Positions 1 through 64,000 of a stretch of DNA of 64,000 nt are shown in pieces; within the stretch, counting starts at the first letter, position 1; every line of letters begins with the position of its first letter. The position numbers and the translations under genes were made by a program. Location: the NCBI GenBank assembly GCA_030272155.1, contig CP126201.1, positions 3,818,501 to 3,882,500 on the forward strand. The letters are read 5' to 3'. The stretch is from Tetradesmus obliquus (lineage: Eukaryota > Chlorophyta > Chlorophyceae > Sphaeropleales > Scenedesmaceae). The notes under the pieces were generated by a model. The model was given only the letters and a program-made list of their open reading frames with translations. It had not been told where the DNA came from and ran no database searches.

Positions 1-3000
1 TCCTGTTGTTGCTGCTGTCGTGGCTGCCGCTGTTGCCGTGCTGCTGGCTGCTGCCGCTGTTGCTGCTGCTGCTGCCGCTGCTGCCGCTGCTGTTGTTGCC
101 GCTGAAATGCAGGGTGCGGCACTGCTGTTACATCTACCACACAACATGGCGCCCATTGGAGGGCTGCTGTGTCCATTAGGACAGCTGTTGTGGCCTTCAA
201 GCTGCCATCCTGCTGCACCTTGTAGCACTTGGTGGTGCCATCGTGTTGCAACTGTTGTGCCCACTGTTGCTGCGTGTCGGTCTGCCATGCACCTGTGCTG
301 CCCTCCCGCAGAGTGTGCAGCCATGCCGGCGGCAGCACAATGCCATCTTGCTGCGGCTGTCCAGTTAGCTGCTGCTGCACCTGCCCCAGTGTGGTGCCTG
401 CGCCGTGGCGCAGCTGAGCAGGGAGGGCACCGGCTGCTGCCAACATCTGCCCATCTGAGCTGCTGCCCACGCTGTGGTTCCCCACCAGCAGCTCAAGCTG
501 GATCTGCTGGCTGGTCATGGCGCTGTGCTCGACGTGCCTGTGAATGCCCACGCTTTGCAGCGCCTCTATGTATGCTGATAGGCGCAGCGGCAGCCTGCCG
601 CCCCTGGCGGCAGCCTGCAGCGGCGCCTTTGATCGCTGCACCAACGCTGCCTCCCCTAGTCCTGGCAGTGCGTGGCGCAGGTTGGCCCGCATGAAGGCCT
701 TCCATGGGGCTCGCCGCGGCGACAGCAATGCTGCTGCTGTACGTGCCTGCATTGCTGTGGCGTGCGCCCTGACATCAACCTGCCTCATTCCGCCCATGCT
801 GAAAGGCAGGCTGGCCACTGCTGCCGGAGGGCTTTCATTCCACTGCCGGATGTTGGCTTCTCGAGCGCAGCCCTGCTCTGTCACAAACCCTAAGAGGCGG
901 CGGTGCATCCTGGCCATGATATCTACTGGGACTGGCACGAACTGCGCATGATAGGTGATGCAAGATGCCATCATCTGCTGCGCAACTGCGCAGCGCCCCA
1001 AATAGCTGAGATTCTGCCGTGCCCACTGCCGCGCCCGGTATGTGATGGTTTGCAGGCGCTGCGTGTACAGCGCTGCTGCATGCGGCTCTGCGCCTGCTGC
1101 TGACAGCAGCAGACCCAGGTGCCTGATCGGGTGTAGTGCTGTATCATGGAACGGTATCTGCGTGGCTGGATCTACCCCTACAAACGGCTGCTGCGTGCCC
1201 ACTTCCATGCCCTGGCACTTGCTGACTCCCAGCTTGGCGCCACTCGCTGCACAAAACGGCTGTACTGCTTTCCTCACCAGCACAGCAACGCCTTGCCTGC
1301 TGGCGGCGTGCAGGGTGGTGTCGTCTGCATGCTGCATGCTGCAGGGTGCTGCTGAGCCATCGGGCATGCTGATGCTGTCCACTTCCCCTGCTGCTTGCAG
1401 CGCTCTGCATTTGGCCGCCAGCGGCTGCGCTGCTAGCACATACAGCAGCGGGCTGAGTGGGCTGCCCTGCGCGCAGCCAGAGGGGATGTCAAACACCCTG
1501 CTGAGGTGGCCGCCGTTGAACACGATGCGGCCCTGTGTGCCTGCCAGCAGCAGCTGTACCCACCTACGCATGCCTGGCGGGAACTGCATTGCTGCCATGC
1601 ACTTCATCAGCCATTCCCTGTCTAGCCTGTCATAGGCCTTCTCAAAATCCAGAAACAAAATGCAGCCGGGCTGCTGCTGCGTCCTGAGGAAGTCAACTTC
1701 CTCCAGGTGCAGCAGCACATTGTCTGCAATGTCCCTGCCTGGAACAAACGCTGTCTGAGTGCTGTCCACGACGCTGTCCAGCACTGGCGCCGCCCGCAGC
1801 ACCACCACCTTCGCCAGAATTTTCACATCACAGTTCATCAGCGTGATGGGGCGGTAGCTGGCAGCCTGGTCCCTTGGCTTACCGCCACCCTTGAACAGTA
1901 AGGTGATGAGCCCAAGGCGCTGCTGCGGAGACAGCAGCGCCCCCTCCAGACCAAACCGGAAGTTGCATGCTGCCACAAAAGCTGGTCCTAGCTGCTCCCA
2001 GAATGCGCTATAGAACTCATACGTGAGCCCATCGCTGCCTGGCACCTTCCCTCTAGGCATGCTGTTGAGTGCCGCTGTCGCCTCCTCCAAGGTGATGGTG
2101 CCGTCGCCTGCGGGGCCCAGGCATTGCTGTTGCTGCTCCGAAGAAAGCTGCTTATCCACACACGCAAGCAGCTCCTGCTGCTGCTGTGGGTCGGTGGGGC
2201 GTCGCGAGAACAGCCCGTCTTCTGCAGGGTCATAAAAGTCTGCAAGCAGGCTGCCTGCTGCTGCCGCGCCCTCGCTGCTGCCAGTGGACACTGTGGTGCC
2301 ATCTGCTGCAGCCACAGCGCTGATATACTGCGGCTCCGGCACGGCCTGCCCTAGCCTCGCGCCCCAAAAGCTAGACGGGCCATCAGCGTACAGCTCGTAC
2401 ATCGCATCAGTCTTCTCCTGCTGCTGCTGGCGTTGCTGCACTTCATAATCCAGCAACTGCTGTTCTGCATGCTGAAGGTTGGTTTGCGTCTGCCCATTGC
2501 TGTGCTGGCGCTGCTGCCAGCCGGCTGTTGCCACCGCCCTGCGCAGCCGCCTAAGTTCTGCCTGCTGCTGCAGCCTCTGTCGCTGCATTATGACTGCAGT
2601 GGCAGTCACAGCATGCTGCTTAAGGTGCTCAAACTCAGCTGCTGGGTTGTTGCGCGGCCGCTGCTGCTGCTGCTGCTCCACCGCTGCTGACAGGCTCTCC
2701 TGCATAGCTGAGACAAAGGCTGCGCCACCCAGAGCAGAGGTGGGGAAGCACCACCTGCGCTGTCCAAGGAGCGGCATGCCAGGCGGCCGCAGCTTGACAA
2801 CCACAGGGCGGTGATCTGAAGGCTGCCTCATGTGCTGTGTGGCCTTCTGCAGCCAGCCCTCCTCAACCAGGTCTGCTGACAAGAAGACATAGTCAATCCT
2901 GCCGGCTGACGTGGCTTGATTTGCTGCTGCTGGCTGGCCCTGATCTCGCCTGCTGCCTGCTGCTGCTGCAGCCGCTACTGCAGCCGCCGCGGCTGCAGCA

Positions 3001-3025
3001 TGAGCTGTGGCTGTAGCGTCTGTTA

Positions 3026-3068
<43 letters not shown>

Positions 3069-3788
3069 GGCTGCCGCGTTGCTGCTGCCAGCTGCGCTGC
3101 CATGGTAGCTGTAATGCGTAGGCTGCCTGGCGTGCGGGTTGCAGTGTCGCCACGCATCCACCAGGCCCGAGCGCACAGTGACGCGCTGCAGCTGCGCTGC
3201 CCCCACCATGCGGCGCGAGTGTCGCGCCCGCGTGCCAGCCACTGGCTGCACGTCGATTTCCTGCAAGGCACAGTTGAAGTCCCCGCCCACAATCAGGCTG
3301 GACCCCTGCGCGCCTGCCTCCAGTGCCTCCTGATAAGGCCCCTGAAACCAGGCTGGGCGCCCCGTGGGTTCGTGCGGCGCATACACCGCCACCGCTGCCA
3401 CCTGCTGGCCCCACGGCGTTGTCCAGGCTACCCTGAGTAACCTGCCCTGCCCGTCTGTAAACTCAATCACAGGTTCTGTGTCCTGTTGAACTATTTTCTG
3501 ACTTAGCAGTACTGCCACCCCAACTGAAGCTTGTACGCCAACTTCCAAGGGCTTGCTATTTGCATAGCAGTACCCTTGCCACGGCCTGCCGTGCCCTGCT
3601 CCCTGCTGCGCCCACTGCTGCATCTGCTGGTCGGACCTGCTGTGGGTTTCTGAAAGCAACACAACATCAGACGCCTGCTTCTGCAGCCAAGCAAAGAAAT
3701 CCCTTCGCTTGCCTGCAGCAGCCAAGCCGTTGACATTGACAGCTGCCACGCAGAGGGGCCGCAGTCCGTGCGCTCCTGTTGGCGGCAT
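1..3788 (-). CDS. LINE ORF2 (endonuclease-reverse transcriptase), partial
   Basis: ORF2 of copy 1, open from the TAATG start to the window edge. It carries the endonuclease N-terminus that copy 2 lacks: AAVNVNGL (catalytic Asn region) and LLSETH (catalytic Glu). GGDFN, RIDYV and SDHRPVV follow, giving a complete apurinic-like endonuclease motif set. The reverse transcriptase has LDFEKAYDR (motif A), QGSPLSP (motif B) and HADDTT (motif C, His in place of the usual Tyr/Phe), within about 1317-1655 on this strand. No stop or frameshift was seen, so this copy may encode active enzyme. With the shared 3' part of copy 2, full ORF2 would be about 1,795 aa, inflated by Gln and Ala tracts. Confidence 0.85.
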
Positions 3789-3790
3789 TA
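3786..3790 (-). promoter_or_regulatory. TAATG stop-start junction between ORF1 and ORF2
   Basis: The ORF1 stop TAA (3790-3788) and the first in-frame ATG of ORF2 (3788-3786) share one base. ORF2 read from that ATG (MPPTGAHGLRPL) enters the endonuclease domain at once. Such UAAUG overlaps support termination-reinitiation of ORF2 in other LINEs, the tested case being silkworm SART1. Coupled translation here is inference from the overlap. Confidence 0.7.
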
Positions 3791-4560
3791 AGAGCGGCGC
3801 CCGCCGCGAAGGCGGGACTTCTGTGCTGGAGTGGCAGGCTGCGTAGCTGGCTGTGTCGCTGTTACTATTGTGTTGTGGTGCTGCTGCTGCGGCAGTGACG
3901 CTAGTACTGCAAAGTTGTTGACGTTGTGGCCAAAGACAGGGTTTGGCTCCTTGCGCTGCCGGCTGGGGTAGCGCCCTACGGGTGGTGACGATGCTGCACC
4001 TGCTGCTGCTGGTGTTGCTGTCCTGGTCGACTTCGCCGCTGCTGCTGCTGCTGCAGCTGTTGCTGCAGCTGCTGTTGCAGCAGACTGCCGCGCCGTCCTA
4101 CCCTTAGCCCCCTGGCCCCTGCCCTGAGCTGTGTTGCTGTCTGCTGCTGCCGTTGCTCCAGCCGCAACTGTGCTCATCCCTCCCCTACCATACTCAGCAT
4201 CCTCGTATGAGGCTGCTGCAACAGCAGGGAAGTGCTGCTGCAGCCACTGCTGCACAAACAGCGCCTCTTCTGCTTTAGACACTAAGGCTGCACCATGCTG
4301 CATGTAGAACGCACTCAGCATATCTCCCTTCACCTGCTCAGTGAACTGGCCACTGTCCAGTTTGCCCTGCAGGGTATCGCTGAGGGACTCCTCCATCTCC
4401 GTGTGGCATTGGCCTGGCCGGGCTATCTCTGCTGCTGCTGCTGCTGCTGCGGCGGCTGCTCCTGCTGGCGTGGCTGTGGCGGCAGCTGCATCCGGCTGCT
4501 GGGCAAACGGGTCCAGAGGGAATGCTGCATCCATGCAGGCAGCAGCAGTCTGCGCTGTGG

Positions 4561-4610
<50 letters not shown>

Positions 4611-4744
4611 ATTTGCAGCAGGTGTTGCTGCTGCTGCGGCAACGGCAGCTGTCGAGGTATGGCTGCTCCTGACTGCACATGCGCGTCCTCCATCTCTGCA
4701 TCATCAACAGTCTGCTGCTGCTCGAACATTTCACCCACATGCAT
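3788..4744 (-). CDS. LINE ORF1 protein, 318 aa, low complexity
   Basis: Open frame of 318 codons before ORF2, the position of the nucleic-acid-binding ORF1 protein of LINEs. The protein has a Gln tract from a (CTG)n run at about 4563-4611 and Ala-rich stretches. A more ordinary central part follows (around LSDTLQGKLDSGQ and EEALFVQQWLQQHF), and the C-terminus is basic and ends in RLRGGRRS. I see no CCHC knuckle or RRM, so the ORF1 role rests on position. The first codons (MHVGEMFE) lie in sequence shared with the 311-bp monomer. Translation could instead start at a later Met (MEDAHV) if the monomer junction is a truncation point. Confidence 0.7.
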
Positions 4745-5180
4745 ATGAGAACCTTAAATGAGTAGGGGCGGAAGATGAAACGAAGCGCAGCGGCCCTCGA
4801 ATAGTCCGGGCCGTTGCATTTGTAGCCGGCGCGCATACTTGGCCGTCCTGGACGAATGGGATGTGTTCGTTGAGCAATGTTTAATATGTTTTAACAAGTT
4901 GGTTTATGTTTTTTTTTTGAAGTTGGTTTATGTTGATTAATAATCAAACAATGTCGTCGGAGCGACCGGGCTGAACCTAGCAGGTTGGCACGGGTGTCGG
5001 TCCACTGCCACTGGAAATTGGTTGGGCCTGCAAAAATACCTACGCGTCCGTTTGAGCTCGGACATTTCACCCACATGCATATGAGAACCTTAAATGAGTA
5101 GGGGCGGAAGATGAAACGAAGCCCAGCGGCCCTCGAATAGTCCGGGCCGTTGCATTTGTAGCCGGCGCGCATACTTGGCC

Positions 5181-5386
5181 GGAGCAAGTGCACAGTTATT
5201 TAGGTCAGCCCTTGTAACGTTCTTGCTTCCAAAAAAAAAAAAAAGTTACTTAGGTCAGCCCTTGTAACTTTCTTGCTTCCCCAACTTTCTTGCTTCCCCA
5301 AAAAAAACTTTTTTGCTTCCCCCCCAAAAAAAAAGGCGTAGGAGCGACCAGGCTGAACACACATTTTTTTTTTGAAGCCAAAAAAA
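5181..5386 (+). repeat. Compound of stacked LINE tails (first of 13 copies)
   Basis: About 206 bp made of the last 30-50 bp of the LINE (GTCAGCCCTTGTAACGTTC..., TTCTTGCTTC) plus A-runs, repeated several times in a row. A diverged monomer piece (GGAGCGACCAGGCTGAACAC) and a reversed tail (T-run then GAAGCC) follow. The arrangement looks like tail upon tail inserted at earlier A-runs. Near-identical compounds lie at 7477-7682, 8564-8768, 11445-11650, 12532-12738, 14341-14544, 15093-15299, 17003-17206, 25421-25626, 28311-28497, 30872-31078, 32274-32479 and 33988-34193. They spread by duplication rather than by fresh insertion, since the internal order is the same each time. Confidence 0.8.
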
Positions 5387-5885
5387 TCCTACTCGTCCGT
5401 TTGAGCTCGGACATTTCACCCACATGCATATGAGAACCTAAAAAAAAATATGAGAACCTTAAATGAGTAGGGGCGGAAGATGAAACGAAGCGCAGCGGCC
5501 CTCGAATTGTCCGGGCCGTTGCATTTGTAGCCGGCGCGCATACTTGGCCGTCCTGGACGAATGGGATGTGTTCGTTGAGTAATGTTTAATATGTTATAAC
5601 AAGTTGGTTTGTGTTGATTAATAATCAAACAATGTCGTCAGTTACTTAGGTCAGCCCTTGTAACTTTCTTGCTTCAAAAAATGACCTTTCTTGCTTCAAA
5701 AAAAATGTCGTCGGAGCGACCGGGCTGAACCTAGCAGGTTGGCACGGGTGTCGGTCCCTTGCCACTGGAAATTGGTTGGGCCTGCAAAAATCCTACTCGT
5801 CCGTTTGAGCTCGGACATTTCACCCACATGCATATGAGAACCTTAAATGAGTAGGGGCGGATGATGAAACGAAGCGCAGCGGCCC

Positions 5886-6209
5886 TTTTTTTTTTATTTT
5901 TTTTTTGAAGCAAGAACGTTACAAGGGCTGACCTAAATAACTGTGCACTTGCTCCATAAAAAGATCCATTGAGAGAGTGAGGCAACCTGTTCCGCACTCA
6001 CTCCACAGGTCTCTTGTACCAAGAGACGCTGTCACACGATCATGCAGACAGCCCCTTGCGGAGCAGCCCCGAAAGGCATCCAGGACCTGACCGAGTGCCC
6101 AGACTCCACTAAAATCACAGTCGCGCAATGACGTCCTGTGATGTGTGACATACCGTGACTGGCCCTTGAAACAAAATCTGCCCATGGCGTAACTGTCAGC
6201 TATCACTGC
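5886..6209 (-). mobile_element. 5'-truncated LINE 3' end, minus strand
   Basis: Poly(T) at 5886-5906 (one interrupting A) followed by the reverse complement of the last ~300 bp of the LINE 3' UTR. It is inserted in a monomer at GCGCAGCGGCC, which recurs at its far side. That far copy was then the landing site of the next, plus-strand element, so this one is older. Confidence 0.85.
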
Positions 6210-6223
6210 ATGGCGCAGCGGCC

Positions 6224-6645
6224 TGTGTCGACAATCCGTCACCTATTAATAGGCGTCTTGTGTAGGTGTCGTAATGCTGCCTGTAAAGTGCAGCTTGTAG
6301 AGGTGTACAAGTCACCATGCAGTGATAGCTGACAGTTGCGCCATGGACGGATTTTGATTCAAGGGCCAGTCACGGTATGTCACACATCACAGGACGTCAT
6401 TGCGCGGCTGTGATTTTAGTGGAGTCTGGGCACTCGGTCAGGTCCTGGATGCCTTTCGGGGCTGCTCCGCAAGGGGCTGTCTGCATGATCGTGTGACAGC
6501 GTCTCTTGGTACAAGAGACCTGTGGAGTGAGTGCGGAACAGGTTGCCTCACTCTCTCAATGGATCTTTTTATGGAGCAAGTGCACAGTTATTTAGGTCCG
6601 CCCTTGTAACGTTCTTGCTTCAAAAAAAAAAAAAAAAAAAAAAAA
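6224..6645 (+). mobile_element. 5'-truncated LINE 3' end, plus strand
   Basis: About 398 bp of LINE 3' UTR, beginning TGTGTCGACAATCC, plus poly(A) from 6622. It is flanked by the 14-bp TSD ATGGCGCAGCGGCC at 6210-6223 and 6646-6659. Together with the minus-strand element at 5886-6209 it forms a large inverted repeat with tails facing outwards. Confidence 0.88.
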
Positions 6646-6796
6646 ATGGCGCAGCGGCCCTCGAATTGTCCGGGCCGTTGCATTTGTAGCCGGCGCGCAT
6701 ACTTGGCCGTCCTGGACGAATGGGATGTGTTCGTTGAGCAATGTTTAATATGTTATAACAAGTTGGTTTATGTTGATTAATAATCAAACGATGTCG

Positions 6797-6840
6797 CAAG
6801 TGCACAGTTATTTAGGTCAGCCCTTGTAACGTTCTTGCTT

Positions 6841-6872
<32 letters not shown>
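6797..6872 (+). mobile_element. Very short LINE tail insertion
   Basis: Only about 45 bp of the LINE 3' end (from CAAGTGCACAG) plus about 31 A, flanked by AAACGATGTCG at 6786-6796 and 6873-6883. The same insertion is seen again at 24738-24815, next to copy 2, so the two monomer blocks share ancestry. Confidence 0.85.
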
Positions 6873-6876
<4 letters not shown>

Positions 6877-6953
6877 GATGTCGTCGGAGCGACCGGGCTG
6901 AACCTAGCAGGTTGGCACGGGTGTCGGTCCACTGCCACTGGAAATTGGTTGGG

Positions 6954-6977
6954 TTCTTGCTTCAAAAAAAAAAAAAA
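6954..6977 (+). mobile_element. Ultra-short LINE tail insertion (10 bp plus A-run)
   Basis: TTCTTGCTTC plus an A-run between direct repeats ATTGGTTGGG at 6944-6953 and 6978-6987. The uninterrupted target is present in other monomers. Shared copies lie near 10922-10945 and 24896-24920. Confidence 0.8.
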
Positions 6978-7206
6978 ATTGGTTGGGCCTGCAAAAATCC
7001 TACTCGTCCGTTTGAGCTCGGACATTTCACCCACATGCATATGAGAACCTTAAATGAGTAGGGGCGGAAGATGAAACGAAGCGCAGCGGCCCTCGAATTG
7101 TCCGGGCCGTTGCATTTGTAGCCGGCGCGCATACTTGGCCGTCCTGGACGAATGGGATGTGTTCGTTGAGCAATGTTTAATATGTTATAACAAGTTGGTT
7201 TATGTT

Positions 7207-7215
7207 TTTTTTTTG
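7207..7215 (-). mobile_element. Tail-only insertion, 9 bp, with 15-bp duplication
   Basis: Eight T and a G separate two copies of AAGTTGGTTTATGTT (7192-7206 and 7216-7230), a motif found once in plain monomers. It reads as a reversed LINE tail of which almost only poly(A) remains. The same event recurs in many units (for example 4911, 8293, 11175, 14072, 30602, 32003, 33717). Confidence 0.7.
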
Positions 7216-7735
7216 AAGTTGGTTTATGTTGATTAATAATCAAACAATGTCGTCGGAGCGACCGGGCTGAACCTAGCAGGTTGGCACGGGTGTCGGTCCA
7301 CTGCCACTGGAAATTGGTTGGGCCTGCAAAAATACCTACGCGTCCGTTTGAGCTCGGACATTTCACCCACATGCATATGAGAACCTTAAATGAGTAGGGG
7401 CGGAAGATGAAACGAAGCGCAGCGGCCTTCGAATAGTCCGGGCCGTTGCATTTGTAGCCGGCGCGCATACTTGGCCGGAGCAAGTGCACAGTTATTTAGG
7501 TCAGCCCTTGTAACGTTCTTGCTTCCAAAAAAAAAAAAAAGTTACTTAGGTCAGCCCTTGTAACTTTCTTGCTTCCCCAACTTTCTTGCTTCCCCAAAAA
7601 AAACTTTCTTGCTTCCCCCCCAAAAAAAAAGGCGTAGGAGCGACCAGGCTGAACACACATTTTTTTTTTGAAGCCAAAAAAATCCTACTCGTCCGTTTGA
7701 GCTCGGACATTTCACCCACATGCATATGAGAACCT

Positions 7736-7743
7736 AAAAAAAA
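7736..7743 (+). mobile_element. Poly(A)-only insertion with 12-bp duplication
   Basis: An 8-base A-run lies between ATATGAGAACCT at 7724-7735 and 7744-7755, a motif present once in plain monomers. It is inherited by the units at 5438, 11704, 14600, 15353, 28552, 31133, 32535 and 34250. Confidence 0.65.
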
Positions 7744-9571
7744 ATATGAGAACCTTAAATGAGTAGGGGCGGAAGATGAAACGAAGCGCAGCGGCCCTCG
7801 AATTGTCCGGGCCGTTGCATTTGTAGCCGGCGCGCATACTTGGCCGTCCTGGACGAATGGGATGTGTTCGTTGAGTAATGTTTAATATGTTATAACAAGT
7901 TGGTTTGTGTTGATTAATAATCAAACAATGTCGTCAGTTACTTAGGTCAGCCCTTGTAACTTTCTTGCTTCAAAAAAAACCTTTCTTGCTTCAAAAAAAA
8001 TGTCGTCGGAGCGACCGGGCTGAACCTAGCAGGTTGGCACGGGTGTCGGTCCCTTGCCACTGGAAGTTGGTTGGGCCTGCAAAAATCCTACTCGTCCGTT
8101 TGAGCTCGGACATTTCACCCACATGCATATGAGAACCTTAAATAAGTAGGGGCGGAAGATGAAACGAAGCGCAGCGGCCCTCGAATTGTCCGGGCCGTTG
8201 CATTTGTAGCCGGCGCGCATACTTGGCCGTCCTGGACGAATGAGATGTGTTCGTTGAGCAATGTTTAATATGTTATAACAAGTTGGTTTATGTTTTTTTT
8301 TGAAGTTGGTTTATGTTGATTAATAATCAAACAATGTCGTCGGAGCGACCGGGCTGAACCTAGCAGGTTGGCACGGGTGTCGGTCCACTGCCACTGGAAA
8401 TTGGTTGGGCCTGCAAAAATACCTACGCGTCCGTTTGAGCTCGGACATTTCACCCACATGCATATGAGAACCTTAAATGAGTAGGGGCGGAAGATGAAAC
8501 GAAGCCCAGCGGCCCTCGAATAGTCCGGGCCGTTGCATTTGTAGCCGGCGCGCATACTTGGCCGGAGCAAGTGCACAGTTATTTAGGTCAGCCCTTGTAA
8601 CGTTCTTGCTTCCAAAAAAAAAAAAAGTTACTTAGGTCAGCCCTTGTAACTTTCTTGCTTCCCCAACTTTCTTGCTTCCCCAAAAAAAACTTTCTTGCTT
8701 CCCCCCCAAAAAAAAAGGCGTAGGAGCGACCAGGCTGAACACACATTTTTTTTTTTGAAGCCAAAAAAATCCTACTCGTCCGTTTGAGCTCGGACATTTC
8801 ACCCACATGCATATGAGAACCTTAAATGAGTAGGGGCGGAAGATGAAACGAAGCGCAGCGGCCCTCGAATTGTCCGGGCCGTTGCATTTGTAGCCGGCGC
8901 GCATACTTGGCCGTCCTGGACGAATGAGATGTGTTCGTTGAGCAATGTTTAATATGTTATAACAAGTTGGTTTATGTTTTTTTTTGAAGTTGGTTTATGT
9001 TGATTAATAATCAAACAATGTCGAAGTAGATGTTAGGATAGGTTGTGGGATACCGTTTGCATGGCTGCAGGGAAGGTCGCCTGAGATCAAACTTGTTGAC
9101 TTTGAGCAGAAGTGGGGAGCACTGTATAGGATGGGCGCAAATGGGCGCATCAAGGTTCGGGCCAGCGCGGCTGGCATGTGAGGGATGGATTGGGCACGGG
9201 TCTACGAGGCGTGGTGGTCTGTTTTGACGGTTCGGGCGGGGTGTACAATGCATTCGTTGGAGTAGTGGCCGTCGTTCCTCGTTGTGATGTGTTGCAAAAT
9301 AGTATGGCAAAGGCTAAGTTGATGGCCGGGATACGTTATGTATGCATGTGAGTGGGTAGCAGAGTACGTTATGTATGCGTGCGTGTGGGTAGCAGTGTAC
9401 GAGGATGTGTGCAGCATGTGTGGATTAGTTTGTGTGTGTGTGGATTGGGCACGGGTCTACGAGGCGTGGTGGTCTGTTTTGACGGTTCGGGCAGGGTGTA
9501 CAATGCATTCGTTGGAGTAGTGGCCGTCGTTCCTCGTTGTGATGTGTTGCAAAATAGTATGGCAAAGGCTA

Positions 9572-9573
<2 letters not shown>

Positions 9574-9605
<32 letters not shown>

Positions 9606-10125
9606 AAGCAAGAACGTTACAAGGGCTGACCTAAATAACTGTGCACTTGCTCCATAAAAAGATCCATTGAGAGAGTGAGGCAACCTGTTCCGCACTCACT
9701 CCACAGGTCTCTTGTACCAAGAGACGCTGTCACACGATCATGCAGACAGCCCCTTGCGGAGCAGCCCCGAAAGGCATCCAGGACCTGACCGAGTGCCCAG
9801 ACTCCACTAAAATCACAGCCGCGCAATGACGTCCTGTGATGTGTGACACACCGTGACTGGCCCTTGAAACAAAATCTGTCCATGGCGTAACTGTCAGCTA
9901 TCACTGCATGGTGACTTGTACACCTCTACAAGCTGCACTTTACAGGCAGCATTACGACACCTACACAAGACGCCTATTAATAGGTGACGGATTGTCGACA
10001 CAGACAATCCCCACCTGACTATTCATTGACTCTCCACTTCATGCAAAGCACATCCTGCTACTGACCGAACATACACCTATGAGATATGTGGCATTCTGTA
10101 GGAAATGACACCACCTCAGGCACAC
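9574..10125 (-). mobile_element. LINE 3' end inserted into another LINE
   Basis: Poly(T) at 9574-9604 then about 520 bp of reversed 3' UTR. It is flanked by the 10-bp duplication AAAGGCTAAG at 9564-9573 and 10126-10135, inside the plus-strand LINE. A clear example of self-nesting. Confidence 0.88.
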
Positions 10126-10360
10126 AAAGGCTAAGTTGATGGCCGGGATACGTTATGTATGCATGTGAGTGGGTAGCAGAGTACGTTATGTATGCGTGCG
10201 TGTGGGTAGCAGTGTACGAGGATGTGTGCAGCATGTGTGGATTAGCTTGTGTGTGTGTGGCTTTGTGTGCCTGAGGTGGTGTCATTTCCTACAGAATGCC
10301 ACATATCTCATAGGTGTATGTTCGGTCAGTAGCAGGATGTGCTTTGCATGAAGTGGAGAG

Positions 10361-10378
10361 AAAAAAAAAAAAAAAAAA
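10361..10378 (+). mobile_element. Poly(A)-only insertion in LINE 3' UTR
   Basis: A pure A-run interrupts the 3' UTR of the plus-strand LINE, with AAGTGGAGAG at 10351-10360 and again at 10379-10388. The uninterrupted sequence is seen in the element at 17463-18466. Confidence 0.75.
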
Positions 10379-10812
10379 AAGTGGAGAGTCAATGAATAGT
10401 CAGGTGGGGATTGTCTGTGTCGACAATCCGTCACCTATTAATAGGCGTCTTGTGTAGGTGTCGTAATGCTGCATGTAAAGTGCAGCTTGTAGAGGTGTAC
10501 AAGTCACCATGCAGTGATAGCTGACAGTTACGCCATGGACAGATTTTGATTCAAGGGCCAGTCACGGTATGTCACACATCACAGGACGTCATTGCGCGAC
10601 TGTGATTTTAGTGGAGTCTGGGCACTCGGTCAGGTCCTGGATGCCTTTCGGGGCTGCTCCGCAAGGGGCTGTCTGCATGATCGTGTGACAGCGTCTCTTG
10701 GTACAAGAGACCTGTGGAGTGAGTGCGGAACAGGTTGCCTCACTCTCTCAATGGATCTTTTTATGGAGCAAGTGCACAGTTATTTAGGTCAGCCCTTGTA
10801 ACGTTCTTGCTT

Positions 10813-10844
<32 letters not shown>

Positions 10845-12992
10845 GATGTCGTCGGAGCGACCGGGCTGAACCTAGCAGGTTGGCACGGGTGTTGGTCCAC
10901 TGCCACTGGAAATTGGTTGGGTTCTTGCTTCAAAAAAAAAAAAAAATTGGTTGGGCCTGCAAAAATCCTACTCGTCCGTTTGAGCTCGGACATTTCACCC
11001 ACATGCATATGAGAACCTTAAATGAGTAGGGGCGGAAGATGAAACGAAGCGCAGCGGCCCTCGAATTGTCCGGGCCGTTGCATTTGTAGCCGGCGCGCAT
11101 ACTTGGCCGTCCTGGACGAATGGGATGTGTTCGTTGAGCAATGTTTAATATGTTATAACAAGTTGGTTTATGTTTTTTTTTTGAAGTTGGTTTATGTTGA
11201 TTAATAATCAAACAATGTCGTCGGAGCGACCGGGCTGAACCTAGCAGGTTGGCACGGGTGTCGGTCCACTGCCACTGGAAATTGGTTGGGCCTGCAAAAA
11301 TACCTACGCGTCCGTTTGAGCTCGGACATTTCACCCACATGCATATGAGAACCTTAAATGAGTAGGGGCGGAAGATGAAACGAAGCGCAGCGGCCTTCGA
11401 ATAGTCCGGGCCGTTGCATTTGTAGCCGGCGCGCATACTTGGCCGGAGCAAGTGCACAGTTATTTAGGTCAGCCCTTGTAACGTTCTTGCTTCCAAAAAA
11501 AAAAAAAAGTTACTTAGGTCAGCCCTTGTAACTTTCTTGCTTCCCCAACTTTCTTGCTTCCCCAAAAAAAACTTTCTTGCTTCCCCCCCAAAAAAAAAGG
11601 CGTAGGAGCGACCAGGCTGAACACACATTTTTTTTTTGAAGCCAAAAAAATCCTACTCGTCCGTTTGAGCTCGGACATTTCACCCACATGCATATGAGAA
11701 CCTAAAAAAAAATATGAGAACCTTAAATGAGTAGGGGCGGAAGATGAAACGAAGCGCAGCGGCCCTCGAATTGTCCGGGCCGTTGCATTTGTAGCCGGCG
11801 CGCATACTTGGCCGTCCTGGACGAATGGGATGTGTTCGTTGAGTAATGTTTAATATGTTATAACAAGTTGGTTTGTGTTGATTAATAATCAAACAATGTC
11901 GTCAGTTACTTAGGTCAGCCCTTGTAACTTTCTTGCTTCAAAAAAAACCTTTCTTGCTTCAAAAAAAATGTCGTCGGAGCGACCGGGCTGAACCTAGCAG
12001 GTTGGCACGGGTGTCGGTCCCTTGCCACTGGAAGTTGGTTGGGCCTGCAAAAATCCTACTCGTCCGTTTGAGCTCGGACATTTCACCCACATGCATATGA
12101 GAACCTTAAATAAGTAGGGGCGGAAGATGAAACGAAGCGCAGCGGCCCTCGAATTGTCCGGGCCGTTGCATTTGTAGCCGGCGCGCATACTTGGCCGTCC
12201 TGGACGAATGAGATGTGTTCGTTGAGCAATGTTTAATATGTTATAACAAGTTGGTTTATGTTTTTTTTTGAAGTTGGTTTATGTTGATTAATAATCAAAC
12301 AATGTCGTCGGAGCGACCGGGCTGAACCTAGCAGGTTGGCACGGGTGTCGGTCCACTGCCACTGGAAATTGGTTGGGCCTGCAAAAATACCTACGCGTCC
12401 GTTTGAGCTCGGACATTTCACCCACATGCATATGAGAACCTTAAATGAGTAGGGGCGGAAGATGAAACGAAGCCCAGCGGCCCTCGAATAGTCCGGGCCG
12501 TTGCATTTGTAGCCGGCGCGCATACTTGGCCGGAGCAAGTGCACAGTTATTTAGGTCAGCCCTTGTAACGTTCTTGCTTCCAAAAAAAAAAAAAAGTTAC
12601 TTAGGTCAGCCCTTGTAACTTTCTTGCTTCCCCAACTTTCTTGCTTCCCCAAAAAAAACTTTCTTGCTTCCCCCCCAAAAAAAAAGGCGTAGGATCGACC
12701 AGGCTGAACACACATTTTTTTTTTTGAAGCCAAAAAAATCCTACTCGTCCGTTTGAGCTCGGACATTTCACCCACATGCATATGAGAACCTTAAATGAGT
12801 AGGGGCGGAAGATGAAACGAAGCGCAGCGGCCCTCGAATTGTCCGGGCCGTTGCATTTGTAGCCGGCGCGCATACTTGGCCGTCCTGGACGAATGAGATG
12901 TGTTCGTTGAGCAATGTTTAATATGTTATAACAAGTTGGTTTATGTTTTTTTTTGAAGTTGGTTTATGTTGATTAATAATCAAACAATGTCG

Positions 12993-13540
12993 AAGTAGAT
13001 GTTAGGATAGGTTGTGGGATACCGTTTGCATGGCTGCAGGGAAGGTCGCCTGAGATCAAACTTGTTGACTTTGAGCAGAAGTGGGGAGCACTGTATAGGA
13101 TGGGCGCAAATGGGCGCATCAAGGTTCGGGCCAGCGCGGCTGGCATGTGAGGGATGGATTGGGCACGGGTCTACGAGGCGTGGTGGTCTGTTTTGACGGT
13201 TCGGGCGGGGTGTACAATGCATTCGTTGGAGTAGTGGCCGTCGTTCCTCGTTGTGATGTGTTGCAAAATAGTATGGCAAAGGCTAAGTTGATGGCCGGGA
13301 TACGTTATGTATGCATGTGAGTGGGTAGCAGAGTACGTTATGTATGCGTGCGTGTGGGTAGCAGTGTACGAGGATGTGTGCAGCATGTGTGGATTAGTTT
13401 GTGTGTGTGTGGATTGGGCACGGGTCTACGAGGCGTGGTGGTCTGTTTTGACGGTTCGGGCAGGGTGTACAATGCATTCGTTGGAGTAGTGGCCGTCGTT
13501 CCTCGTTGTGATGTGTTGCAAAATAGTATGGCAAAGGCTA

Positions 13541-13542
<2 letters not shown>
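12993..13542 (+). mobile_element. Duplicate of the plus-strand LINE piece at 9024-9573
   Basis: Same start in the ORF2 C-terminus and same internal duplication as 9024-9573, hence a copy by segmental duplication. It is abutted on its right by a reversed LINE tail. Confidence 0.85.
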
Positions 13543-13574
<32 letters not shown>

Positions 13575-13737
13575 AAGCAAGAACGTTACAAGGGCTGACC
13601 TAAATAACTGTGCACTTGCTCCATAAAAAGATCCATTGAGAGAGTGAGGCAACCTGTTCCGCACTCACTCCACAGGTCTCTTGTACCAAGAGACGCTGTC
13701 ACACGATCATGCAGACAGCCCCTTGCGGAGCAGCCCC
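13543..13737 (-). mobile_element. LINE tail, cut at a monomer junction
   Basis: Poly(T) then about 165 bp of reversed LINE 3' UTR, ending abruptly at GGAGCAGCCCC, where monomer sequence (TTATAACAAGTTGG) resumes. The 9574-10125 element continues past this point, so this copy was cut or recombined. The same breakpoint recurs at about 16399. Confidence 0.75.
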
Positions 13738-16700
13738 TTATAACAAGTTGGTTTATGTTGATTAATAATCAAACGATGTCGTCGGAGCGACCGGGCTGAA
13801 CCTAGCAGGTTGGCACGGGTGTCGGTCCACTGCCACTGGAAATTGGTTGGGCCTGCAAAAATCCTACTCGTCCGTTTGAGCTCGAACATTTCACCCACAT
13901 GCATATGAGAACCTTAAATGAGTAGGGGCGGAAGATGAAACGAAGCGCAGCGGCCCTCGAATAGTCCGGGCCGTTGCATTTGTAGCCGGCGCGCATACTT
14001 GGCCGTCCTGGACGAATGGGATGTGTTCGTTGAGCAATGTTTAATATGTTTTAACAAGTTGGTTTATGTTTTTTTTTTGAAGTTGGTTTATGTTGATTAA
14101 TAATCAAACAATGTCGTCGGAGCGACCGGGCTGAACCTAGCAGGTTGGCACGGGTGTCGGTCCACTGCCACTGGAAATTGGTTGGGCCTGCAAAAATACC
14201 TACGCGTCCGTTTGAGCTCGGACATTTCACCCACATGCATATGAGAACCTTAAATGAGTAGGGGCGGAAGATGAAACGAAGCCCAGCGGCCCTCGAATAG
14301 TCCGGGCCGTTGCATTTGTAGCCGGCGCGCATACTTGGCCGGAGCAAGTGCACAGTTATTTAGGTCAGCCCTTGTAACGTTCTTGCTTCCAAAAAAAAAA
14401 AAGTTACTTAGGTCAGCCCTTGTAACTTTCTTGCTTCCCCAACTTTCTTGCTTCCCCAAAAAAAACTTTCTTGCTTCCCCCCCAAAAAAAAAGGCGTAGG
14501 AGCGACCAGGCTGAACACACATTTTTTTTTTTGAAGCCAAAAAAATCCTACTCGTCCGTTTGAGCTCGGACATTTCACCCACATGCATATGAGAACCTAA
14601 AAAAAAATATGAGAACCTTAAATGAGTAGGGGCGGAAGATGAAACGAAGCGCAGCGGCCCTCGAATTGTCCGGGCCGTTGCATTTGTAGCCGGCGCGCAT
14701 ACTTGGCCGTCCTGGACGAATGGGATGTGTTCGTTGAGTAATGTTTAATATGTTATAACAAGTTGGTTTGTGTTGATTAATAATCAAACAATGTCGTCAG
14801 TTACTTAGGTCAGCCCTTGTAACTTTCTTGCTTCAAAAAAAAACCTTTCTTGCTTCAAAAAAAATGTCGTCGGAGCGACCGGGCTGAACCTAGCAGGTTG
14901 GCACGGGTGTCGGTCCCTTGCCACTGGAAATTGGTTGGGCCTGCAAAAATCCTACTCGTCCGTTTGAGCTCGGACATTTCACCCACATGCATATGAGAAC
15001 CTTAAATGAGTAGGGGCGGATGATGAAACGAAGCGCAGCGGCCTTCGAATAGTCCGGGCCGTTGCATTTGTAGCCGGCGCGCATACTTGGCCGGAGCAAG
15101 TGCACAGTTATTTAGGTCAGCCCTTGTAACGTTCTTGCTTCCAAAAAAAAAAAAAAAGTTACTTAGGTCAGCCCTTGTAACTTTCTTGCTTCCCCAACTT
15201 TCTTGCTTCCCCAAAAAAAACTTTCTTGCTTCCCCCCCAAAAAAAAAAGGCGTAGGAGCGACCAGGCTGAACACACATTTTTTTTTTGAAGCCAAAAAAA
15301 TCCTACTCGTCCGTTTGAGCTCGGACATTTCACCCACATGCATATGAGAACCTAAAAAAAAATATGAGAACCTTAAATGAGTAGGGGCGGAAGATGAAAC
15401 GAAGCGCAGCGGCCCTCGAATTGTCCGGGCCGTTGCATTTGTAGCCGGCGCGCATACTTGGCCGTCCTGGACGAATGGGATGTGTTCGTTGAGTAATGTT
15501 TAATATGTTATAACAAGTTGGTTTGTGTTGATTAATAATCAAACAATGTCGTCAGTTACTTAGGTCAGCCCTTGTAACTTTCTTGCTTCAAAAAAAACCT
15601 TTCTTGCTTCAAAAAAAATGTCGTCGGAGCGACCGGGCTGAACCTAGCAGGTTGGCACGGGTGTCGGTCCCTTGCCACTGGAAGTTGGTTGGGCCTGCAA
15701 AAATCCTACTCGTCCGTTTGAGCTCGGACATTTCACCCACATGCATATGAGAACCTTAAATAAGTAGGGGCGGAAGATGAAACGAAGCGCAGCGGCCCTC
15801 GAATTGTCCGGGCCGTTGCATTTGTAGCCGGCGCGCATACTTGGCCGTCCTGGACGAATGAGATGTGTTCGTTGAGCAATGTTTAATATGTTATAACAAG
15901 TTGGTTTATGTTTTTTTTTGAAGTTGGTTTATGTTGATTAATAATCAAACAATGTCGTCGGAGCGACCGGGCTGAACCTAGCAGGTTGGCACGGGTGTCG
16001 GTCCACTGCCACTGGAAATTGGTTGGGCCTGCAAAAATACCTACGCGTCCGTTTGAGCTCGGACATTTCACCCACATGCATATGAGAACCTTAAATGAGT
16101 AGGGGCGGAAGATGAAACGAGGCCCAGCGGCCCTCGAATAGTCCGGGCCATTGCATTTGTAGCCGGCGCGCATACTTGGCCGGAGCAAGTGCACAGTTAT
16201 TTAGGTCAGCCCTTGTTTTTTTTTTTTTTTTTTTTGAAGCAAGAACGTTACAAGGGCTGACCTAAATAACTGTGCACTTGCTCCATAAAAAGATCCATTG
16301 AGAGAGTGAGGCAACCTGTTCCGCACTCACTCCACAGGTCTCTTGTATCAAGAGACGCTGTCACACGATCATGCAGACAGCCCCTTGCGGAGCAGCCCCT
16401 TATAACAAGTTGGTTTATGTTAATTAATAATCAAACGATGTCGTCGGAGCGACCGGGCTGAACCTAGCAGGTTGGCACGGGTGTCGGTCCACTGCCACTG
16501 GAAATTGGTTGGGCCTGCAAAAATCCTACTCGTCCGTTTGAGCTCGAACATTTCACCCACATGCATATGAGAACCTTAAATGAGTAGGGGCGGAAGATGA
16601 AACGAAGCGCAGCGGCCCTCGAATAGTCCGGGCCGTTGCATTTGTAGCCGGCGCGCATACTTGGCCGTCCTGGACGAATGGGATGTGTTCGTTGAGCAAT

Positions 16701-17206
16701 GTTTAATATGTTTTAACAAGTTGGTTTATGTTTTTTTTTTGAAGTTGGTTTATGTTGATTAATAATCAAACAATGTCGTCGGAGCGACCGGGCTGAACCT
16801 AGCAGGTTGGCACGGGTGTCGGTCCACTGCCACTGGAAATTGGTTGGGCCTGCAAAAATACCTACGCGTCCGTTTGAGCTCGGACATTTCACCCACATGC
16901 ATATGAGAACCTTAAATGAGTAGGGGCGGAAGATGAAACGAAGCCCAGCGGCCCTCGAATAGTCCGGGCCGTTGCATTTGTAGCCGGCGCGCATACTTGG
17001 CCGGAGCAAGTGCACAGTTATTTAGGTCAGCCCTTGTAACGTTCTTGCTTCCAAAAAAAAAAAAAAGTTACTTAGGTCAGCCCTTGTAACTTTCTTGCTT
17101 CCCCAACTTTCTTGCTTCCCCAAAAAAAACTTTCTTGCTTCCCCCCCAAAAAAAAAGGCGTAGGAGCGACCAGGCTGAACACACATTTTTTTTTTGAAGC
17201 CAAAAA
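13738..17206. repeat. Monomer and tail blocks repeated with 2,662-bp and 755-bp shifts
   Basis: The block at 13738-14544 recurs at 16400-17206 (shift 2,662 bp). Within it, the unit at about 14341-15092 is followed by a near copy at 15093-15840 (shift about 755 bp). These overlapping periods point to repeated unequal exchange or template switching. Confidence 0.75.
16216..16399 (-). mobile_element. LINE tail joined head-on to an opposite LINE tail
   Basis: Reversed LINE 3' end with poly(T) at 16216-16235. It is joined directly to a plus-strand LINE 3' fragment (16182-16215) that stops at CAGCCCTTG. The same odd junction recurs at 18702-18736 and 26964-26998. Confidence 0.75.
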
Positions 17207-17462
17207 AATCCTACTCGTCCGTTTGAGCTCGGACATTTCACCCACATGCATATGAGAACCTTAAATGAGTAGGGGCGGAAGATGAAACGAAGCGCAGCGG
17301 CCCTCGAATTGTCCGGGCCGTTGCATTTGTAGCCGGCGCGCATACTTGGCCGTCCTGGACGAATGAGATGTGTTCGTTGAGCAATGTTTAATATGTTATA
17401 ACAAGTTGGTTTATGTTTTTTTTTGAAGTTGGTTTATGTTGATTAATAATCAAACAATGTCG

Positions 17463-18406
17463 AAGTAGATGTTAGGATAGGTTGTGGGATACCGTTTGCA
17501 TGGCTGCAGGGAAGGTCGCCTGAGATCAAACTTGTTGACTTTGAGCAGAAGTGGGGAGCACTGTATAGGATGGGCGCAAATGGGCGCATCAAGGTTCGGG
17601 CCAGCGCGGCTGGCATGTGAGGGATGGATTGGGCACGGGTCTACGAGGCGTGGTGGTCTGTTTTGACGGTTCGGGCGGGGTGTACAATGCATTCGTTGGA
17701 GTAGTGGCCGTCGTTCCTCGTTGTGATGTGTTGCAAAATAGTATGGCAAAGGCTAAGTTGATGGCCGGGATACGTTATGTATGCATGTGAGTGGGTAGCA
17801 GAGTACGTTATGTATGCGTGCGTGTGGGTAGCAGTGTACGAGGATGTGTGCAGCATGTGTGGATTAGTTTGTGTGTGTGTGGCTTTGTGTGCCTGAGGTG
17901 GTGTCATTTCCTACAGAATGCCACATATCTCATAGGTGTATGTTCGGTCAGTAGCAGGATGTGCTTTGCATGAAGTGGAGAGTCAATGAATAGTCAGGTG
18001 GGGATTGTCTGTGTCGACAATCCGTCACCTATTAATAGGCGTCTTGTGTAGGTGTCGTAATGCTGCCTGTAAAGTGCAGCTTGTGGAGGTGTACAAGTCA
18101 CCATGCAGTGCTAGCTGACAGTTACGCCATGGACAGATTTTGTTTCAAGGGCCAGTCACGGTCTGTCACACATCACAGGACGTCATTGCGCGACTGTGAT
18201 TTTAGTGGAGTCTGGGCACTCGGTCAGGTCCTGGATGCCTTTCGGGGCTGCTCCGCAAGGGGCTGTCTGCATGATCGTGTGACAGCGTCTCTTGGTACAA
18301 GAGACCTGTGGAGTGAGTGCGGAACAGGTTGCCTCACTCTCTCAATGGATCTTTTTATGGAGCAAGTGCACAGTTATTTAGGTCAGCCCTTGTAACGTTC
18401 TTGCTT

Positions 18407-18466
<60 letters not shown>
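17463..18466 (+). mobile_element. LINE copy 4, 5'-truncated, clean TSD
   Basis: Starts in the ORF2 C-terminus and runs without interruption through the whole 3' UTR to a poly(A) of about 60 (18408-18469). It is flanked by AAACAATGTCG at 17452-17462 and 18467-18477. It is the best reference for the 3' UTR, which holds small inverted repeats: GATTGTC...GACAATC (18003-18022), CCTATTAATAGG (18028-18039) and GTCTCTTG-GTA-CAAGAGAC (18287-18305). Confidence 0.9.
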
Positions 18467-18470
<4 letters not shown>

Positions 18471-18735
18471 AATGTCGTCGGAGCGACCGGGCTGAACCTA
18501 GCAGGTTGGCACGGGTGTCGGTCCACTGCCACTGGAAATTGGTTGGGCCTGCAAAAATACCTACGCGTCCGTTTGAGCTCGGACATTTCACCCACATGCA
18601 TATGAGAACCTTAAATGAGTAGGGGCGGAAGATGAAACGAGGCCCAGCGGCCCTCGAATAGTCCGGGCCATTGCATTTGTAGCCGGCGCGCATACTTGGC
18701 CGGAGCAAGTGCACAGTTATTTAGGTCAGCCCTTG

Positions 18736-20964
18736 TTTTTTTTTTTTTTTTTTTGAAGCAAGAACGTTACAAGGGCTGACCTAAATAACTGTGCACTTGC
18801 TCCATAAAAAGATCCATTGAGAGAGTGAGGCAACCTGTTCCGCACTCACTCCACAGGTCTCTTGTACCAAGAGACGCTGTCACACGATCATGCAGACAGC
18901 CCCTTGCGGAGCAGCCCCGAAAGGCATCCAGGACCTGACCGAGTGCCCAGACTCCACTAAAATCACAGTCGCGCAATGACGTCCTGTGATGTGTGACAGA
19001 CCGTGACTGGCCCTTGAAACAAAATCTGTCCATGGCGTAACTGTCAGCTATCACTGCATGGTGACTTGTACACCTCTACAAGCTGCACTTTACAGGCAGC
19101 ATTACGACACCTACACAAGACGCCTATTAATAGGTGACGGATTGTCGACACAGACAATCCCCACCTGACTATTCATTGACTCTCCACTTCATGCAAAGCA
19201 CATCCTGCTACTGACCGAACATACACCTATGAGATATGTGGCATTCTGTAGGAAATGACACCACCTCAGGCACACAAAGCCACACACACACAAACTAATC
19301 CACACATGCTGCACACATCCTCGTACACTGCTACCCACACGCACGCATACATAACGTACTCTGCTACCCACTCACATGCATACATAACGTATCCCGGCCA
19401 TCAACTTAGCCTTTGCCATACTATTTTGCAACACATCACAACGAGGAACGACGGCCACTACTCCAACGAATGCATTGTACACCCCGCCCGAACCGTCAAA
19501 ACAAACCACCACGCCTCGTAGACCCGTGCCCAATCCATCCCTCACATGCCAGCCGCGCTGGCCCGAACCTTGATGCGCCCATTTGCGCCCATCCTATACA
19601 GTGCTCCCCACTTCTGCTCAAAGTCAACAAGTTTGATCTCAGGCGACCTTCCCTGCAGCCATGCAAACGGTATCCCACAACCTATCCTAACATCTACTTC
19701 CACCCTATCCCACTTCCTCTGAATTTGCTGCCGCAGCTCTGCCAGAAACCTACACGCCACAGCCTTAGCAGCGTATGATGAGCTGCCCGGCTCGCCAGTT
19801 GTACCCCGTTGACTGCCCATGCTGCTGCTGTTGCTGCTGCTGTCCTCTGCATCGCTGATGCCGTGGCTCTGAGATTGAGAATTGCTGCCTGCATTGCGGC
19901 TGCCGCTGCCATCGCTGCCATCTGCACTGGCCACAATCACGCCAGCCCTGATGCTGCTGCAGCGCACCACCCAAATGGACTCCAGCAGCAGCAGACGCAG
20001 CTGCGTCCACATCTGCTGCTGTCCTGCTGGCGGGGCCCACACACTGAAGTCATCCAGCAGCAGCAGACGGCTGTTATTAACAGGGACCACTGCTCCGGGC
20101 TGCACACGCTGCCACACCTGTTGCGCGTACCACTGCCACGCTGCTGCAGCTACAGGGCACTCCACTAACAAGTGGGTGAGGGTCTCCAGTTGCTGCGGCT
20201 GCTGGCACTGCTGTGCTGGGCAGGTAAAGTGAGCCGGCGCGTGTCTGCTGGATGCCAGCATGCGCCGTGCGCCTACCTTCACTCCTGCATGCAGAAGCCG
20301 CCAGCCAAACACTCGCAGCCGCCTCGGCAGCTGGGTGTCTTTTAGCCGCTGATAACTCGCCACCCAGCGGTGCTGCATGGCATTGGCAGCACCCATGGAG
20401 TGAGTGATCGGGTCCAGTAGATCATTGTGTGCTGGGCAGCTGATGCGCTGCTGTTGCTGCTCCTGTTGCTGCCGTTGAGCCGTAACTACTGCTGCTGCTG
20501 TTGCCGCGCGCTGTCTTGGCAGCTCCCGCTCCCTGGACGGATCCATCCAGGACGCATGGTAAGCCGCCATCATAGCTGCGTCGCTAAACCGCTGGCTGCC
20601 ACTGCTGCTGCTGCTACGATTGCCAGGTGCCTCGCTATTTTGCTGCATTTGCTGGAAGGACCGTTTCTGAGCTGCCTCCATCTCCTGCAAGCCGTCCTGT
20701 GGCGCCTCAGCACCCAGGCGGTTGCGCCACAGGCGCGGGCGCATGCCGACACCTGATAGCCATCCCTCTTTGCACTGCCGACTGCATTGCTCCTGCAGCA
20801 GCCTGCATGTTGCCACCTTTGGCGTGAACTGCAGCAAGCTGACAGCAAACCCCATCCCCCATACACTAGGATCTACGCGAATGTCTGCCCAAGCCCCCAC
20901 CAGGTACCATGACGGCGTGCTTCGCGATTGCTGCTGCTGCTGCTGTTGCTGGTGCTGTCCTTGG

Positions 20965-21021
<57 letters not shown>

Positions 21022-24000
21022 CCCTGGTGGTGCTGCTGCTGCTGCTGCTGCTGCTGCCGTTCCTGTTGTTGCTGCTGTCGCGGCTGCTGCTGTTGCCATG
21101 CAGCTGGCTGCTGCAGCTGCTGCTGCTGACGTTCCTGTTGTTGCTGCTGTCGTGGCTGCCGCTGTTGCCGTGCTGCTGGCTGCTGCCGCTGTTGCTGCTG
21201 CTGCTGCCGCTGCTGCCGCTGCTGTTGTTGCCGCTGAAATGCAGGGTGCGGCACTGCTGTTACATCTACCACACAACATGGCGCCCATTGGAGGGCTGCT
21301 GTGTCCATTAGGACAGCTGTTGTGGCCTTCAAGCTGCCATCCTGCTGCACCTTGTAGCACTTGGTGGTGCCATCGTGTTGCAACTGTTGTGCCCACTGTT
21401 GCTGCGTGTCGGTCTGCCATGCACCTGTGCTGCCCTCCCGCAGAGTGTGCAGCCATGCCGGCGGCAGCACAATGCCATCTTGCTGCGGCTGTCCAGTTAG
21501 CTGCTGCTGCACCTGCCCCAGTGTGGTGCCTGCGCCGTGGCGCAGCTGAGCAGGGAGGGCACCGGCTGCTGCCAACATCTGCCCATCTGAGCTGCTGCCC
21601 ACGCTGTGGTTCCCCACCAGCAGCTCAAGCTGGATCTGCTGGCTGGTCATGGCGCTGTGCTCGACGTGCCTGTGAATGCCCACGCTTTGCAGCGCCTCTA
21701 TGTATGCTGATAGGCGCAGCGGCAGCCTGCCGCCCCTGGCGGCAGCCTGCAGCGGCGCCTTTGATCGCTGCACCAACGCTGCCTCCCCTAGTCCTGGCAG
21801 TGCGTGGCGCAGGTTGGCCCGCATGAAGGCCTTCCATGGGGCTCGCCGCGGCGACAGCAATGCTGCTGCTGTACGTGCCTGCATTGCTGTGGCGTGCGCC
21901 CTGACATCAACCTGCCTCATTCCGCCCATGCTGAAAGGCAGGCTGGCCACTGCTGCCGGAGGGCTTTCATTCCACTGCCGGATGTTGGCTTCTCGAGCGC
22001 AGCCCTGCTCTGTCACAAACCCTAAGAGGCGGCGGTGCATCCTGGCCATGATATCTACTGGGACTGGCACGAACTGCGCATGATAGGTGATGCAAGATGC
22101 CATCATCTGCTGCGCAACTGCGCAGCGCCCCAAATAGCTGAGATTCTGCCGTGCCCACTGCCGCGCCCGGTATGTGATGGTTTGCAGGCGCTGCGTGTAC
22201 AGCGCTGCTGCATGCGGCTCTGCGCCTGCTGCTGACAGCAGCAGACCCAGGTGCCTGATCGGGTGTAGTGCTGTATCATGGAACGGTATCTGCGTGGCTG
22301 GATCTACCCCTACAAACGGCTGCTGCGTGCCCACTTCCATGCCCTGGCACTTGCTGACTCCCAGCTTGGCGCCACTCGCTGCACAAAACGGCTGTACTGC
22401 TTTCCTCACCAGCACAGCAACGCCTTGCCTGCTGGCGGCGTGCAGGGTGGTGTCGTCTGCATGCTGCATGCTGCAGGGTGCTGCTGAGCCATCGGGCATG
22501 CTGATGCTGTCCACTTCCCCTGCTGCTTGCAGCGCTCTGCATTTGGCCGCCAGCGGCTGCGCTGCTAGCACATACAGCAGCGGGCTGAGTGGGCTGCCCT
22601 GCGCGCAGCCAGAGGGGATGTCAAACACCCTGCTGAGGTGGCCGCCGTTGAACACGATGCGGCCCTGTGTGCCTGCCAGCAGCAGCTGTACCCACCTACG
22701 CATGCCTGGCGGGAACTGCATTGCTGCCATGCACTTCATCAGCCATTCCCTGTCTAGCCTGTCATAGGCCTTCTCAAAATCCAGAAACAAAATGCAGCCG
22801 GGCTGCTGCTGCGTCCTGAGGAAGTCAACTTCCTCCAGGTGCAGCAGCACATTGTCTGCAATGTCCCTGCCTGGAACAAACGCTGTCTGAGTGCTGTCCA
22901 CGACGCTGTCCAGCACTGGCGCCGCCCGCAGCACCACCACCTTCGCCAGAATTTTCACATCACAGTTCATCAGCGTGATGGGGCGGTAGCTGGCAGCCTG
23001 GTCCCTTGGCTTACCGCCACCCTTGAACAGTAAGGTGATGAGCCCAAGGCGCTGCTGCGGAGACAGCAGCGCCCCCTCCAGACCAAACCGGAAGTTGCAT
23101 GCTGCCACAAAAGCTGGTCCTAGCTGCTCCCAGAATGCGCTATAGAACTCATACGTGAGCCCATCGCTGCCTGGCACCTTCCCTCTAGGCATGCTGTTGA
23201 GTGCCGCTGTCGCCTCCTCCAAGGTGATGGTGCCGTCGCCTGCGGGGCCCAGGCATTGCTGTTGCTGCTCCGAAGAAAGCTGCTTATCCACACACGCAAG
23301 CAGCTCCTGCTGCTGCTGTGGGTCGGTGGGGCGTCGCGAGAACAGCCCGTCTTCTGCAGGGTCATAAAAGTCTGCAAGCAGGCTGCCTGCTGCTGCCGCG
23401 CCCTCGCTGCTGCCAGTGGACACTGTGGTGCCATCTGCTGCAGCCACAGCGCTGATATACTGCGGCTCCGGCACGGCCTGCCCTAGCCTCGCGCCCCAAA
23501 AGCTAGACGGGCCATCAGCGTACAGCTCGTACATCGCATCAGTCTTCTCCTGCTGCTGCTGGCGTTGCTGCACTTCATAATCCAGCAACTGCTGTTCTGC
23601 ATGCTGAAGGTTGGTTTGCGTCTGCCCATTGCTGTGCTGGCGCTGCTGCCAGCCGGCTGTTGCCACCGCCCTGCGCAGCCGCCTAAGTTCTGCCTGCTGC
23701 TGCAGCCTCTGTCGCTGCATTATGACTGCAGTGGCAGTCACAGCATGCTGCTTAAGGTGCTCAAACTCAGCTGCTGGGTTGTTGCGCGGCCGCTGCTGCT
23801 GCTGCTGCTCCACCGCTGCTGACAGGCTCTCCTGCATAGCTGAGACAAAGGCTGCGCCACCCAGAGCAGAGGTGGGGAAGCACCACCTGCGCTGTCCAAG
23901 GAGCGGCATGCCAGGCGGCCGCAGCTTGACAACCACAGGGCGGTGATCTGAAGGCTGCCTCATGTGCTGTGTGGCCTTCTGCAGCCAGCCCTCCTCAACC

Positions 24001-24157
24001 AGGTCTGCTGACAAGAAGACATAGTCAATCCTGCCGGCTGACGTGGCTTGATTTGCTGCTGCTGGCTGGCCCTGATCTCGCCTGCTGCCTGCTGCTGCTG
24101 CAGCCGCTACTGCAGCCGCCGCGGCTGCAGCATGAGCTGTGGCTGTAGCGTCTGTTA

Positions 24158-24209
<52 letters not shown>

Positions 24210-24651
24210 GGCTGCCGCGTTGCTGCTGCCAGCTGCGCTGCCATGGTAGCTGTAATGCGTAGGCTGCCTGGCGTGCGGGTTGCAGTGTCGCCACGCATCC
24301 ACCAGGCCCGAGCGCACAGTGACGCGCTGCAGCTGCGCTGCCCCCACCATGCGGCGCGAGTGTCGCGCCCGCGTGCCAGCCACTGGCTGCACGTCGATTT
24401 CCTGCAAGGCACAGTTGAAGTCCCCGCCCACAATCAGGCTGGACCCCTGCGCGCCTGCCTCCAGTGCCTCCTGATAAGGCCCCTGAAACCAGGCTGGGCG
24501 CCCCGTGGGTTCGTGCGGCGCATACACCGCCACCGCTGCCACCTGCTGGCCCCACGGCGTTGTCCAGGCTACCCTGAGTAACCTGCCCTGCCCGTCTGTA
24601 AACTCAATCACAGGTTCTGTGTCCTGTTGAACTATTTTCTGACTTAGCAGT
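18736..24651 (-). mobile_element. LINE copy 2, 5.9 kb, truncated in the endonuclease
   Basis: Runs leftwards from a 5' break at about 24651 (copy 1 continues here, copy 2 turns into monomer TTGGCCGTCC) through ORF2 (stop at 19542-19544), a 3' UTR of about 790 bp and poly(T) at 18736-18754. Beyond the tail there is a 34-bp plus-strand piece of LINE 3' end (18702-18735) before monomer CATACTTGGCC. TACTTGGCC is thus present on both outer sides and may be the TSD of the composite. Confidence 0.9.
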
Positions 24652-24692
24652 ACTTGGCCGTCCTGGACGAATGGGATGTGTTCGTTGAGCAA
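19542..24692 (-). CDS. LINE ORF2 of copy 2, endonuclease-RT, N-terminus replaced
   Basis: Open frame of 1,716 codons. The first 14 residues (MLNEHIPFVQDGQV) come from the flanking monomer; true ORF2 begins at LLSQK, so the endonuclease lacks its catalytic Asn and Glu motifs and is probably dead. Remaining parts: GGDFN near residue 90, SDHRP near 255, RT fingers (GSDGLTYEFY) near 510, LDFEKAYDR near 637, QGSPLSP near 697, HADDTT near 744. A Gln-rich tract follows at about 1150-1250, coded by 20937-21240. The C-terminal zf-RVT-like domain has LRVFGWRLLHAG then a Cys-x4-Cys...THLLVECP knuckle near 1490-1510. No RNase H was recognised. Confidence 0.85.
20937..21240. repeat. CTG/CAG-rich low-complexity tract in LINE ORF2
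   Basis: Near-pure (CTG)n interrupted by CCG, CGT and TTG triplets, encoding the Gln-rich linker of ORF2 between RT and zinc-knuckle domains. Part of it has a second, shifted copy (TCCTGTTGTTGCTGCTGTCG at 21061 and 21133). The left window edge starts inside the matching part of copy 1. Confidence 0.85.
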
Positions 24693-24737
24693 TGTTTAAT
24701 ATGTTATAACAAGTTGGTTTATGTTGATTAATAATCA

Positions 24738-24815
24738 AACGATGTCGCAAGTGCACAGTTATTTAGGTCAGCCCTTGTAACGTTCTTGCTTCAAAAAAAA
24801 AAAAAAAAAAAAAAA
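24738..24815 (+). mobile_element. Very short LINE tail insertion, same event as 6797-6872
   Basis: The last ~45 bp of the LINE plus an A-run at GATGTCG, with the target repeated after the A-run. Followed by the same ultra-short tail at ATTGGTTGGG as in 6954-6977, so 24652-25420 is a copy of the block at 6713-7476. Confidence 0.8.
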
Positions 24816-25688
24816 AACGATGTCGTCGGAGCGACCGGGCTGAACCTAGCAGGTTGGCACGGGTGTCGGTCCACTGCCACTGGAAATTGGTTGGGTTCTT
24901 GCTTCAAAAAAAAAAAAAAAATTGGTTGGGCCTGCAAAAATCCTACTCGTCCGTTTGAGCTCGGACATTTCACCCACATGCATATGAGAACCTTAAATGA
25001 GTAGGGGCGGAAGATGAAACGAAGCGCAGCGGCCCTCGAATTGTCCGGGCCGTTGCATTTGTAGCCGGCGCGCATACTTGGCCGTCCTGGACGAATGGGA
25101 TGTGTTCGTTGAGCAATGTTTAATATGTTATAACAAGTTGGTTTATGTTTTTTTTTTTGAAGTTGGTTTATGTTGATTAATAATCAAACAATGTCGTCGG
25201 AGCGACCGGGCTGAACCTAGCAGGTTGGCACGGGTGTCGGTCCACTGCCACTGGAAATTGGTTGGGCCTGCAAAAATACCTACGCGTCCGTTTGAGCTCG
25301 GACATTTCACCCACATGCATATGAGAACCTTAAATGAGTAGGGGCGGAAGATGAAACGAAGCCCAGCGGCCCTCGAATAGTCCGGGCCGTTGCATTTGTA
25401 GCCGGCGCGCATACTTGGCCGGAGCAGGTGCACAGTTATTTAGGTCAGCCCTTGTAACGTTCTTGCTTCCAAAAAAAAAAAAAAAGTTACTTAGGTCAGC
25501 CCTTGTAACTTTCTTGCTTCCCCAACTTTCTTGCTTCCCCAAAAAAAACTTTCTTGCTTCCCCCCCAAAAAAAAAGGCGTAGGAGCGACCAGGCTGAACA
25601 CACATTTTTTTTTTGAAGCCAAAAAAATCCTACTCGTCCGTTTGAGCTCGGACATTTCACCCACATGCATATGAGAACCTAAAAAAAA

Positions 25689-26140
25689 TCCTGGCTGCCA
25701 GTCTGAGGTTGTTGAGGATGAGTTTCATATGGTCTTTGAGTGCCCTTTCTATGCACCAGTCCGCGAGCGATTTGCTATGTTGTTCGAACCCTTCGGGGAC
25801 TCGTCACAAACATGGGCTACTATTGCTGGTTGTCACCCAGCAGGCGATGACATGATCACTTTTATGAAGCAGGCACCTGCTTTGGTGGCCGCTTTTGTGC
25901 ACTGCTGCTATCTGATGCGGTGTCACCCGGACACTGATCCTGAGGTCCTTCTGTCCTCTCAGGCTATTGCTCAAGCTATTGATGATGCTGATGAGTTTTT
26001 TTCTGCGTTGTCGTCTGACGGTTTGGACGATGATGAGTTGTTCTTCGATGTTTCCTCCCCCTATGAGCCTCTCGTTGGCTCCTGACTGGGGTTCCCACTC
26101 CTCGTTGAGTGGAGCATGTAATGTAATGTAATGTAATGTA
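25689..26140 (+). mobile_element. 3' fragment of an unrelated LINE with (ATGTA)n tail
   Basis: 452 bp inserted into the 8-9 base A-run found in sister units (AACCTAAAAAAAAATATGAG, as at 7731). It differs from the surrounding family in sequence and in codon use, which is less CAG-rich. It ends in five ATGTA units (26116-26140) instead of poly(A). The TSD cannot be defined inside the A-run. It is present in only one of the many similar units, so it came after their duplication. Confidence 0.85.
25691..26085 (+). pseudogene. C-terminal remnant of a second LINE reverse transcriptase ORF
   Basis: The frame is open from the left break to TGA at 26083-26085. It reads PGCQSEVVEDEFHMVFECPF and so on: a Cys...Glu-Asp...His...Cys pattern like the zinc knuckle at the end of LINE ORF2 proteins. 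An acidic C-terminus follows (DDADEFFSALSSDGLDDDEL). Only about 130 codons survive and there is no RT core. Only 30 bp separate the stop from the ATGTA repeats, a very short 3' UTR. Confidence 0.75.
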
Positions 26141-27500
26141 AAAATATGAGAACCTTAAATGAGTAGGGGCGGAAGATGAAACGAAGCGCAGCGGCCCTCG
26201 AATTGTCCGGGCCGTTGCATTTGTAGCCGGCGCGCATACTTGGCCGTCCTGGACGAATGGGATGTGTTCGTTGAGTAATGTTTAATATGTTATAACAAGT
26301 TGGTTTGTGTTGATTAATAATCAAACAATGTCGTCAGTTACTTAGGTCAGCCCTTGTAACTTTCTTGCTTCAAAAAAAACCTTTCTTGCTTCAAAAAAAA
26401 TGTCGTCGGAGCGACCGGGCTGAACCTAGCAGGTTGGCACGGGTGTCGGTCCCTTGCCACTGGAAGTTGGTTGGGCCTGCAAAAATCCTACTCGTCCGTT
26501 TGAGCTCGGACATTTCACCCACATGCATATGAGAACCTTAAATGAGTAGGGGCGGAAGATGAAACGAAGCGCAGCGGCCCTCGAATTGTCCGGGCCGTTG
26601 CATTTGTAGCCGGCGCGCATACTTGGCCGTCCTGGACGAATGAGATGTGTTCGTTGAGCAATGTTTAATATGTTATAACAAGTTGGTTTATGTTTTTTTT
26701 TGAAGTTGGTTTATGTTGATTAATAATCAAACAATGTCGTCGGAGCGACCGGGCTGAACCTAGCAGGTTGGCACGGGTGTCGGTCCACTGCCACTGGAAA
26801 TTGGTTGGGCCTGCAAAAATACCTACACGTCCGTTTGAGCTCGGACATTTCACCCACATGCATATGAGAACCTTAAATGAGTAGGGGCGGAAGATGAAAC
26901 GAGGCCCAGCGGCCCTCGAATAGTCCGGGCCATTGCATTTGTAGCCGGCGCGCATACTTGGCCGGAGCAAGTGCACAGTTATTTAGGTCAGCCCTTGTTT
27001 TTTTTTTTTTTTTTTTGAAGCAAGAACGTTACAAGGGCTGACCTAAATAACTGTGCACTTGCTCCATAAAAAGATCCATTGAGAGAGTGAGGCAACCTGT
27101 TCCGCACTCACTCCACAGGTCTCTTGTACCAAGAGACGCTGTCACACGATCATGCAGACAGCCCCTTGCGGAGCAGCCCCGAAAGGCATCCAGGACCTGA
27201 CCGAGTGCCCAGACTCCACTAAAATCACAGTCGCGCAATGACGTCCTGTGATGTGTGACATACCGTGACTGGCCCTTGAAACAAAATCTGTCCATGGCGT
27301 AACTGTCAGCTATCACTGCATGGTGACTTGTACACCTCTACAAGCTGCACTTTACAGGCAGCATTACGACACCTACACAAGACGCCTATTAATAGGTGAC
27401 GGATTGTCGACACAGACAATCCCCACCTGACTATTCATGGACTCTCCACTTCATGCAAAGCACATCCTGCTACTGACCGAACATACACCTATGAGATATG

Positions 27501-27863
27501 TTTTTTTTTTTTTTTTTTTTTTTTTTTGAAGCAAGAATGTTACAAGGGCTGACCTAAATAACTGTGCACTTGCTCCATAAAAAGATCCATTGAGAGAGTG
27601 AGGCAACCTGTTCCGCACTCACTCCACAGGTCTCTTGTATCAAGAGACGCTGTCACACGATCATGCAGACAGCCCCTTGCGGAGCAGCCCCGAAAGGCAT
27701 CCAGGACCTGACCGAGTGCCCAGACTCCACTAAAATCACAGTCGCGCAATGACGTCCTGTGATGTGTGACATACCGTGACTGGCCCTTGAAACAAAATCT
27801 GTCCATGGCGTAACTGTCAGCTATCACTGCATGGTGACTTGTACACCTCTACAAGCTGCACTT
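27501..27863 (-). mobile_element. LINE tail nested in a LINE
   Basis: Poly(T) at 27501-27527 plus reversed 3' UTR, flanked by TGAGATATG at 27492-27500 and 27864-27872. Orientation is the same as its host. Confidence 0.88.
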
Positions 27864-27960
27864 TGAGATATGTGGCATTCTGTAGGAAATGACACCACCT
27901 CAGGCACACAAAGCCACACACACACAAACTAATCCACACATGCTGCACACATCCTCGTAC

Positions 27961-27985
27961 GTTCTTGCTTCAAAAAAAAAAAAAA
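27961..27985 (+). mobile_element. Ultra-short LINE tail with 35-bp TSD
   Basis: GTTCTTGCTTC plus A-run, between two identical 35-bp stretches at 27926-27960 and 27986-28020. The target is single in other LINE copies (for example 19285-19327). The inserted LINE part is shorter than the duplication it made. Confidence 0.85.
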
Positions 27986-28204
27986 AAACTAATCCACACA
28001 TGCTGCACACATCCTCGTACACTGCTACCCACACACACGCATACATAACGTACTCTGCTACCCACTCACATGCATACATAACGTATCCCGGCCATCAACT
28101 TAGCCTTTACCATACTATTTTGCAACACATCACAACGAGGAACGACGGCCACTACTCCAACGAATGCATTGTACACCCCGCCCGAACCGTCAAAACAGAC
28201 CACC

Positions 28205-28207
28205 GTT

Positions 28208-28240
<33 letters not shown>
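28205..28240 (+). mobile_element. Poly(A) insertion with GTTC remnant
   Basis: GTTC plus about 32 A between AAAACAGACCACC at 28192-28204 and 28241-28253, inside the host LINE 3' UTR. Confidence 0.78.
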
Positions 28241-28245
<5 letters not shown>

Positions 28246-28862
28246 AGACCACCACGCCTCGTAGACCCGTGCCCAATCCATCCCTCACATGCCAGCCGCG
28301 CTGGCCCGAACGTCAGCCCTTGTAACGTTCTTGCTTTCAAAAAAAAAAAAAGTTACTTAGGTCAGCCCTTGTAACTTTCTTGCTTCCCCAACTTTCTTGC
28401 TTCCCCAAAAAAAAACTTTCTTGCTTCCCCCCCAAAAAAAAGGGCGTAGGAGCGACCAGGCTGAACACACACATTTTTTTTTTTGAAGCCAAAAAAATCC
28501 TACTCGTCCGTTTGAGCTCGGACATTTCACCCACATGCATATGAGAACCTAAAAAAAAAATATGAGAACCTTAAATGAGTAGGGGCGGAAGATGAAACGA
28601 AGCGCAGCGGCCCTCGAATTGTCCGGGCCGTTGCATTTGTAGCCGGCGCGCATACTTGGCCGTCCTGGACGAATGGGATGTGTTCGTTGAGTAATGTTTA
28701 ATATGTTATAACAAGTTGGTTTGTGTTGATTAATAATCAAACAATGTCGTCAGTTACTTAGGTCAGCCCTTGTAACTTTCTTGCTTCAAAAAAAAACCTT
28801 TCTTGCTTCCAAAAAAATGTCGTCGGAGCGACCGGGCTGAACCTAGCAGGTTGGCACGGGTG

Positions 28863-28956
28863 TTTTTTTTTTTTTTTTTTTTTTTTGAAGCAAGTAGTAA
28901 TCAAGCAACCCAAGCATAGCTTGGACCAGCGACCCAACAGACTGCTCTCACTGGGA
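28863..28956 (-). mobile_element. Retroinsertion of foreign ~60-bp sequence with LINE-like tail
   Basis: In the minus-strand sense, about 60 bp of sequence not found elsewhere in the window is followed by CTTGCTTC and 24 A, the LINE terminus. The whole is flanked by the 12-bp TSD TTGGCACGGGTG (28851-28862 and 28957-28968). It looks like a chimera of another transcript and the LINE tail, as arises by template switching. The source sequence was not recognised. Confidence 0.72.
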
Positions 28957-29142
28957 TTGGCACGGGTGTCGGTCCCTTGCCACTGGAAATTGGTTGGGCC
29001 TGCAAAAATCCTACTCGTCCGTTTGAGCTCGAACATTTCACCCACATGCATATGAGAACCTTAAATGAGTAGGGGCGGAAGATGAAACGAAGCGCAGCGG
29101 CCCTCGAATCGTCCGGGCCGTTGCATTTGTAGCCGGCGCGCA

Positions 29143-29147
<5 letters not shown>

Positions 29148-29176
<29 letters not shown>

Positions 29177-30518
29177 AAGCAAGAACGTTACAAGGGCTGA
29201 CCTAAATAACTGTGCACTTGCTCCATAAAAAGATCCATTGAGAGAGTGAGGCAACCTGTTCCGCACTCACTCCACAGGTCTCTTGTACCAAGAGACGCTG
29301 TCACACGATCATGCAGACAGCCCCTTGCGGAGCAGCCCCGAAAGGCATCCAGGACCTGACCGAGTGCCCAGACTCCACTAAAATCACAGTCGCGCAATGA
29401 CGTCCTGTGATGTGTGACAGACCGTGACTGGCCCTTGAAACAAAATCTGTCCATGGCGTAACTGTCAGCTATCACTGCATGGTGACTTGTACACCTCTAC
29501 AAGCTGCACTTTACAGGCAGCATTACGACACCTACACAAGACGCCTATTAATAGGTGACGGACTGTCGACACAGACAATCCCCACCTGACTATTCATTGA
29601 CTCTCCACTTCATGCAAAGCACATCCTGCTACTGACCGAACATACACCTATGAGATATGTGGCATTCTGTAGGAAATGACACCACCTCAGGCACACAAAG
29701 CCACACACACACAAACTAATCCACACATGCTGCACACATCCTCGTACACTGCTACCCACACGCACGCATACATAACGTACTCTGCTACCCACTCACATGC
29801 ATACATAACGTATCCCGGCCATCAACTTAGCCTTTGCCATACTATTTTGCAACACATCACAACGAGGAACGACGGCCACTACTCCAACGAATGCATTGTA
29901 CACCCCGCCCGAACCGTCAAAACAGACCACCACGCCTCGTAGACCCGTGCCCAATCCATCCCTCACATGCCAGCCGCGCTGGCCCGAACCTTGATGCGCC
30001 CATTTGCGCCCATCCTATACAGTGCTCCCCACTTCTGCTCAAAGTCAACAAGTTTGATCTCAGGCGACCTTCCCTGCAGCCATGCAAACGGTATCCCACA
30101 ACCTATCCTAACATCTACTTCCACCCTATCCCACTCCCTCTGAATTTGCTGCCGCAGCTCTGCCAGAAACCTACACGCCACAGCCTTAGCAGCGTATGAT
30201 GAGCTGCCCGGCTCGCCAGTTGTACCCCGTTGACAGCCCATGCTGCTGCTGTTGCTGCTGCTGTCCTCTGCATCGCTGATGCCGTGGCTCTGAGATTGAG
30301 AATTGCTGCCTGCATTGCGGCTGCCGCTGCCATCGCTGCCATCTGCACTGGCCACAATCACGCCAGCCCTGATGCTGCTGCAGCGCACCACCCAAATGGA
30401 CTCCAGCAGCAGCAGACGCAGCTGCGTCCACATCTGCTGTTGTCCTGCTGGCGGGGCCCACACACTGAAGTCATCCAGCAGCAGCAGACGGCTGTTATTA
30501 ACAGGGACCACTGCTCCG
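29148..30518 (-). mobile_element. LINE copy 3, 1.37 kb, clean TSD
   Basis: Poly(T), complete 3' UTR and the last ~185 codons of ORF2 (to VPVNNSRLLLLDD), 5'-truncated. Flanked by CGCGCATACTT at 29137-29147 and 30521-30531. A few base differences from copy 2 (for example near 30131 and 30233) show it is a separate lineage. Confidence 0.9.
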
Positions 30519-30568
30519 GGCGCGCATACTTGGCCGTCCTGGACGAATGGGATGTGTTCGTTGAGCAA
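29963..30568 (-). pseudogene. ORF2 C-terminal remnant fused to a monomer-derived start
   Basis: 201 codons: 14 residues MLNEHIPFVQDGQV from the monomer plus about 185 residues of the ORF2 C-terminus. It has no RT core. As in copy 2, the fused frame starts at the same monomer Met, here by chance of the truncation point. Confidence 0.75.
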
Positions 30569-30871
30569 TGTTTAATATGTTATAACAAGTTGGTTTATGT
30601 TTTTTTTTTGAAGTTGGTTTATGTTGATTAATAATCAAACAATGTCGTCGGAGCGACCGGGCTGAACCTAGCAGGTTGGCACGGGTGTCGGTCCACTGCC
30701 ACTGGAAATTGGTTGGGCCTGCAAAAATACCTACGCGTCCGTTTGAGCTCGGACATTTCACCCACATGCATATGAGAACCTTAAATGAGTAGGGGCGGAA
30801 GATGAAACGAGGCCCAGCGGCCCTCGAATAGTCCGGGCCATTGCATTTGTAGCCGGCGCGCATACTTGGCC

Positions 30872-33800
30872 GGAGCAAGTGCACAGTTATTTAGGTCAGC
30901 CCTTGTAACGTTCTTGCTTCCAAAAAAAAAAAAGTTACTTAGGTCAGCCCTTGTAACTTTCTTGCTTCCCCAACTTTCTTGCTTCCCCAAAAAAAAACTT
31001 TCTTGCTTCCCCCCCAAAAGAAAAGGCGTAGGAGCGACCAGGCTGAACACACACATTTTTTTTTTTGAAGCCAAAAAAATCCTACTCGTCCGTTTGAGCT
31101 CGGACATTTCACCCACATGCATATGAGAACCTAAAAAAAAATATGAGAACCTTAAATGAGTAGGGGCGGAAGATGAAACGAAGCGCAGCGGCCCTCGAAT
31201 TGTCCGGGCCGTTGCATTTGTAGCCGGCGCGCATACTTGGCCGTCCTGGACGAATGGGATGTGTTCGTTGAGTAATGTTTAATATGTTATAACAAGTTGG
31301 TTTGTGTTGATTAATAATCAAACAATGTCGTCAGTTACTTAGGTCAGCCCTTGTAACTTTCTTGCTTCAAAAAAAAACCTTTCTTGCTTCAAAAAAAATG
31401 TCGTCGGAGCGACCGGGCTGAACCTAGCAGGTTGGCACGGGTGTCGGTCCCTTGCCACTGGAAATTGGTTGGGCCTGCAAAAATCCTACTCGTCCGTTTG
31501 AGCTCGGACATTTCACCCACATGCATATGAGAACCTTAAATGAGTAGGGGCGGAAGATGAAACGAAGCGCAGCGGCCCTCGAATTGTCCGGGCCGTTGCA
31601 TTTGTAGCCGGCGCGCATACTTGGCCGTCCTGGACGAATGGGATGTGTTCGTTGAGCAATGTTTAATATGTTATAACAAGTTGGTTTATGTTGATTAATA
31701 ATCAAACGATGTCGTCGGAGCGACCGGGCTGAACCTAGCAGGTTGGCACGGGTGTCGGTCCACTGCCACTGGAAATTGGTTGGGCCTGCAAAAATCCTAC
31801 TCGTCCGTTTGAGCTCGAACATTTCACCCACATGCATATGAGAACCTTAAATGAGTAGGGGCGGAAGATGAAACGAAGCGCAGCGGCCCTCGAATCGTCC
31901 GGGCCGTTGCATTTGTAGCCGGCGCGCATACTTGGCCGTCCTGGACGAATGGGATGTGTTCGTTGAGCAATGTTTAATATGTTATAACAAGTTGGTTTAT
32001 GTTTTTTTTTTGAAGTTGGTTTATGTTGATTAATAATCAAACAATGTCGTCGGAGCGACCGGGCTGAACCTAGCAGGTTGGCACGGGTGTCGGTCCACTG
32101 CCACTGGAAATTGGTTGGGCCTGCAAAAATACCTACGCGTCCGTTTGAGCTCGGACATTTCACCCACATGCATATGAGAACCTTAAATGAGTAGGGGCGG
32201 AAGATGAAACGAGGCCCAGCGGCCCTCGAATAGTCCGGGCCATTGCATTTGTAGCCGGCGCGCATACTTGGCCGGAGCAAGTGCACAGTTATTTAGGTCA
32301 GCCCTTGTAACGTTCTTGCTTCCAAAAAAAAAAAAAGTTACTTAGGTCAGCCCTTGTAACTTTCTTGCTTCCCCAACTTTCTTGCTTCCCCAAAAAAAAA
32401 CTTTCTTGCTTCCCCCCCAAAAAAAAAGGCGTAGGAGCGACCAGGCTGAACACACACATTTTTTTTTTGAAGCCAAAAAAATCCTACTCGTCCGTTTGAG
32501 CTCGGACATTTCACCCACATGCATATGAGAACCTAAAAAAAAAATATGAGAACCTTAAATGAGTAGGGGCGGAAGATGAAACGAAGCGCAGCGGCCCTCG
32601 AATTGTCCGGGCCGTTGCATTTGTAGCCGGCGCGCATACTTGGCCGTCCTGGACGAATGGGATGTGTTCGTTGAGTAATGTTTAATACGTTATAACAAGT
32701 TGGTTTGTGTTGATTAATAATCAAACAATGTCGTCAGTTACTTAGGTCAGCCCTTGTAACTTTCTTGCTTCAAAAAAAAACCTTTCTTGCTTCAAAAAAA
32801 ATGTCGTCGGAGCGACCGGGCTGAACCTAGCAGGTTGGCACGGGTGTCGGTCCCTTGCCACTGGAAATTGGTTGGGCCTGCAAAAATCCTACTCGTCCGT
32901 TTGAGCTCGGACATTTCACCCACATGCATATGAGAACCTGAAATGAGTAGGGGCGGAAGATGAAACGAAGCGCAGCGGCCCTCGAATTGTCCGGGCCGTT
33001 GCATTTGTAGCCGGCGCGCATACTTGGCCGTCCTGGACGAATGGGATGTGTTCGTTGAGCAATGTTTAATATGTTATAACAAGTTGGTTTATGTTGATTA
33101 ATAATCAAACGATGTCGTCGGAGCGACCGGGCTGAACCTAGCAGGTTGGCACGGGTGTCGGTCCACTGCCACTGGAAATTGGTTGGGCCTGCAAAAATCC
33201 TACTCGTCCGTTTGAGCTCGAACATTTCACCCACATGCATATGAGAACCTTAAATGAGTAGGGGCGGAAGATGAAACGAAGCGCAGCGGCCCTCGAATCG
33301 TCCGGGCCGTTGCATTTGTAGCCGGCGCGCATACTTGGCCGTCCTGGACGAATGGGATGTGTTCGTTGAGCAATGTTTAATATGTTATAACAAGTTGGTT
33401 TATGTTGATTAATAATCAAACGATGTCGTCGGAGCGACCGGGCTGAACCTAGCAGGTTGGCACGGGTGTCGGTCCACTGCCACTGGAAATTGGTTGGGCC
33501 TGCAAAAATCCTACTCGTCCGTTTGAGCTCGAACATTTCACCCACATGCATATGAGAACCTTAAATGAGTAGGGGCGGAAGATGAAACGAAGCGCAGCGG
33601 CCCTCGAATCGTCCGGGCCGTTGCATTTGTAGCCGGCGCGCATACTTGGCCGTCCTGGACGAATGGGATGTGTTCGTTGAGCAATGTTTAATATGTTATA
33701 ACAAGTTGGTTTATGTTTTTTTTTTGAAGTTGGTTTATGTTGATTAATAATCAAACAATGTCGTCGGAGCGACCGGGCTGAACCTAGCAGGTTGGCACGG

Positions 33801-35440
33801 GTGTCGGTCCACTGCCACTGGAAATTGGTTGGGCCTGCAAAAATACCTACGCGTCCGTTTGAGCTCGGACATTTCACCCACATGCATATGAGAACCTTAA
33901 ATGAGTAGGGGCGGAAGATGAAACGAGGCCCAGCGGCCCTCGAATAGTCCGGGCCATTGCATTTGTAGCCGGCGCGCATACTTGGCCGGAGCAAGTGCAC
34001 AGTTATTTAGGTCAGCCCTTGTAACGTTCTTGCTTCCAAAAAAAAAAAAAGTTACTTAGGTCAGCCCTTGTAACTTTCTTGCTTCCCCAACTTTCTTGCT
34101 TCCCCAAAAAAAAACTTTCTTGCTTCCCCCCCCAAAAAAAAGGCGTAGGAGCGACCAGGCTGAACACACACATTTTTTTTTTGAAGCCAAAAAAATCCTA
34201 CTCGTCCGTTTGAGCTCGGACATTTCACCCACATGCATATGAGAACCTAAAAAAAAAATATGAGAACCTTAAATGAGTAGGGGCGGAAGATGAAACGAAG
34301 CGCAGCGGCCCTCGAATTGTCCGGGCCGTTGCATTTGTAGCCGGCGCGCATACTTGGCCGTCCTGGACGAATGGGATGTGTTCGTTGAGTAATGTTTAAT
34401 ATGTTATAACAAGTTGGTTTGTGTTGATTAATAATCAAACAATGTCGTCAGTTACTTAGGTCAGCCCTTGTAACTTTCTTGCTTCAAAAAAAAACCTTTC
34501 TTGCTTCAAAAAAAATGTCGTCGGAGCGACCGGGCTGAACCTAGCAGGTTGGCACGGGTGTCGGTCCCTTGCCACTGGAAATTGGTTGGGCCTGCAAAAA
34601 TCCTACTCGTCCGTTTGAGCTCGGACATTTCACCCACATGCATATGAGAACCTTAAATGAGTAGGGGCGGAAGATGAAACGAAGCGCAGCGGCCCTCGAA
34701 TTGTCCGGGCCGTTGCATTTGTAGCCGGCGCGCATACTTGGCCGTCCTGGACGAATGGGATGTGTTCGTTGAGCAATGTTTAATATGTTATAACAAGTTG
34801 GTTTATGTTGATTAATAATCAAACGATGTCGTCGGAGCGACCGGGCTGAACCTAGCAGGTTGGCACGGGTGTCGGTCCACTGCCACTGGAAATTGGTTGG
34901 GCCTGCAAAAATCCTACTCGTCCGTTTGAGCTCGAACATTTCACCCACATGCATATGAGAACCTTAAATGAGTAGGGGCGGAAGATGAAACGAAGCGCAG
35001 CGGCCCTCGAATCGTCCGGGCCGTTGCATTTGTAGCCGGCGCGCATACTTGGCCGTCCTGGACGAATGGGATGTGTTCGTTGAGCAATGTTTAATATGTT
35101 ATAACAAGTTGGTTTATGTTGATTAATAATCAAACGATGTCGTCGGAGCGACCGGGCTGAACCTAGCAGGTTGGCACGGGTGTCGGTCCACTGCCACTGG
35201 AAATTGGTTGGGCCTGCAAAAATCCTACTCGTCCGTTTGAGCTCGAACATTTCACCCACATGCATATGAGAACCTTAAATGAGTAGGGGCGGAAGATGAA
35301 ACGAAGCGCAGCGGCCCTCGAATCGTCCGGGCCGTTGCATTTGTAGCCGGCGCGCATACTTGGCCGTCCTGGACGAATGGGATGTGTTCGTTGAGCAATG
35401 TTTAATATGTTATAACAAGTTGGTTTATGTTTTTTTTTTG
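30872..35440. repeat. Higher-order repeat array, 1,714-bp unit
   Basis: Units at 30872-32273 (1,402 bp, one monomer fewer), 32274-33987 (1,714 bp) and 33988-35440 (partial). Each has the same order: tail compound, A-run monomer, double-tail monomer, two or three plain 311-bp monomers, then a monomer with the T-run/15-bp duplication. Units differ by single bases and A-run lengths. This is the organisation of a homogenised satellite with higher-order repeats. Confidence 0.88.
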
Positions 35441-35470
35441 AAGTTGGTTTATGTTGATTAATTATTCAAT

Positions 35471-35721
35471 TAATTATCCAACCAATTTCCAGTGGCAGTG
35501 GACCGACACCCGTGCCAACCTGCTAGGTTCAGCCCGGTCGCTCCGACGACATTTTGTTATTATTAATCAACATAAACCAACTTGTTTTAACTATATAATT
35601 AAACATTGCTCAACGAACACATCCCATTCGTCCAGGACGGCCAAGTATGCGCGCCGGCTAAAAATGCAACGGCCGGACTATTCGAGGGCCGCTGCGCTTC
35701 GTTTGATCTTCCGCCCCTACT
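35471..35721 (-). repeat. Inverted, diverged terminal monomer (array edge)
   Basis: The sequence from CCAACCAATTTCCAGTGGC to CCGCCCCTACTC is the reverse complement of the monomer with many changes. It is the only monomer in this orientation and the most diverged. Edge units of satellite arrays are usually the oldest, so this probably marks the cluster boundary. Confidence 0.85.
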
Positions 35722-35722
35722 C

Positions 35723-35932
35723 TCGTACTTTGTTTCACTGTGTTCAGCCTTGACTTTAATAAGAGGATTTGCCAAGCAGAGCTGTGGTTGCACTTGCTTT
35801 GAGCTGCTTTGGTGTCACCACTCGACAGACAGCGGCGCATCAGAAGCAGCGCATCTGCACGCCTGCAAAACGTTGCGGGTGTTGTGCTATTTTGGCAGGG
35901 CAGCGTCGTACTTTGTTTCACTGTGTTCAGCC
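35723..35932. repeat. 27-bp direct repeat flanking 156 bp at the array edge
   Basis: A 27-bp stretch (TCGTACTTTGTTTCACTGTG...) at 35723-35749 recurs exactly at 35906-35932. The 156 bp between are not found elsewhere in the window. It could be a target duplication around an old insertion or a local tandem duplication. From 35933 to 36101 nothing is recognised. Confidence 0.7.
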
Positions 35933-36101
35933 CTGAGGGCTTGACCTAGCAACTCCATAAATAGTGTTCCTAGCAACCTGCATTATGCCAAAACACGATA
36001 AGCATTCATGGTGTATCCGCTGCATTCAGAGGCAGCGGCTGAGCCTTGACTGGTTAGCAACGCACACACAAGTGACTTGCCGGAAAATGTATATATCAAC
36101 G

Positions 36102-39100
36102 CTACGCTCTGCTATCATTCTTGTGTATGCTCTTCAGCAACGAGCGCGGGTCAGGGCACCAGCCACCGTGCCGTTGCTGCAGCACCTTGTCTCTGCACTC
36201 CAGGCCCCCTAGGGCAGCTGTCAGCAGGTCCAGAGGCTCCAGCGCACCCCCTGGCTCCAGCAGCAGCTTGCGGATGTTGTGCCCTGCATCAGAGCAAGGG
36301 CACACACGTGCATAACAACCCCAAGGTCGTGCGTGCCCTCATGGACAGAATTCGAAATCATGTTTGATGGTCATCGGCTTCTTGCTGACGTGGCAATTAG
36401 CGCATTGTTCCTATATGCAATTAGTGCATGCACTGTCCTGTGAGTCCCCCTATGCCACATCAAGCAGGACACGCCGCACCTGCTGAAGCATCTAGAGGGT
36501 CCGCAGCGAGGTGTGTCTCCCAAATCACTTCTGACAGGCAGCGCGCGTACAGGTAGCTGTAGTAGGAGGCGCCGTAGATGGTCAGGTGGTTGAAGCGGGC
36601 CTGCATGCACGAGTCGCCATGGCAATCCACATGCGCGCTTCAGTGACAAAGGTGGTCAGTGCTGGTGTCGGCAGCATGGCTGGGTGTGTTGTGTGCTCTG
36701 ATGGCGACGCAGCTGGCACAATACTCAGGGTGGGCTGGCAGCTGGGGCGTAATCATGTGCAGGTGGTGCAAGGCATCACGCAAAGCAGCCATGGCCGCAC
36801 AGCCATGCTGATATTTGTTGCGCGTGGGTGGTGTGCTGGTCCCGCACCTGCGGGCATGTGCCTGCTGGCGGGGGCAGGCTGGCGTGCTGTGCTGCCAGGC
36901 TGCTCCACACGCTGCTGGTGCCGCCTGCAGCTGAGGGCAGCGCCTGGCCGTGATACACCAGGTCAACCAGCGACAGCAGCGCCTGCAAGCACAGATGGAC
37001 AGCCCCGCACATCAACGCTACGCTAGCGCTGGAGATGGATGGTGTGGCCACAGTAACGTATGCTACAGCAGGACAAGCACGTGCCTTGCACAGCCTCCGG
37101 TTCGCCAGCAGTGGGTTGTGCACAGAACGTGCTGCATCCTTCTTTGTAACGTCGATTGGAATTCACCATTCGCTGCGCAAAGCTATGATTCACAGCTGTG
37201 AACACGCATGCAATCCCCTAAAGAGGTGCCTTGATTCGCCTTGCAATGAGACATAGTCACAGATCTGAACAGGGGTGCTGGCAGCTGGCAGTCCAAGTAT
37301 ACTGCTTCTGCTGCAGGTATCACTCGTCACCTGCTGCTGCAGCTCCAGTGCTGGCGTGACTGTGCTGAGCCGGGCCAGCTGCCGGGCCATGGCCTGCGGC
37401 ATCGGTTGGCGGCTGTCTGCGTGGCGTGCCAGCAGCGATAATGACCTTGCATCAGTGGCGAAGTGCTCCCACAGGTGGCTTGGCACCTCCACCACGTCCT
37501 GCGAGCAGCTGCAGCAGATCATCACGCAGGCCAGCAGAAAACACAGTTTGTCAAAAGAGAATTGCTCAGCCTCCGCCAGCATACACAACTCGTGAATGAC
37601 ACACTCTGTGACAAGCTTGGCACGTGACACTACAGAGGACTCGCAGCAAAGGCACTAGCAGCGCCAGGCAGATGACGCCAGCCAGGACATTCTGTCTAGG
37701 TGTGCTGAGCGTGCTCTGTCAGATGTGCATGCGGCAGCCCTGCAGCCCATGCAGCCGGGCAGCCTTACCGCGTGCCCCACACGTGCTGGTACTTGGTGCG
37801 CGACACCATGCTGTGCACGGCGTGGCCCATCTCATGCAGCAGCGTCTTGAACTCCCGCCACGTCAGCGGCAGACCCGTTAGGTCAGCGCTGCTGCTGCTG
37901 CTGCTGTTGGAGGCAGCCAAGTTGCTGACCAGGCACAGCACAGGCTGCTGATAGGCGCCGCCTGCAAGCCCAGCACATCAGGGCAGCTATCCATGTTACA
38001 GTCTTGCATGGTGCAGATTAACCAAAAATGCTACATGTTGATCCATCCCAGCGGCCACATATGGCAGCAACCAATAACTTGGTCTTGGCAAAGGCAGAGG
38101 GCTGTATGCCAGTGTCTGTGGTGCCGCAGCACTGGCAATAGCAGAGACTAGCAGCATAGCACGTCAGCCCCCGCAGCAGCAGCCTCAGCAGCAGCGGCAG
38201 GGTGCTGGGTGCCTCACCTGGCAGCTCCCTGCCGCAGCGCACCGGGTACAGTATGCCGCTGCTGGGCACCTTGCCGGGGCGTGCCGCCAGGTCCAGGTAG
38301 ATGGTCCCTAGCAGGCCCAGCTGGCTGCACACCACCTCGTACTTGAGCAGGCCTGGACAGGGATGCGGTAGGGTTGGGGCAGGGGTGGAAAGCATGTCAG
38401 CACACCAAGGCAAAGCAGGAGGTGGCAATCACAGGCAGCACACCACCTCGTACTTGGGCAGGCCTGGGGTAAAGGGGTGGGGTGAGGCGCGGGGGGGGGG
38501 GGGGGGGGGTGAGGCCGGGGTGAAGCGTGTCAGCAGGCAGGGGGGCGGGGCCAAGCAGAGCAAGATGGTGATAATCAAAAGAACCACCTCAGCTGCCTCA
38601 TGTTGGCTGATGCCTCTCCCTCAAGCATGCACGTGGCACCTGGACCTGCCACCTCGTGCGCTTTTGTCAGTCATGAAACAGCTGTGTTGTGCGTTTTTAC
38701 TGCTCACTGCACGACCGACAGCCAACGCCCTCATGACGTATTTTCCCCCCTCACCTGCGCCCCAGCCCTCCCCTGGCGCCAGCTGCCGCCGCTTCAGGCT
38801 CAGCCCCATCAGCCGCTGCAGCAGCTCGCTGAGCCCGCCCAGCACGCTGCCCAGGCCCAGGTAGGGTGCCGCTGCTGCTGCCAGGTCAGCCTGCTGCGGC
38901 AGGCCCAGCGCCAGCTGGCGGCTGTAGAAGTCCTGATCCCAGGGCTGCAGAGTAGCACCTGCACATGGTGCGTGAAGAGGGCAAGTCAGGGATGTGTCGC
39001 ATGATGCAGGATGCCACCACAACCCAACAGGCAAAGCACAGATGATGTTTTTGATCACCTGCGTCACAATCACAACTGGCACTGCTGTTGGAGGTCGACG

Positions 39101-42100
39101 GGTCGTTGGTGACAGAGTGGCAGTGTCCACTGCCGCAGCTCTCACGCAGCAGACTGCAGACTGCTCGCCGTGCCTCTCACCTGCCTGCCCTGTGTGCTGC
39201 TGCTTGAGGCGCGTGAGCTCCGCCAGCTCCTGCTGCGCCTGGCCCCTGCAGCCCCCAGCCAGGTCCTCCAGGAAGCTGCCCGCAGCCTCAGGGGTGCCTG
39301 GCAGCAGCAGCAGCAGCAGCACAGCAGCAGCACAGCAGCAGCAGGCAAGACAGGCGGCAGCACGGCAAAATAAGGCCCGGCTGTGACAGCAAGCCAGCCT
39401 CAGGGGCGCCTGCAAGGCAGCGCAGCAGGTGACGCACACGCCACAGCCAAGCTGCCGCCTGGCACAGCCAAGCTGCCGCCTGGCACAGCGGAGAACGGCT
39501 GTGGCAGAAGTATTGACAACTCGCAGCGGCAATAGGTTGTCGTCTCAGAAGCCGGCGGCTGTGATGCAAAGAGCGAGCGAGGCTACCTGCCTGCCTGCCT
39601 GTCACCCACCCGCCAGTGTGGAGTCTGCCGCCTTGAAGGCAGCGTAGGAGGGGAAGCCCAGCAGGCGGGCCAGGCCGTGCCTGCAGGCCAGCATGTCGTC
39701 AAGCAGGCCCAGGTTGACAGCGGGGGAGGCAGCACCCGCCAGGTACACCTGCAGCAGCAGCCAACATTCAGCAGCAGCAGTCAGAATGTGCAACGAATAA
39801 TCATGTGTGGCAAGGCAACTGCTCAGTGGTTGTACAGCTGCAGACAAACAAGCTGCAGACAGCTGCGAACAGAATAAACGCAACAATTGATTACATGCTT
39901 GCAGCACACTTCCAAGCCAGCTGCTGGTGCGCCACAGCTTCATGTGCAGCAGCAGCAGCGGCAGCAGCAGCAGCAGCAACAGGTCCCTGCTGCACAGACT
40001 GCCCAGGACCTGCCCGCACCCACAGCGTGCCAGATTTACACAGACCTGCGGCATGCCAATTCATCGCTGCCCACCTGCTGCTGTGCCTCCACGCTGTCAA
40101 CTGTGGCCAGCAGGTGGTGCACTTGACCTGCTGCAGACCGCACAAATGTGCACATGGGCATTGTCACATGCAGCTCAGCCGCCCACCTGTTTGCGTGCTT
40201 CCTCGCTGTCCACTGTAGCCAGCAGGTGGTGCACGCTGCCGCTGTCCAGCGGCCATGTAAGCTTGCCAGTCATGCCCGCATAGCGCCGCCACTCCGGTGG
40301 CAGAAGCTTAGCCGGCACGGCCGTGGTGCCCAGCTGCTTGGGGTCAGCCTGGCGGCAGCAGCCAGCATGCAGCAGCAGGGCAACTGTCAGTGATGAGGAT
40401 ATGTGACGCAGCCGCTGTGTGACCTTTGCAACAATCATGTGGGTTTTGAAAGGGTCAACACGCAGCAGACTCGCCATGGTGACTGCCACTGATTCTTCCC
40501 ACGCTGTGTGAACAGTGACCAATGGCCACTGCTATTGCTAAGCCTCAGCAAGCGGCAGATCACACACGCCAGCAGGCAGTTGCAAAACATGCGCTGTGTT
40601 ATGTTGCCGCTGGTAACAGGCATACATCAGCGGCCACACTGCCTACGCACCAGTGCTGCGTTGAAGCGAGCCGGGTAGTGCTGGTTGAGCGCCAGCAGGC
40701 GCGCCACCTCGGCCCGCTGCGCTGCGCTGGGCAGGTGGATGCCGTACTTCTCAAAGTCCCCGCAGTACTTGCCCGCCACCAGCAGCGTCTCTGGGCAGAA
40801 CTCCGCCAGCTGGGCCCGTGACAGCAGCTGCAGCAGCAGCGGCAAGACAAAGGTGATGCAGCAGCAGCAGCAGCAGCAGCAGCAAGCAGCAGTGAGCTGA
40901 GTTTGGGAGGTGACTTAGCACACACAGCAGCACCTGGCGCTGCCTATTGCCCCTCCAAAGTCTGTTCTTTCTGAGGCAGCTGCTGCAGCCAGATGCTGGC
41001 AGAGCACAGCAGCAGCCTTCCACCGCAAATTGCTGACAGCTGCAACCAACACACCTGATCACCGCTGCGCAGCTGGTCATCTGCTGGGCTGCTGCTGGCT
41101 GCTGCTGCTGCTGCGGTGGCGTGTGAGGCCTGGCTCTGCTTGAGCTTGTCGTAGAGCCCCCTGTGGTGGTTGATCTGCGCCAGGAAGTCACCCAGCAGCT
41201 GGTGAGGCAGGCGGGCGGGCGGGCGGGAAGGCAGGCAGGCAGGCAGAACAGAGTTCAGGTGTCAGCAAGTGCACTTGCATGTAGGCAGGCAGAGCGGCGG
41301 CCAGGCAGGCAATCAGGCAAGCAGGCAGGATAGACAGAGTCCAGGTGTCAGCAGGAGCAATTGCACACAGTCACATAACTTGGCCAGAACCCGTTCAACC
41401 ACATGCACAGCTGCCTACGTACAGTCGCTGACATCACAAGAGTCCAAGCCATGCAGCAGTGACAGCTAGGCAGATGAGTCATCTGTCATGCAAGGCTGCG
41501 CAGCGGGCCGTGCTGCTGCTGCCGCACCTGGCAGGCCTGGCTGGCTGCGTGCTGCCAGGCTGGCTCCGCATGCACGTGGCGGCAGCACTCCGCGGAGTCG
41601 TACACCTGGCACATCTGCAGCAGCAGCAGCAGCAGCAGTAGCAGCAGGAGTACATCTACAGCATGATGTGGCGTCTTTGAGGCAGCCTGCCTGGCATTGC
41701 ATATACGCAACTGCCCTGCCGTAGCTTGTGCTGCTGCTGACAAAGACGCCACTTATTCTTCTGTGATGTATTCACAGCCTGCCGCTTTACAAGAAGATAG
41801 ACGGCAGGCACCACAGCTGCTGCAGCCACGTGTCACTGCTGTACCAGTAGCCCACAGCACGCTGACTGCTGTTGTCCCTGGCCTCCCCCAGCACACTGCC
41901 ACCGTGTCAGGCCTGCGTGCCCTGCCGTGCCTGGCCTCATCACCTAATCCAGGCACGCCCAGTCACACCAAACACAGCTTGCCACCTTGGCAGTGCCGAG
42001 TCAGGCCTAGCCTTACACAAGCCTGGCCTGGCCTGGTCACCCAAGCCTCAGGCCGCATCTCGTTTCAATTATCGTCCACCAGCCACAGCTGCTGCAGCCA

Positions 42101-42632
42101 CACACATCAATGCTGCTACAGCGCGCTGCCAGCCTGGCCACATCACCAAGCCCAGCCACGCCTCAGGCCGCACCTCGTCTGAGATGTCGTCCACCAGCCG
42201 CACCACGCTCGCGTCAGGCGGTGCTGCCAGCACCTGCGCCACCAGCTCACCACACCTAGCACCAGCGCGGCCAGACATGTACACACACCAGTGAGATGCA
42301 TGTACACACACCATACAGCGCTGTACAGGCTGTCTGGTTCCAGTGGCAGGAGTGTTGCCGAGGTGCCATGCTGAGCCATGAGTGGACTGATGCACAAAAC
42401 AACATGCAAGATGCGTGCAAGGAAACATACAGAGATTGGGTGGTGCGTGGGCCAAGGGAAGGGGAAAGGGAGTGGAAGGGATTGGCAGGCAGAACAGCTG
42501 CGTGCACAGTGCAGTGGCAGGTGATGTGTCAGCAGCCTATCTGGTGGCGCTGCTCACCGGGCTTTGGCATCCTCCGCCCATCTTGGGAAGTCAGCAGGGG
42601 ACTGCAGCCGCTTGATGCCGAACAAGCCAGGG

Positions 42633-42672
<40 letters not shown>

Positions 42673-42766
42673 CACTGGACAGCAGCCTGGTGCACTGAGC
42701 CAGAGCAGCAACCGCGATGTTGATGCTGCCATTGAGGCATGTTAGAAGCGATGGCTGCCTCAGCAT
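36102..42766 (-). CDS. MIP: Mitochondrial intermediate peptidase (M3 zinc metallopeptidase), 15 exons
   Basis: Removes an octapeptide from imported precursors in the mitochondrial matrix. Exons: 42766-42558, 42255-42174, 41614-41528, 41198-41055, 40827-40651, 40348-40187, 39748-39610, 39297-39181, 38958-38755, 38352-38218, 37961-37769, 37508-37331, 36982-36848, 36600-36480, 36283-36102; all GT-AG with phases that fit, 2,265 nt, 754 aa. Exon 11 carries the zinc site HEMGHAVHSM and YQHVWGT; exon 12 the third-ligand region (VEVPSHLWEHF); exon 14 the substrate region NHLTIYGASYYSY. The N-terminus (MLRQPSLLTCLN, Ser/Ala-rich) fits a transit peptide, followed by GLFGIKRL typical of the family. Oligopeptidase A-type M3 enzymes are the alternative, but the catalytic exon matches MIP better. 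Confidence 0.9.
38438..38467 (-). repeat. Intronic copy of an exon edge (peptidase exon 10 acceptor side)
   Basis: 30 bp matching 38327-38356 with one change, covering the 5' edge of exon 10 and its 3' splice site. It lies in the intron just upstream and could act as a decoy or alternative acceptor. A G-homopolymer follows at about 38491-38509. Confidence 0.7.
40069..40122 (-). repeat. Intronic copy of an exon edge (peptidase exon 6 donor side)
   Basis: About 54 bp resembling 40181-40234, covering the 3' end of exon 6 and its donor (AG/GTGGGC). It lies 112 bp further into the following intron. The copied part stays open in frame (VHHLLATVDS), so it could serve as an alternative exon end. Confidence 0.65.
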
Positions 42767-43441
42767 CTTCCCCTGAACTTCAGCAGCACCATGCCCTCAG
42801 GGGCTGTACTTCATCATGTACAATGCTGCCTTACTACGGACCCAAGGTGTCAAGCTGCGATCGGGTCAAGCTAAATCAGACGATTGCGTACAAATAATCC
42901 TCCAGGATGTTTATTCGCTGTTGAGCTGCAGGCATGAGTCGATGTCAAGCAGTGCAAAGCCCCAGCTGAAAAGGCTGAAATAACAAGTTGTAGAGTTGCG
43001 ATCATGTGCAGCCGGTGTGCGTTTACTTTAAAGGTTTACTAATGGCTGTGAGCACAAGTTGCTGTCCAGAACTCCACCTGTTGTTGCGTGCGCAGGTTCC
43101 TGAACCCTTGTTTGTTCTGCCTGTTCTGCTTGCCAGCCGATCTTCTGCTTCACTGAAATCCGCTTTTAAAGTGTTGTAACTCTGCTGTTTTCAACTGCAC
43201 AGTCCACGAGCTACGGCAGACGAACAAATTGGAGGAAAGTGGCCATCAACAGCAGCAGCATCAAGGCAGTTGCAGCAGGTCTATCCCAGCCATAGTCAAC
43301 CAGCTCTGCAGTGAGTGATACAGTACTGAGCTCTGTAGGGAGCTAGCAGGCGCCTTTACGGGCGCCAGCGCGGGCCCTTGCTGTGCCAGAGCAGGCTGCA
43401 GGACTGTCAGCAGCAAGGGCAGCAGCAGCAGCAGCGGCAGC
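42767..43441. promoter_or_regulatory. Divergent intergenic region between peptidase and TAF10
   Basis: 675 bp between two start codons on opposite strands, so it must hold both promoters and 5' UTRs. I see no clear TATA box. It is less CAG-rich than its surroundings except just before the TAF10 start, where a (GCA)n run (43416-43440) would lie in the 5' UTR. Confidence 0.5.
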
Positions 43442-45127
43442 ATGGAAGGCGCGCCTCAGGGCAAGAGCCTGCCTCCACGCACGGTGGAGGTGATGGCTCG
43501 CCTGGAGCAGCACATCCCCACGGTGAGCCCAGTGGCAGCAGCAGCAGCAACGTGCCTGGCATGCATGCTTTCAAACAGCTGCATGGGGGCAGCAGGGCGG
43601 TGCTGGTGCCTGAAGCGATGCATCTGACAGCAGGATTGTGCAAACACAGCACTTCCTTCTCAGCCGCAAGTTAAGTCGTCAACCGACAGTGAAGGGCATA
43701 CAGCAGCATGGGCGTGCACATGGCAGCGCCATCAGCAGGGTCAGCAGTCGACTGGAGGTCCCCAGGATGTTGTGTTGGTGCAGCTGTGCAGCTGTGCAGC
43801 ACAGCTGGCAACATCCGTGCTGCTGCTCAGCAGCAGGTGTGCGTGCCTGCTATGCAGCTACACAGTAGTATGGCTGGCATGCTGCTGCTCAGCAGCGGGC
43901 ACCATTGTGCCTGCCTGTGTGCTGGGTGCCGTGCAGGTGCCTGACGAGCTGGTGCTGCACCTGCTGCGCCGCAGCGGGGACGAGGCCAATGACAAGGAGC
44001 TGTGAGTGGCAGTGAAAGGGCGCTGCTGCTGCTGCCACCAGCTGCCCGGTCATGTCTGCAAGCCTGTGCGGGGAGTTGTGGTTACAGTTCAGCACGCAGC
44101 ATATGTTGTGGCTTCAGCGCACAAGGGGGACAGGGAGGTGGCGCAAGCTCTCCCCTAGCATTCCAGCATATGCATGGCTTCAGCAGGCGGGCATGATTTG
44201 TAGAGGACTGTTGCACTGACGCGCCTGCGTCTGTTGGTTGTGGTGTCACGCGCAGGGTGCGGCTGATCGGCCTGGCAGGGGAGCGCTTCCTGTCCACCAT
44301 CCTGACTGACGCAATGCAGTGAGTGGCGGTGGGCGCTGCTCCTGCGCTCTGTGCAGCGGCTTGGCACAGCATGCTGCTCCACAGTTTGAAAGTGTGTCGC
44401 GCCGTGGGGGCTAGCTGCAGCGGCGTCTTGTTGCGTGCAGTTCCAAGGACAATGGCGGCGATGCAGATCAAGTACGGACATCAGCAGCATCCGCAGCAAG
44501 CTTTTGTGGCGGGCCATTGCGCAGTAGCAGAGTCTCCTGTCGTGTGCTGGCAGGCCTGACCCGGCTGCCGCACTGTGCTGTGCTGTGCTGTGCAGGATCA
44601 TGCGCCGCAAGCAGAGTGTGGGCCTGAAGGAGCGCCGCCAGCTGGGCTACGCGGGGGGCACCGGCAAGAAGGACAGCAGCAAGGCGCTGCTGCTGGCGGA
44701 GGACGTGGCGGAGGCGCTGAGAGAGGTGGGGGGGACAGCGGCTGGTTACAAACAAGGCGCAGCAGCAGCAGCAGCAGCGCCATGCATAACGGCTTGGCTG
44801 ACGGCAGGGCAGCCGGTTGCGGCTGCCTCCTGCTTTGGAGCATGCGCAGCATCCATTGCTGTGAAAGCACGCCACAGCTCATGCTGGGTGTGCAGCTTGC
44901 ACTGTCCTGCAAGGAGTGCTGCAATCAGATCAACCAAGCAACAAACGGCATTAGCGGGGCCGCATCAGTCAGGGTGTGGCCATCCTGCCATTCCATGTTA
45001 CCAAGCGCACCTCATTGGCAGCTGTTGTGTGGACTCGTCCCTGCCTGACGGGCGCTGTCTGTTGTGTGCTGCTGTGCTGCAGTTTGGTATCACTGTGAGG
45101 GCAGCGCCCTACTTTGTCAACCACTGA
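43442..45127 (+). CDS. TAF10: TFIID/SAGA subunit TAF10, 5 exons
   Basis: Histone-fold subunit of the general transcription factor TFIID and of the SAGA coactivator. Exons 43442-43522, 43937-44001, 44256-44318, 44596-44725 and 45083-45127 give 384 nt and 127 aa, close to plant TAF10. Visible family blocks: VPDELVLHLLRRSG (the PDE-hYhhxxxG motif), VRLIGLAGERFLSTIL (histone-fold helix), LLLAEDVAEALREFGI and the end RAAPYFVNH. Start chosen at the only Met upstream of the first block. A possible mini-exon at 44441-44471 breaks the phase and was left out. Divergent from the peptidase gene and convergent with the TPR gene. Confidence 0.9.
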
Positions 45128-46166
45128 GGCGGCTCAAGCCGCGCACCTCCGCTTGTGCAGTGTGGCGCTGCAACCGCTGCCAGTGTGTCTGCACTCAGCA
45201 GGCAGCCTGTGCGCACGGCAAGCACTTCAAAAAGCAGCAAAGGCGCTTGCGAAGGGAGCTCCTTGAGGGGTTTCAAGAAGAGGGAAGCGCAGCACTTGCT
45301 GCCACAAGCATTGCGCGATTTTGTATGGGGCGCCAGTTGTTGGAGGGAGGCTACACAATGCGCGCACATGCGCATGCGCAGTGACGCAGATGAGGCACAG
45401 CCATTGATGTGCAAAAACTATGTTGCATGTGCAGCGGGCGGCAGCCAACAAAACATTGGGTTTGGCCTGCGTGTGTTGGTGCCGTTCAACGGCAGATCCT
45501 GGCCCTGAGGCTATCAAGTTCTTGACTGCACCTCCTATTATGCCTGAGAACACTTTTTATAAGGTCTATGGAGAATGTCTTGCTGCAGAATCTTCGATAA
45601 GCATATTATCAAGATTTATGCATGTGTACACATTACACAACGCTTCAATGATGGATGCTGCTGTCAGCATACGCATGAGTCGATTGGTAACATGACTTTG
45701 ATTATATTGATTATAATGCTCAGCGCTGCACCAGCTGCTGTGCACAGTGCACATGCGGCGCATGCAGCGGCCTTCCCAAGTAGACGTTCCCCAACCTGAT
45801 CTCCCAAACACAGTTTACATGCTTGTGGCGTATGCCGCATGAACTCACCGTGCCACCCCTCTATCCTATATCTTTGTACATGCTTGTGTTCGCTAAACAA
45901 TCAATGACCCACAGGCGTTCACTGCTGGGTGCAAGACGTGAAGCACTCCACGCGGTCTTTCCATGCCAGCCACGCTGCCGCGCACTCTGCAGCGGAGCCC
46001 TCAGACCCAATCAATCATCACCAAGCACCCCCACTGCTGCCAAGACTGTGCTGAGTCTAACAACATGCTGGAGCCATATAACTTCGATTTTCTACACTCA
46101 ACCAGCCATCCCTCATGCAGCTAGAGAAATAACAGAAAGAACAGCTGGAGCTCAGCTTGTGAATGG
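45128..46166. other. Intergenic region between convergent genes
   Basis: 1,039 bp between the TAF10 stop and the TPR stop, so it holds both 3' UTRs. The centre (about 45520-45730) is clearly more AT-rich than the flanking genes. Short open frames here show no recognisable domain. Confidence 0.5.
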
Positions 46167-48161
46167 TTAGGCCAAGGCTGGGCAGCTGCTGTCTATCTGC
46201 ACCTCCGCGTCCGCCCAGGCCGCCTTGTGCCGTGCTGCTGCCTCTGCTGCGCCTGCACCGAGCACCCGGGCCACCTGCGCCAGCCCCAGCAGCGACCAGC
46301 CGTTGTTGGGGTGCTGCGCCAGGTCCTGCAGGGCAGCAGCAACACATGAAGCAGAGACACGCACGTGCATCGCTGAAGCTGTGCTGCCTGAAGGCAGTGT
46401 GTGATCACTCTGTGGGTGATGCAGGCTGTCTGCCTCTTATCTGCCACAGAAATGCATCAAGGCTGGTCATGACCCAAAGCCATCCAGGGTTTGCCTGTCA
46501 CAAGCAGCAAGCTCAAGCTAACCGGCAGCCGCCTGCAATCCAGCAGCCAGGCCTACAGCACACCTCGCTGTACACGCTGGCCGCCTCCTCCAGCTGCCCC
46601 GCATGCAGCAGCAGCCAGCCCAGGCACTGCCGCAAAGGCTGGTGCAGCCTGCAGCAGCAGCAGCGCGGCAGGAGAGCACCAGGGTTCATGTGAGGCAGAC
46701 TGCAACAACAAACCAGGCACTCTGTGCTGTGCACTGGGGAACCACCAAGTCTCCAGAGCATTGGTGTGCTCATAATTCTGATGCGGTGTCGGCATTGGAG
46801 GCACTGCTGCGTCGTGCATATCTGTGTGTATGTACTGCACTGTACACAGGCAGCATGCTAACTTATGATGTACGCACACCTACATTGCAGCGCAAACGGA
46901 AACAATCCCTGATCAAGTTGATGGTCAGCCCACCGTGGCGGCTCCATGTAGCCCAATCCGTCCTCAACACCAACAGCCTCCCGCAGCGCGTCCAGCGCGC
47001 CAGCTGTGTTGTTGTGCAGCAGCCGCAGCCGCGCACTCACCAGCCCGCCCGCAACAGCCGCCAGGCTGCGGTATGCGCTGGCGTACATGCCTGGGGGGGC
47101 GCCAGGCCTGGTGAGGGGCTCGGTGGGCACGGCCCGCACCGCCATCTGCGCAGAAGGGAGGGAGTGGCGAGTGGCGTAAGGTGATGTGGCAGCAGCGTGC
47201 AGGGGAAGAGTGTCCTGATGATGAGTGTGACCGTGTTGTGCATAGCATGGTACCACAAGCTACGATCTGTCATATCCAAGTGGCTCTTGATGGGGTAAAC
47301 ATGATGATGATATCCCAGTGGCTCTTGAATGGGCGCTCGTGTAGCATAGCCCCGTGCGAACTGGCGCATCCGCTGGTTGACCTTGTCACCCCTGCTGCTC
47401 ACCTGCAGCTGCTCATGCTCTTGCGCCACCTCCTTCTCCCGCAGCGACCTGCAAAGCACACACGCAACAACGCAGTCTGAGGATTCACACCATCAGCGCA
47501 GACAAACATATATGCTTAATGTGTACAGAAGCTTGCAAGCTGCAGTCAACACATTGGCTGTTGTGCAGCACGCACAGCAGCAGCAGCAGTGTTGTACAAC
47601 TGCACTGGTGCGCCACTCACAGCGACTTGCGAGCCAGGTCGAAGGCAGTCACATCCTCCAGCCCTAGCAGCTGCTGGCTGGCTGCCGCCGCGCGAGCCGC
47701 CAGCGCCAGGCTGCGCCCAGCATGGTACAGCACCGCCGCGTACTGGGGGCCGCCCAGGGCAGTCACGCCGCGTGCATCCCGAGGGGGCGGCTGCATGGCC
47801 AGCAGCTTGTCCCACGCGCCATACCTGCGGGCAGGCAGCCACCGTGCAATGCGCAATGCAGCACAGCCAGTGCAGTGGCTTCAGTGAGAACGGCTTCAAC
47901 AGAAGGTGGATGAGTGCCGTGCCCCGTGCTGGTGCCCTGGAGGAGGGTGCTGCACGCGTCAGTGATACCACAGCTGGCACAGATCTGTGCAGCTGACAGG
48001 TCATGCCTCCCGCCTCACCTGATGTGCAGCGCGGGCAGTGCCACCCACTCGTTGCCCTGAGCCATCCAGGTGGAGGGCAGCCGCTCACGCAGGTTGCGCA
48101 TGCCAGTGGCAAAGCTCTCCGCGGTGTGAAGCATGCCCGCCATGCTGCGGCAGCAGAAAAG

Positions 48162-48192
<31 letters not shown>

Positions 48193-51139
48193 CCAGTAAG
48201 CGCTGCAGCCATGTACGATCGTCCCGTACCCAACACAGCCTGATGTGGTGCCCGCCAGAGAGCTGTCATAAATCTCAGGCTGCCCACTCCACCCTCACAG
48301 CTGCAATGCATCGAGCAGACCACCCAGCAGCGCCCAGCAGCCAAAACAACAGCTCCTGCCGCGCCACAAGATCCAGCAGCCCAGCAGCCCAGGGCCCCGC
48401 CCACCCCCACCTGGCGGCGTACACCAGCAGGTTCACGTTGTGCTCGGGCAGGTAGGGCGTGATGCACTGGCTGCCGCGGGCCAGGTCGTGCTCGTATGCG
48501 GCCCTGTTCACAGCTACAGCCTGCGCGTAGCGCCCCGTGCGCACGAAGATGTGGCTGGGCATGTGCAGCAGGTGGCCGTTCTGCGGCAGCAGCCCTGCCA
48601 GGGTTTCTGCGCTGCCCAGGGCACGGGCTGCTGCCGTGTGCTCCTGGCCAGGCTGCGGGGCAGGCTGCCCTGCCTCAGCGACTGCACCAGCACGCAGGCA
48701 TACACACATGTTGCGACCAGTCGCGTCGTCAGAAGATGGTGTGGAGAAAGTGTTGTGTGTCAGTTTGACGAGCAGGTTGGTATGCAAGGCACAAGGGACA
48801 CACAGAGAGAACCAAGCAACGGGTGCCTGCGTATGATGCACCGGGTTCATTGCATCGCAACATGCCAAACCCAAAGTTGTGCTCTGATGTGATGTGGGCA
48901 GCAGCAGGCATGTATGCACACTGTGGATACTGCAGCCTGCCGCTCACTGTGTATGTGCAGGTGCAGTGCGTGCAGGTGGTGCGGCTGCAGCTTGAGTGCC
49001 TGCAGCAGCAGCGCCTCAGCAGTGGCTGCTGTCGGCCTCAGGCTGCCATCCTCTGCATAGTAGTCCCTGCCAGCAGCGCAGCACACAACAAACAGCAGCA
49101 GGCTCTCAGTCACACAGCCGATCTGCTATTGCCAGGTTCAGCAAAGGCACCATCTAGCCGCAGCATACAGCCACAGCCAAGCCTTTCCATGCCACAAGCA
49201 GGTGAGCAGTGTGTTGCTGCTTGTTCCAGGCAGCCACAGGATGATGTACATCCCCTGCAGAGCACGCTCGTGTCATTTTCTGATATGTGTGCAGGTGACT
49301 GCAGCAACATCTGCTGCGCCGCGTGTCCTCACGCACCATGGGGTCAGGTTCATGTAGGCTTCAGCGGCCCAGGCAAAGGCATCAGCATCCTGCAGCAGCA
49401 CACGGCACAGAGTTGCTTGATACACGTATACCAGTGCAGCGTAGCCGCTAAAACATGAACGTAAAACTAGCCAAGCCGGCACTCAAACCCACCCCTCCCC
49501 CAACAAGGCACCCTGCAGAGGGGCTGCCACCCGTGCAGCAGCAACTGCAGCTGCAAGCCCTGCGCTTTTGAGAGAGGGGATAGCTACATGTGGGTCCTGG
49601 CACCATCTCAGATGGTATGGCACCATTACATGTGGGTTCTGGCACCATGTTCTGCTGGCTGCTGCTGCGCCCCACCTGCTCCTCCTCCGCCAGCTGCTGC
49701 ATGCGCTGCGCATACCTGCAGCATGGCGGCAACAGCCCAGCCAGCAGCAGCACAAAGCGATTCAGCATACATGGTACGGCTTGGCGCAGCAACAGCGCAG
49801 CTGTAGTGGCACAGCATCCAGCAACCAAGCTGATGCTCGTGGACGGGACGCCAAGCCTGAGATGCACCGATGCAAGTTGCGCATTCAGCACATAGTCTGC
49901 ATGAGTTGAGACTGCCAGCTGCGTCCCAGCACTGCCGCTTTGCTGACCTGGCCTCAGCCGTGCGCCACTTGCCGCCCTTTAGCGCGGCCGCGCCCTCAGC
50001 AAAGCGCTGCGCCAGCGCCTGCACCAGCGCCTGCTCACGCCGTACCAAGCCTACATTCAAGTGCGCGGCGCCCAGCGCTGCGTGGCTGTGGCGCAGCGCC
50101 GCCTGCGCGTGGCTGTGCGCGTCTGTGGCGTGCGTGGGCAGGAAGGCCGGGTAGGGGTCGCCCAGCTTGCCTGGCACCTTGTTGGGCATGGGGCCCTATG
50201 GGTGAGAGGAGGGGCGGGGAGGAGGGGGCGATTGTGTAAAAGTAAATTAATGTTGTGGTGACATGGCTGAGCACACCAGCAGTGCACAGGCGCCTTGTTG
50301 GGCATGGAGCCCTGGGGCAGCATGAGGGGAGGAGGAGGACGGGGAGGAGGTAGTAGGAATGTGGCTGAGCATGCCCGCAGCGCTCATGCAGGTCAGGCAG
50401 CGGCACCTGATGCAAGCCCACTGAGGCAGGCTGCCACCATCATGTGCGGGGGCAGGCTGCACAGAGGCTGAGCATGCTGAGCTAGCGCGGCTGCCACACT
50501 CTCACCAAGCCGCTGCTGTGATGGGTGTGCAAGCAGGTGCACAGTGTGATGGGTTTGCAAGCAGGCTGGGCTAAGCTGCCGGCATGCCTGCAGGTGGCTG
50601 TCAGGCCCTGCTGTGTACGTTGCCTTGCTACCTACCTGGGCATACGCCAGGCCCCAGTGGCACATGGCAGCAGACGGGTCTTGCCGCAGGCAGGCCTGCG
50701 AGCAAACGCGCAACACCAAAGAATTGAGCACACAGCAAAACAGCAAACAAGGATGCCGTCAGTGACTGCTTTGCAGGAAATCCAGCACCAATAGCATTCT
50801 TGCAGGAAACCCAGCTTGCGGTAGCTGCCCGCGCAGCTCAGCTAGAGGTTCCAGCAGCACGTGCCCGTACTGCCTCCTAGCTTAGCAAGCAGGAAGCCTT
50901 CCACTTTTCCCCTGCCCAGCCACAACCTCCCCTGCCCAGCCACACCCTCCCCGGCTGCCGCCTCACCGTGAACATGCTGGCAGCCTCGCCCTGATTGAAG
51001 CCCGCCAGCGCCAGCAGCCCCAGGTCAAACAGTGTTTGGGCGTACTCGCTGCCCGTGGCGATGGCCCGGTGCGCCAGGCTGTTCTGCGAGCCCAGCAGCT
51101 TCACCGCGTCCCTGTCGTCAAGCGGGAAGCACTGCATGG

Positions 51140-51218
<79 letters not shown>

Positions 51219-51674
51219 ACAATAAGAGGGTCACGTGGTGTGCACACGGAAAGACGATGCAGCGAACAACCGAGGATCTGAAACAGTCCGGGTCGGCAAG
51301 AGGGAAGCATTGCAGGGCAGGAAAGCGGTGAAGCAGGCGGCAAACAGGCAGGCAGGCACTGGTGTGTGATGGGGAATGGGATAGTGGTTGCATACTAATG
51401 TGGTATGGAGGCGGTGTGCCGCGTTGCGGATGGGGGATGAGCTGGCAGGCAGATAATAAGAGGGTCACGTGGTGTGCACACGGAAAGACGATGCAGCGAA
51501 CAACCGAGGATCTGAAACAGTCCGGGTCGGCAAGAGGGAAGCATTGCAGGGCAGGAAAGCGGTGAAGCAGGCGGCAAACAGGCAGGCAGGCACTGGTGTG
51601 TGATGGGGAATGGGATAGTGGTTGCATACTAATGTGGTATGGAGGCGGTGTGCCGCGTTGTGGATGGGGATGAG

Positions 51675-51753
<79 letters not shown>

Positions 51754-51977
51754 AGCCAACACCCAAAATGGACGCCATGCACAACAGGACCGCTGCTGCT
51801 GCTGTTACTGTTGCTGTGTGTGCCTTGCGCGGCACGCTGCTCTGTGCTTGGCCCCACCTTGGGCATGTGGTTGCTGAAGGACTTGGCTGCCCTGTTGCGC
51901 GGGTGCACGTAGCCCAGCACCGCCCACAGCATGGCCACTGACAGCACCACCAGCACAGCCACCTGCCACACCGGCAT
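46167..51977 (-). CDS. Membrane-anchored TPR-repeat protein, 14 exons
   Basis: Function unknown. The protein resembles bacterial-type TPR proteins in which repeats are separated by conserved blocks. Exons: 51977-51858, 51131-50967, 50695-50636, 50195-49948, 49715-49676, 49389-49337, 49066-48948, 48681-48411, 48144-48019, 47824-47621, 47448-47403, 47145-46934, 46648-46564, 46325-46167; phases fit, 1,908 nt, 635 aa. Residues 5-22 form one membrane helix (VAVLVVLSVAMLWAVLG). Recognisable blocks: AAMCHWGLAYAQ, AFAWAAEAYMNLTPW, HALHLHIH, GHLLHMPSHIFVRTGRYAQA and RQCLGWLLLHAGQLEEA. The start Met directly precedes the helix; a longer upstream frame exists but adds nothing recognisable. The exon 7-8 join is the least certain. 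Confidence 0.82.
48162..48192. repeat. (CAGG)n microsatellite in TPR intron
   Basis: Seven to eight GCAG units in the intron upstream of exon 9, close to the acceptor. The same tetranucleotide is expanded in intron 1 of this gene and near 41213-41245. Confidence 0.8.
50293..50313 (-). repeat. Intronic copy of an exon edge (TPR exon 4 acceptor side)
   Basis: 21 bp matching 50177-50197 with one change. It includes the 3' splice site (revcomp TAG/GGCCCC) and first codons of exon 4. It lies about 100 bp upstream in the intron. Confidence 0.6.
51138..51753. repeat. (GGCA)n tracts and a 234-bp tandem duplication in TPR intron 1
   Basis: Two long (GGCA)n runs, about 51138-51218 and 51674-51753, enclose two near-identical copies of a 234-bp segment (51221-51454 and 51455-51673). 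The copies differ by a few bases. The first run starts just 7 bp from the exon 2 acceptor, so the acceptor tract itself is repeat-derived. Confidence 0.85.
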
Positions 51978-52942
51978 CCTGCAGCAGGCGAGGTGAAACC
52001 TGGGTGTTGTGCCCTGCTTCCAGACACAGATAATTAATGGAGCCCTGCTGCTTCGTGCTGCCCCAGCGCGCGGTCCAGGGCGCATGGCGGGAACAGCTCA
52101 GGGCACGTGGATGCTGTACACATGCCACTGTTGATTGCTCTGTTGTTTCAATTGGCTACTGGCCATGACAACTGAACAAAACTTGCAGGACAGGCAAGCA
52201 GCATGGCTGAAGCGCACCTGTCTTGGCTTGTCTGCACCGGAGAGTACCTCCAGCTGTCATTTGGCTTGCCATCCTGCAAAGAACCCACAGGTGCAGAATT
52301 TGCGCTTGTGACTGAGCACGCAAGTGCTACATGCAAGTATGAGACAGCGGTATAACCACAGAATGACGCAGGATACAACCCCATGCCAGGGTCTGGATGA
52401 TTGACCTGCTCAGCAGTGCTGTGCCGTGCTGCACAACCTGACATGCAGCAGCACTTGCTCACCATGCGTGACTGGCTGCGTTTCCTGACCATGCCATGGC
52501 CAGGTCTGCCATTAGGGAGCATATTCGACATGAAACTGCTCTGAACCGGCCGCACGCTGCCGTGGAATCAACCGGTCATCACTGGTGCACTTTCGAAACC
52601 AGCAATGTACTGCAGCTGGCCTTTCCCATCAAAAAGGTATGTCGGAAGCGAATGATCAACATCTCATAAAAACATATTCGTCGGTTGTGCTGGTAGATGG
52701 CCGAAACGTACTTTCGCACGGAAGCAAGAACCCGCGTAACACACTACGTTGAAGCTGTCAAGTGCCGACCCCACCACAATATGATGAGTTCAATTCCTGA
52801 TACGTTTAATAAGGCCGCAGACAAAGCTGACCAGACGCAACTACATGCAACACGCCTGTGTTCCTGCTGCTACTGCTGCTGCTGCCAGTGCCACACACTC
52901 CAATCATTGCAGTAGAGAAGCCAGCCGTTTGTTCACAGCAGC
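51978..52942. promoter_or_regulatory. Divergent intergenic region between TPR and J-protein genes
   Basis: 965 bp between opposite start codons, so both promoters lie here. The part at 52560-52850 is AT-richer. Short frames such as 52697-52915 have no recognised domain and are not called. Confidence 0.5.
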
Positions 52943-54082
52943 ATGGACCCTTGGAGTGAGCTGGGAGTATCAAGAAGTGCCAGTCAAGATGAAATCAAGC
53001 AGTCTTACAGAAAACTCGTCATGCAGTACCACCCAGACAGGTGTGACAGCAACATGAACAATTGCTCAGCACATGTGGCTCATTGCGGCCTTTGCTTTCA
53101 CCATGAATTCTCTTGTGCATGTCACAGGCATGCCAGCTCCGGCATGGTCGAGCAGGAGGCAGCCGCGGCGCGGTTCAAGGTGAGGAGCCCAGCTCTACAG
53201 GCCCTGGGGCCTCAGGGCCGTGCACTGCTTGCCGTTGCTCTGCTGCTCTGCTGAATCAGGTACGCATCACCTGTAGCTGCTGCTGTTGACCTTGCAGGTC
53301 ATCACACAAGCATATGACATCCTTACAGATGGTGAGCTGGAAGCATTGTCGAGGCCGCTGACAGCTGGATGTTTTGGCATACATCTGGCTGCATGATGTT
53401 ACTCAGCAGCACACCAACCATCCGCTGCAACAGTCTTTGCATCAGAAACTGCACTGCTAACTGTGTCCTTTCTGCTGGTGCAGAGCGCGCTAGAGCAGCA
53501 TACCACACCAGCAGCAGCAGAGGCGGCTCAGCAGCAGCAGGCTACGGGCACCCAGGCGTTAACACTGACTGGTCCTACAGCCACCACACAGGCGGCAGCG
53601 GCTACACCAGCACCATGAGTGAGGCACAGCAGCAGCAGCAGCAGCAGCGGCAGCAGCAGCAGCAGCGGGCTGTGGCTGAGTATACTGCATCCGCGACAGC
53701 TGCATGGGTAGTTGTCATCTGCTCTGGCATACCTCCCCTTGGGCGCTCTCGTGCCCTGCTGATGTCGACAGCATCTCCTGCAGTTGGCACAGCAGATAAG
53801 TTGGCAAATTCCGTGTTCTTCGCCTCGCGTGCTTATGCCCTGCTCTCCTGTGCTGCGCTGCTGCTGCTGCTGCTGCCGCAGGCCGCTGGGAGTGGTACCG
53901 CCGGCTGGGGCGTGCCGGCATGCGCAGCTTCGGCCAGACGCTGCACGTGGGCCTGGCGGTGCTGCTGCTGGGCGGCGGGCTGCTGTTCGAGTACAGCCAC
54001 TCCGCAATATGGCAGGCGCGCAACAAGGGGGTGCGTGACGGACTGGAAGTGGGGTCCTTCCGCAGACAGCCAGCAGCAGCAG

Positions 54083-54119
<37 letters not shown>

Positions 54120-54689
54120 TCAGGAGGTGTGCAGCCAAAATGGGAGGCAGCAGGAAGTACGATGCCTGCAGCAGGTGGCAGCTGCAGCACAAGCAGAATA
54201 GGAAAAATAACAGGGCAGGACGGTCTGGGTAGGTAGCCGCAAGGCACAATCCCTACAAGGCCCTTGTGCAAGTTGCAGCAGCTGGCTTCAGCCTTTGTCA
54301 TCAGTACCTGTTGTTTGTCATGCTTCGTTACGCTCGCATGCAACACAGGTTGCTTACACATGTTGCTTGTTCTGCTACATGCTGCGCAGAAAACCTTTGA
54401 GGACATGCAGTCAGCCATCAGAGCTCGGCAGCAGAGCAAGCTAAGTGGAAGTGACCCGAGCAGCAACAGCAGCAGCAGCGACCCGAGCAGCAACAGCAGC
54501 AGCAGTGGAGCAGCAGGAAGCACTGCGGGCACCAACAGCAGCAGCAGCAGTGACGGCAGCGCAGCAGGCAAGGTGTGGCATGTGCGCAGCGCGTGGGCTG
54601 ACGGCATGCGGGGCAGGCGCGTGGAGCTCAGCGAAGACCCCACATCATCACCAGCAGCAGCCACGCCAGCAGCAAGCGACAGCAGATAG
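52943..54689 (+). CDS. J-domain protein with one membrane segment, 6 exons
   Basis: Hsp70 co-chaperone by its N-terminal J-domain. Exons 52943-53040, 53128-53179, 53298-53331, 53484-53618, 53882-54030 and 54390-54689 give 768 nt and 255 aa. The J-domain starts at residue 2: [20 protein letters not shown], then the diagnostic HPD in QYHPDR across the first intron, and [11 protein letters not shown] segment at about residues 130-150 ([19 protein letters not shown]) is a membrane helix, and the C-terminus is Ser-rich and basic. There is no G/F or Cys-rich zinc region, so it is a class III J-protein, probably cytosol-facing on an organelle or ER membrane (inference). A (CAG)n run after 53618 falls inside an intron in this model. 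Confidence 0.85.
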
Positions 54690-56635
54690 CATCAAGGAAC
54701 TGCAGACGTTCAATGCCCTGAGTCAGGGCAGTGACAGGTCACTCGTGTACAGCTTTTTTGGCAGGGTGCGCCTGCGCTGAAAGAGCGCGGTGTTGCGTCC
54801 ATAGGTCAAGGCGACCCGATGTCACCCCCACCTGGTGTGCTGCCTTGGGCTGTAACGACTTGTGTTTGTAATGTTTGCAACGACTTGTGTGTACAATGTT
54901 TGCAATTGATGGGGTGCTGCATGTGGCGGCACGTTGTGGTGGCTGCAGCTGCTGATTGTCACTGGCTGGCGCGTTGCTCAGCCAACTTGAAGTGTGCTCC
55001 AATACATGCGGGCAACATCAACGGTCGTCGCTCAAAACGCCAATTGCTCACATAACTTCATGCCCTGCGGTCCTATGCATTGCATACTAGGGTTCGTGAT
55101 CATGAGCGAACACCGACGGCAACACTGACGGAACACTGATGGCAGTGGCTGCTGAGGTTGACAGCCGACAAGATGTGTGACGCCGCTGTGGCGACCAAAC
55201 CACTGCATCTGGTAGGAGGCTCAAATGAGGATGCTTCATAGTTAAACTTCTAATAAGTGACACTTACACCGGCACTGCCCCTTGTCATCATGTCAACGAC
55301 TGCATGCCACAATGTGTGGTTGAACCATGCGGTGTGACAGCCAAAGACAGATGGACCTGACCAGGTGTTATTATGGTTGCAGGTAATACTAGACGACGTA
55401 GGAGCGGAAGCAGGAGCTGCACATGCTAATCTGAGGTTCAGCAGCCACGGTGGCCTTTCGGGGGACCACTTCTTGCCATGTGAGTGCGCATTATGTTGCA
55501 TGATGCTGATGCTTGTAATGAATGCAATTCGGCAACTTTCCTTATATGGATGCTGCATGGAACATGCCGTGCAACCCTCTCAGGACAACAACTAGAGGCG
55601 AGCAAGTTGAGTTAAGTCGTCCTGTGTTGTCATGTGTTGTGGTGCAGGTGTGCAGTAGGAGCAGCCTCTGCTGCACATGTGGGCTGTGGTTCGCGCTTGC
55701 TGTCGTGAAGGAAATGTGTGACTGCATTACTGAGATCAAGTCATGTTGTGCAGGTTGTGCTGGCTGCTGCCTGCCTGTGGTCCGAAGGCAGTAGCAGCTG
55801 CAACAACACAGCAGAATGGCTGTACATCACGCTTTATGCAGTCTGATAACAAATGCGCCTGCAAGTTCTGCGATTGAGAAGGTGCTGGCATATCCATGCT
55901 GTACCTACGTAGGTATACTGCTGCTGCTGCTGGTGCTGCTACTGCTTCCACGCCTGATGCCGATGCACCGTTTTGTTTGAAGTATAACAGCGCATAATTG
56001 AGAACAGATTAATAATCTACCATGTTACAGCCCTCGCACCGAAACATCCCAGCTGTGCATCGTGCACAAGTTGTGCAGTACGAGATTCTGACAGTCACTG
56101 CCTGTCTGGACATCGCCCTGCCAGCGTGGATGGACTTGAAACTAATCAAGCAGTGCGTTTGGTAATTTTTTAGCCGATTTAGGGCAACTACAAGGCACTC
56201 AACAGTAGGCCTCCATTAGCATGACGGTTTTACATTGGATCCGGTGCCTGAGGGCGTGCATGCATGCACGCCTCGAGGCGCAATCACAGGTGCCTAATGC
56301 ATTATGTTTTAAAATTGCTTATGCATGCTCTCGATTACCGTGCATGGGTCGAGATCCACCGCACAGGGATGCCGGCCCGTGTGGGCGTGCATGCCTGCAC
56401 GCCCTGCTGCAAGATCCGACAAGTGCTGTGGCTTCATGCTGTTTAACAACCTATGCTGCTGCTGCTCCAAGGTTGCGGCAGTGCCCCGATTAAAAGCGCA
56501 TTTCTACCGGCCCGGGGCTATGCATAAGACGGTATAGTCTCAACTTGCAAACAGCAGTATGTTGTTATGGCATCAATTGTGCACATGCTGCATCTCCTAA
56601 TTGTCCCCACAACTAGTAGACACACGTGCAAGTGC

Positions 56636-56666
<31 letters not shown>
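54690..56666. other. Long intergenic region between convergent genes
   Basis: 1,977 bp between the J-protein stop and the methyltransferase stop. No gene recognised; the open frames are short and without domains. It holds an exact 20-bp palindrome at 56253-56272 with a near copy at 56382-56401. A (CTG)n run at 56638-56668 runs into the methyltransferase stop codon. Confidence 0.5.
56253..56272. repeat. 20-bp perfect palindrome with a nearby imperfect copy
   Basis: GGCGTGCATGCATGCACGCC equals its own reverse complement. A second copy at 56382-56401 differs by one base (GCATGCCTGC). The overlapping CGCCTCGAGGCG at 56269-56280 is also palindromic. A dimeric protein-binding site or a small inverted duplication is possible. 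Confidence 0.7.
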
Positions 56667-56668
<2 letters not shown>

Positions 56669-58585
56669 AGGAGCCCAATGCTCTGAGCTGATCCAGCTGC
56701 AGCCCCTCCGCCAGCCAGCTGCAGCCCTGGCCGGTCACGCCCAGCGCCAGGCAGTAGTGCTCCTGTAACAGCAGATCAAGTGCGTGTGGCTCACCAGCTG
56801 TGTGATGGCGGTGCACACCAAAAACACACAGAGCCGTTGCTAGCTGCACAATACTTGAGCATGCACTATAATGAATAGCATGGTGCAGTTACATCAATGT
56901 GCCTGGCATATGCTGCTGTGCGTGCTGTGCGTGGCATCGTGGTGCGACAGGCCACTGCGCTCAAGTTGCTTGCTCCTCCAGAGGAAGGAAGCATGTAATA
57001 CATACTTGTAGTACAAGCATGCTTCCTTGCTTGCAAAGATACTGTAGCTGACAGCATGCAACCAATCGTATCTCTCCCCCCCTCCCCCCCGCTCACACAC
57101 ACGCCCCCACCTGCATCAGCCGCCACTCCTCCAGGTCAGATCAAGACAGGATGCTTTCTTGCTTGCTATAACCTGCAGCTGCTAACATGCCAGTGAGGGT
57201 ATGCCCCTTCTTTCCTCACCTGCATCAGCCGCCACTCCTCCAGCTCATCAAGCAGCTCCAGCCGCTCAATGCGGCCCCGCTCACCACACCAGAAAGGGCG
57301 CAGCCAGCCGCCGCAGCCGCCAGCAGCACCACTGCTGCTGCCACTGCCGCTGCCGCTGCTGCGGCCGTGGTAGACTGCTGCCATGTCTGCTGCTGCTGCT
57401 GCCGCCCAGCCTGCTGCCGCCAGGCGGGCCTCCTGGCTGGCTGGGCGGGGCACTGAGCCAACGCTGCGCAGCGGGCAGCCGCGCGCCTGGCCCGCACAAC
57501 CACACAGCAGCAGCAGCAGCAGCAGCAGTGAGCCAGTCAGCCGGTTAGGGGGGCCAACAACCACATGAAAGGACTACGCATGCTGCCTGTGCAGCTGCGG
57601 CCGCTTATGGTACCGCATCGATCTTTGCCGTGTCTTTGCAGTGCTGGTGTAGCCCGCACACCGCCACCATATCATAGTCCAGCGATGCCCAACAGCCTCT
57701 GCGCGTTTGCAGTGAGCGGTCCTGATGCTGCAAAAGTGAGGCCAAGCCAGCCCTCTTGCCCCAGCGCCACCCAGCCCCTCCCCCCCCCCCCTTTGGCCCG
57801 CCCAGCCCACGTCCAAATCAGCAACGCTCAGCAGCTGCATCATGTTGGCAGTCAGTCGGCAGTCCCATCGCTGCATGATCGAGGCCACGCCAGCCCCCTG
57901 CCCCAGCGCACCACCCAGCACTGCACACACCCAGCAGCCCACCTCCAGGTTGGCGATCATGGTGGCGCCAAACGCGTCACCAGGCCGCGTCTGCTCGTAG
58001 ATCGCCACGGCAGCGCAGCCGCCGCCGCCTGCCGCGCGTGCTGCTGCTGCTGCCAGCAGGCGCGCCGCCTCGCCCGGCTCCAGGTAGATGAGCACACACT
58101 CGGCTAGGTACAGCGTGGGCAGCCTGGCGCAGCAGCAGCAGCAGCGTGCTTTGCGTGCCTGATGCTGGAGCAAGCAAGGCGCACCGCCACTGCCATTGCC
58201 CTTCCGCAGCCAGGGCAGCTGCACCAGACCCAGCTCCACTTGCCTGGTGCTGCAGCGAGCAGCCTACACCGCTATTGCACTGCACAGAAGAGGCAGCAGT
58301 ACCATCACACCGCTCTTGCAATGCACAGAAGAGGCAGCAGTACCATCACACCCTGCAGCAGCACGATCACACTACGCAGCAGCCGGCAGCACTACCACAC
58401 CAGATGACAGCTGCCCGCCATCCTCCTCCGCACCTGGCGTCAAAGCCTGCACGGTGCAGTGCTGCATCCAGCTGCTCCAGGTGCCTCAGGTCAGCCCCCA
58501 CCAGGCTGTAGCGGGGGCCAGCCAGCTCCTGCACATGGCTGGACACAGCAGCGGGAGGCACGGGCCCACACGAGTGGCTGGGCAC

Positions 58586-58617
<32 letters not shown>

Positions 58618-59353
58618 ACTCTTGGCTGTTGCCCGCTGGTTCTGCTGCTTGTGCTCCTTCTACTGCTGCTGGAGGTATCTGTTCTGCCTGCTGTTCCCCT
58701 TGCTGTGTCACGTCTGCTGCTTTTGCTGCTGTCTGCTTCTTGGTCCATGTCAGCTGTGGGCCAACTGCTGCTACTGCCGCTCCTGCTACTGCTGCTGCTG
58801 CTGCCGCCGGCACAGTGGTTGCTGTGGTGCCGTCAGGCAGCAGTGCCAGCAGCTGCTCACTGGCCAGCAGGCTCCGCGCCTTCTTGGCCACCATCTGCAT
58901 TTGTGCGGCAGCGCAGGCACACACAGCTGTCCATCAGCCCTTGAGTTGCACTCCGAGTGATGCATGCAACCGCCAGCAGAGGGAACCCACTGGCATGACT
59001 GTGCAGCAGCGCTTGCGGAGCGGCAGGAAGCAGTGATGGCACGGTTGGTGGTGCAGCTGCCTGCTGCACCTGCTGGGGTGAAGCCGTCAGCTGACAGCTG
59101 CAGGAGCCGGCTTCTGCACAAGCACACGTGTACAGAACCCCACAACATACCCCCTGCATTCCACAACACTCTGCTACATTTGATCATTCAACTTACACCA
59201 ATCCCTCCTCCCCCTCCCTTTACCCACCTCCTGGTAGTCCAGCTCTATGTAGTGCACAGCAGGCAGCAGCCCCCAGCCCTGCTGCTGCAGGCTGAACCAG
59301 CTGCTGTCACTGCCGGCACCCAGCGACACCACCTGGCACACAGGCTGCGACAC

Positions 59354-59385
<32 letters not shown>

Positions 59386-59944
59386 CTATGCTACTGCTTT
59401 CTTGCTGCGCTCCTGCTGATGCTTCCGCTGGGCTGCTGTTGCCGCCCTCAGCATTGGCAGCCTGCTGCTGCTGCTGCTGCTGGGCGTGCTGCAGGCACGC
59501 TGCCACAAAGTCTGTGGTGACCTGGCGCATGGCTGCGTGGCGCGCCCAGGTGCCGCGGTTGATGAGGGGCGGCTTGCGGCTGGGGGGGCAGCGCGCCAGC
59601 AGCGGCAGCACACCATCACTGAAGTAGCCCAGGGACGCGCACGACCTGCGGCGGCAGCAGCACGCAGCTAGGTGTTAGATGCTGCTGTCGCTGTTGCTGA
59701 GGAGTGATGTGTGTGCATACAGGGTGAAAACATTCAGGGTGAGGCGCCAGCAGAGCAGCAGTGTGGAGAGTTGTGGAGGCACATTACCTGCATGTTGAGC
59801 ACGCAACAGTGCATGCTCATGACGTGGTCATGTTTATATGGTGCGGCTGCTCGTATGAAGCACCCAGTGCGAGCTCTCAGCAAATATGTGGCTACCTGCT
59901 TGATGTTGCTGTTGTGTATGCATCGCAAACACAGGAGAGTAGCC

Positions 59945-59981
<37 letters not shown>

Positions 59982-60126
59982 CAGCAGGCATGTGCATTGC
60001 TGCCAATTCTGCTGAACTCTGTGTCTGACTATGCTCAGTATCTGATCGCTTCATTGCTCACATCTTCGTTGCTTGTGCGTCATCGTTGGTCCGCTGCACG
60101 CCTGCATCTCCTGCTGCTCGCCTCAT
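56667..60126 (-). CDS. LCMT1: Leucine carboxyl methyltransferase (PP2A-type), 6 exons
   Basis: Transfers methyl from S-adenosylmethionine to the C-terminal leucine of PP2A-type phosphatase catalytic subunits. Exons 60126-60062, 59645-59228, 58894-58434, 58123-57943, 57486-57220 and 56762-56667; phases fit, 1,488 nt, 495 aa. Family blocks in order: VQRTNDDAQATKM, GYFSDGVLPLL, INRGTWARHAAMRQ, the SAM loop QVVSLGAGSDSSWF, SLVGADLRHLEQLD, LPTLYLAECVLIYLEP, YEQTRPGDAFGATMIANLE, EARLAAAGWAAAAAADM and ERLELLDELEEWRLMQEHYC. It is longer than the usual ~330 aa because of Gln/Ser and Ala/Thr-rich inserts in exons 2 and 3. The Met just before the conserved NDDA block was taken as start. Confidence 0.9.
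57108..57134 (-). repeat. Intronic copy of an exon edge (methyltransferase exon 5 donor side)
   Basis: 27 bp identical to 57217-57243, covering the last codons of exon 5 and the AG/GTG donor. It lies 109 bp downstream in the intron and so offers a second, identical donor context. Confidence 0.75.
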
Positions 60127-61288
60127 GGAGCGACCCCTGCCTCCCCCCAGTCCAATGGGTGGGATGGCTGGGGGAGGCATCGCCATGCCGACAGGTTATT
60201 GAGAACCAGAGCTGTACAATTGTTGTTGACTATTGTAAGCAACGTTGATGAGCAAACGCAGGCAGTGAACGTATCGTCTAGGGCTGATTACAGCGTGGCA
60301 AAGGGCACGTGCAGGTTGGGACAACGCTCCGCGTGCATCTAACGCGTGTTCTTCCTAACATGTACCAACTACATGTCGAATTTCATGCGCTCGGCCTTGA
60401 ACAGAACGTGCTGGCAGCAAATGCCAGCAGTTACTTTGTCATGTCAGGCGTGTCCCAGGGCTCAGGCCTGGGGTCCAGCCTGGCTTGCAGCTTGTGCTGT
60501 TGATCCTCCCTACCCACAGCGGCAGCTGACGCCATACATCACGACAATTGTTTGTGTCTGACTCAGTTACCGGAGTAGGCATCCCTGAAACAATATGTCA
60601 TGTGGTGCTCGACATCAGCAACATCACTGATGTCAGTTGAACTGACAGCAATATGTTCAAGCGATTGTGGCAGCTGTTTGCATCACTGCCGGCCCCCGCA
60701 TGCAATGCCCATGTCTTCGAGTAAACCGCAATTGATAACAGTCGTAACGACACTCAGGCAATTGCTGGTGTCACTTGCTTGTCTCATGCTGGACCCCAAC
60801 TGTTGTCAAACAACATCTCAACTCACAACACGGGGCACAAGCAGCAGGGACAAAGCGTTGCATTCAAAGGAGGCCCCAGCTGCCTCCCACCAACCAGCCC
60901 TCATTCAACCCCGGAGCTTGAATCTCGCTGCAGGTACTCCAACCTAGCATCAAGTGCGTTGAACACAGGTCATCATGACAATCAACAAGCTGTGGGACAT
61001 GCGATCTTCAGTTCTGACCGCAACTTCATGCACATGCGCAGCAGCGTGCTGGTTCAAGCTCTCAAAGCATACACCAGGATTGTGTTTGCCAGCTTGTTAG
61101 CAACATGCAACTGCACTGCACAGCTCAGCCGCCAGGTGTGGCCCTTGGCAATACAACAACACCAACAAACGTCAACTGTAGCAGCAAGCCGCTGGATGCG
61201 GCATCCGCTGGCAAGCAGCCGCACCACAACCAAGCCGCAGCAGAGTGATGACCGCTGCTCCTCCCTTTTGCCTCACGCGCCCCCCTCT
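60127..61288. other. Intergenic region between two minus-strand genes
   Basis: 1,162 bp from the methyltransferase start to the stop of the next gene. It must hold the methyltransferase promoter and the upstream gene's 3' UTR. Short plus-strand frames (for example 60600-60947) have no recognised domain. No repeats of note. Confidence 0.5.
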
Positions 61289-63775
61289 TCACTTTGAGCT
61301 CTTGAGGAAGCCTGGCAGCGGCAGCATGTCCTTAATCACGCCGCCCACCTTGCCCGCGGAGTCGGGGATGACGTCCTTCAGGCCTAAGGGCAAGGCGGAG
61401 CGGAAGTGGGGGGTATATGGCAGGCGGCACGTGGCAGCAATGTGGTACGACACAGCAGCGTCAGCACGCCACACAGAGCTGCTGGTTGGTCCAGTTCTGG
61501 GCAGTCATATCAGAAGAGTAGTATGTCTGTGTGAATGCTGTACAACATGCATGCTGTGCTGCACAAAACGCCAGCAGTGCAGTGCAGTTCAGTGCAGTGC
61601 ATCTTGGTGACCTGCTTGAACCCCACTGGCAGCGTGTCTTCCTCCCCCCACCTGTGTGTGCCAGCTCCTTGGCTGTGGCGGTGCACTCGTAGTAGATGCT
61701 GCAGTAGCGCTCGTCAACAGCAGTCTGGATGATGCTGCGGCAGGGCAGCCAGGCAGGCGAGCAGGCAGGCCGAGCAAGGCAGGCAGAGGGTGTCAGCACA
61801 GGGGCAGTGCTGCCAGGCCCTGAAGTGGGCAGGCGGGAGGAAAGACCTAAAAAAACCTCATCCACCTGTTGCCGCCAACACTCAGGGTTTTGACCCAACC
61901 TTTTACGAGGTTAGGGAACTTGGTGCAGCTGCTGCCAGCTCCAAGTGCATCAACGCCGTGCTCAAGCCAGGTGTGCCTCACAGCATCCCATCTGGTGCAG
62001 GTGGGATGCCGTCACCAAAGCAGAGTACACACACGCCATACTGCTCTCCAAAGCATAGCGGGGGTGCTGTACCTACTGCCTCACCTGCATGCAGACACAC
62101 ACACTGCTGCTGCTGCTGCTGCTGTGCTGCTGCTGCTGTGCTGCTGCTGCTGCCGCTGCTCAGCAGTGCTCACCTGCGCGCCAGCAGCTTGAGCTTGTCG
62201 TCCGTCAGCACGCTGAGGTCGTTTGAGTCCGCGTACAGCGCCGTGAGCGTGTCGAAACTGACGCCCAGGTCGTGCTCCGCGCAGTGACGCTCAAACAGCG
62301 CCACACCCCTGCAGGGTGGGGTGGGGTTGGGTGATGATTGCAACACAGCACAAGGAGTCATGTGATGGCCGGCAGAAAGCGTCAAGCAGCGACTCAGCAA
62401 CAGGGCTCCAGCACACCATGAACAGCTTCACCGTGCACTGTCAGCACATCTGTCAGCCCACTCCCTGCCAGATGTCCCTGATATGTGCCTGACCTACTAC
62501 AGCAGCACATCTGTCAGCGGCTGACAGATGTGCTGCTGTAGTAGGTCAGGGGGCCCACTCCCTGCCAGATGCCCTTGATATGTGCCTGACCTACTGCTTT
62601 GTGGCATGTCCCTGCATGCCTGGGCTGCTAGGGGCAGCACTGTTGCACAATAGTTGTGTGTGCCAGCCGACGCGAGGGTCCTGCCCACCACTGCCACTGC
62701 AGTGTAACACCCCAATCCCAGCCTCAGAGCTGCCCGGCCGCTGCTGCACTGCCCTCCCCCCCTCACCGCCGCCCCGCCAGCGTCTTTACAAGTATAAAGT
62801 CCTCCCCACACTTGCAGTGCAGTGCAACGCCCCAATCCCCTGCCCAGGGCTGCCCGCCTGCTGCTGTGCTGCTTGCGCAAGCTTCGCCCCCCCTGCCATT
62901 CTCACCGCCGCTCCGCCAGCTCTCTGCCGTGCAGGTGCCACTCGTACGCCATCAGCATCTCGCGCAGGTGCTTCACGCTCTCAAGGTAGCCCCTGCCGAC
63001 AGCAGCAAGCAGCAACAGGCAGCCGGCCAGCAGGCAGCAGCAGTGAGAGGACCAGCACCCAAGACAAGAGGGCTGCTAGGCAGCTGCGATCCGGCCTCCT
63101 ATCCACAAACATGCTCACAGCCCAGCCACTGGCTAATGTTAGTGCTGGGCCATGTTGCACTCCATACTCATTCTCATTCTCAGGCAGCGCAATCATGCAT
63201 GGCCCACTGCTGGTGGGGCCTTCTAATTCTTGCATGCGGCTCGCTGCACAGTGGCCGCAGAACCGCCGCCGCACCTGTTGATGTTCTCTGAGAGGCTGGT
63301 CTGCAGCTTCTTCAGGTCAAACCGCCCACCATGCTCATCACCATCATCCTCATCACCACCCACTGCATCGCCCAGCGCCTCCAGCTCTCCCTCAGGCAGC
63401 TCCACCTCGCCCGCAGCAGCAACAGCCACAACAGCGCCTGCAACCACACCACACACAGCCAGCAGGCAAGAAGCTTGTGTCAGCAACGAAAACAGCGTCT
63501 CAGGCAAGATGCGCAAACGCAAGGTTGGTTCAGCGAGACACAGCGCCGCGCAGGCCGCCATACGTGCGAGCATATGGATGCCAAGCAGCAGCCGCTGCAC
63601 CTGTAGCTGGGCTGTGCAAACCTGCCAGCCGCACTGCTCACCGTCTGCAGCCGCCTCGCCACCGGGCCCCACCGCTGCCGCTGCTGCGGGCCGTGCTGCC
63701 CTCTCCTTGACGCTGCGCAGCAGGCTGAGCAGTGTGCCCTCCATGGAGTCCAGCCGCCTGCCTAGCGCGTCATAC
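61289..63775 (-). CDS. Unrecognised conserved-looking protein, C-terminal part, 6 exons
   Basis: The 5' part lies beyond the window. Exons 63775-63642, 63437-63275, 62992-62906, 62308-62174, 61734-61652 and 61383-61289 join in phase for about 232 residues ending LPLPGFLKSSK. The protein is mostly helical and charged: RRLDSMEGTLLSLLRSVKER, an acidic stretch (GDEDDGDEHGG), ESVKHLREMLMAYEWHLHG, RHCAEHDLGVSFDTLTALY, DLSVLTDDKLKLLARR and DERYCSIYYECTATAKEL. The lack of low complexity after the second exon suggests real constraint. I do not recognise the family and assign no function. Confidence 0.7.
62488..62550. repeat. Perfect 31-bp inverted repeat (hairpin) in an intron
   Basis: Arms 62488-62518 and 62520-62550 are exact reverse complements with one base between them, inside the intron at 62309-62905. 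The flank left of the hairpin (about 62459-62495) is repeated on its right (62553-62592), so it arose by local inverted plus direct duplication. A transcript of this gene would fold it into a long stem. Confidence 0.88.
62698..62781 (-). repeat. Intronic copy of an exon edge and adjoining intron
   Basis: Resembles 62818-62920. The right end (62763-62781) repeats the 3' edge and donor of the exon at 62992-62906 with one change; the rest is a diverged duplicate of the adjacent intron. Confidence 0.6.
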
Positions 63776-64000
63776 CTGCGGCCAGTGGTGTGAGGCGGTG
63801 CAGCAGCGTTGCATGCGATGAAGTTGTGGGCCTAGGCGTGTGGTACGCAAGCAGGCAGGCAAGCAGTGACGCTGCAATGTGAGGTTGAACATAATAGCTG
63901 AACAGGCCGTCGTCTGGGGCCGCATGCCGCATGCGGGCAATGGCATAGCAGTCAACATCAGCACAGCCCCCCCTCATAGCAGTCAACATCAGCACAGCCC
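63776..64000. other. Intron or upstream part of the unrecognised gene
   Basis: Follows an acceptor site at 63776-63777 (minus-strand AG), so it is intronic or holds a further exon cut off by the window. A unit of about 31 bp (CATAGCAGTCAACATCAGCA...) occurs twice, near 63944 and 63976. Confidence 0.5.

Follow-up and report, generated by a model that had tools for sequence, protein, structure and literature searches.

A cluster of about 88 kb on contig 11 (C11) of a green alga, built of one L1-type LINE and a 311-bp satellite, is very probably a regional centromere (probability about 0.83), one of 17 in the genome, formed by LINE insertion together with local satellite amplification. The assembly analysed consists of 17 chromosome-sized contigs (104.7 Mb). 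Positions 1-35,722 of the window (the whole stretch of 64,000 nucleotides that was analysed) are the right end of the cluster; its left limit is at C11:3,766,563, about 52 kb beyond the window. The first-pass annotation had proposed a candidate centromere of at least 35 kb, made of a single self-nested LINE family in both orientations and a 311-bp satellite, with ordinary genes within 400 bp of the edge. The composition, the right edge and the nearby genes were confirmed, the left side proved too short, and the centromere proposal is supported: many scattered clusters per chromosome were sought, and one internal cluster was found instead on each of the 17 contigs among the best candidates scored.

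Sequence matching assigned 92% of positions 1-35,722 to the LINE (19,016 b) or to the 311-bp monomer (13,744 b), and 2,962 b were unmatched. Unmatched gaps of at least 40 b total 2,122 b and comprise thirteen gaps of 102-106 b, a foreign insert of 459 b and poly-A runs. Ten of the thirteen were inspected by eye and look like stacked LINE micro-tails: besides the example in Table 1, near-identical stacks of about 102-106 b lie at 7576, 8662, 11544, 12631, 14438, 15193, 17102, 25521 and 28387. Gaps of similar length, known by length alone, lie at 30969, 32372 and 34086. The LINE pieces are 5′-truncated and nested (the nesting was followed in full on C11 only), and A or T runs terminate their 3′ ends. 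Of 15 pieces of at least 150 b, 13 match the reference copy at 98.7-100% identity, and the others at 95.9% and 83.7%. LINE pieces and satellite were also duplicated together, as 6796-9768 and 10768-13737 form a segmental duplicate (99.8%). To the right, the satellite had no match in 35,723-64,000, and LINE matches amounted to 676 b, all of which disappeared when low-complexity sequence was masked. On C11, the GC content is about 0.45-0.51 in the cluster outside LINE bodies versus 0.52-0.63 in the flanks. The first host gene to the right encodes a Peptidase_M3 protein, with its stop about 380 b past the edge.

Table 1. Features of the C11 cluster and its right edge (window positions unless marked C11)
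Feature	Position	Strand	Details
LINE copy A	1..4722	-	reference 1661-6391; 5′-truncated inside ORF1 at 4722; 99.1% to the copy at C11:3788362-3797139; RT-bearing ORF
LINE copy A, 3′ end	left of window, C11:3816100	-	T-run
Satellite block, monomers with embedded LINE tails	4720..5886	+	monomer and LINE matches
Stacked LINE micro-tails, both orientations, in composite monomer (example)	5280..5381	.	by eye
Two opposed LINE 3′ ends	5907..6646	5907-6213 -, 6223-6621 +	A-run to 6646
Satellite block, composite monomers	6649..9016	+	monomer matches
Nested LINE 3′ ends	9020..10843	9020-9446 +, 9605-10129 -, 10125-10813 +	T-run 9574-9604, A-run to 10843
Satellite block	10846..12985	+	monomer matches
LINE 3′ ends	12989..13737	12989-13415 onward +, 13574-13737 -	T-run 13543-13573
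Satellite block, 755-b HOR	13738..17455	+	minus-strand LINE tail at 16236-16399
LINE 3′ end	17459..18469	+	reference 7830-8778; 62-b A tail
Satellite piece	18472..18702	+	monomer match
LINE copy B	18736..24654	-	reference 2879-8778; 1717-aa open frame with RT; T-run tail 18736-18754
Satellite block	24651..26964	+	broken at 25685-26143 by the foreign 459-b insert
Nested LINE pieces, satellite between	27017..30521	-	27017-27501, 27528-27864, 27986-28311, 29176-30521
Satellite block, HORs of 1,403 and 1,714 b	30519..35465	+	31398-33111 vs 33112-34825, 99.6% identical
Inverted satellite piece, right edge of cluster	35478..35722	-	monomer match
Peptidase_M3 gene, 3′ part, with introns	36102..37977	-	PF01432 on two exons; stop by eye

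The LINE has an open frame of 1898 aa with endonuclease (PF03372, 3.9e-12) and reverse transcriptase (RT; PF00078, 1.2e-28) domains, and zf-RVT was below the cut-off. In the truncated copy B, the zf-RVT and endonuclease matches were both below the cut-off. The ORF1 region (709 aa) gave no Pfam match. An ORF2 with APE endonuclease and RT, together with an A tail, places the element among L1-type LINEs. Wherever whole, the RT domains are 98-100% alike across clusters; two C4 copies differ from the C11 copy at 10 of 3,867 and 20 of 3,811 positions, gaps aside. The 3′ parts vary more (88-96% for C16 copies and 97% for one C14 piece, relative to the C11 copy). Among the best 120 of 351 protein matches, most of which are nameless, none was named Zepp, ZeppL, Coccomyxa or Chlamydomonas, and the named algal relatives were from Scenedesmus sp. 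PABB004 (52-55%). A second search (36 matches, again mostly nameless) likewise gave none with those four names. Together with the TTTAGGG form of the telomere repeats, the Scenedesmus relatives hint, very tentatively, at a member of the Sphaeropleales.

The LINE and the satellite of about 311-bp type co-occur in one internal cluster per contig, and the clusters together make up about 1.35% of the genome. All 42 close RT matches (at least 82% identity; 133 of 163 candidates scored) lie inside clusters, on 13 contigs. LINE C-terminal matches lie inside in 147 of the 150 cases listed (151 in all), on 17 contigs; the clusters were drawn partly from these matches themselves, and 66 of the 213 C-terminal candidates were unscored. 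The three copies outside are at C5:4.67 Mb (twice) and C13:3.17 Mb. In contrast, weaker RT matches (24-40%), which belong to other families, lie outside in 89 of 91 cases, the two inside being C9:4156773 and C6:3116092. Thus, within the scored RT and C-terminal candidates, the LINE is nearly absent from the chromosome arms; these searches covered the RT and C-terminal coding parts rather than shorter pieces. Because each search scored a subset of its candidates (133/163 for RT and 147/213 for the C-terminus; 36/116, 36/293, 38/387 and 7/149 in the others), stray weak or short arm copies may have escaped.

The clusters sit 0.29-0.88 along the 15 contigs with known length (C6 and C10 excluded), and the outermost matches span about 50-165 kb on most contigs. 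The C13 cluster is only about 10 kb as seen, its satellite with LINE being located at 1.96-1.97 Mb. A C13 centromere at 3.17 Mb was considered and rejected, as a lone LINE copy lies there in satellite-free DNA (L032). Sequence was seen for 88 kb of C11, 60 kb of C16, 40 kb of C3 and 4 kb each of 12 other contigs; C6 and C10 were followed through search matches. Ten of the twelve 4-kb samples were placed blind between LINE matches, that of C12 among known satellite matches and that of C13 on a LINE match. The LINE was present in all 12, and two satellite queries matched 11 of them (C14 by only 296 b). The C17 sample carries its own 322-bp tandem repeat, which is confined to C17 (50 of 50 matches).

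The satellite families are chromosome-specific. Monomers from all 12 chromosomes tested were monophyletic, and the nearest neighbour of each of 76 monomers was on its own chromosome. Monomer identity was 94-100% within a chromosome, 72-91% between chromosomes of one superfamily and 55-61% between superfamilies. The case for this specificity is strong on C3, C11 and C16 (12 monomers over 40-88 kb) and less so in the 4-kb samples, which hold 2-9 neighbouring monomers. The window holds 311-bp tandem arrays and higher-order repeats (HORs) of 755, 1,403 and 1,714 b, with only 2.3-2.4 units of each; HORs had thus been correctly claimed at the outset. The description as a homogenised 311-bp satellite was also right, with the qualification that many units are composites of monomer and LINE tails. 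Multi-monomer units are more alike than adjacent monomers on C16 (99% for a 1,887-b unit versus 85% for the 311-b array) and on C10, where satellite copies are spaced by about 1,706 b with equal scores. On C3, the 1.9-kb unit (87-88%) showed no clear excess over the 312-b arrays (70-97%).

Very short LINE 3′ tails with an A-run lie inside monomers and were amplified along with them, up to 52 copies. The motif of LINE 3′ end plus A-run occurs 37 times in 1-35,722, and neither in 35,723-64,000 nor in the 27.5-kb left flank; a shorter motif, GTTCTTGCTTC, has one match in the right flank. Target-site duplications (TSDs) of at least 8 b were found on 37 of 84 distinct LINE-tail insertions, compared with 1.8 in shuffles. 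The scripted counts overlook tails with interrupted A-runs: the tail with the highest amplification (52 copies, on C16) scored 0, yet TTCCGCCC flanks it by eye. There are 14 amplified events with at least three copies, nine with tails of up to 50 nt, on five chromosomes, and five with tails of 71-600 nt. Among the nine short tails, the scripted TSD was convincing in three (49 nt and 11 nt on C11, 45 nt on C8), one scored on an A-rich stretch only and five scored 0. Two of the nine, both on C11, are probably one insertion, and single cases of 7-10-nt tails could be chance matches, given their shortness.

We propose that the LINE, which has open frames, would use target-primed reverse transcription to insert almost exclusively into the clusters, where its targets would be the LINE itself and the satellite, and that most copies would be cut to the 3′ end. 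The RT domains would be nearly identical across chromosomes because LINE RNA can reach any chromosome. Local recombination would amplify and homogenise the satellite, so that HORs and families specific to each chromosome arise, and short tails in monomers would be carried along as marks of new HOR unit types. CENH3 and a kinetochore are presumed to be present on the clusters. We infer that centromeric chromatin attracts the LINE, as opposed to selection retaining it there, and the element may be currently active. Among 42 PF00125 matches, no CENH3 gene was identified in the two that were read (L045 is a canonical H3, and L046 is alike by eye).

A single internal site per chromosome, as found here, is a feature of regional centromeres, and a single pericentromeric block would be compatible with it too. 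The clusters might flank or mark low-recombination heterochromatin in which any insertion survives, with CENH3 on a smaller or different nearby sequence; a single cluster per contig and few genes would then look alike, nested build-up would require no targeting, and the three outside copies show that the LINE is able to land elsewhere. However, because only 2 of 91 RT matches of other families lie in clusters, general survival fails to explain a family that is almost wholly inside them. Moreover, the host genes 380 b from the right edge leave scant room for a separate heterochromatic belt on that side of C11. We regard such a safe haven as unlikely. Far less credible is a non-centromeric locus, for instance a subtelomere, heterochromatic knob or original Zepp-type telomere repair site. 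Zepp was indeed first described at Chlorella termini (PMC3446292, in the portion available), but a subtelomeric origin was rejected because the clusters are internal, and among the matches listed for C1-C3, TTTAGGG telomere repeats cap C1 and C3 on both sides and C2 on the right.

Within the centromere reading, the role of the tails is a separate matter. The LINE might drive centromere turnover. Every insertion would nick the array and leave behind an A-run preceded by a micro-tail a few nucleotides long; the micro-tail or break would then start local amplification, so that new HOR unit types are continually created on every chromosome, with the RT staying uniform genome-wide. We offer this idea tentatively and consider it rather doubtful. 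The chances are about even that the tails are passive passengers, which is compatible with a centromere; unequal exchange alone would make HORs, and any insertion would be amplified. The joint duplication of large LINE pieces and satellite and the five amplified tails of 71-600 nt are in line with this. The predominance of short tails (nine of 14 events) speaks against it, although this may only reflect the loss of long inserts.

Human alpha satellite has 171-bp monomers in megabase arrays, with chromosome-specific families and HOR units more alike than adjacent monomers. The algal satellite resembles it in the latter two respects; we know of no alpha satellite HOR units defined by LINE-tail inserts, as they are in the alga.

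Published comparisons are drawn from the available parts of the cited papers. Zepp clusters of Coccomyxa subellipsoidea (1.5-42.3 kb, GC-rich relative to the genome) are likewise self-nested L1 LINEs, one per chromosome and mostly internal. In contrast, the clusters here are larger on most contigs, satellite-rich and, on C11, AT-richer than the flanks; those parts of the paper make no mention of a satellite (PMC3446292). The putative centromeres of Chlamydomonas reinhardtii (252-480 kb by LINE cluster length) similarly contain 5′-truncated nested copies of one family limited to them, ZeppL-1_cRei, and no mention of a chromosome-specific HOR satellite was found in the corresponding parts (PMC8226300, PMC10030371). 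Chlorella centromeres defined by CENH3-ChIP are also regional, made of transposable elements and tens of kb long. Unlike those described here, they consist of Copia, L1, RTE-X and unknown elements, and according to the authors tandem satellite is absent in both species (PMC11005252). The CENP-A centromeres of the Drosophila simulans clade combine a centromere-biased LINE, G2/Jockey-3, with complex satellites of 500 bp and 365 bp, one of them chromosome-specific. These are animals with a Jockey-clade LINE, and LINE tails within satellite units are not mentioned in the available part (PMC11620609). The mixture of LINE nesting and HOR satellite, initially considered new, therefore has a precedent in that clade, and stands as new for green algae within the literature searched. 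In that literature, mostly papers free of subscription and seen in part, we found no Zepp or ZeppL cluster that contains a satellite and no LINE tails that define HOR units. Within the same limits, a chromosome-specific HOR satellite with LINE-tail monomers is new for green algae, Zepp and ZeppL centromeres being already known.

For other green algae, the sources available describe centromeres that are either short and AT-rich or clusters of transposable elements. In the present genome, the candidate centromeres combine a cluster of a Zepp-like LINE with a chromosome-specific, alphoid-like HOR satellite. Because both occur in one compact alga, it offers a setting for the long-standing question of whether centromeric satellites arise out of retrotransposons or alongside them, and how. 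The TSD-bearing tails are marks inside HOR units and could serve to reconstruct the sequence of events. Since the clusters are small and already assembled, it is feasible to map CENH3 and to compare strains. The gene at the right edge of the C11 cluster, whose last exons and stop were read by eye, is presumably mitochondrial intermediate peptidase-like.

The assembly consists of 17 contigs (C1 to C17; 104,662,953 b in total), and the window corresponds to C11:3,818,501-3,882,500; positions without a contig name are those of the window. Positions 1-35,722 comprise 19,016 b of LINE, 13,744 b of 311-bp satellite and a remainder of 2,962 b. Because this cluster extends to the left beyond the window, as far as approximately C11:3,766,563, its total length is about 88 kb. 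The first host gene (Peptidase_M3), whose last exons and stop were read by eye, lies 380 b to the right of the cluster edge. A 459-b insert (25685-26143) matches neither the cluster LINE nor the satellite; it carries an (ATGTA)n-type tail (26116-26141) and by eye resembles the 3′ end of a different non-LTR element. In the gene-rich part, two copies of a 234-b unit (51138-51753) have (GGCA)20 runs on either side.

A complete-looking LINE copy with a T39 tail, used here as the reference, is located at approximately C11:3,788,323-3,797,139. Its ORF1 region encodes 709 aa and its ORF2 frame 1898 aa; the latter matches endonuclease and RT domains and, below the cut-off, a zinc finger. These features make the LINE an L1-type element. 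Among the 15 window pieces of at least 150 b, 13 are 98.7-100% identical to the reference, one is 95.9% and one is 83.7%; the pieces lie in both orientations and are mostly the 3′ end alone. Mismatches of the C4 copies against the C11 copy amount to 0.3-0.5%, and 12 RT domains at 100% identity share the top score across C4, C9, C10, C11, C14 and C15. The LINE may be active at present. The ORF2 C-terminus search revealed two types of the 3′ part, split mostly by contig: approximately 98% to the query on C2, C4, C6, C9, C10, C11, C14 and C15, and approximately 87% on C1, C3, C5, C7, C8, C12, C16 and C17, with exceptions (for example, C12:3721329 is 98%). This split does not track the two satellite superfamilies described below. 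Where found whole, the RT domain is 98-100% on both contig sets; no whole domain was found on C1, C3 and C7 among the best 133 of 163 candidates. Because two 3′ types exist and the C16 copies are 88-96% identical to the C11 copy, the LINE is more uniform in the RT than at the 3′ end.

Genome-wide, the LINE is strongly biased to a single site per contig. The RT search (best 133 of 163 candidates scored) gave 133 matches. All 42 with at least 82% identity, on 13 contigs, fell within a single cluster per contig, whereas 89 of the 91 weaker matches (24-40%, other families) were outside. Other L1-like families (RT 33-39%) form pile-ups of several copies within approximately 80 kb at C1:7.98-8.06 and C8:1.46-1.54 Mb, away from the clusters. 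The ORF2 C-terminus search (best 147 of 213 candidates scored) gave 151 matches; among the 150 listed, 147 were in a single cluster per contig on 17/17 contigs, and three were outside (C5:4.67 Mb twice and C13:3.17 Mb). The last of these (C13:3171384-3172563) is a 5′-truncated copy, 97.7% identical to the reference, with no satellite around it. Thus, the LINE is able to insert elsewhere. Every listed match of five satellite queries fell inside these clusters, whose borders were drawn from the very LINE and satellite matches counted inside them. Because only the best candidates were scored, weak stray copies may be missed.

Satellite queries against the genome
Query	Contigs	Matches in clusters	Candidates scored
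1	C11, C12, C16	150 of 325 listed, all in clusters	best 36 of 116
2	C3, C6, C10	137/137	best 36 of 293
3	C1, C4, C8, C15	150 of 201 listed, all in clusters	best 38 of 387
4	C17	50/50	31/31
5	C8, C13, C15	40/40	best 7 of 149

The composite of LINE and satellite was present on 17/17 contigs: C3, C11 and C16 were read directly, C6 and C10 through search matches, and the rest in 4-kb samples. Ten of these twelve samples were placed unseen between LINE matches, the C12 sample among known satellite matches and the C13 sample on the LINE match at 1.97 Mb. LINE was present in 12/12 samples, and two satellite queries matched 11/12 (C14 with 296 b only). What the C17 sample contained instead was a 322-bp repeat of its own that looked distantly related by eye; at E 1e-10 across the whole genome, this repeat (C17:1.907-1.985 Mb) matched C17 only. 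Measured between outermost matches, the clusters sum to approximately 1.4 Mb (1.35% of the genome), the extents on C3, C13 and C16 being minima. Their relative positions are 0.29-0.88 along the 15 contigs of known length. Among the matches listed, which reached C3, TTTAGGG telomere repeats were at contig ends of C1, C3 and C2 (right).

The simplest account of this arrangement is one regional centromere per chromosome, at which the clusters would serve kinetochore function. The centromere would draw one LINE family, possibly through targeting by centromeric chromatin. However, a strong form of this reading is tempered by the small C13 cluster (approximately 10 kb as seen), the three outside LINE copies, the non-exhaustive searches and the fact that no CENH3 gene was identified among the two of 42 histone-fold matches read. 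The closest algal parallels are Zepp of Coccomyxa, with a single cluster per chromosome (PMC3446292), and ZeppL of Chlamydomonas (PMC8226300, PMC10030371); the T. obliquus cluster probably functions in the manner of a Zepp centromere. Chlorella centromeres were mapped by CENH3 ChIP and lack a tandem satellite according to the authors (PMC11005252), candidate centromeres of Auxenochlorella are short and AT-rich (PMC12633428), and complex satellites occur together with a centromere-biased LINE in the D. simulans clade (PMC11620609). In the portions of the literature searched, we found no report that describes a higher-order repeat (HOR) satellite within a Zepp-type cluster, nor one in which LINE tails define the HOR units.

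The HORs in the window are 755, 1,403 and 1,714 b long, with 2.3-2.4 units of each; 31,398-33,111 and 33,112-34,825 are 99.6% identical. We obtained 207 full-length monomers from 12 of 15 chromosomes examined (C6 and C10 were outside this set, and none from C4, C14 and C17 passed the filter). In a tree of 76 monomers (at most 12 per chromosome), each of the 76 had a monomer of its own chromosome as nearest neighbour, and 12/12 chromosomes were monophyletic. Because nine chromosomes contributed only 2-9 adjacent monomers from a 4-kb sample, this test of chromosome-specificity is a strong one on C3, C11 and C16 alone. Monomers from a single chromosome share 94-100% identity; across chromosomes this falls to 72-91% inside a superfamily and to 55-61% when the two superfamilies are compared. 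In part, the LINE departs from this chromosome-bound pattern, as its near-identical copies on different contigs show. The satellite may be homogenised locally, chromosome by chromosome.

We counted 237 occurrences of the last LINE nucleotides plus an A-run in cluster DNA fetched from 15 chromosomes, and 0 in the flanking DNA searched (28 kb and 27.5 kb). With sufficient flank, 234 of the 237 were reduced to 84 distinct events, 37 of which have a direct repeat of at least 8 b at both ends; shuffling the right flanks gave 1.8 on average. Such target-site duplications are the hallmark of target-primed reverse transcription. At least three copies are present for 14 events, and in nine of them the tail is at most 50 nt. 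These amplified short tails are found on C16 (52 copies), C11 (24, 16, 5, 4 and 4 copies; those at 16 and 5 are probably a single insertion), C3 (11), C1 (5) and C8 (3). A target-site duplication is convincing in three of the nine by script, plus the C16 tail by eye. On C16, again by eye, adding this tail to the 311-b monomer yields the 342-b monomer. LINE tails may have had a causal part in satellite amplification. Thirteen C11 composite units in the window contain a stretch of approximately 102-106 b, and by eye ten of these stretches are one shared stack of several micro-tails in both orientations.
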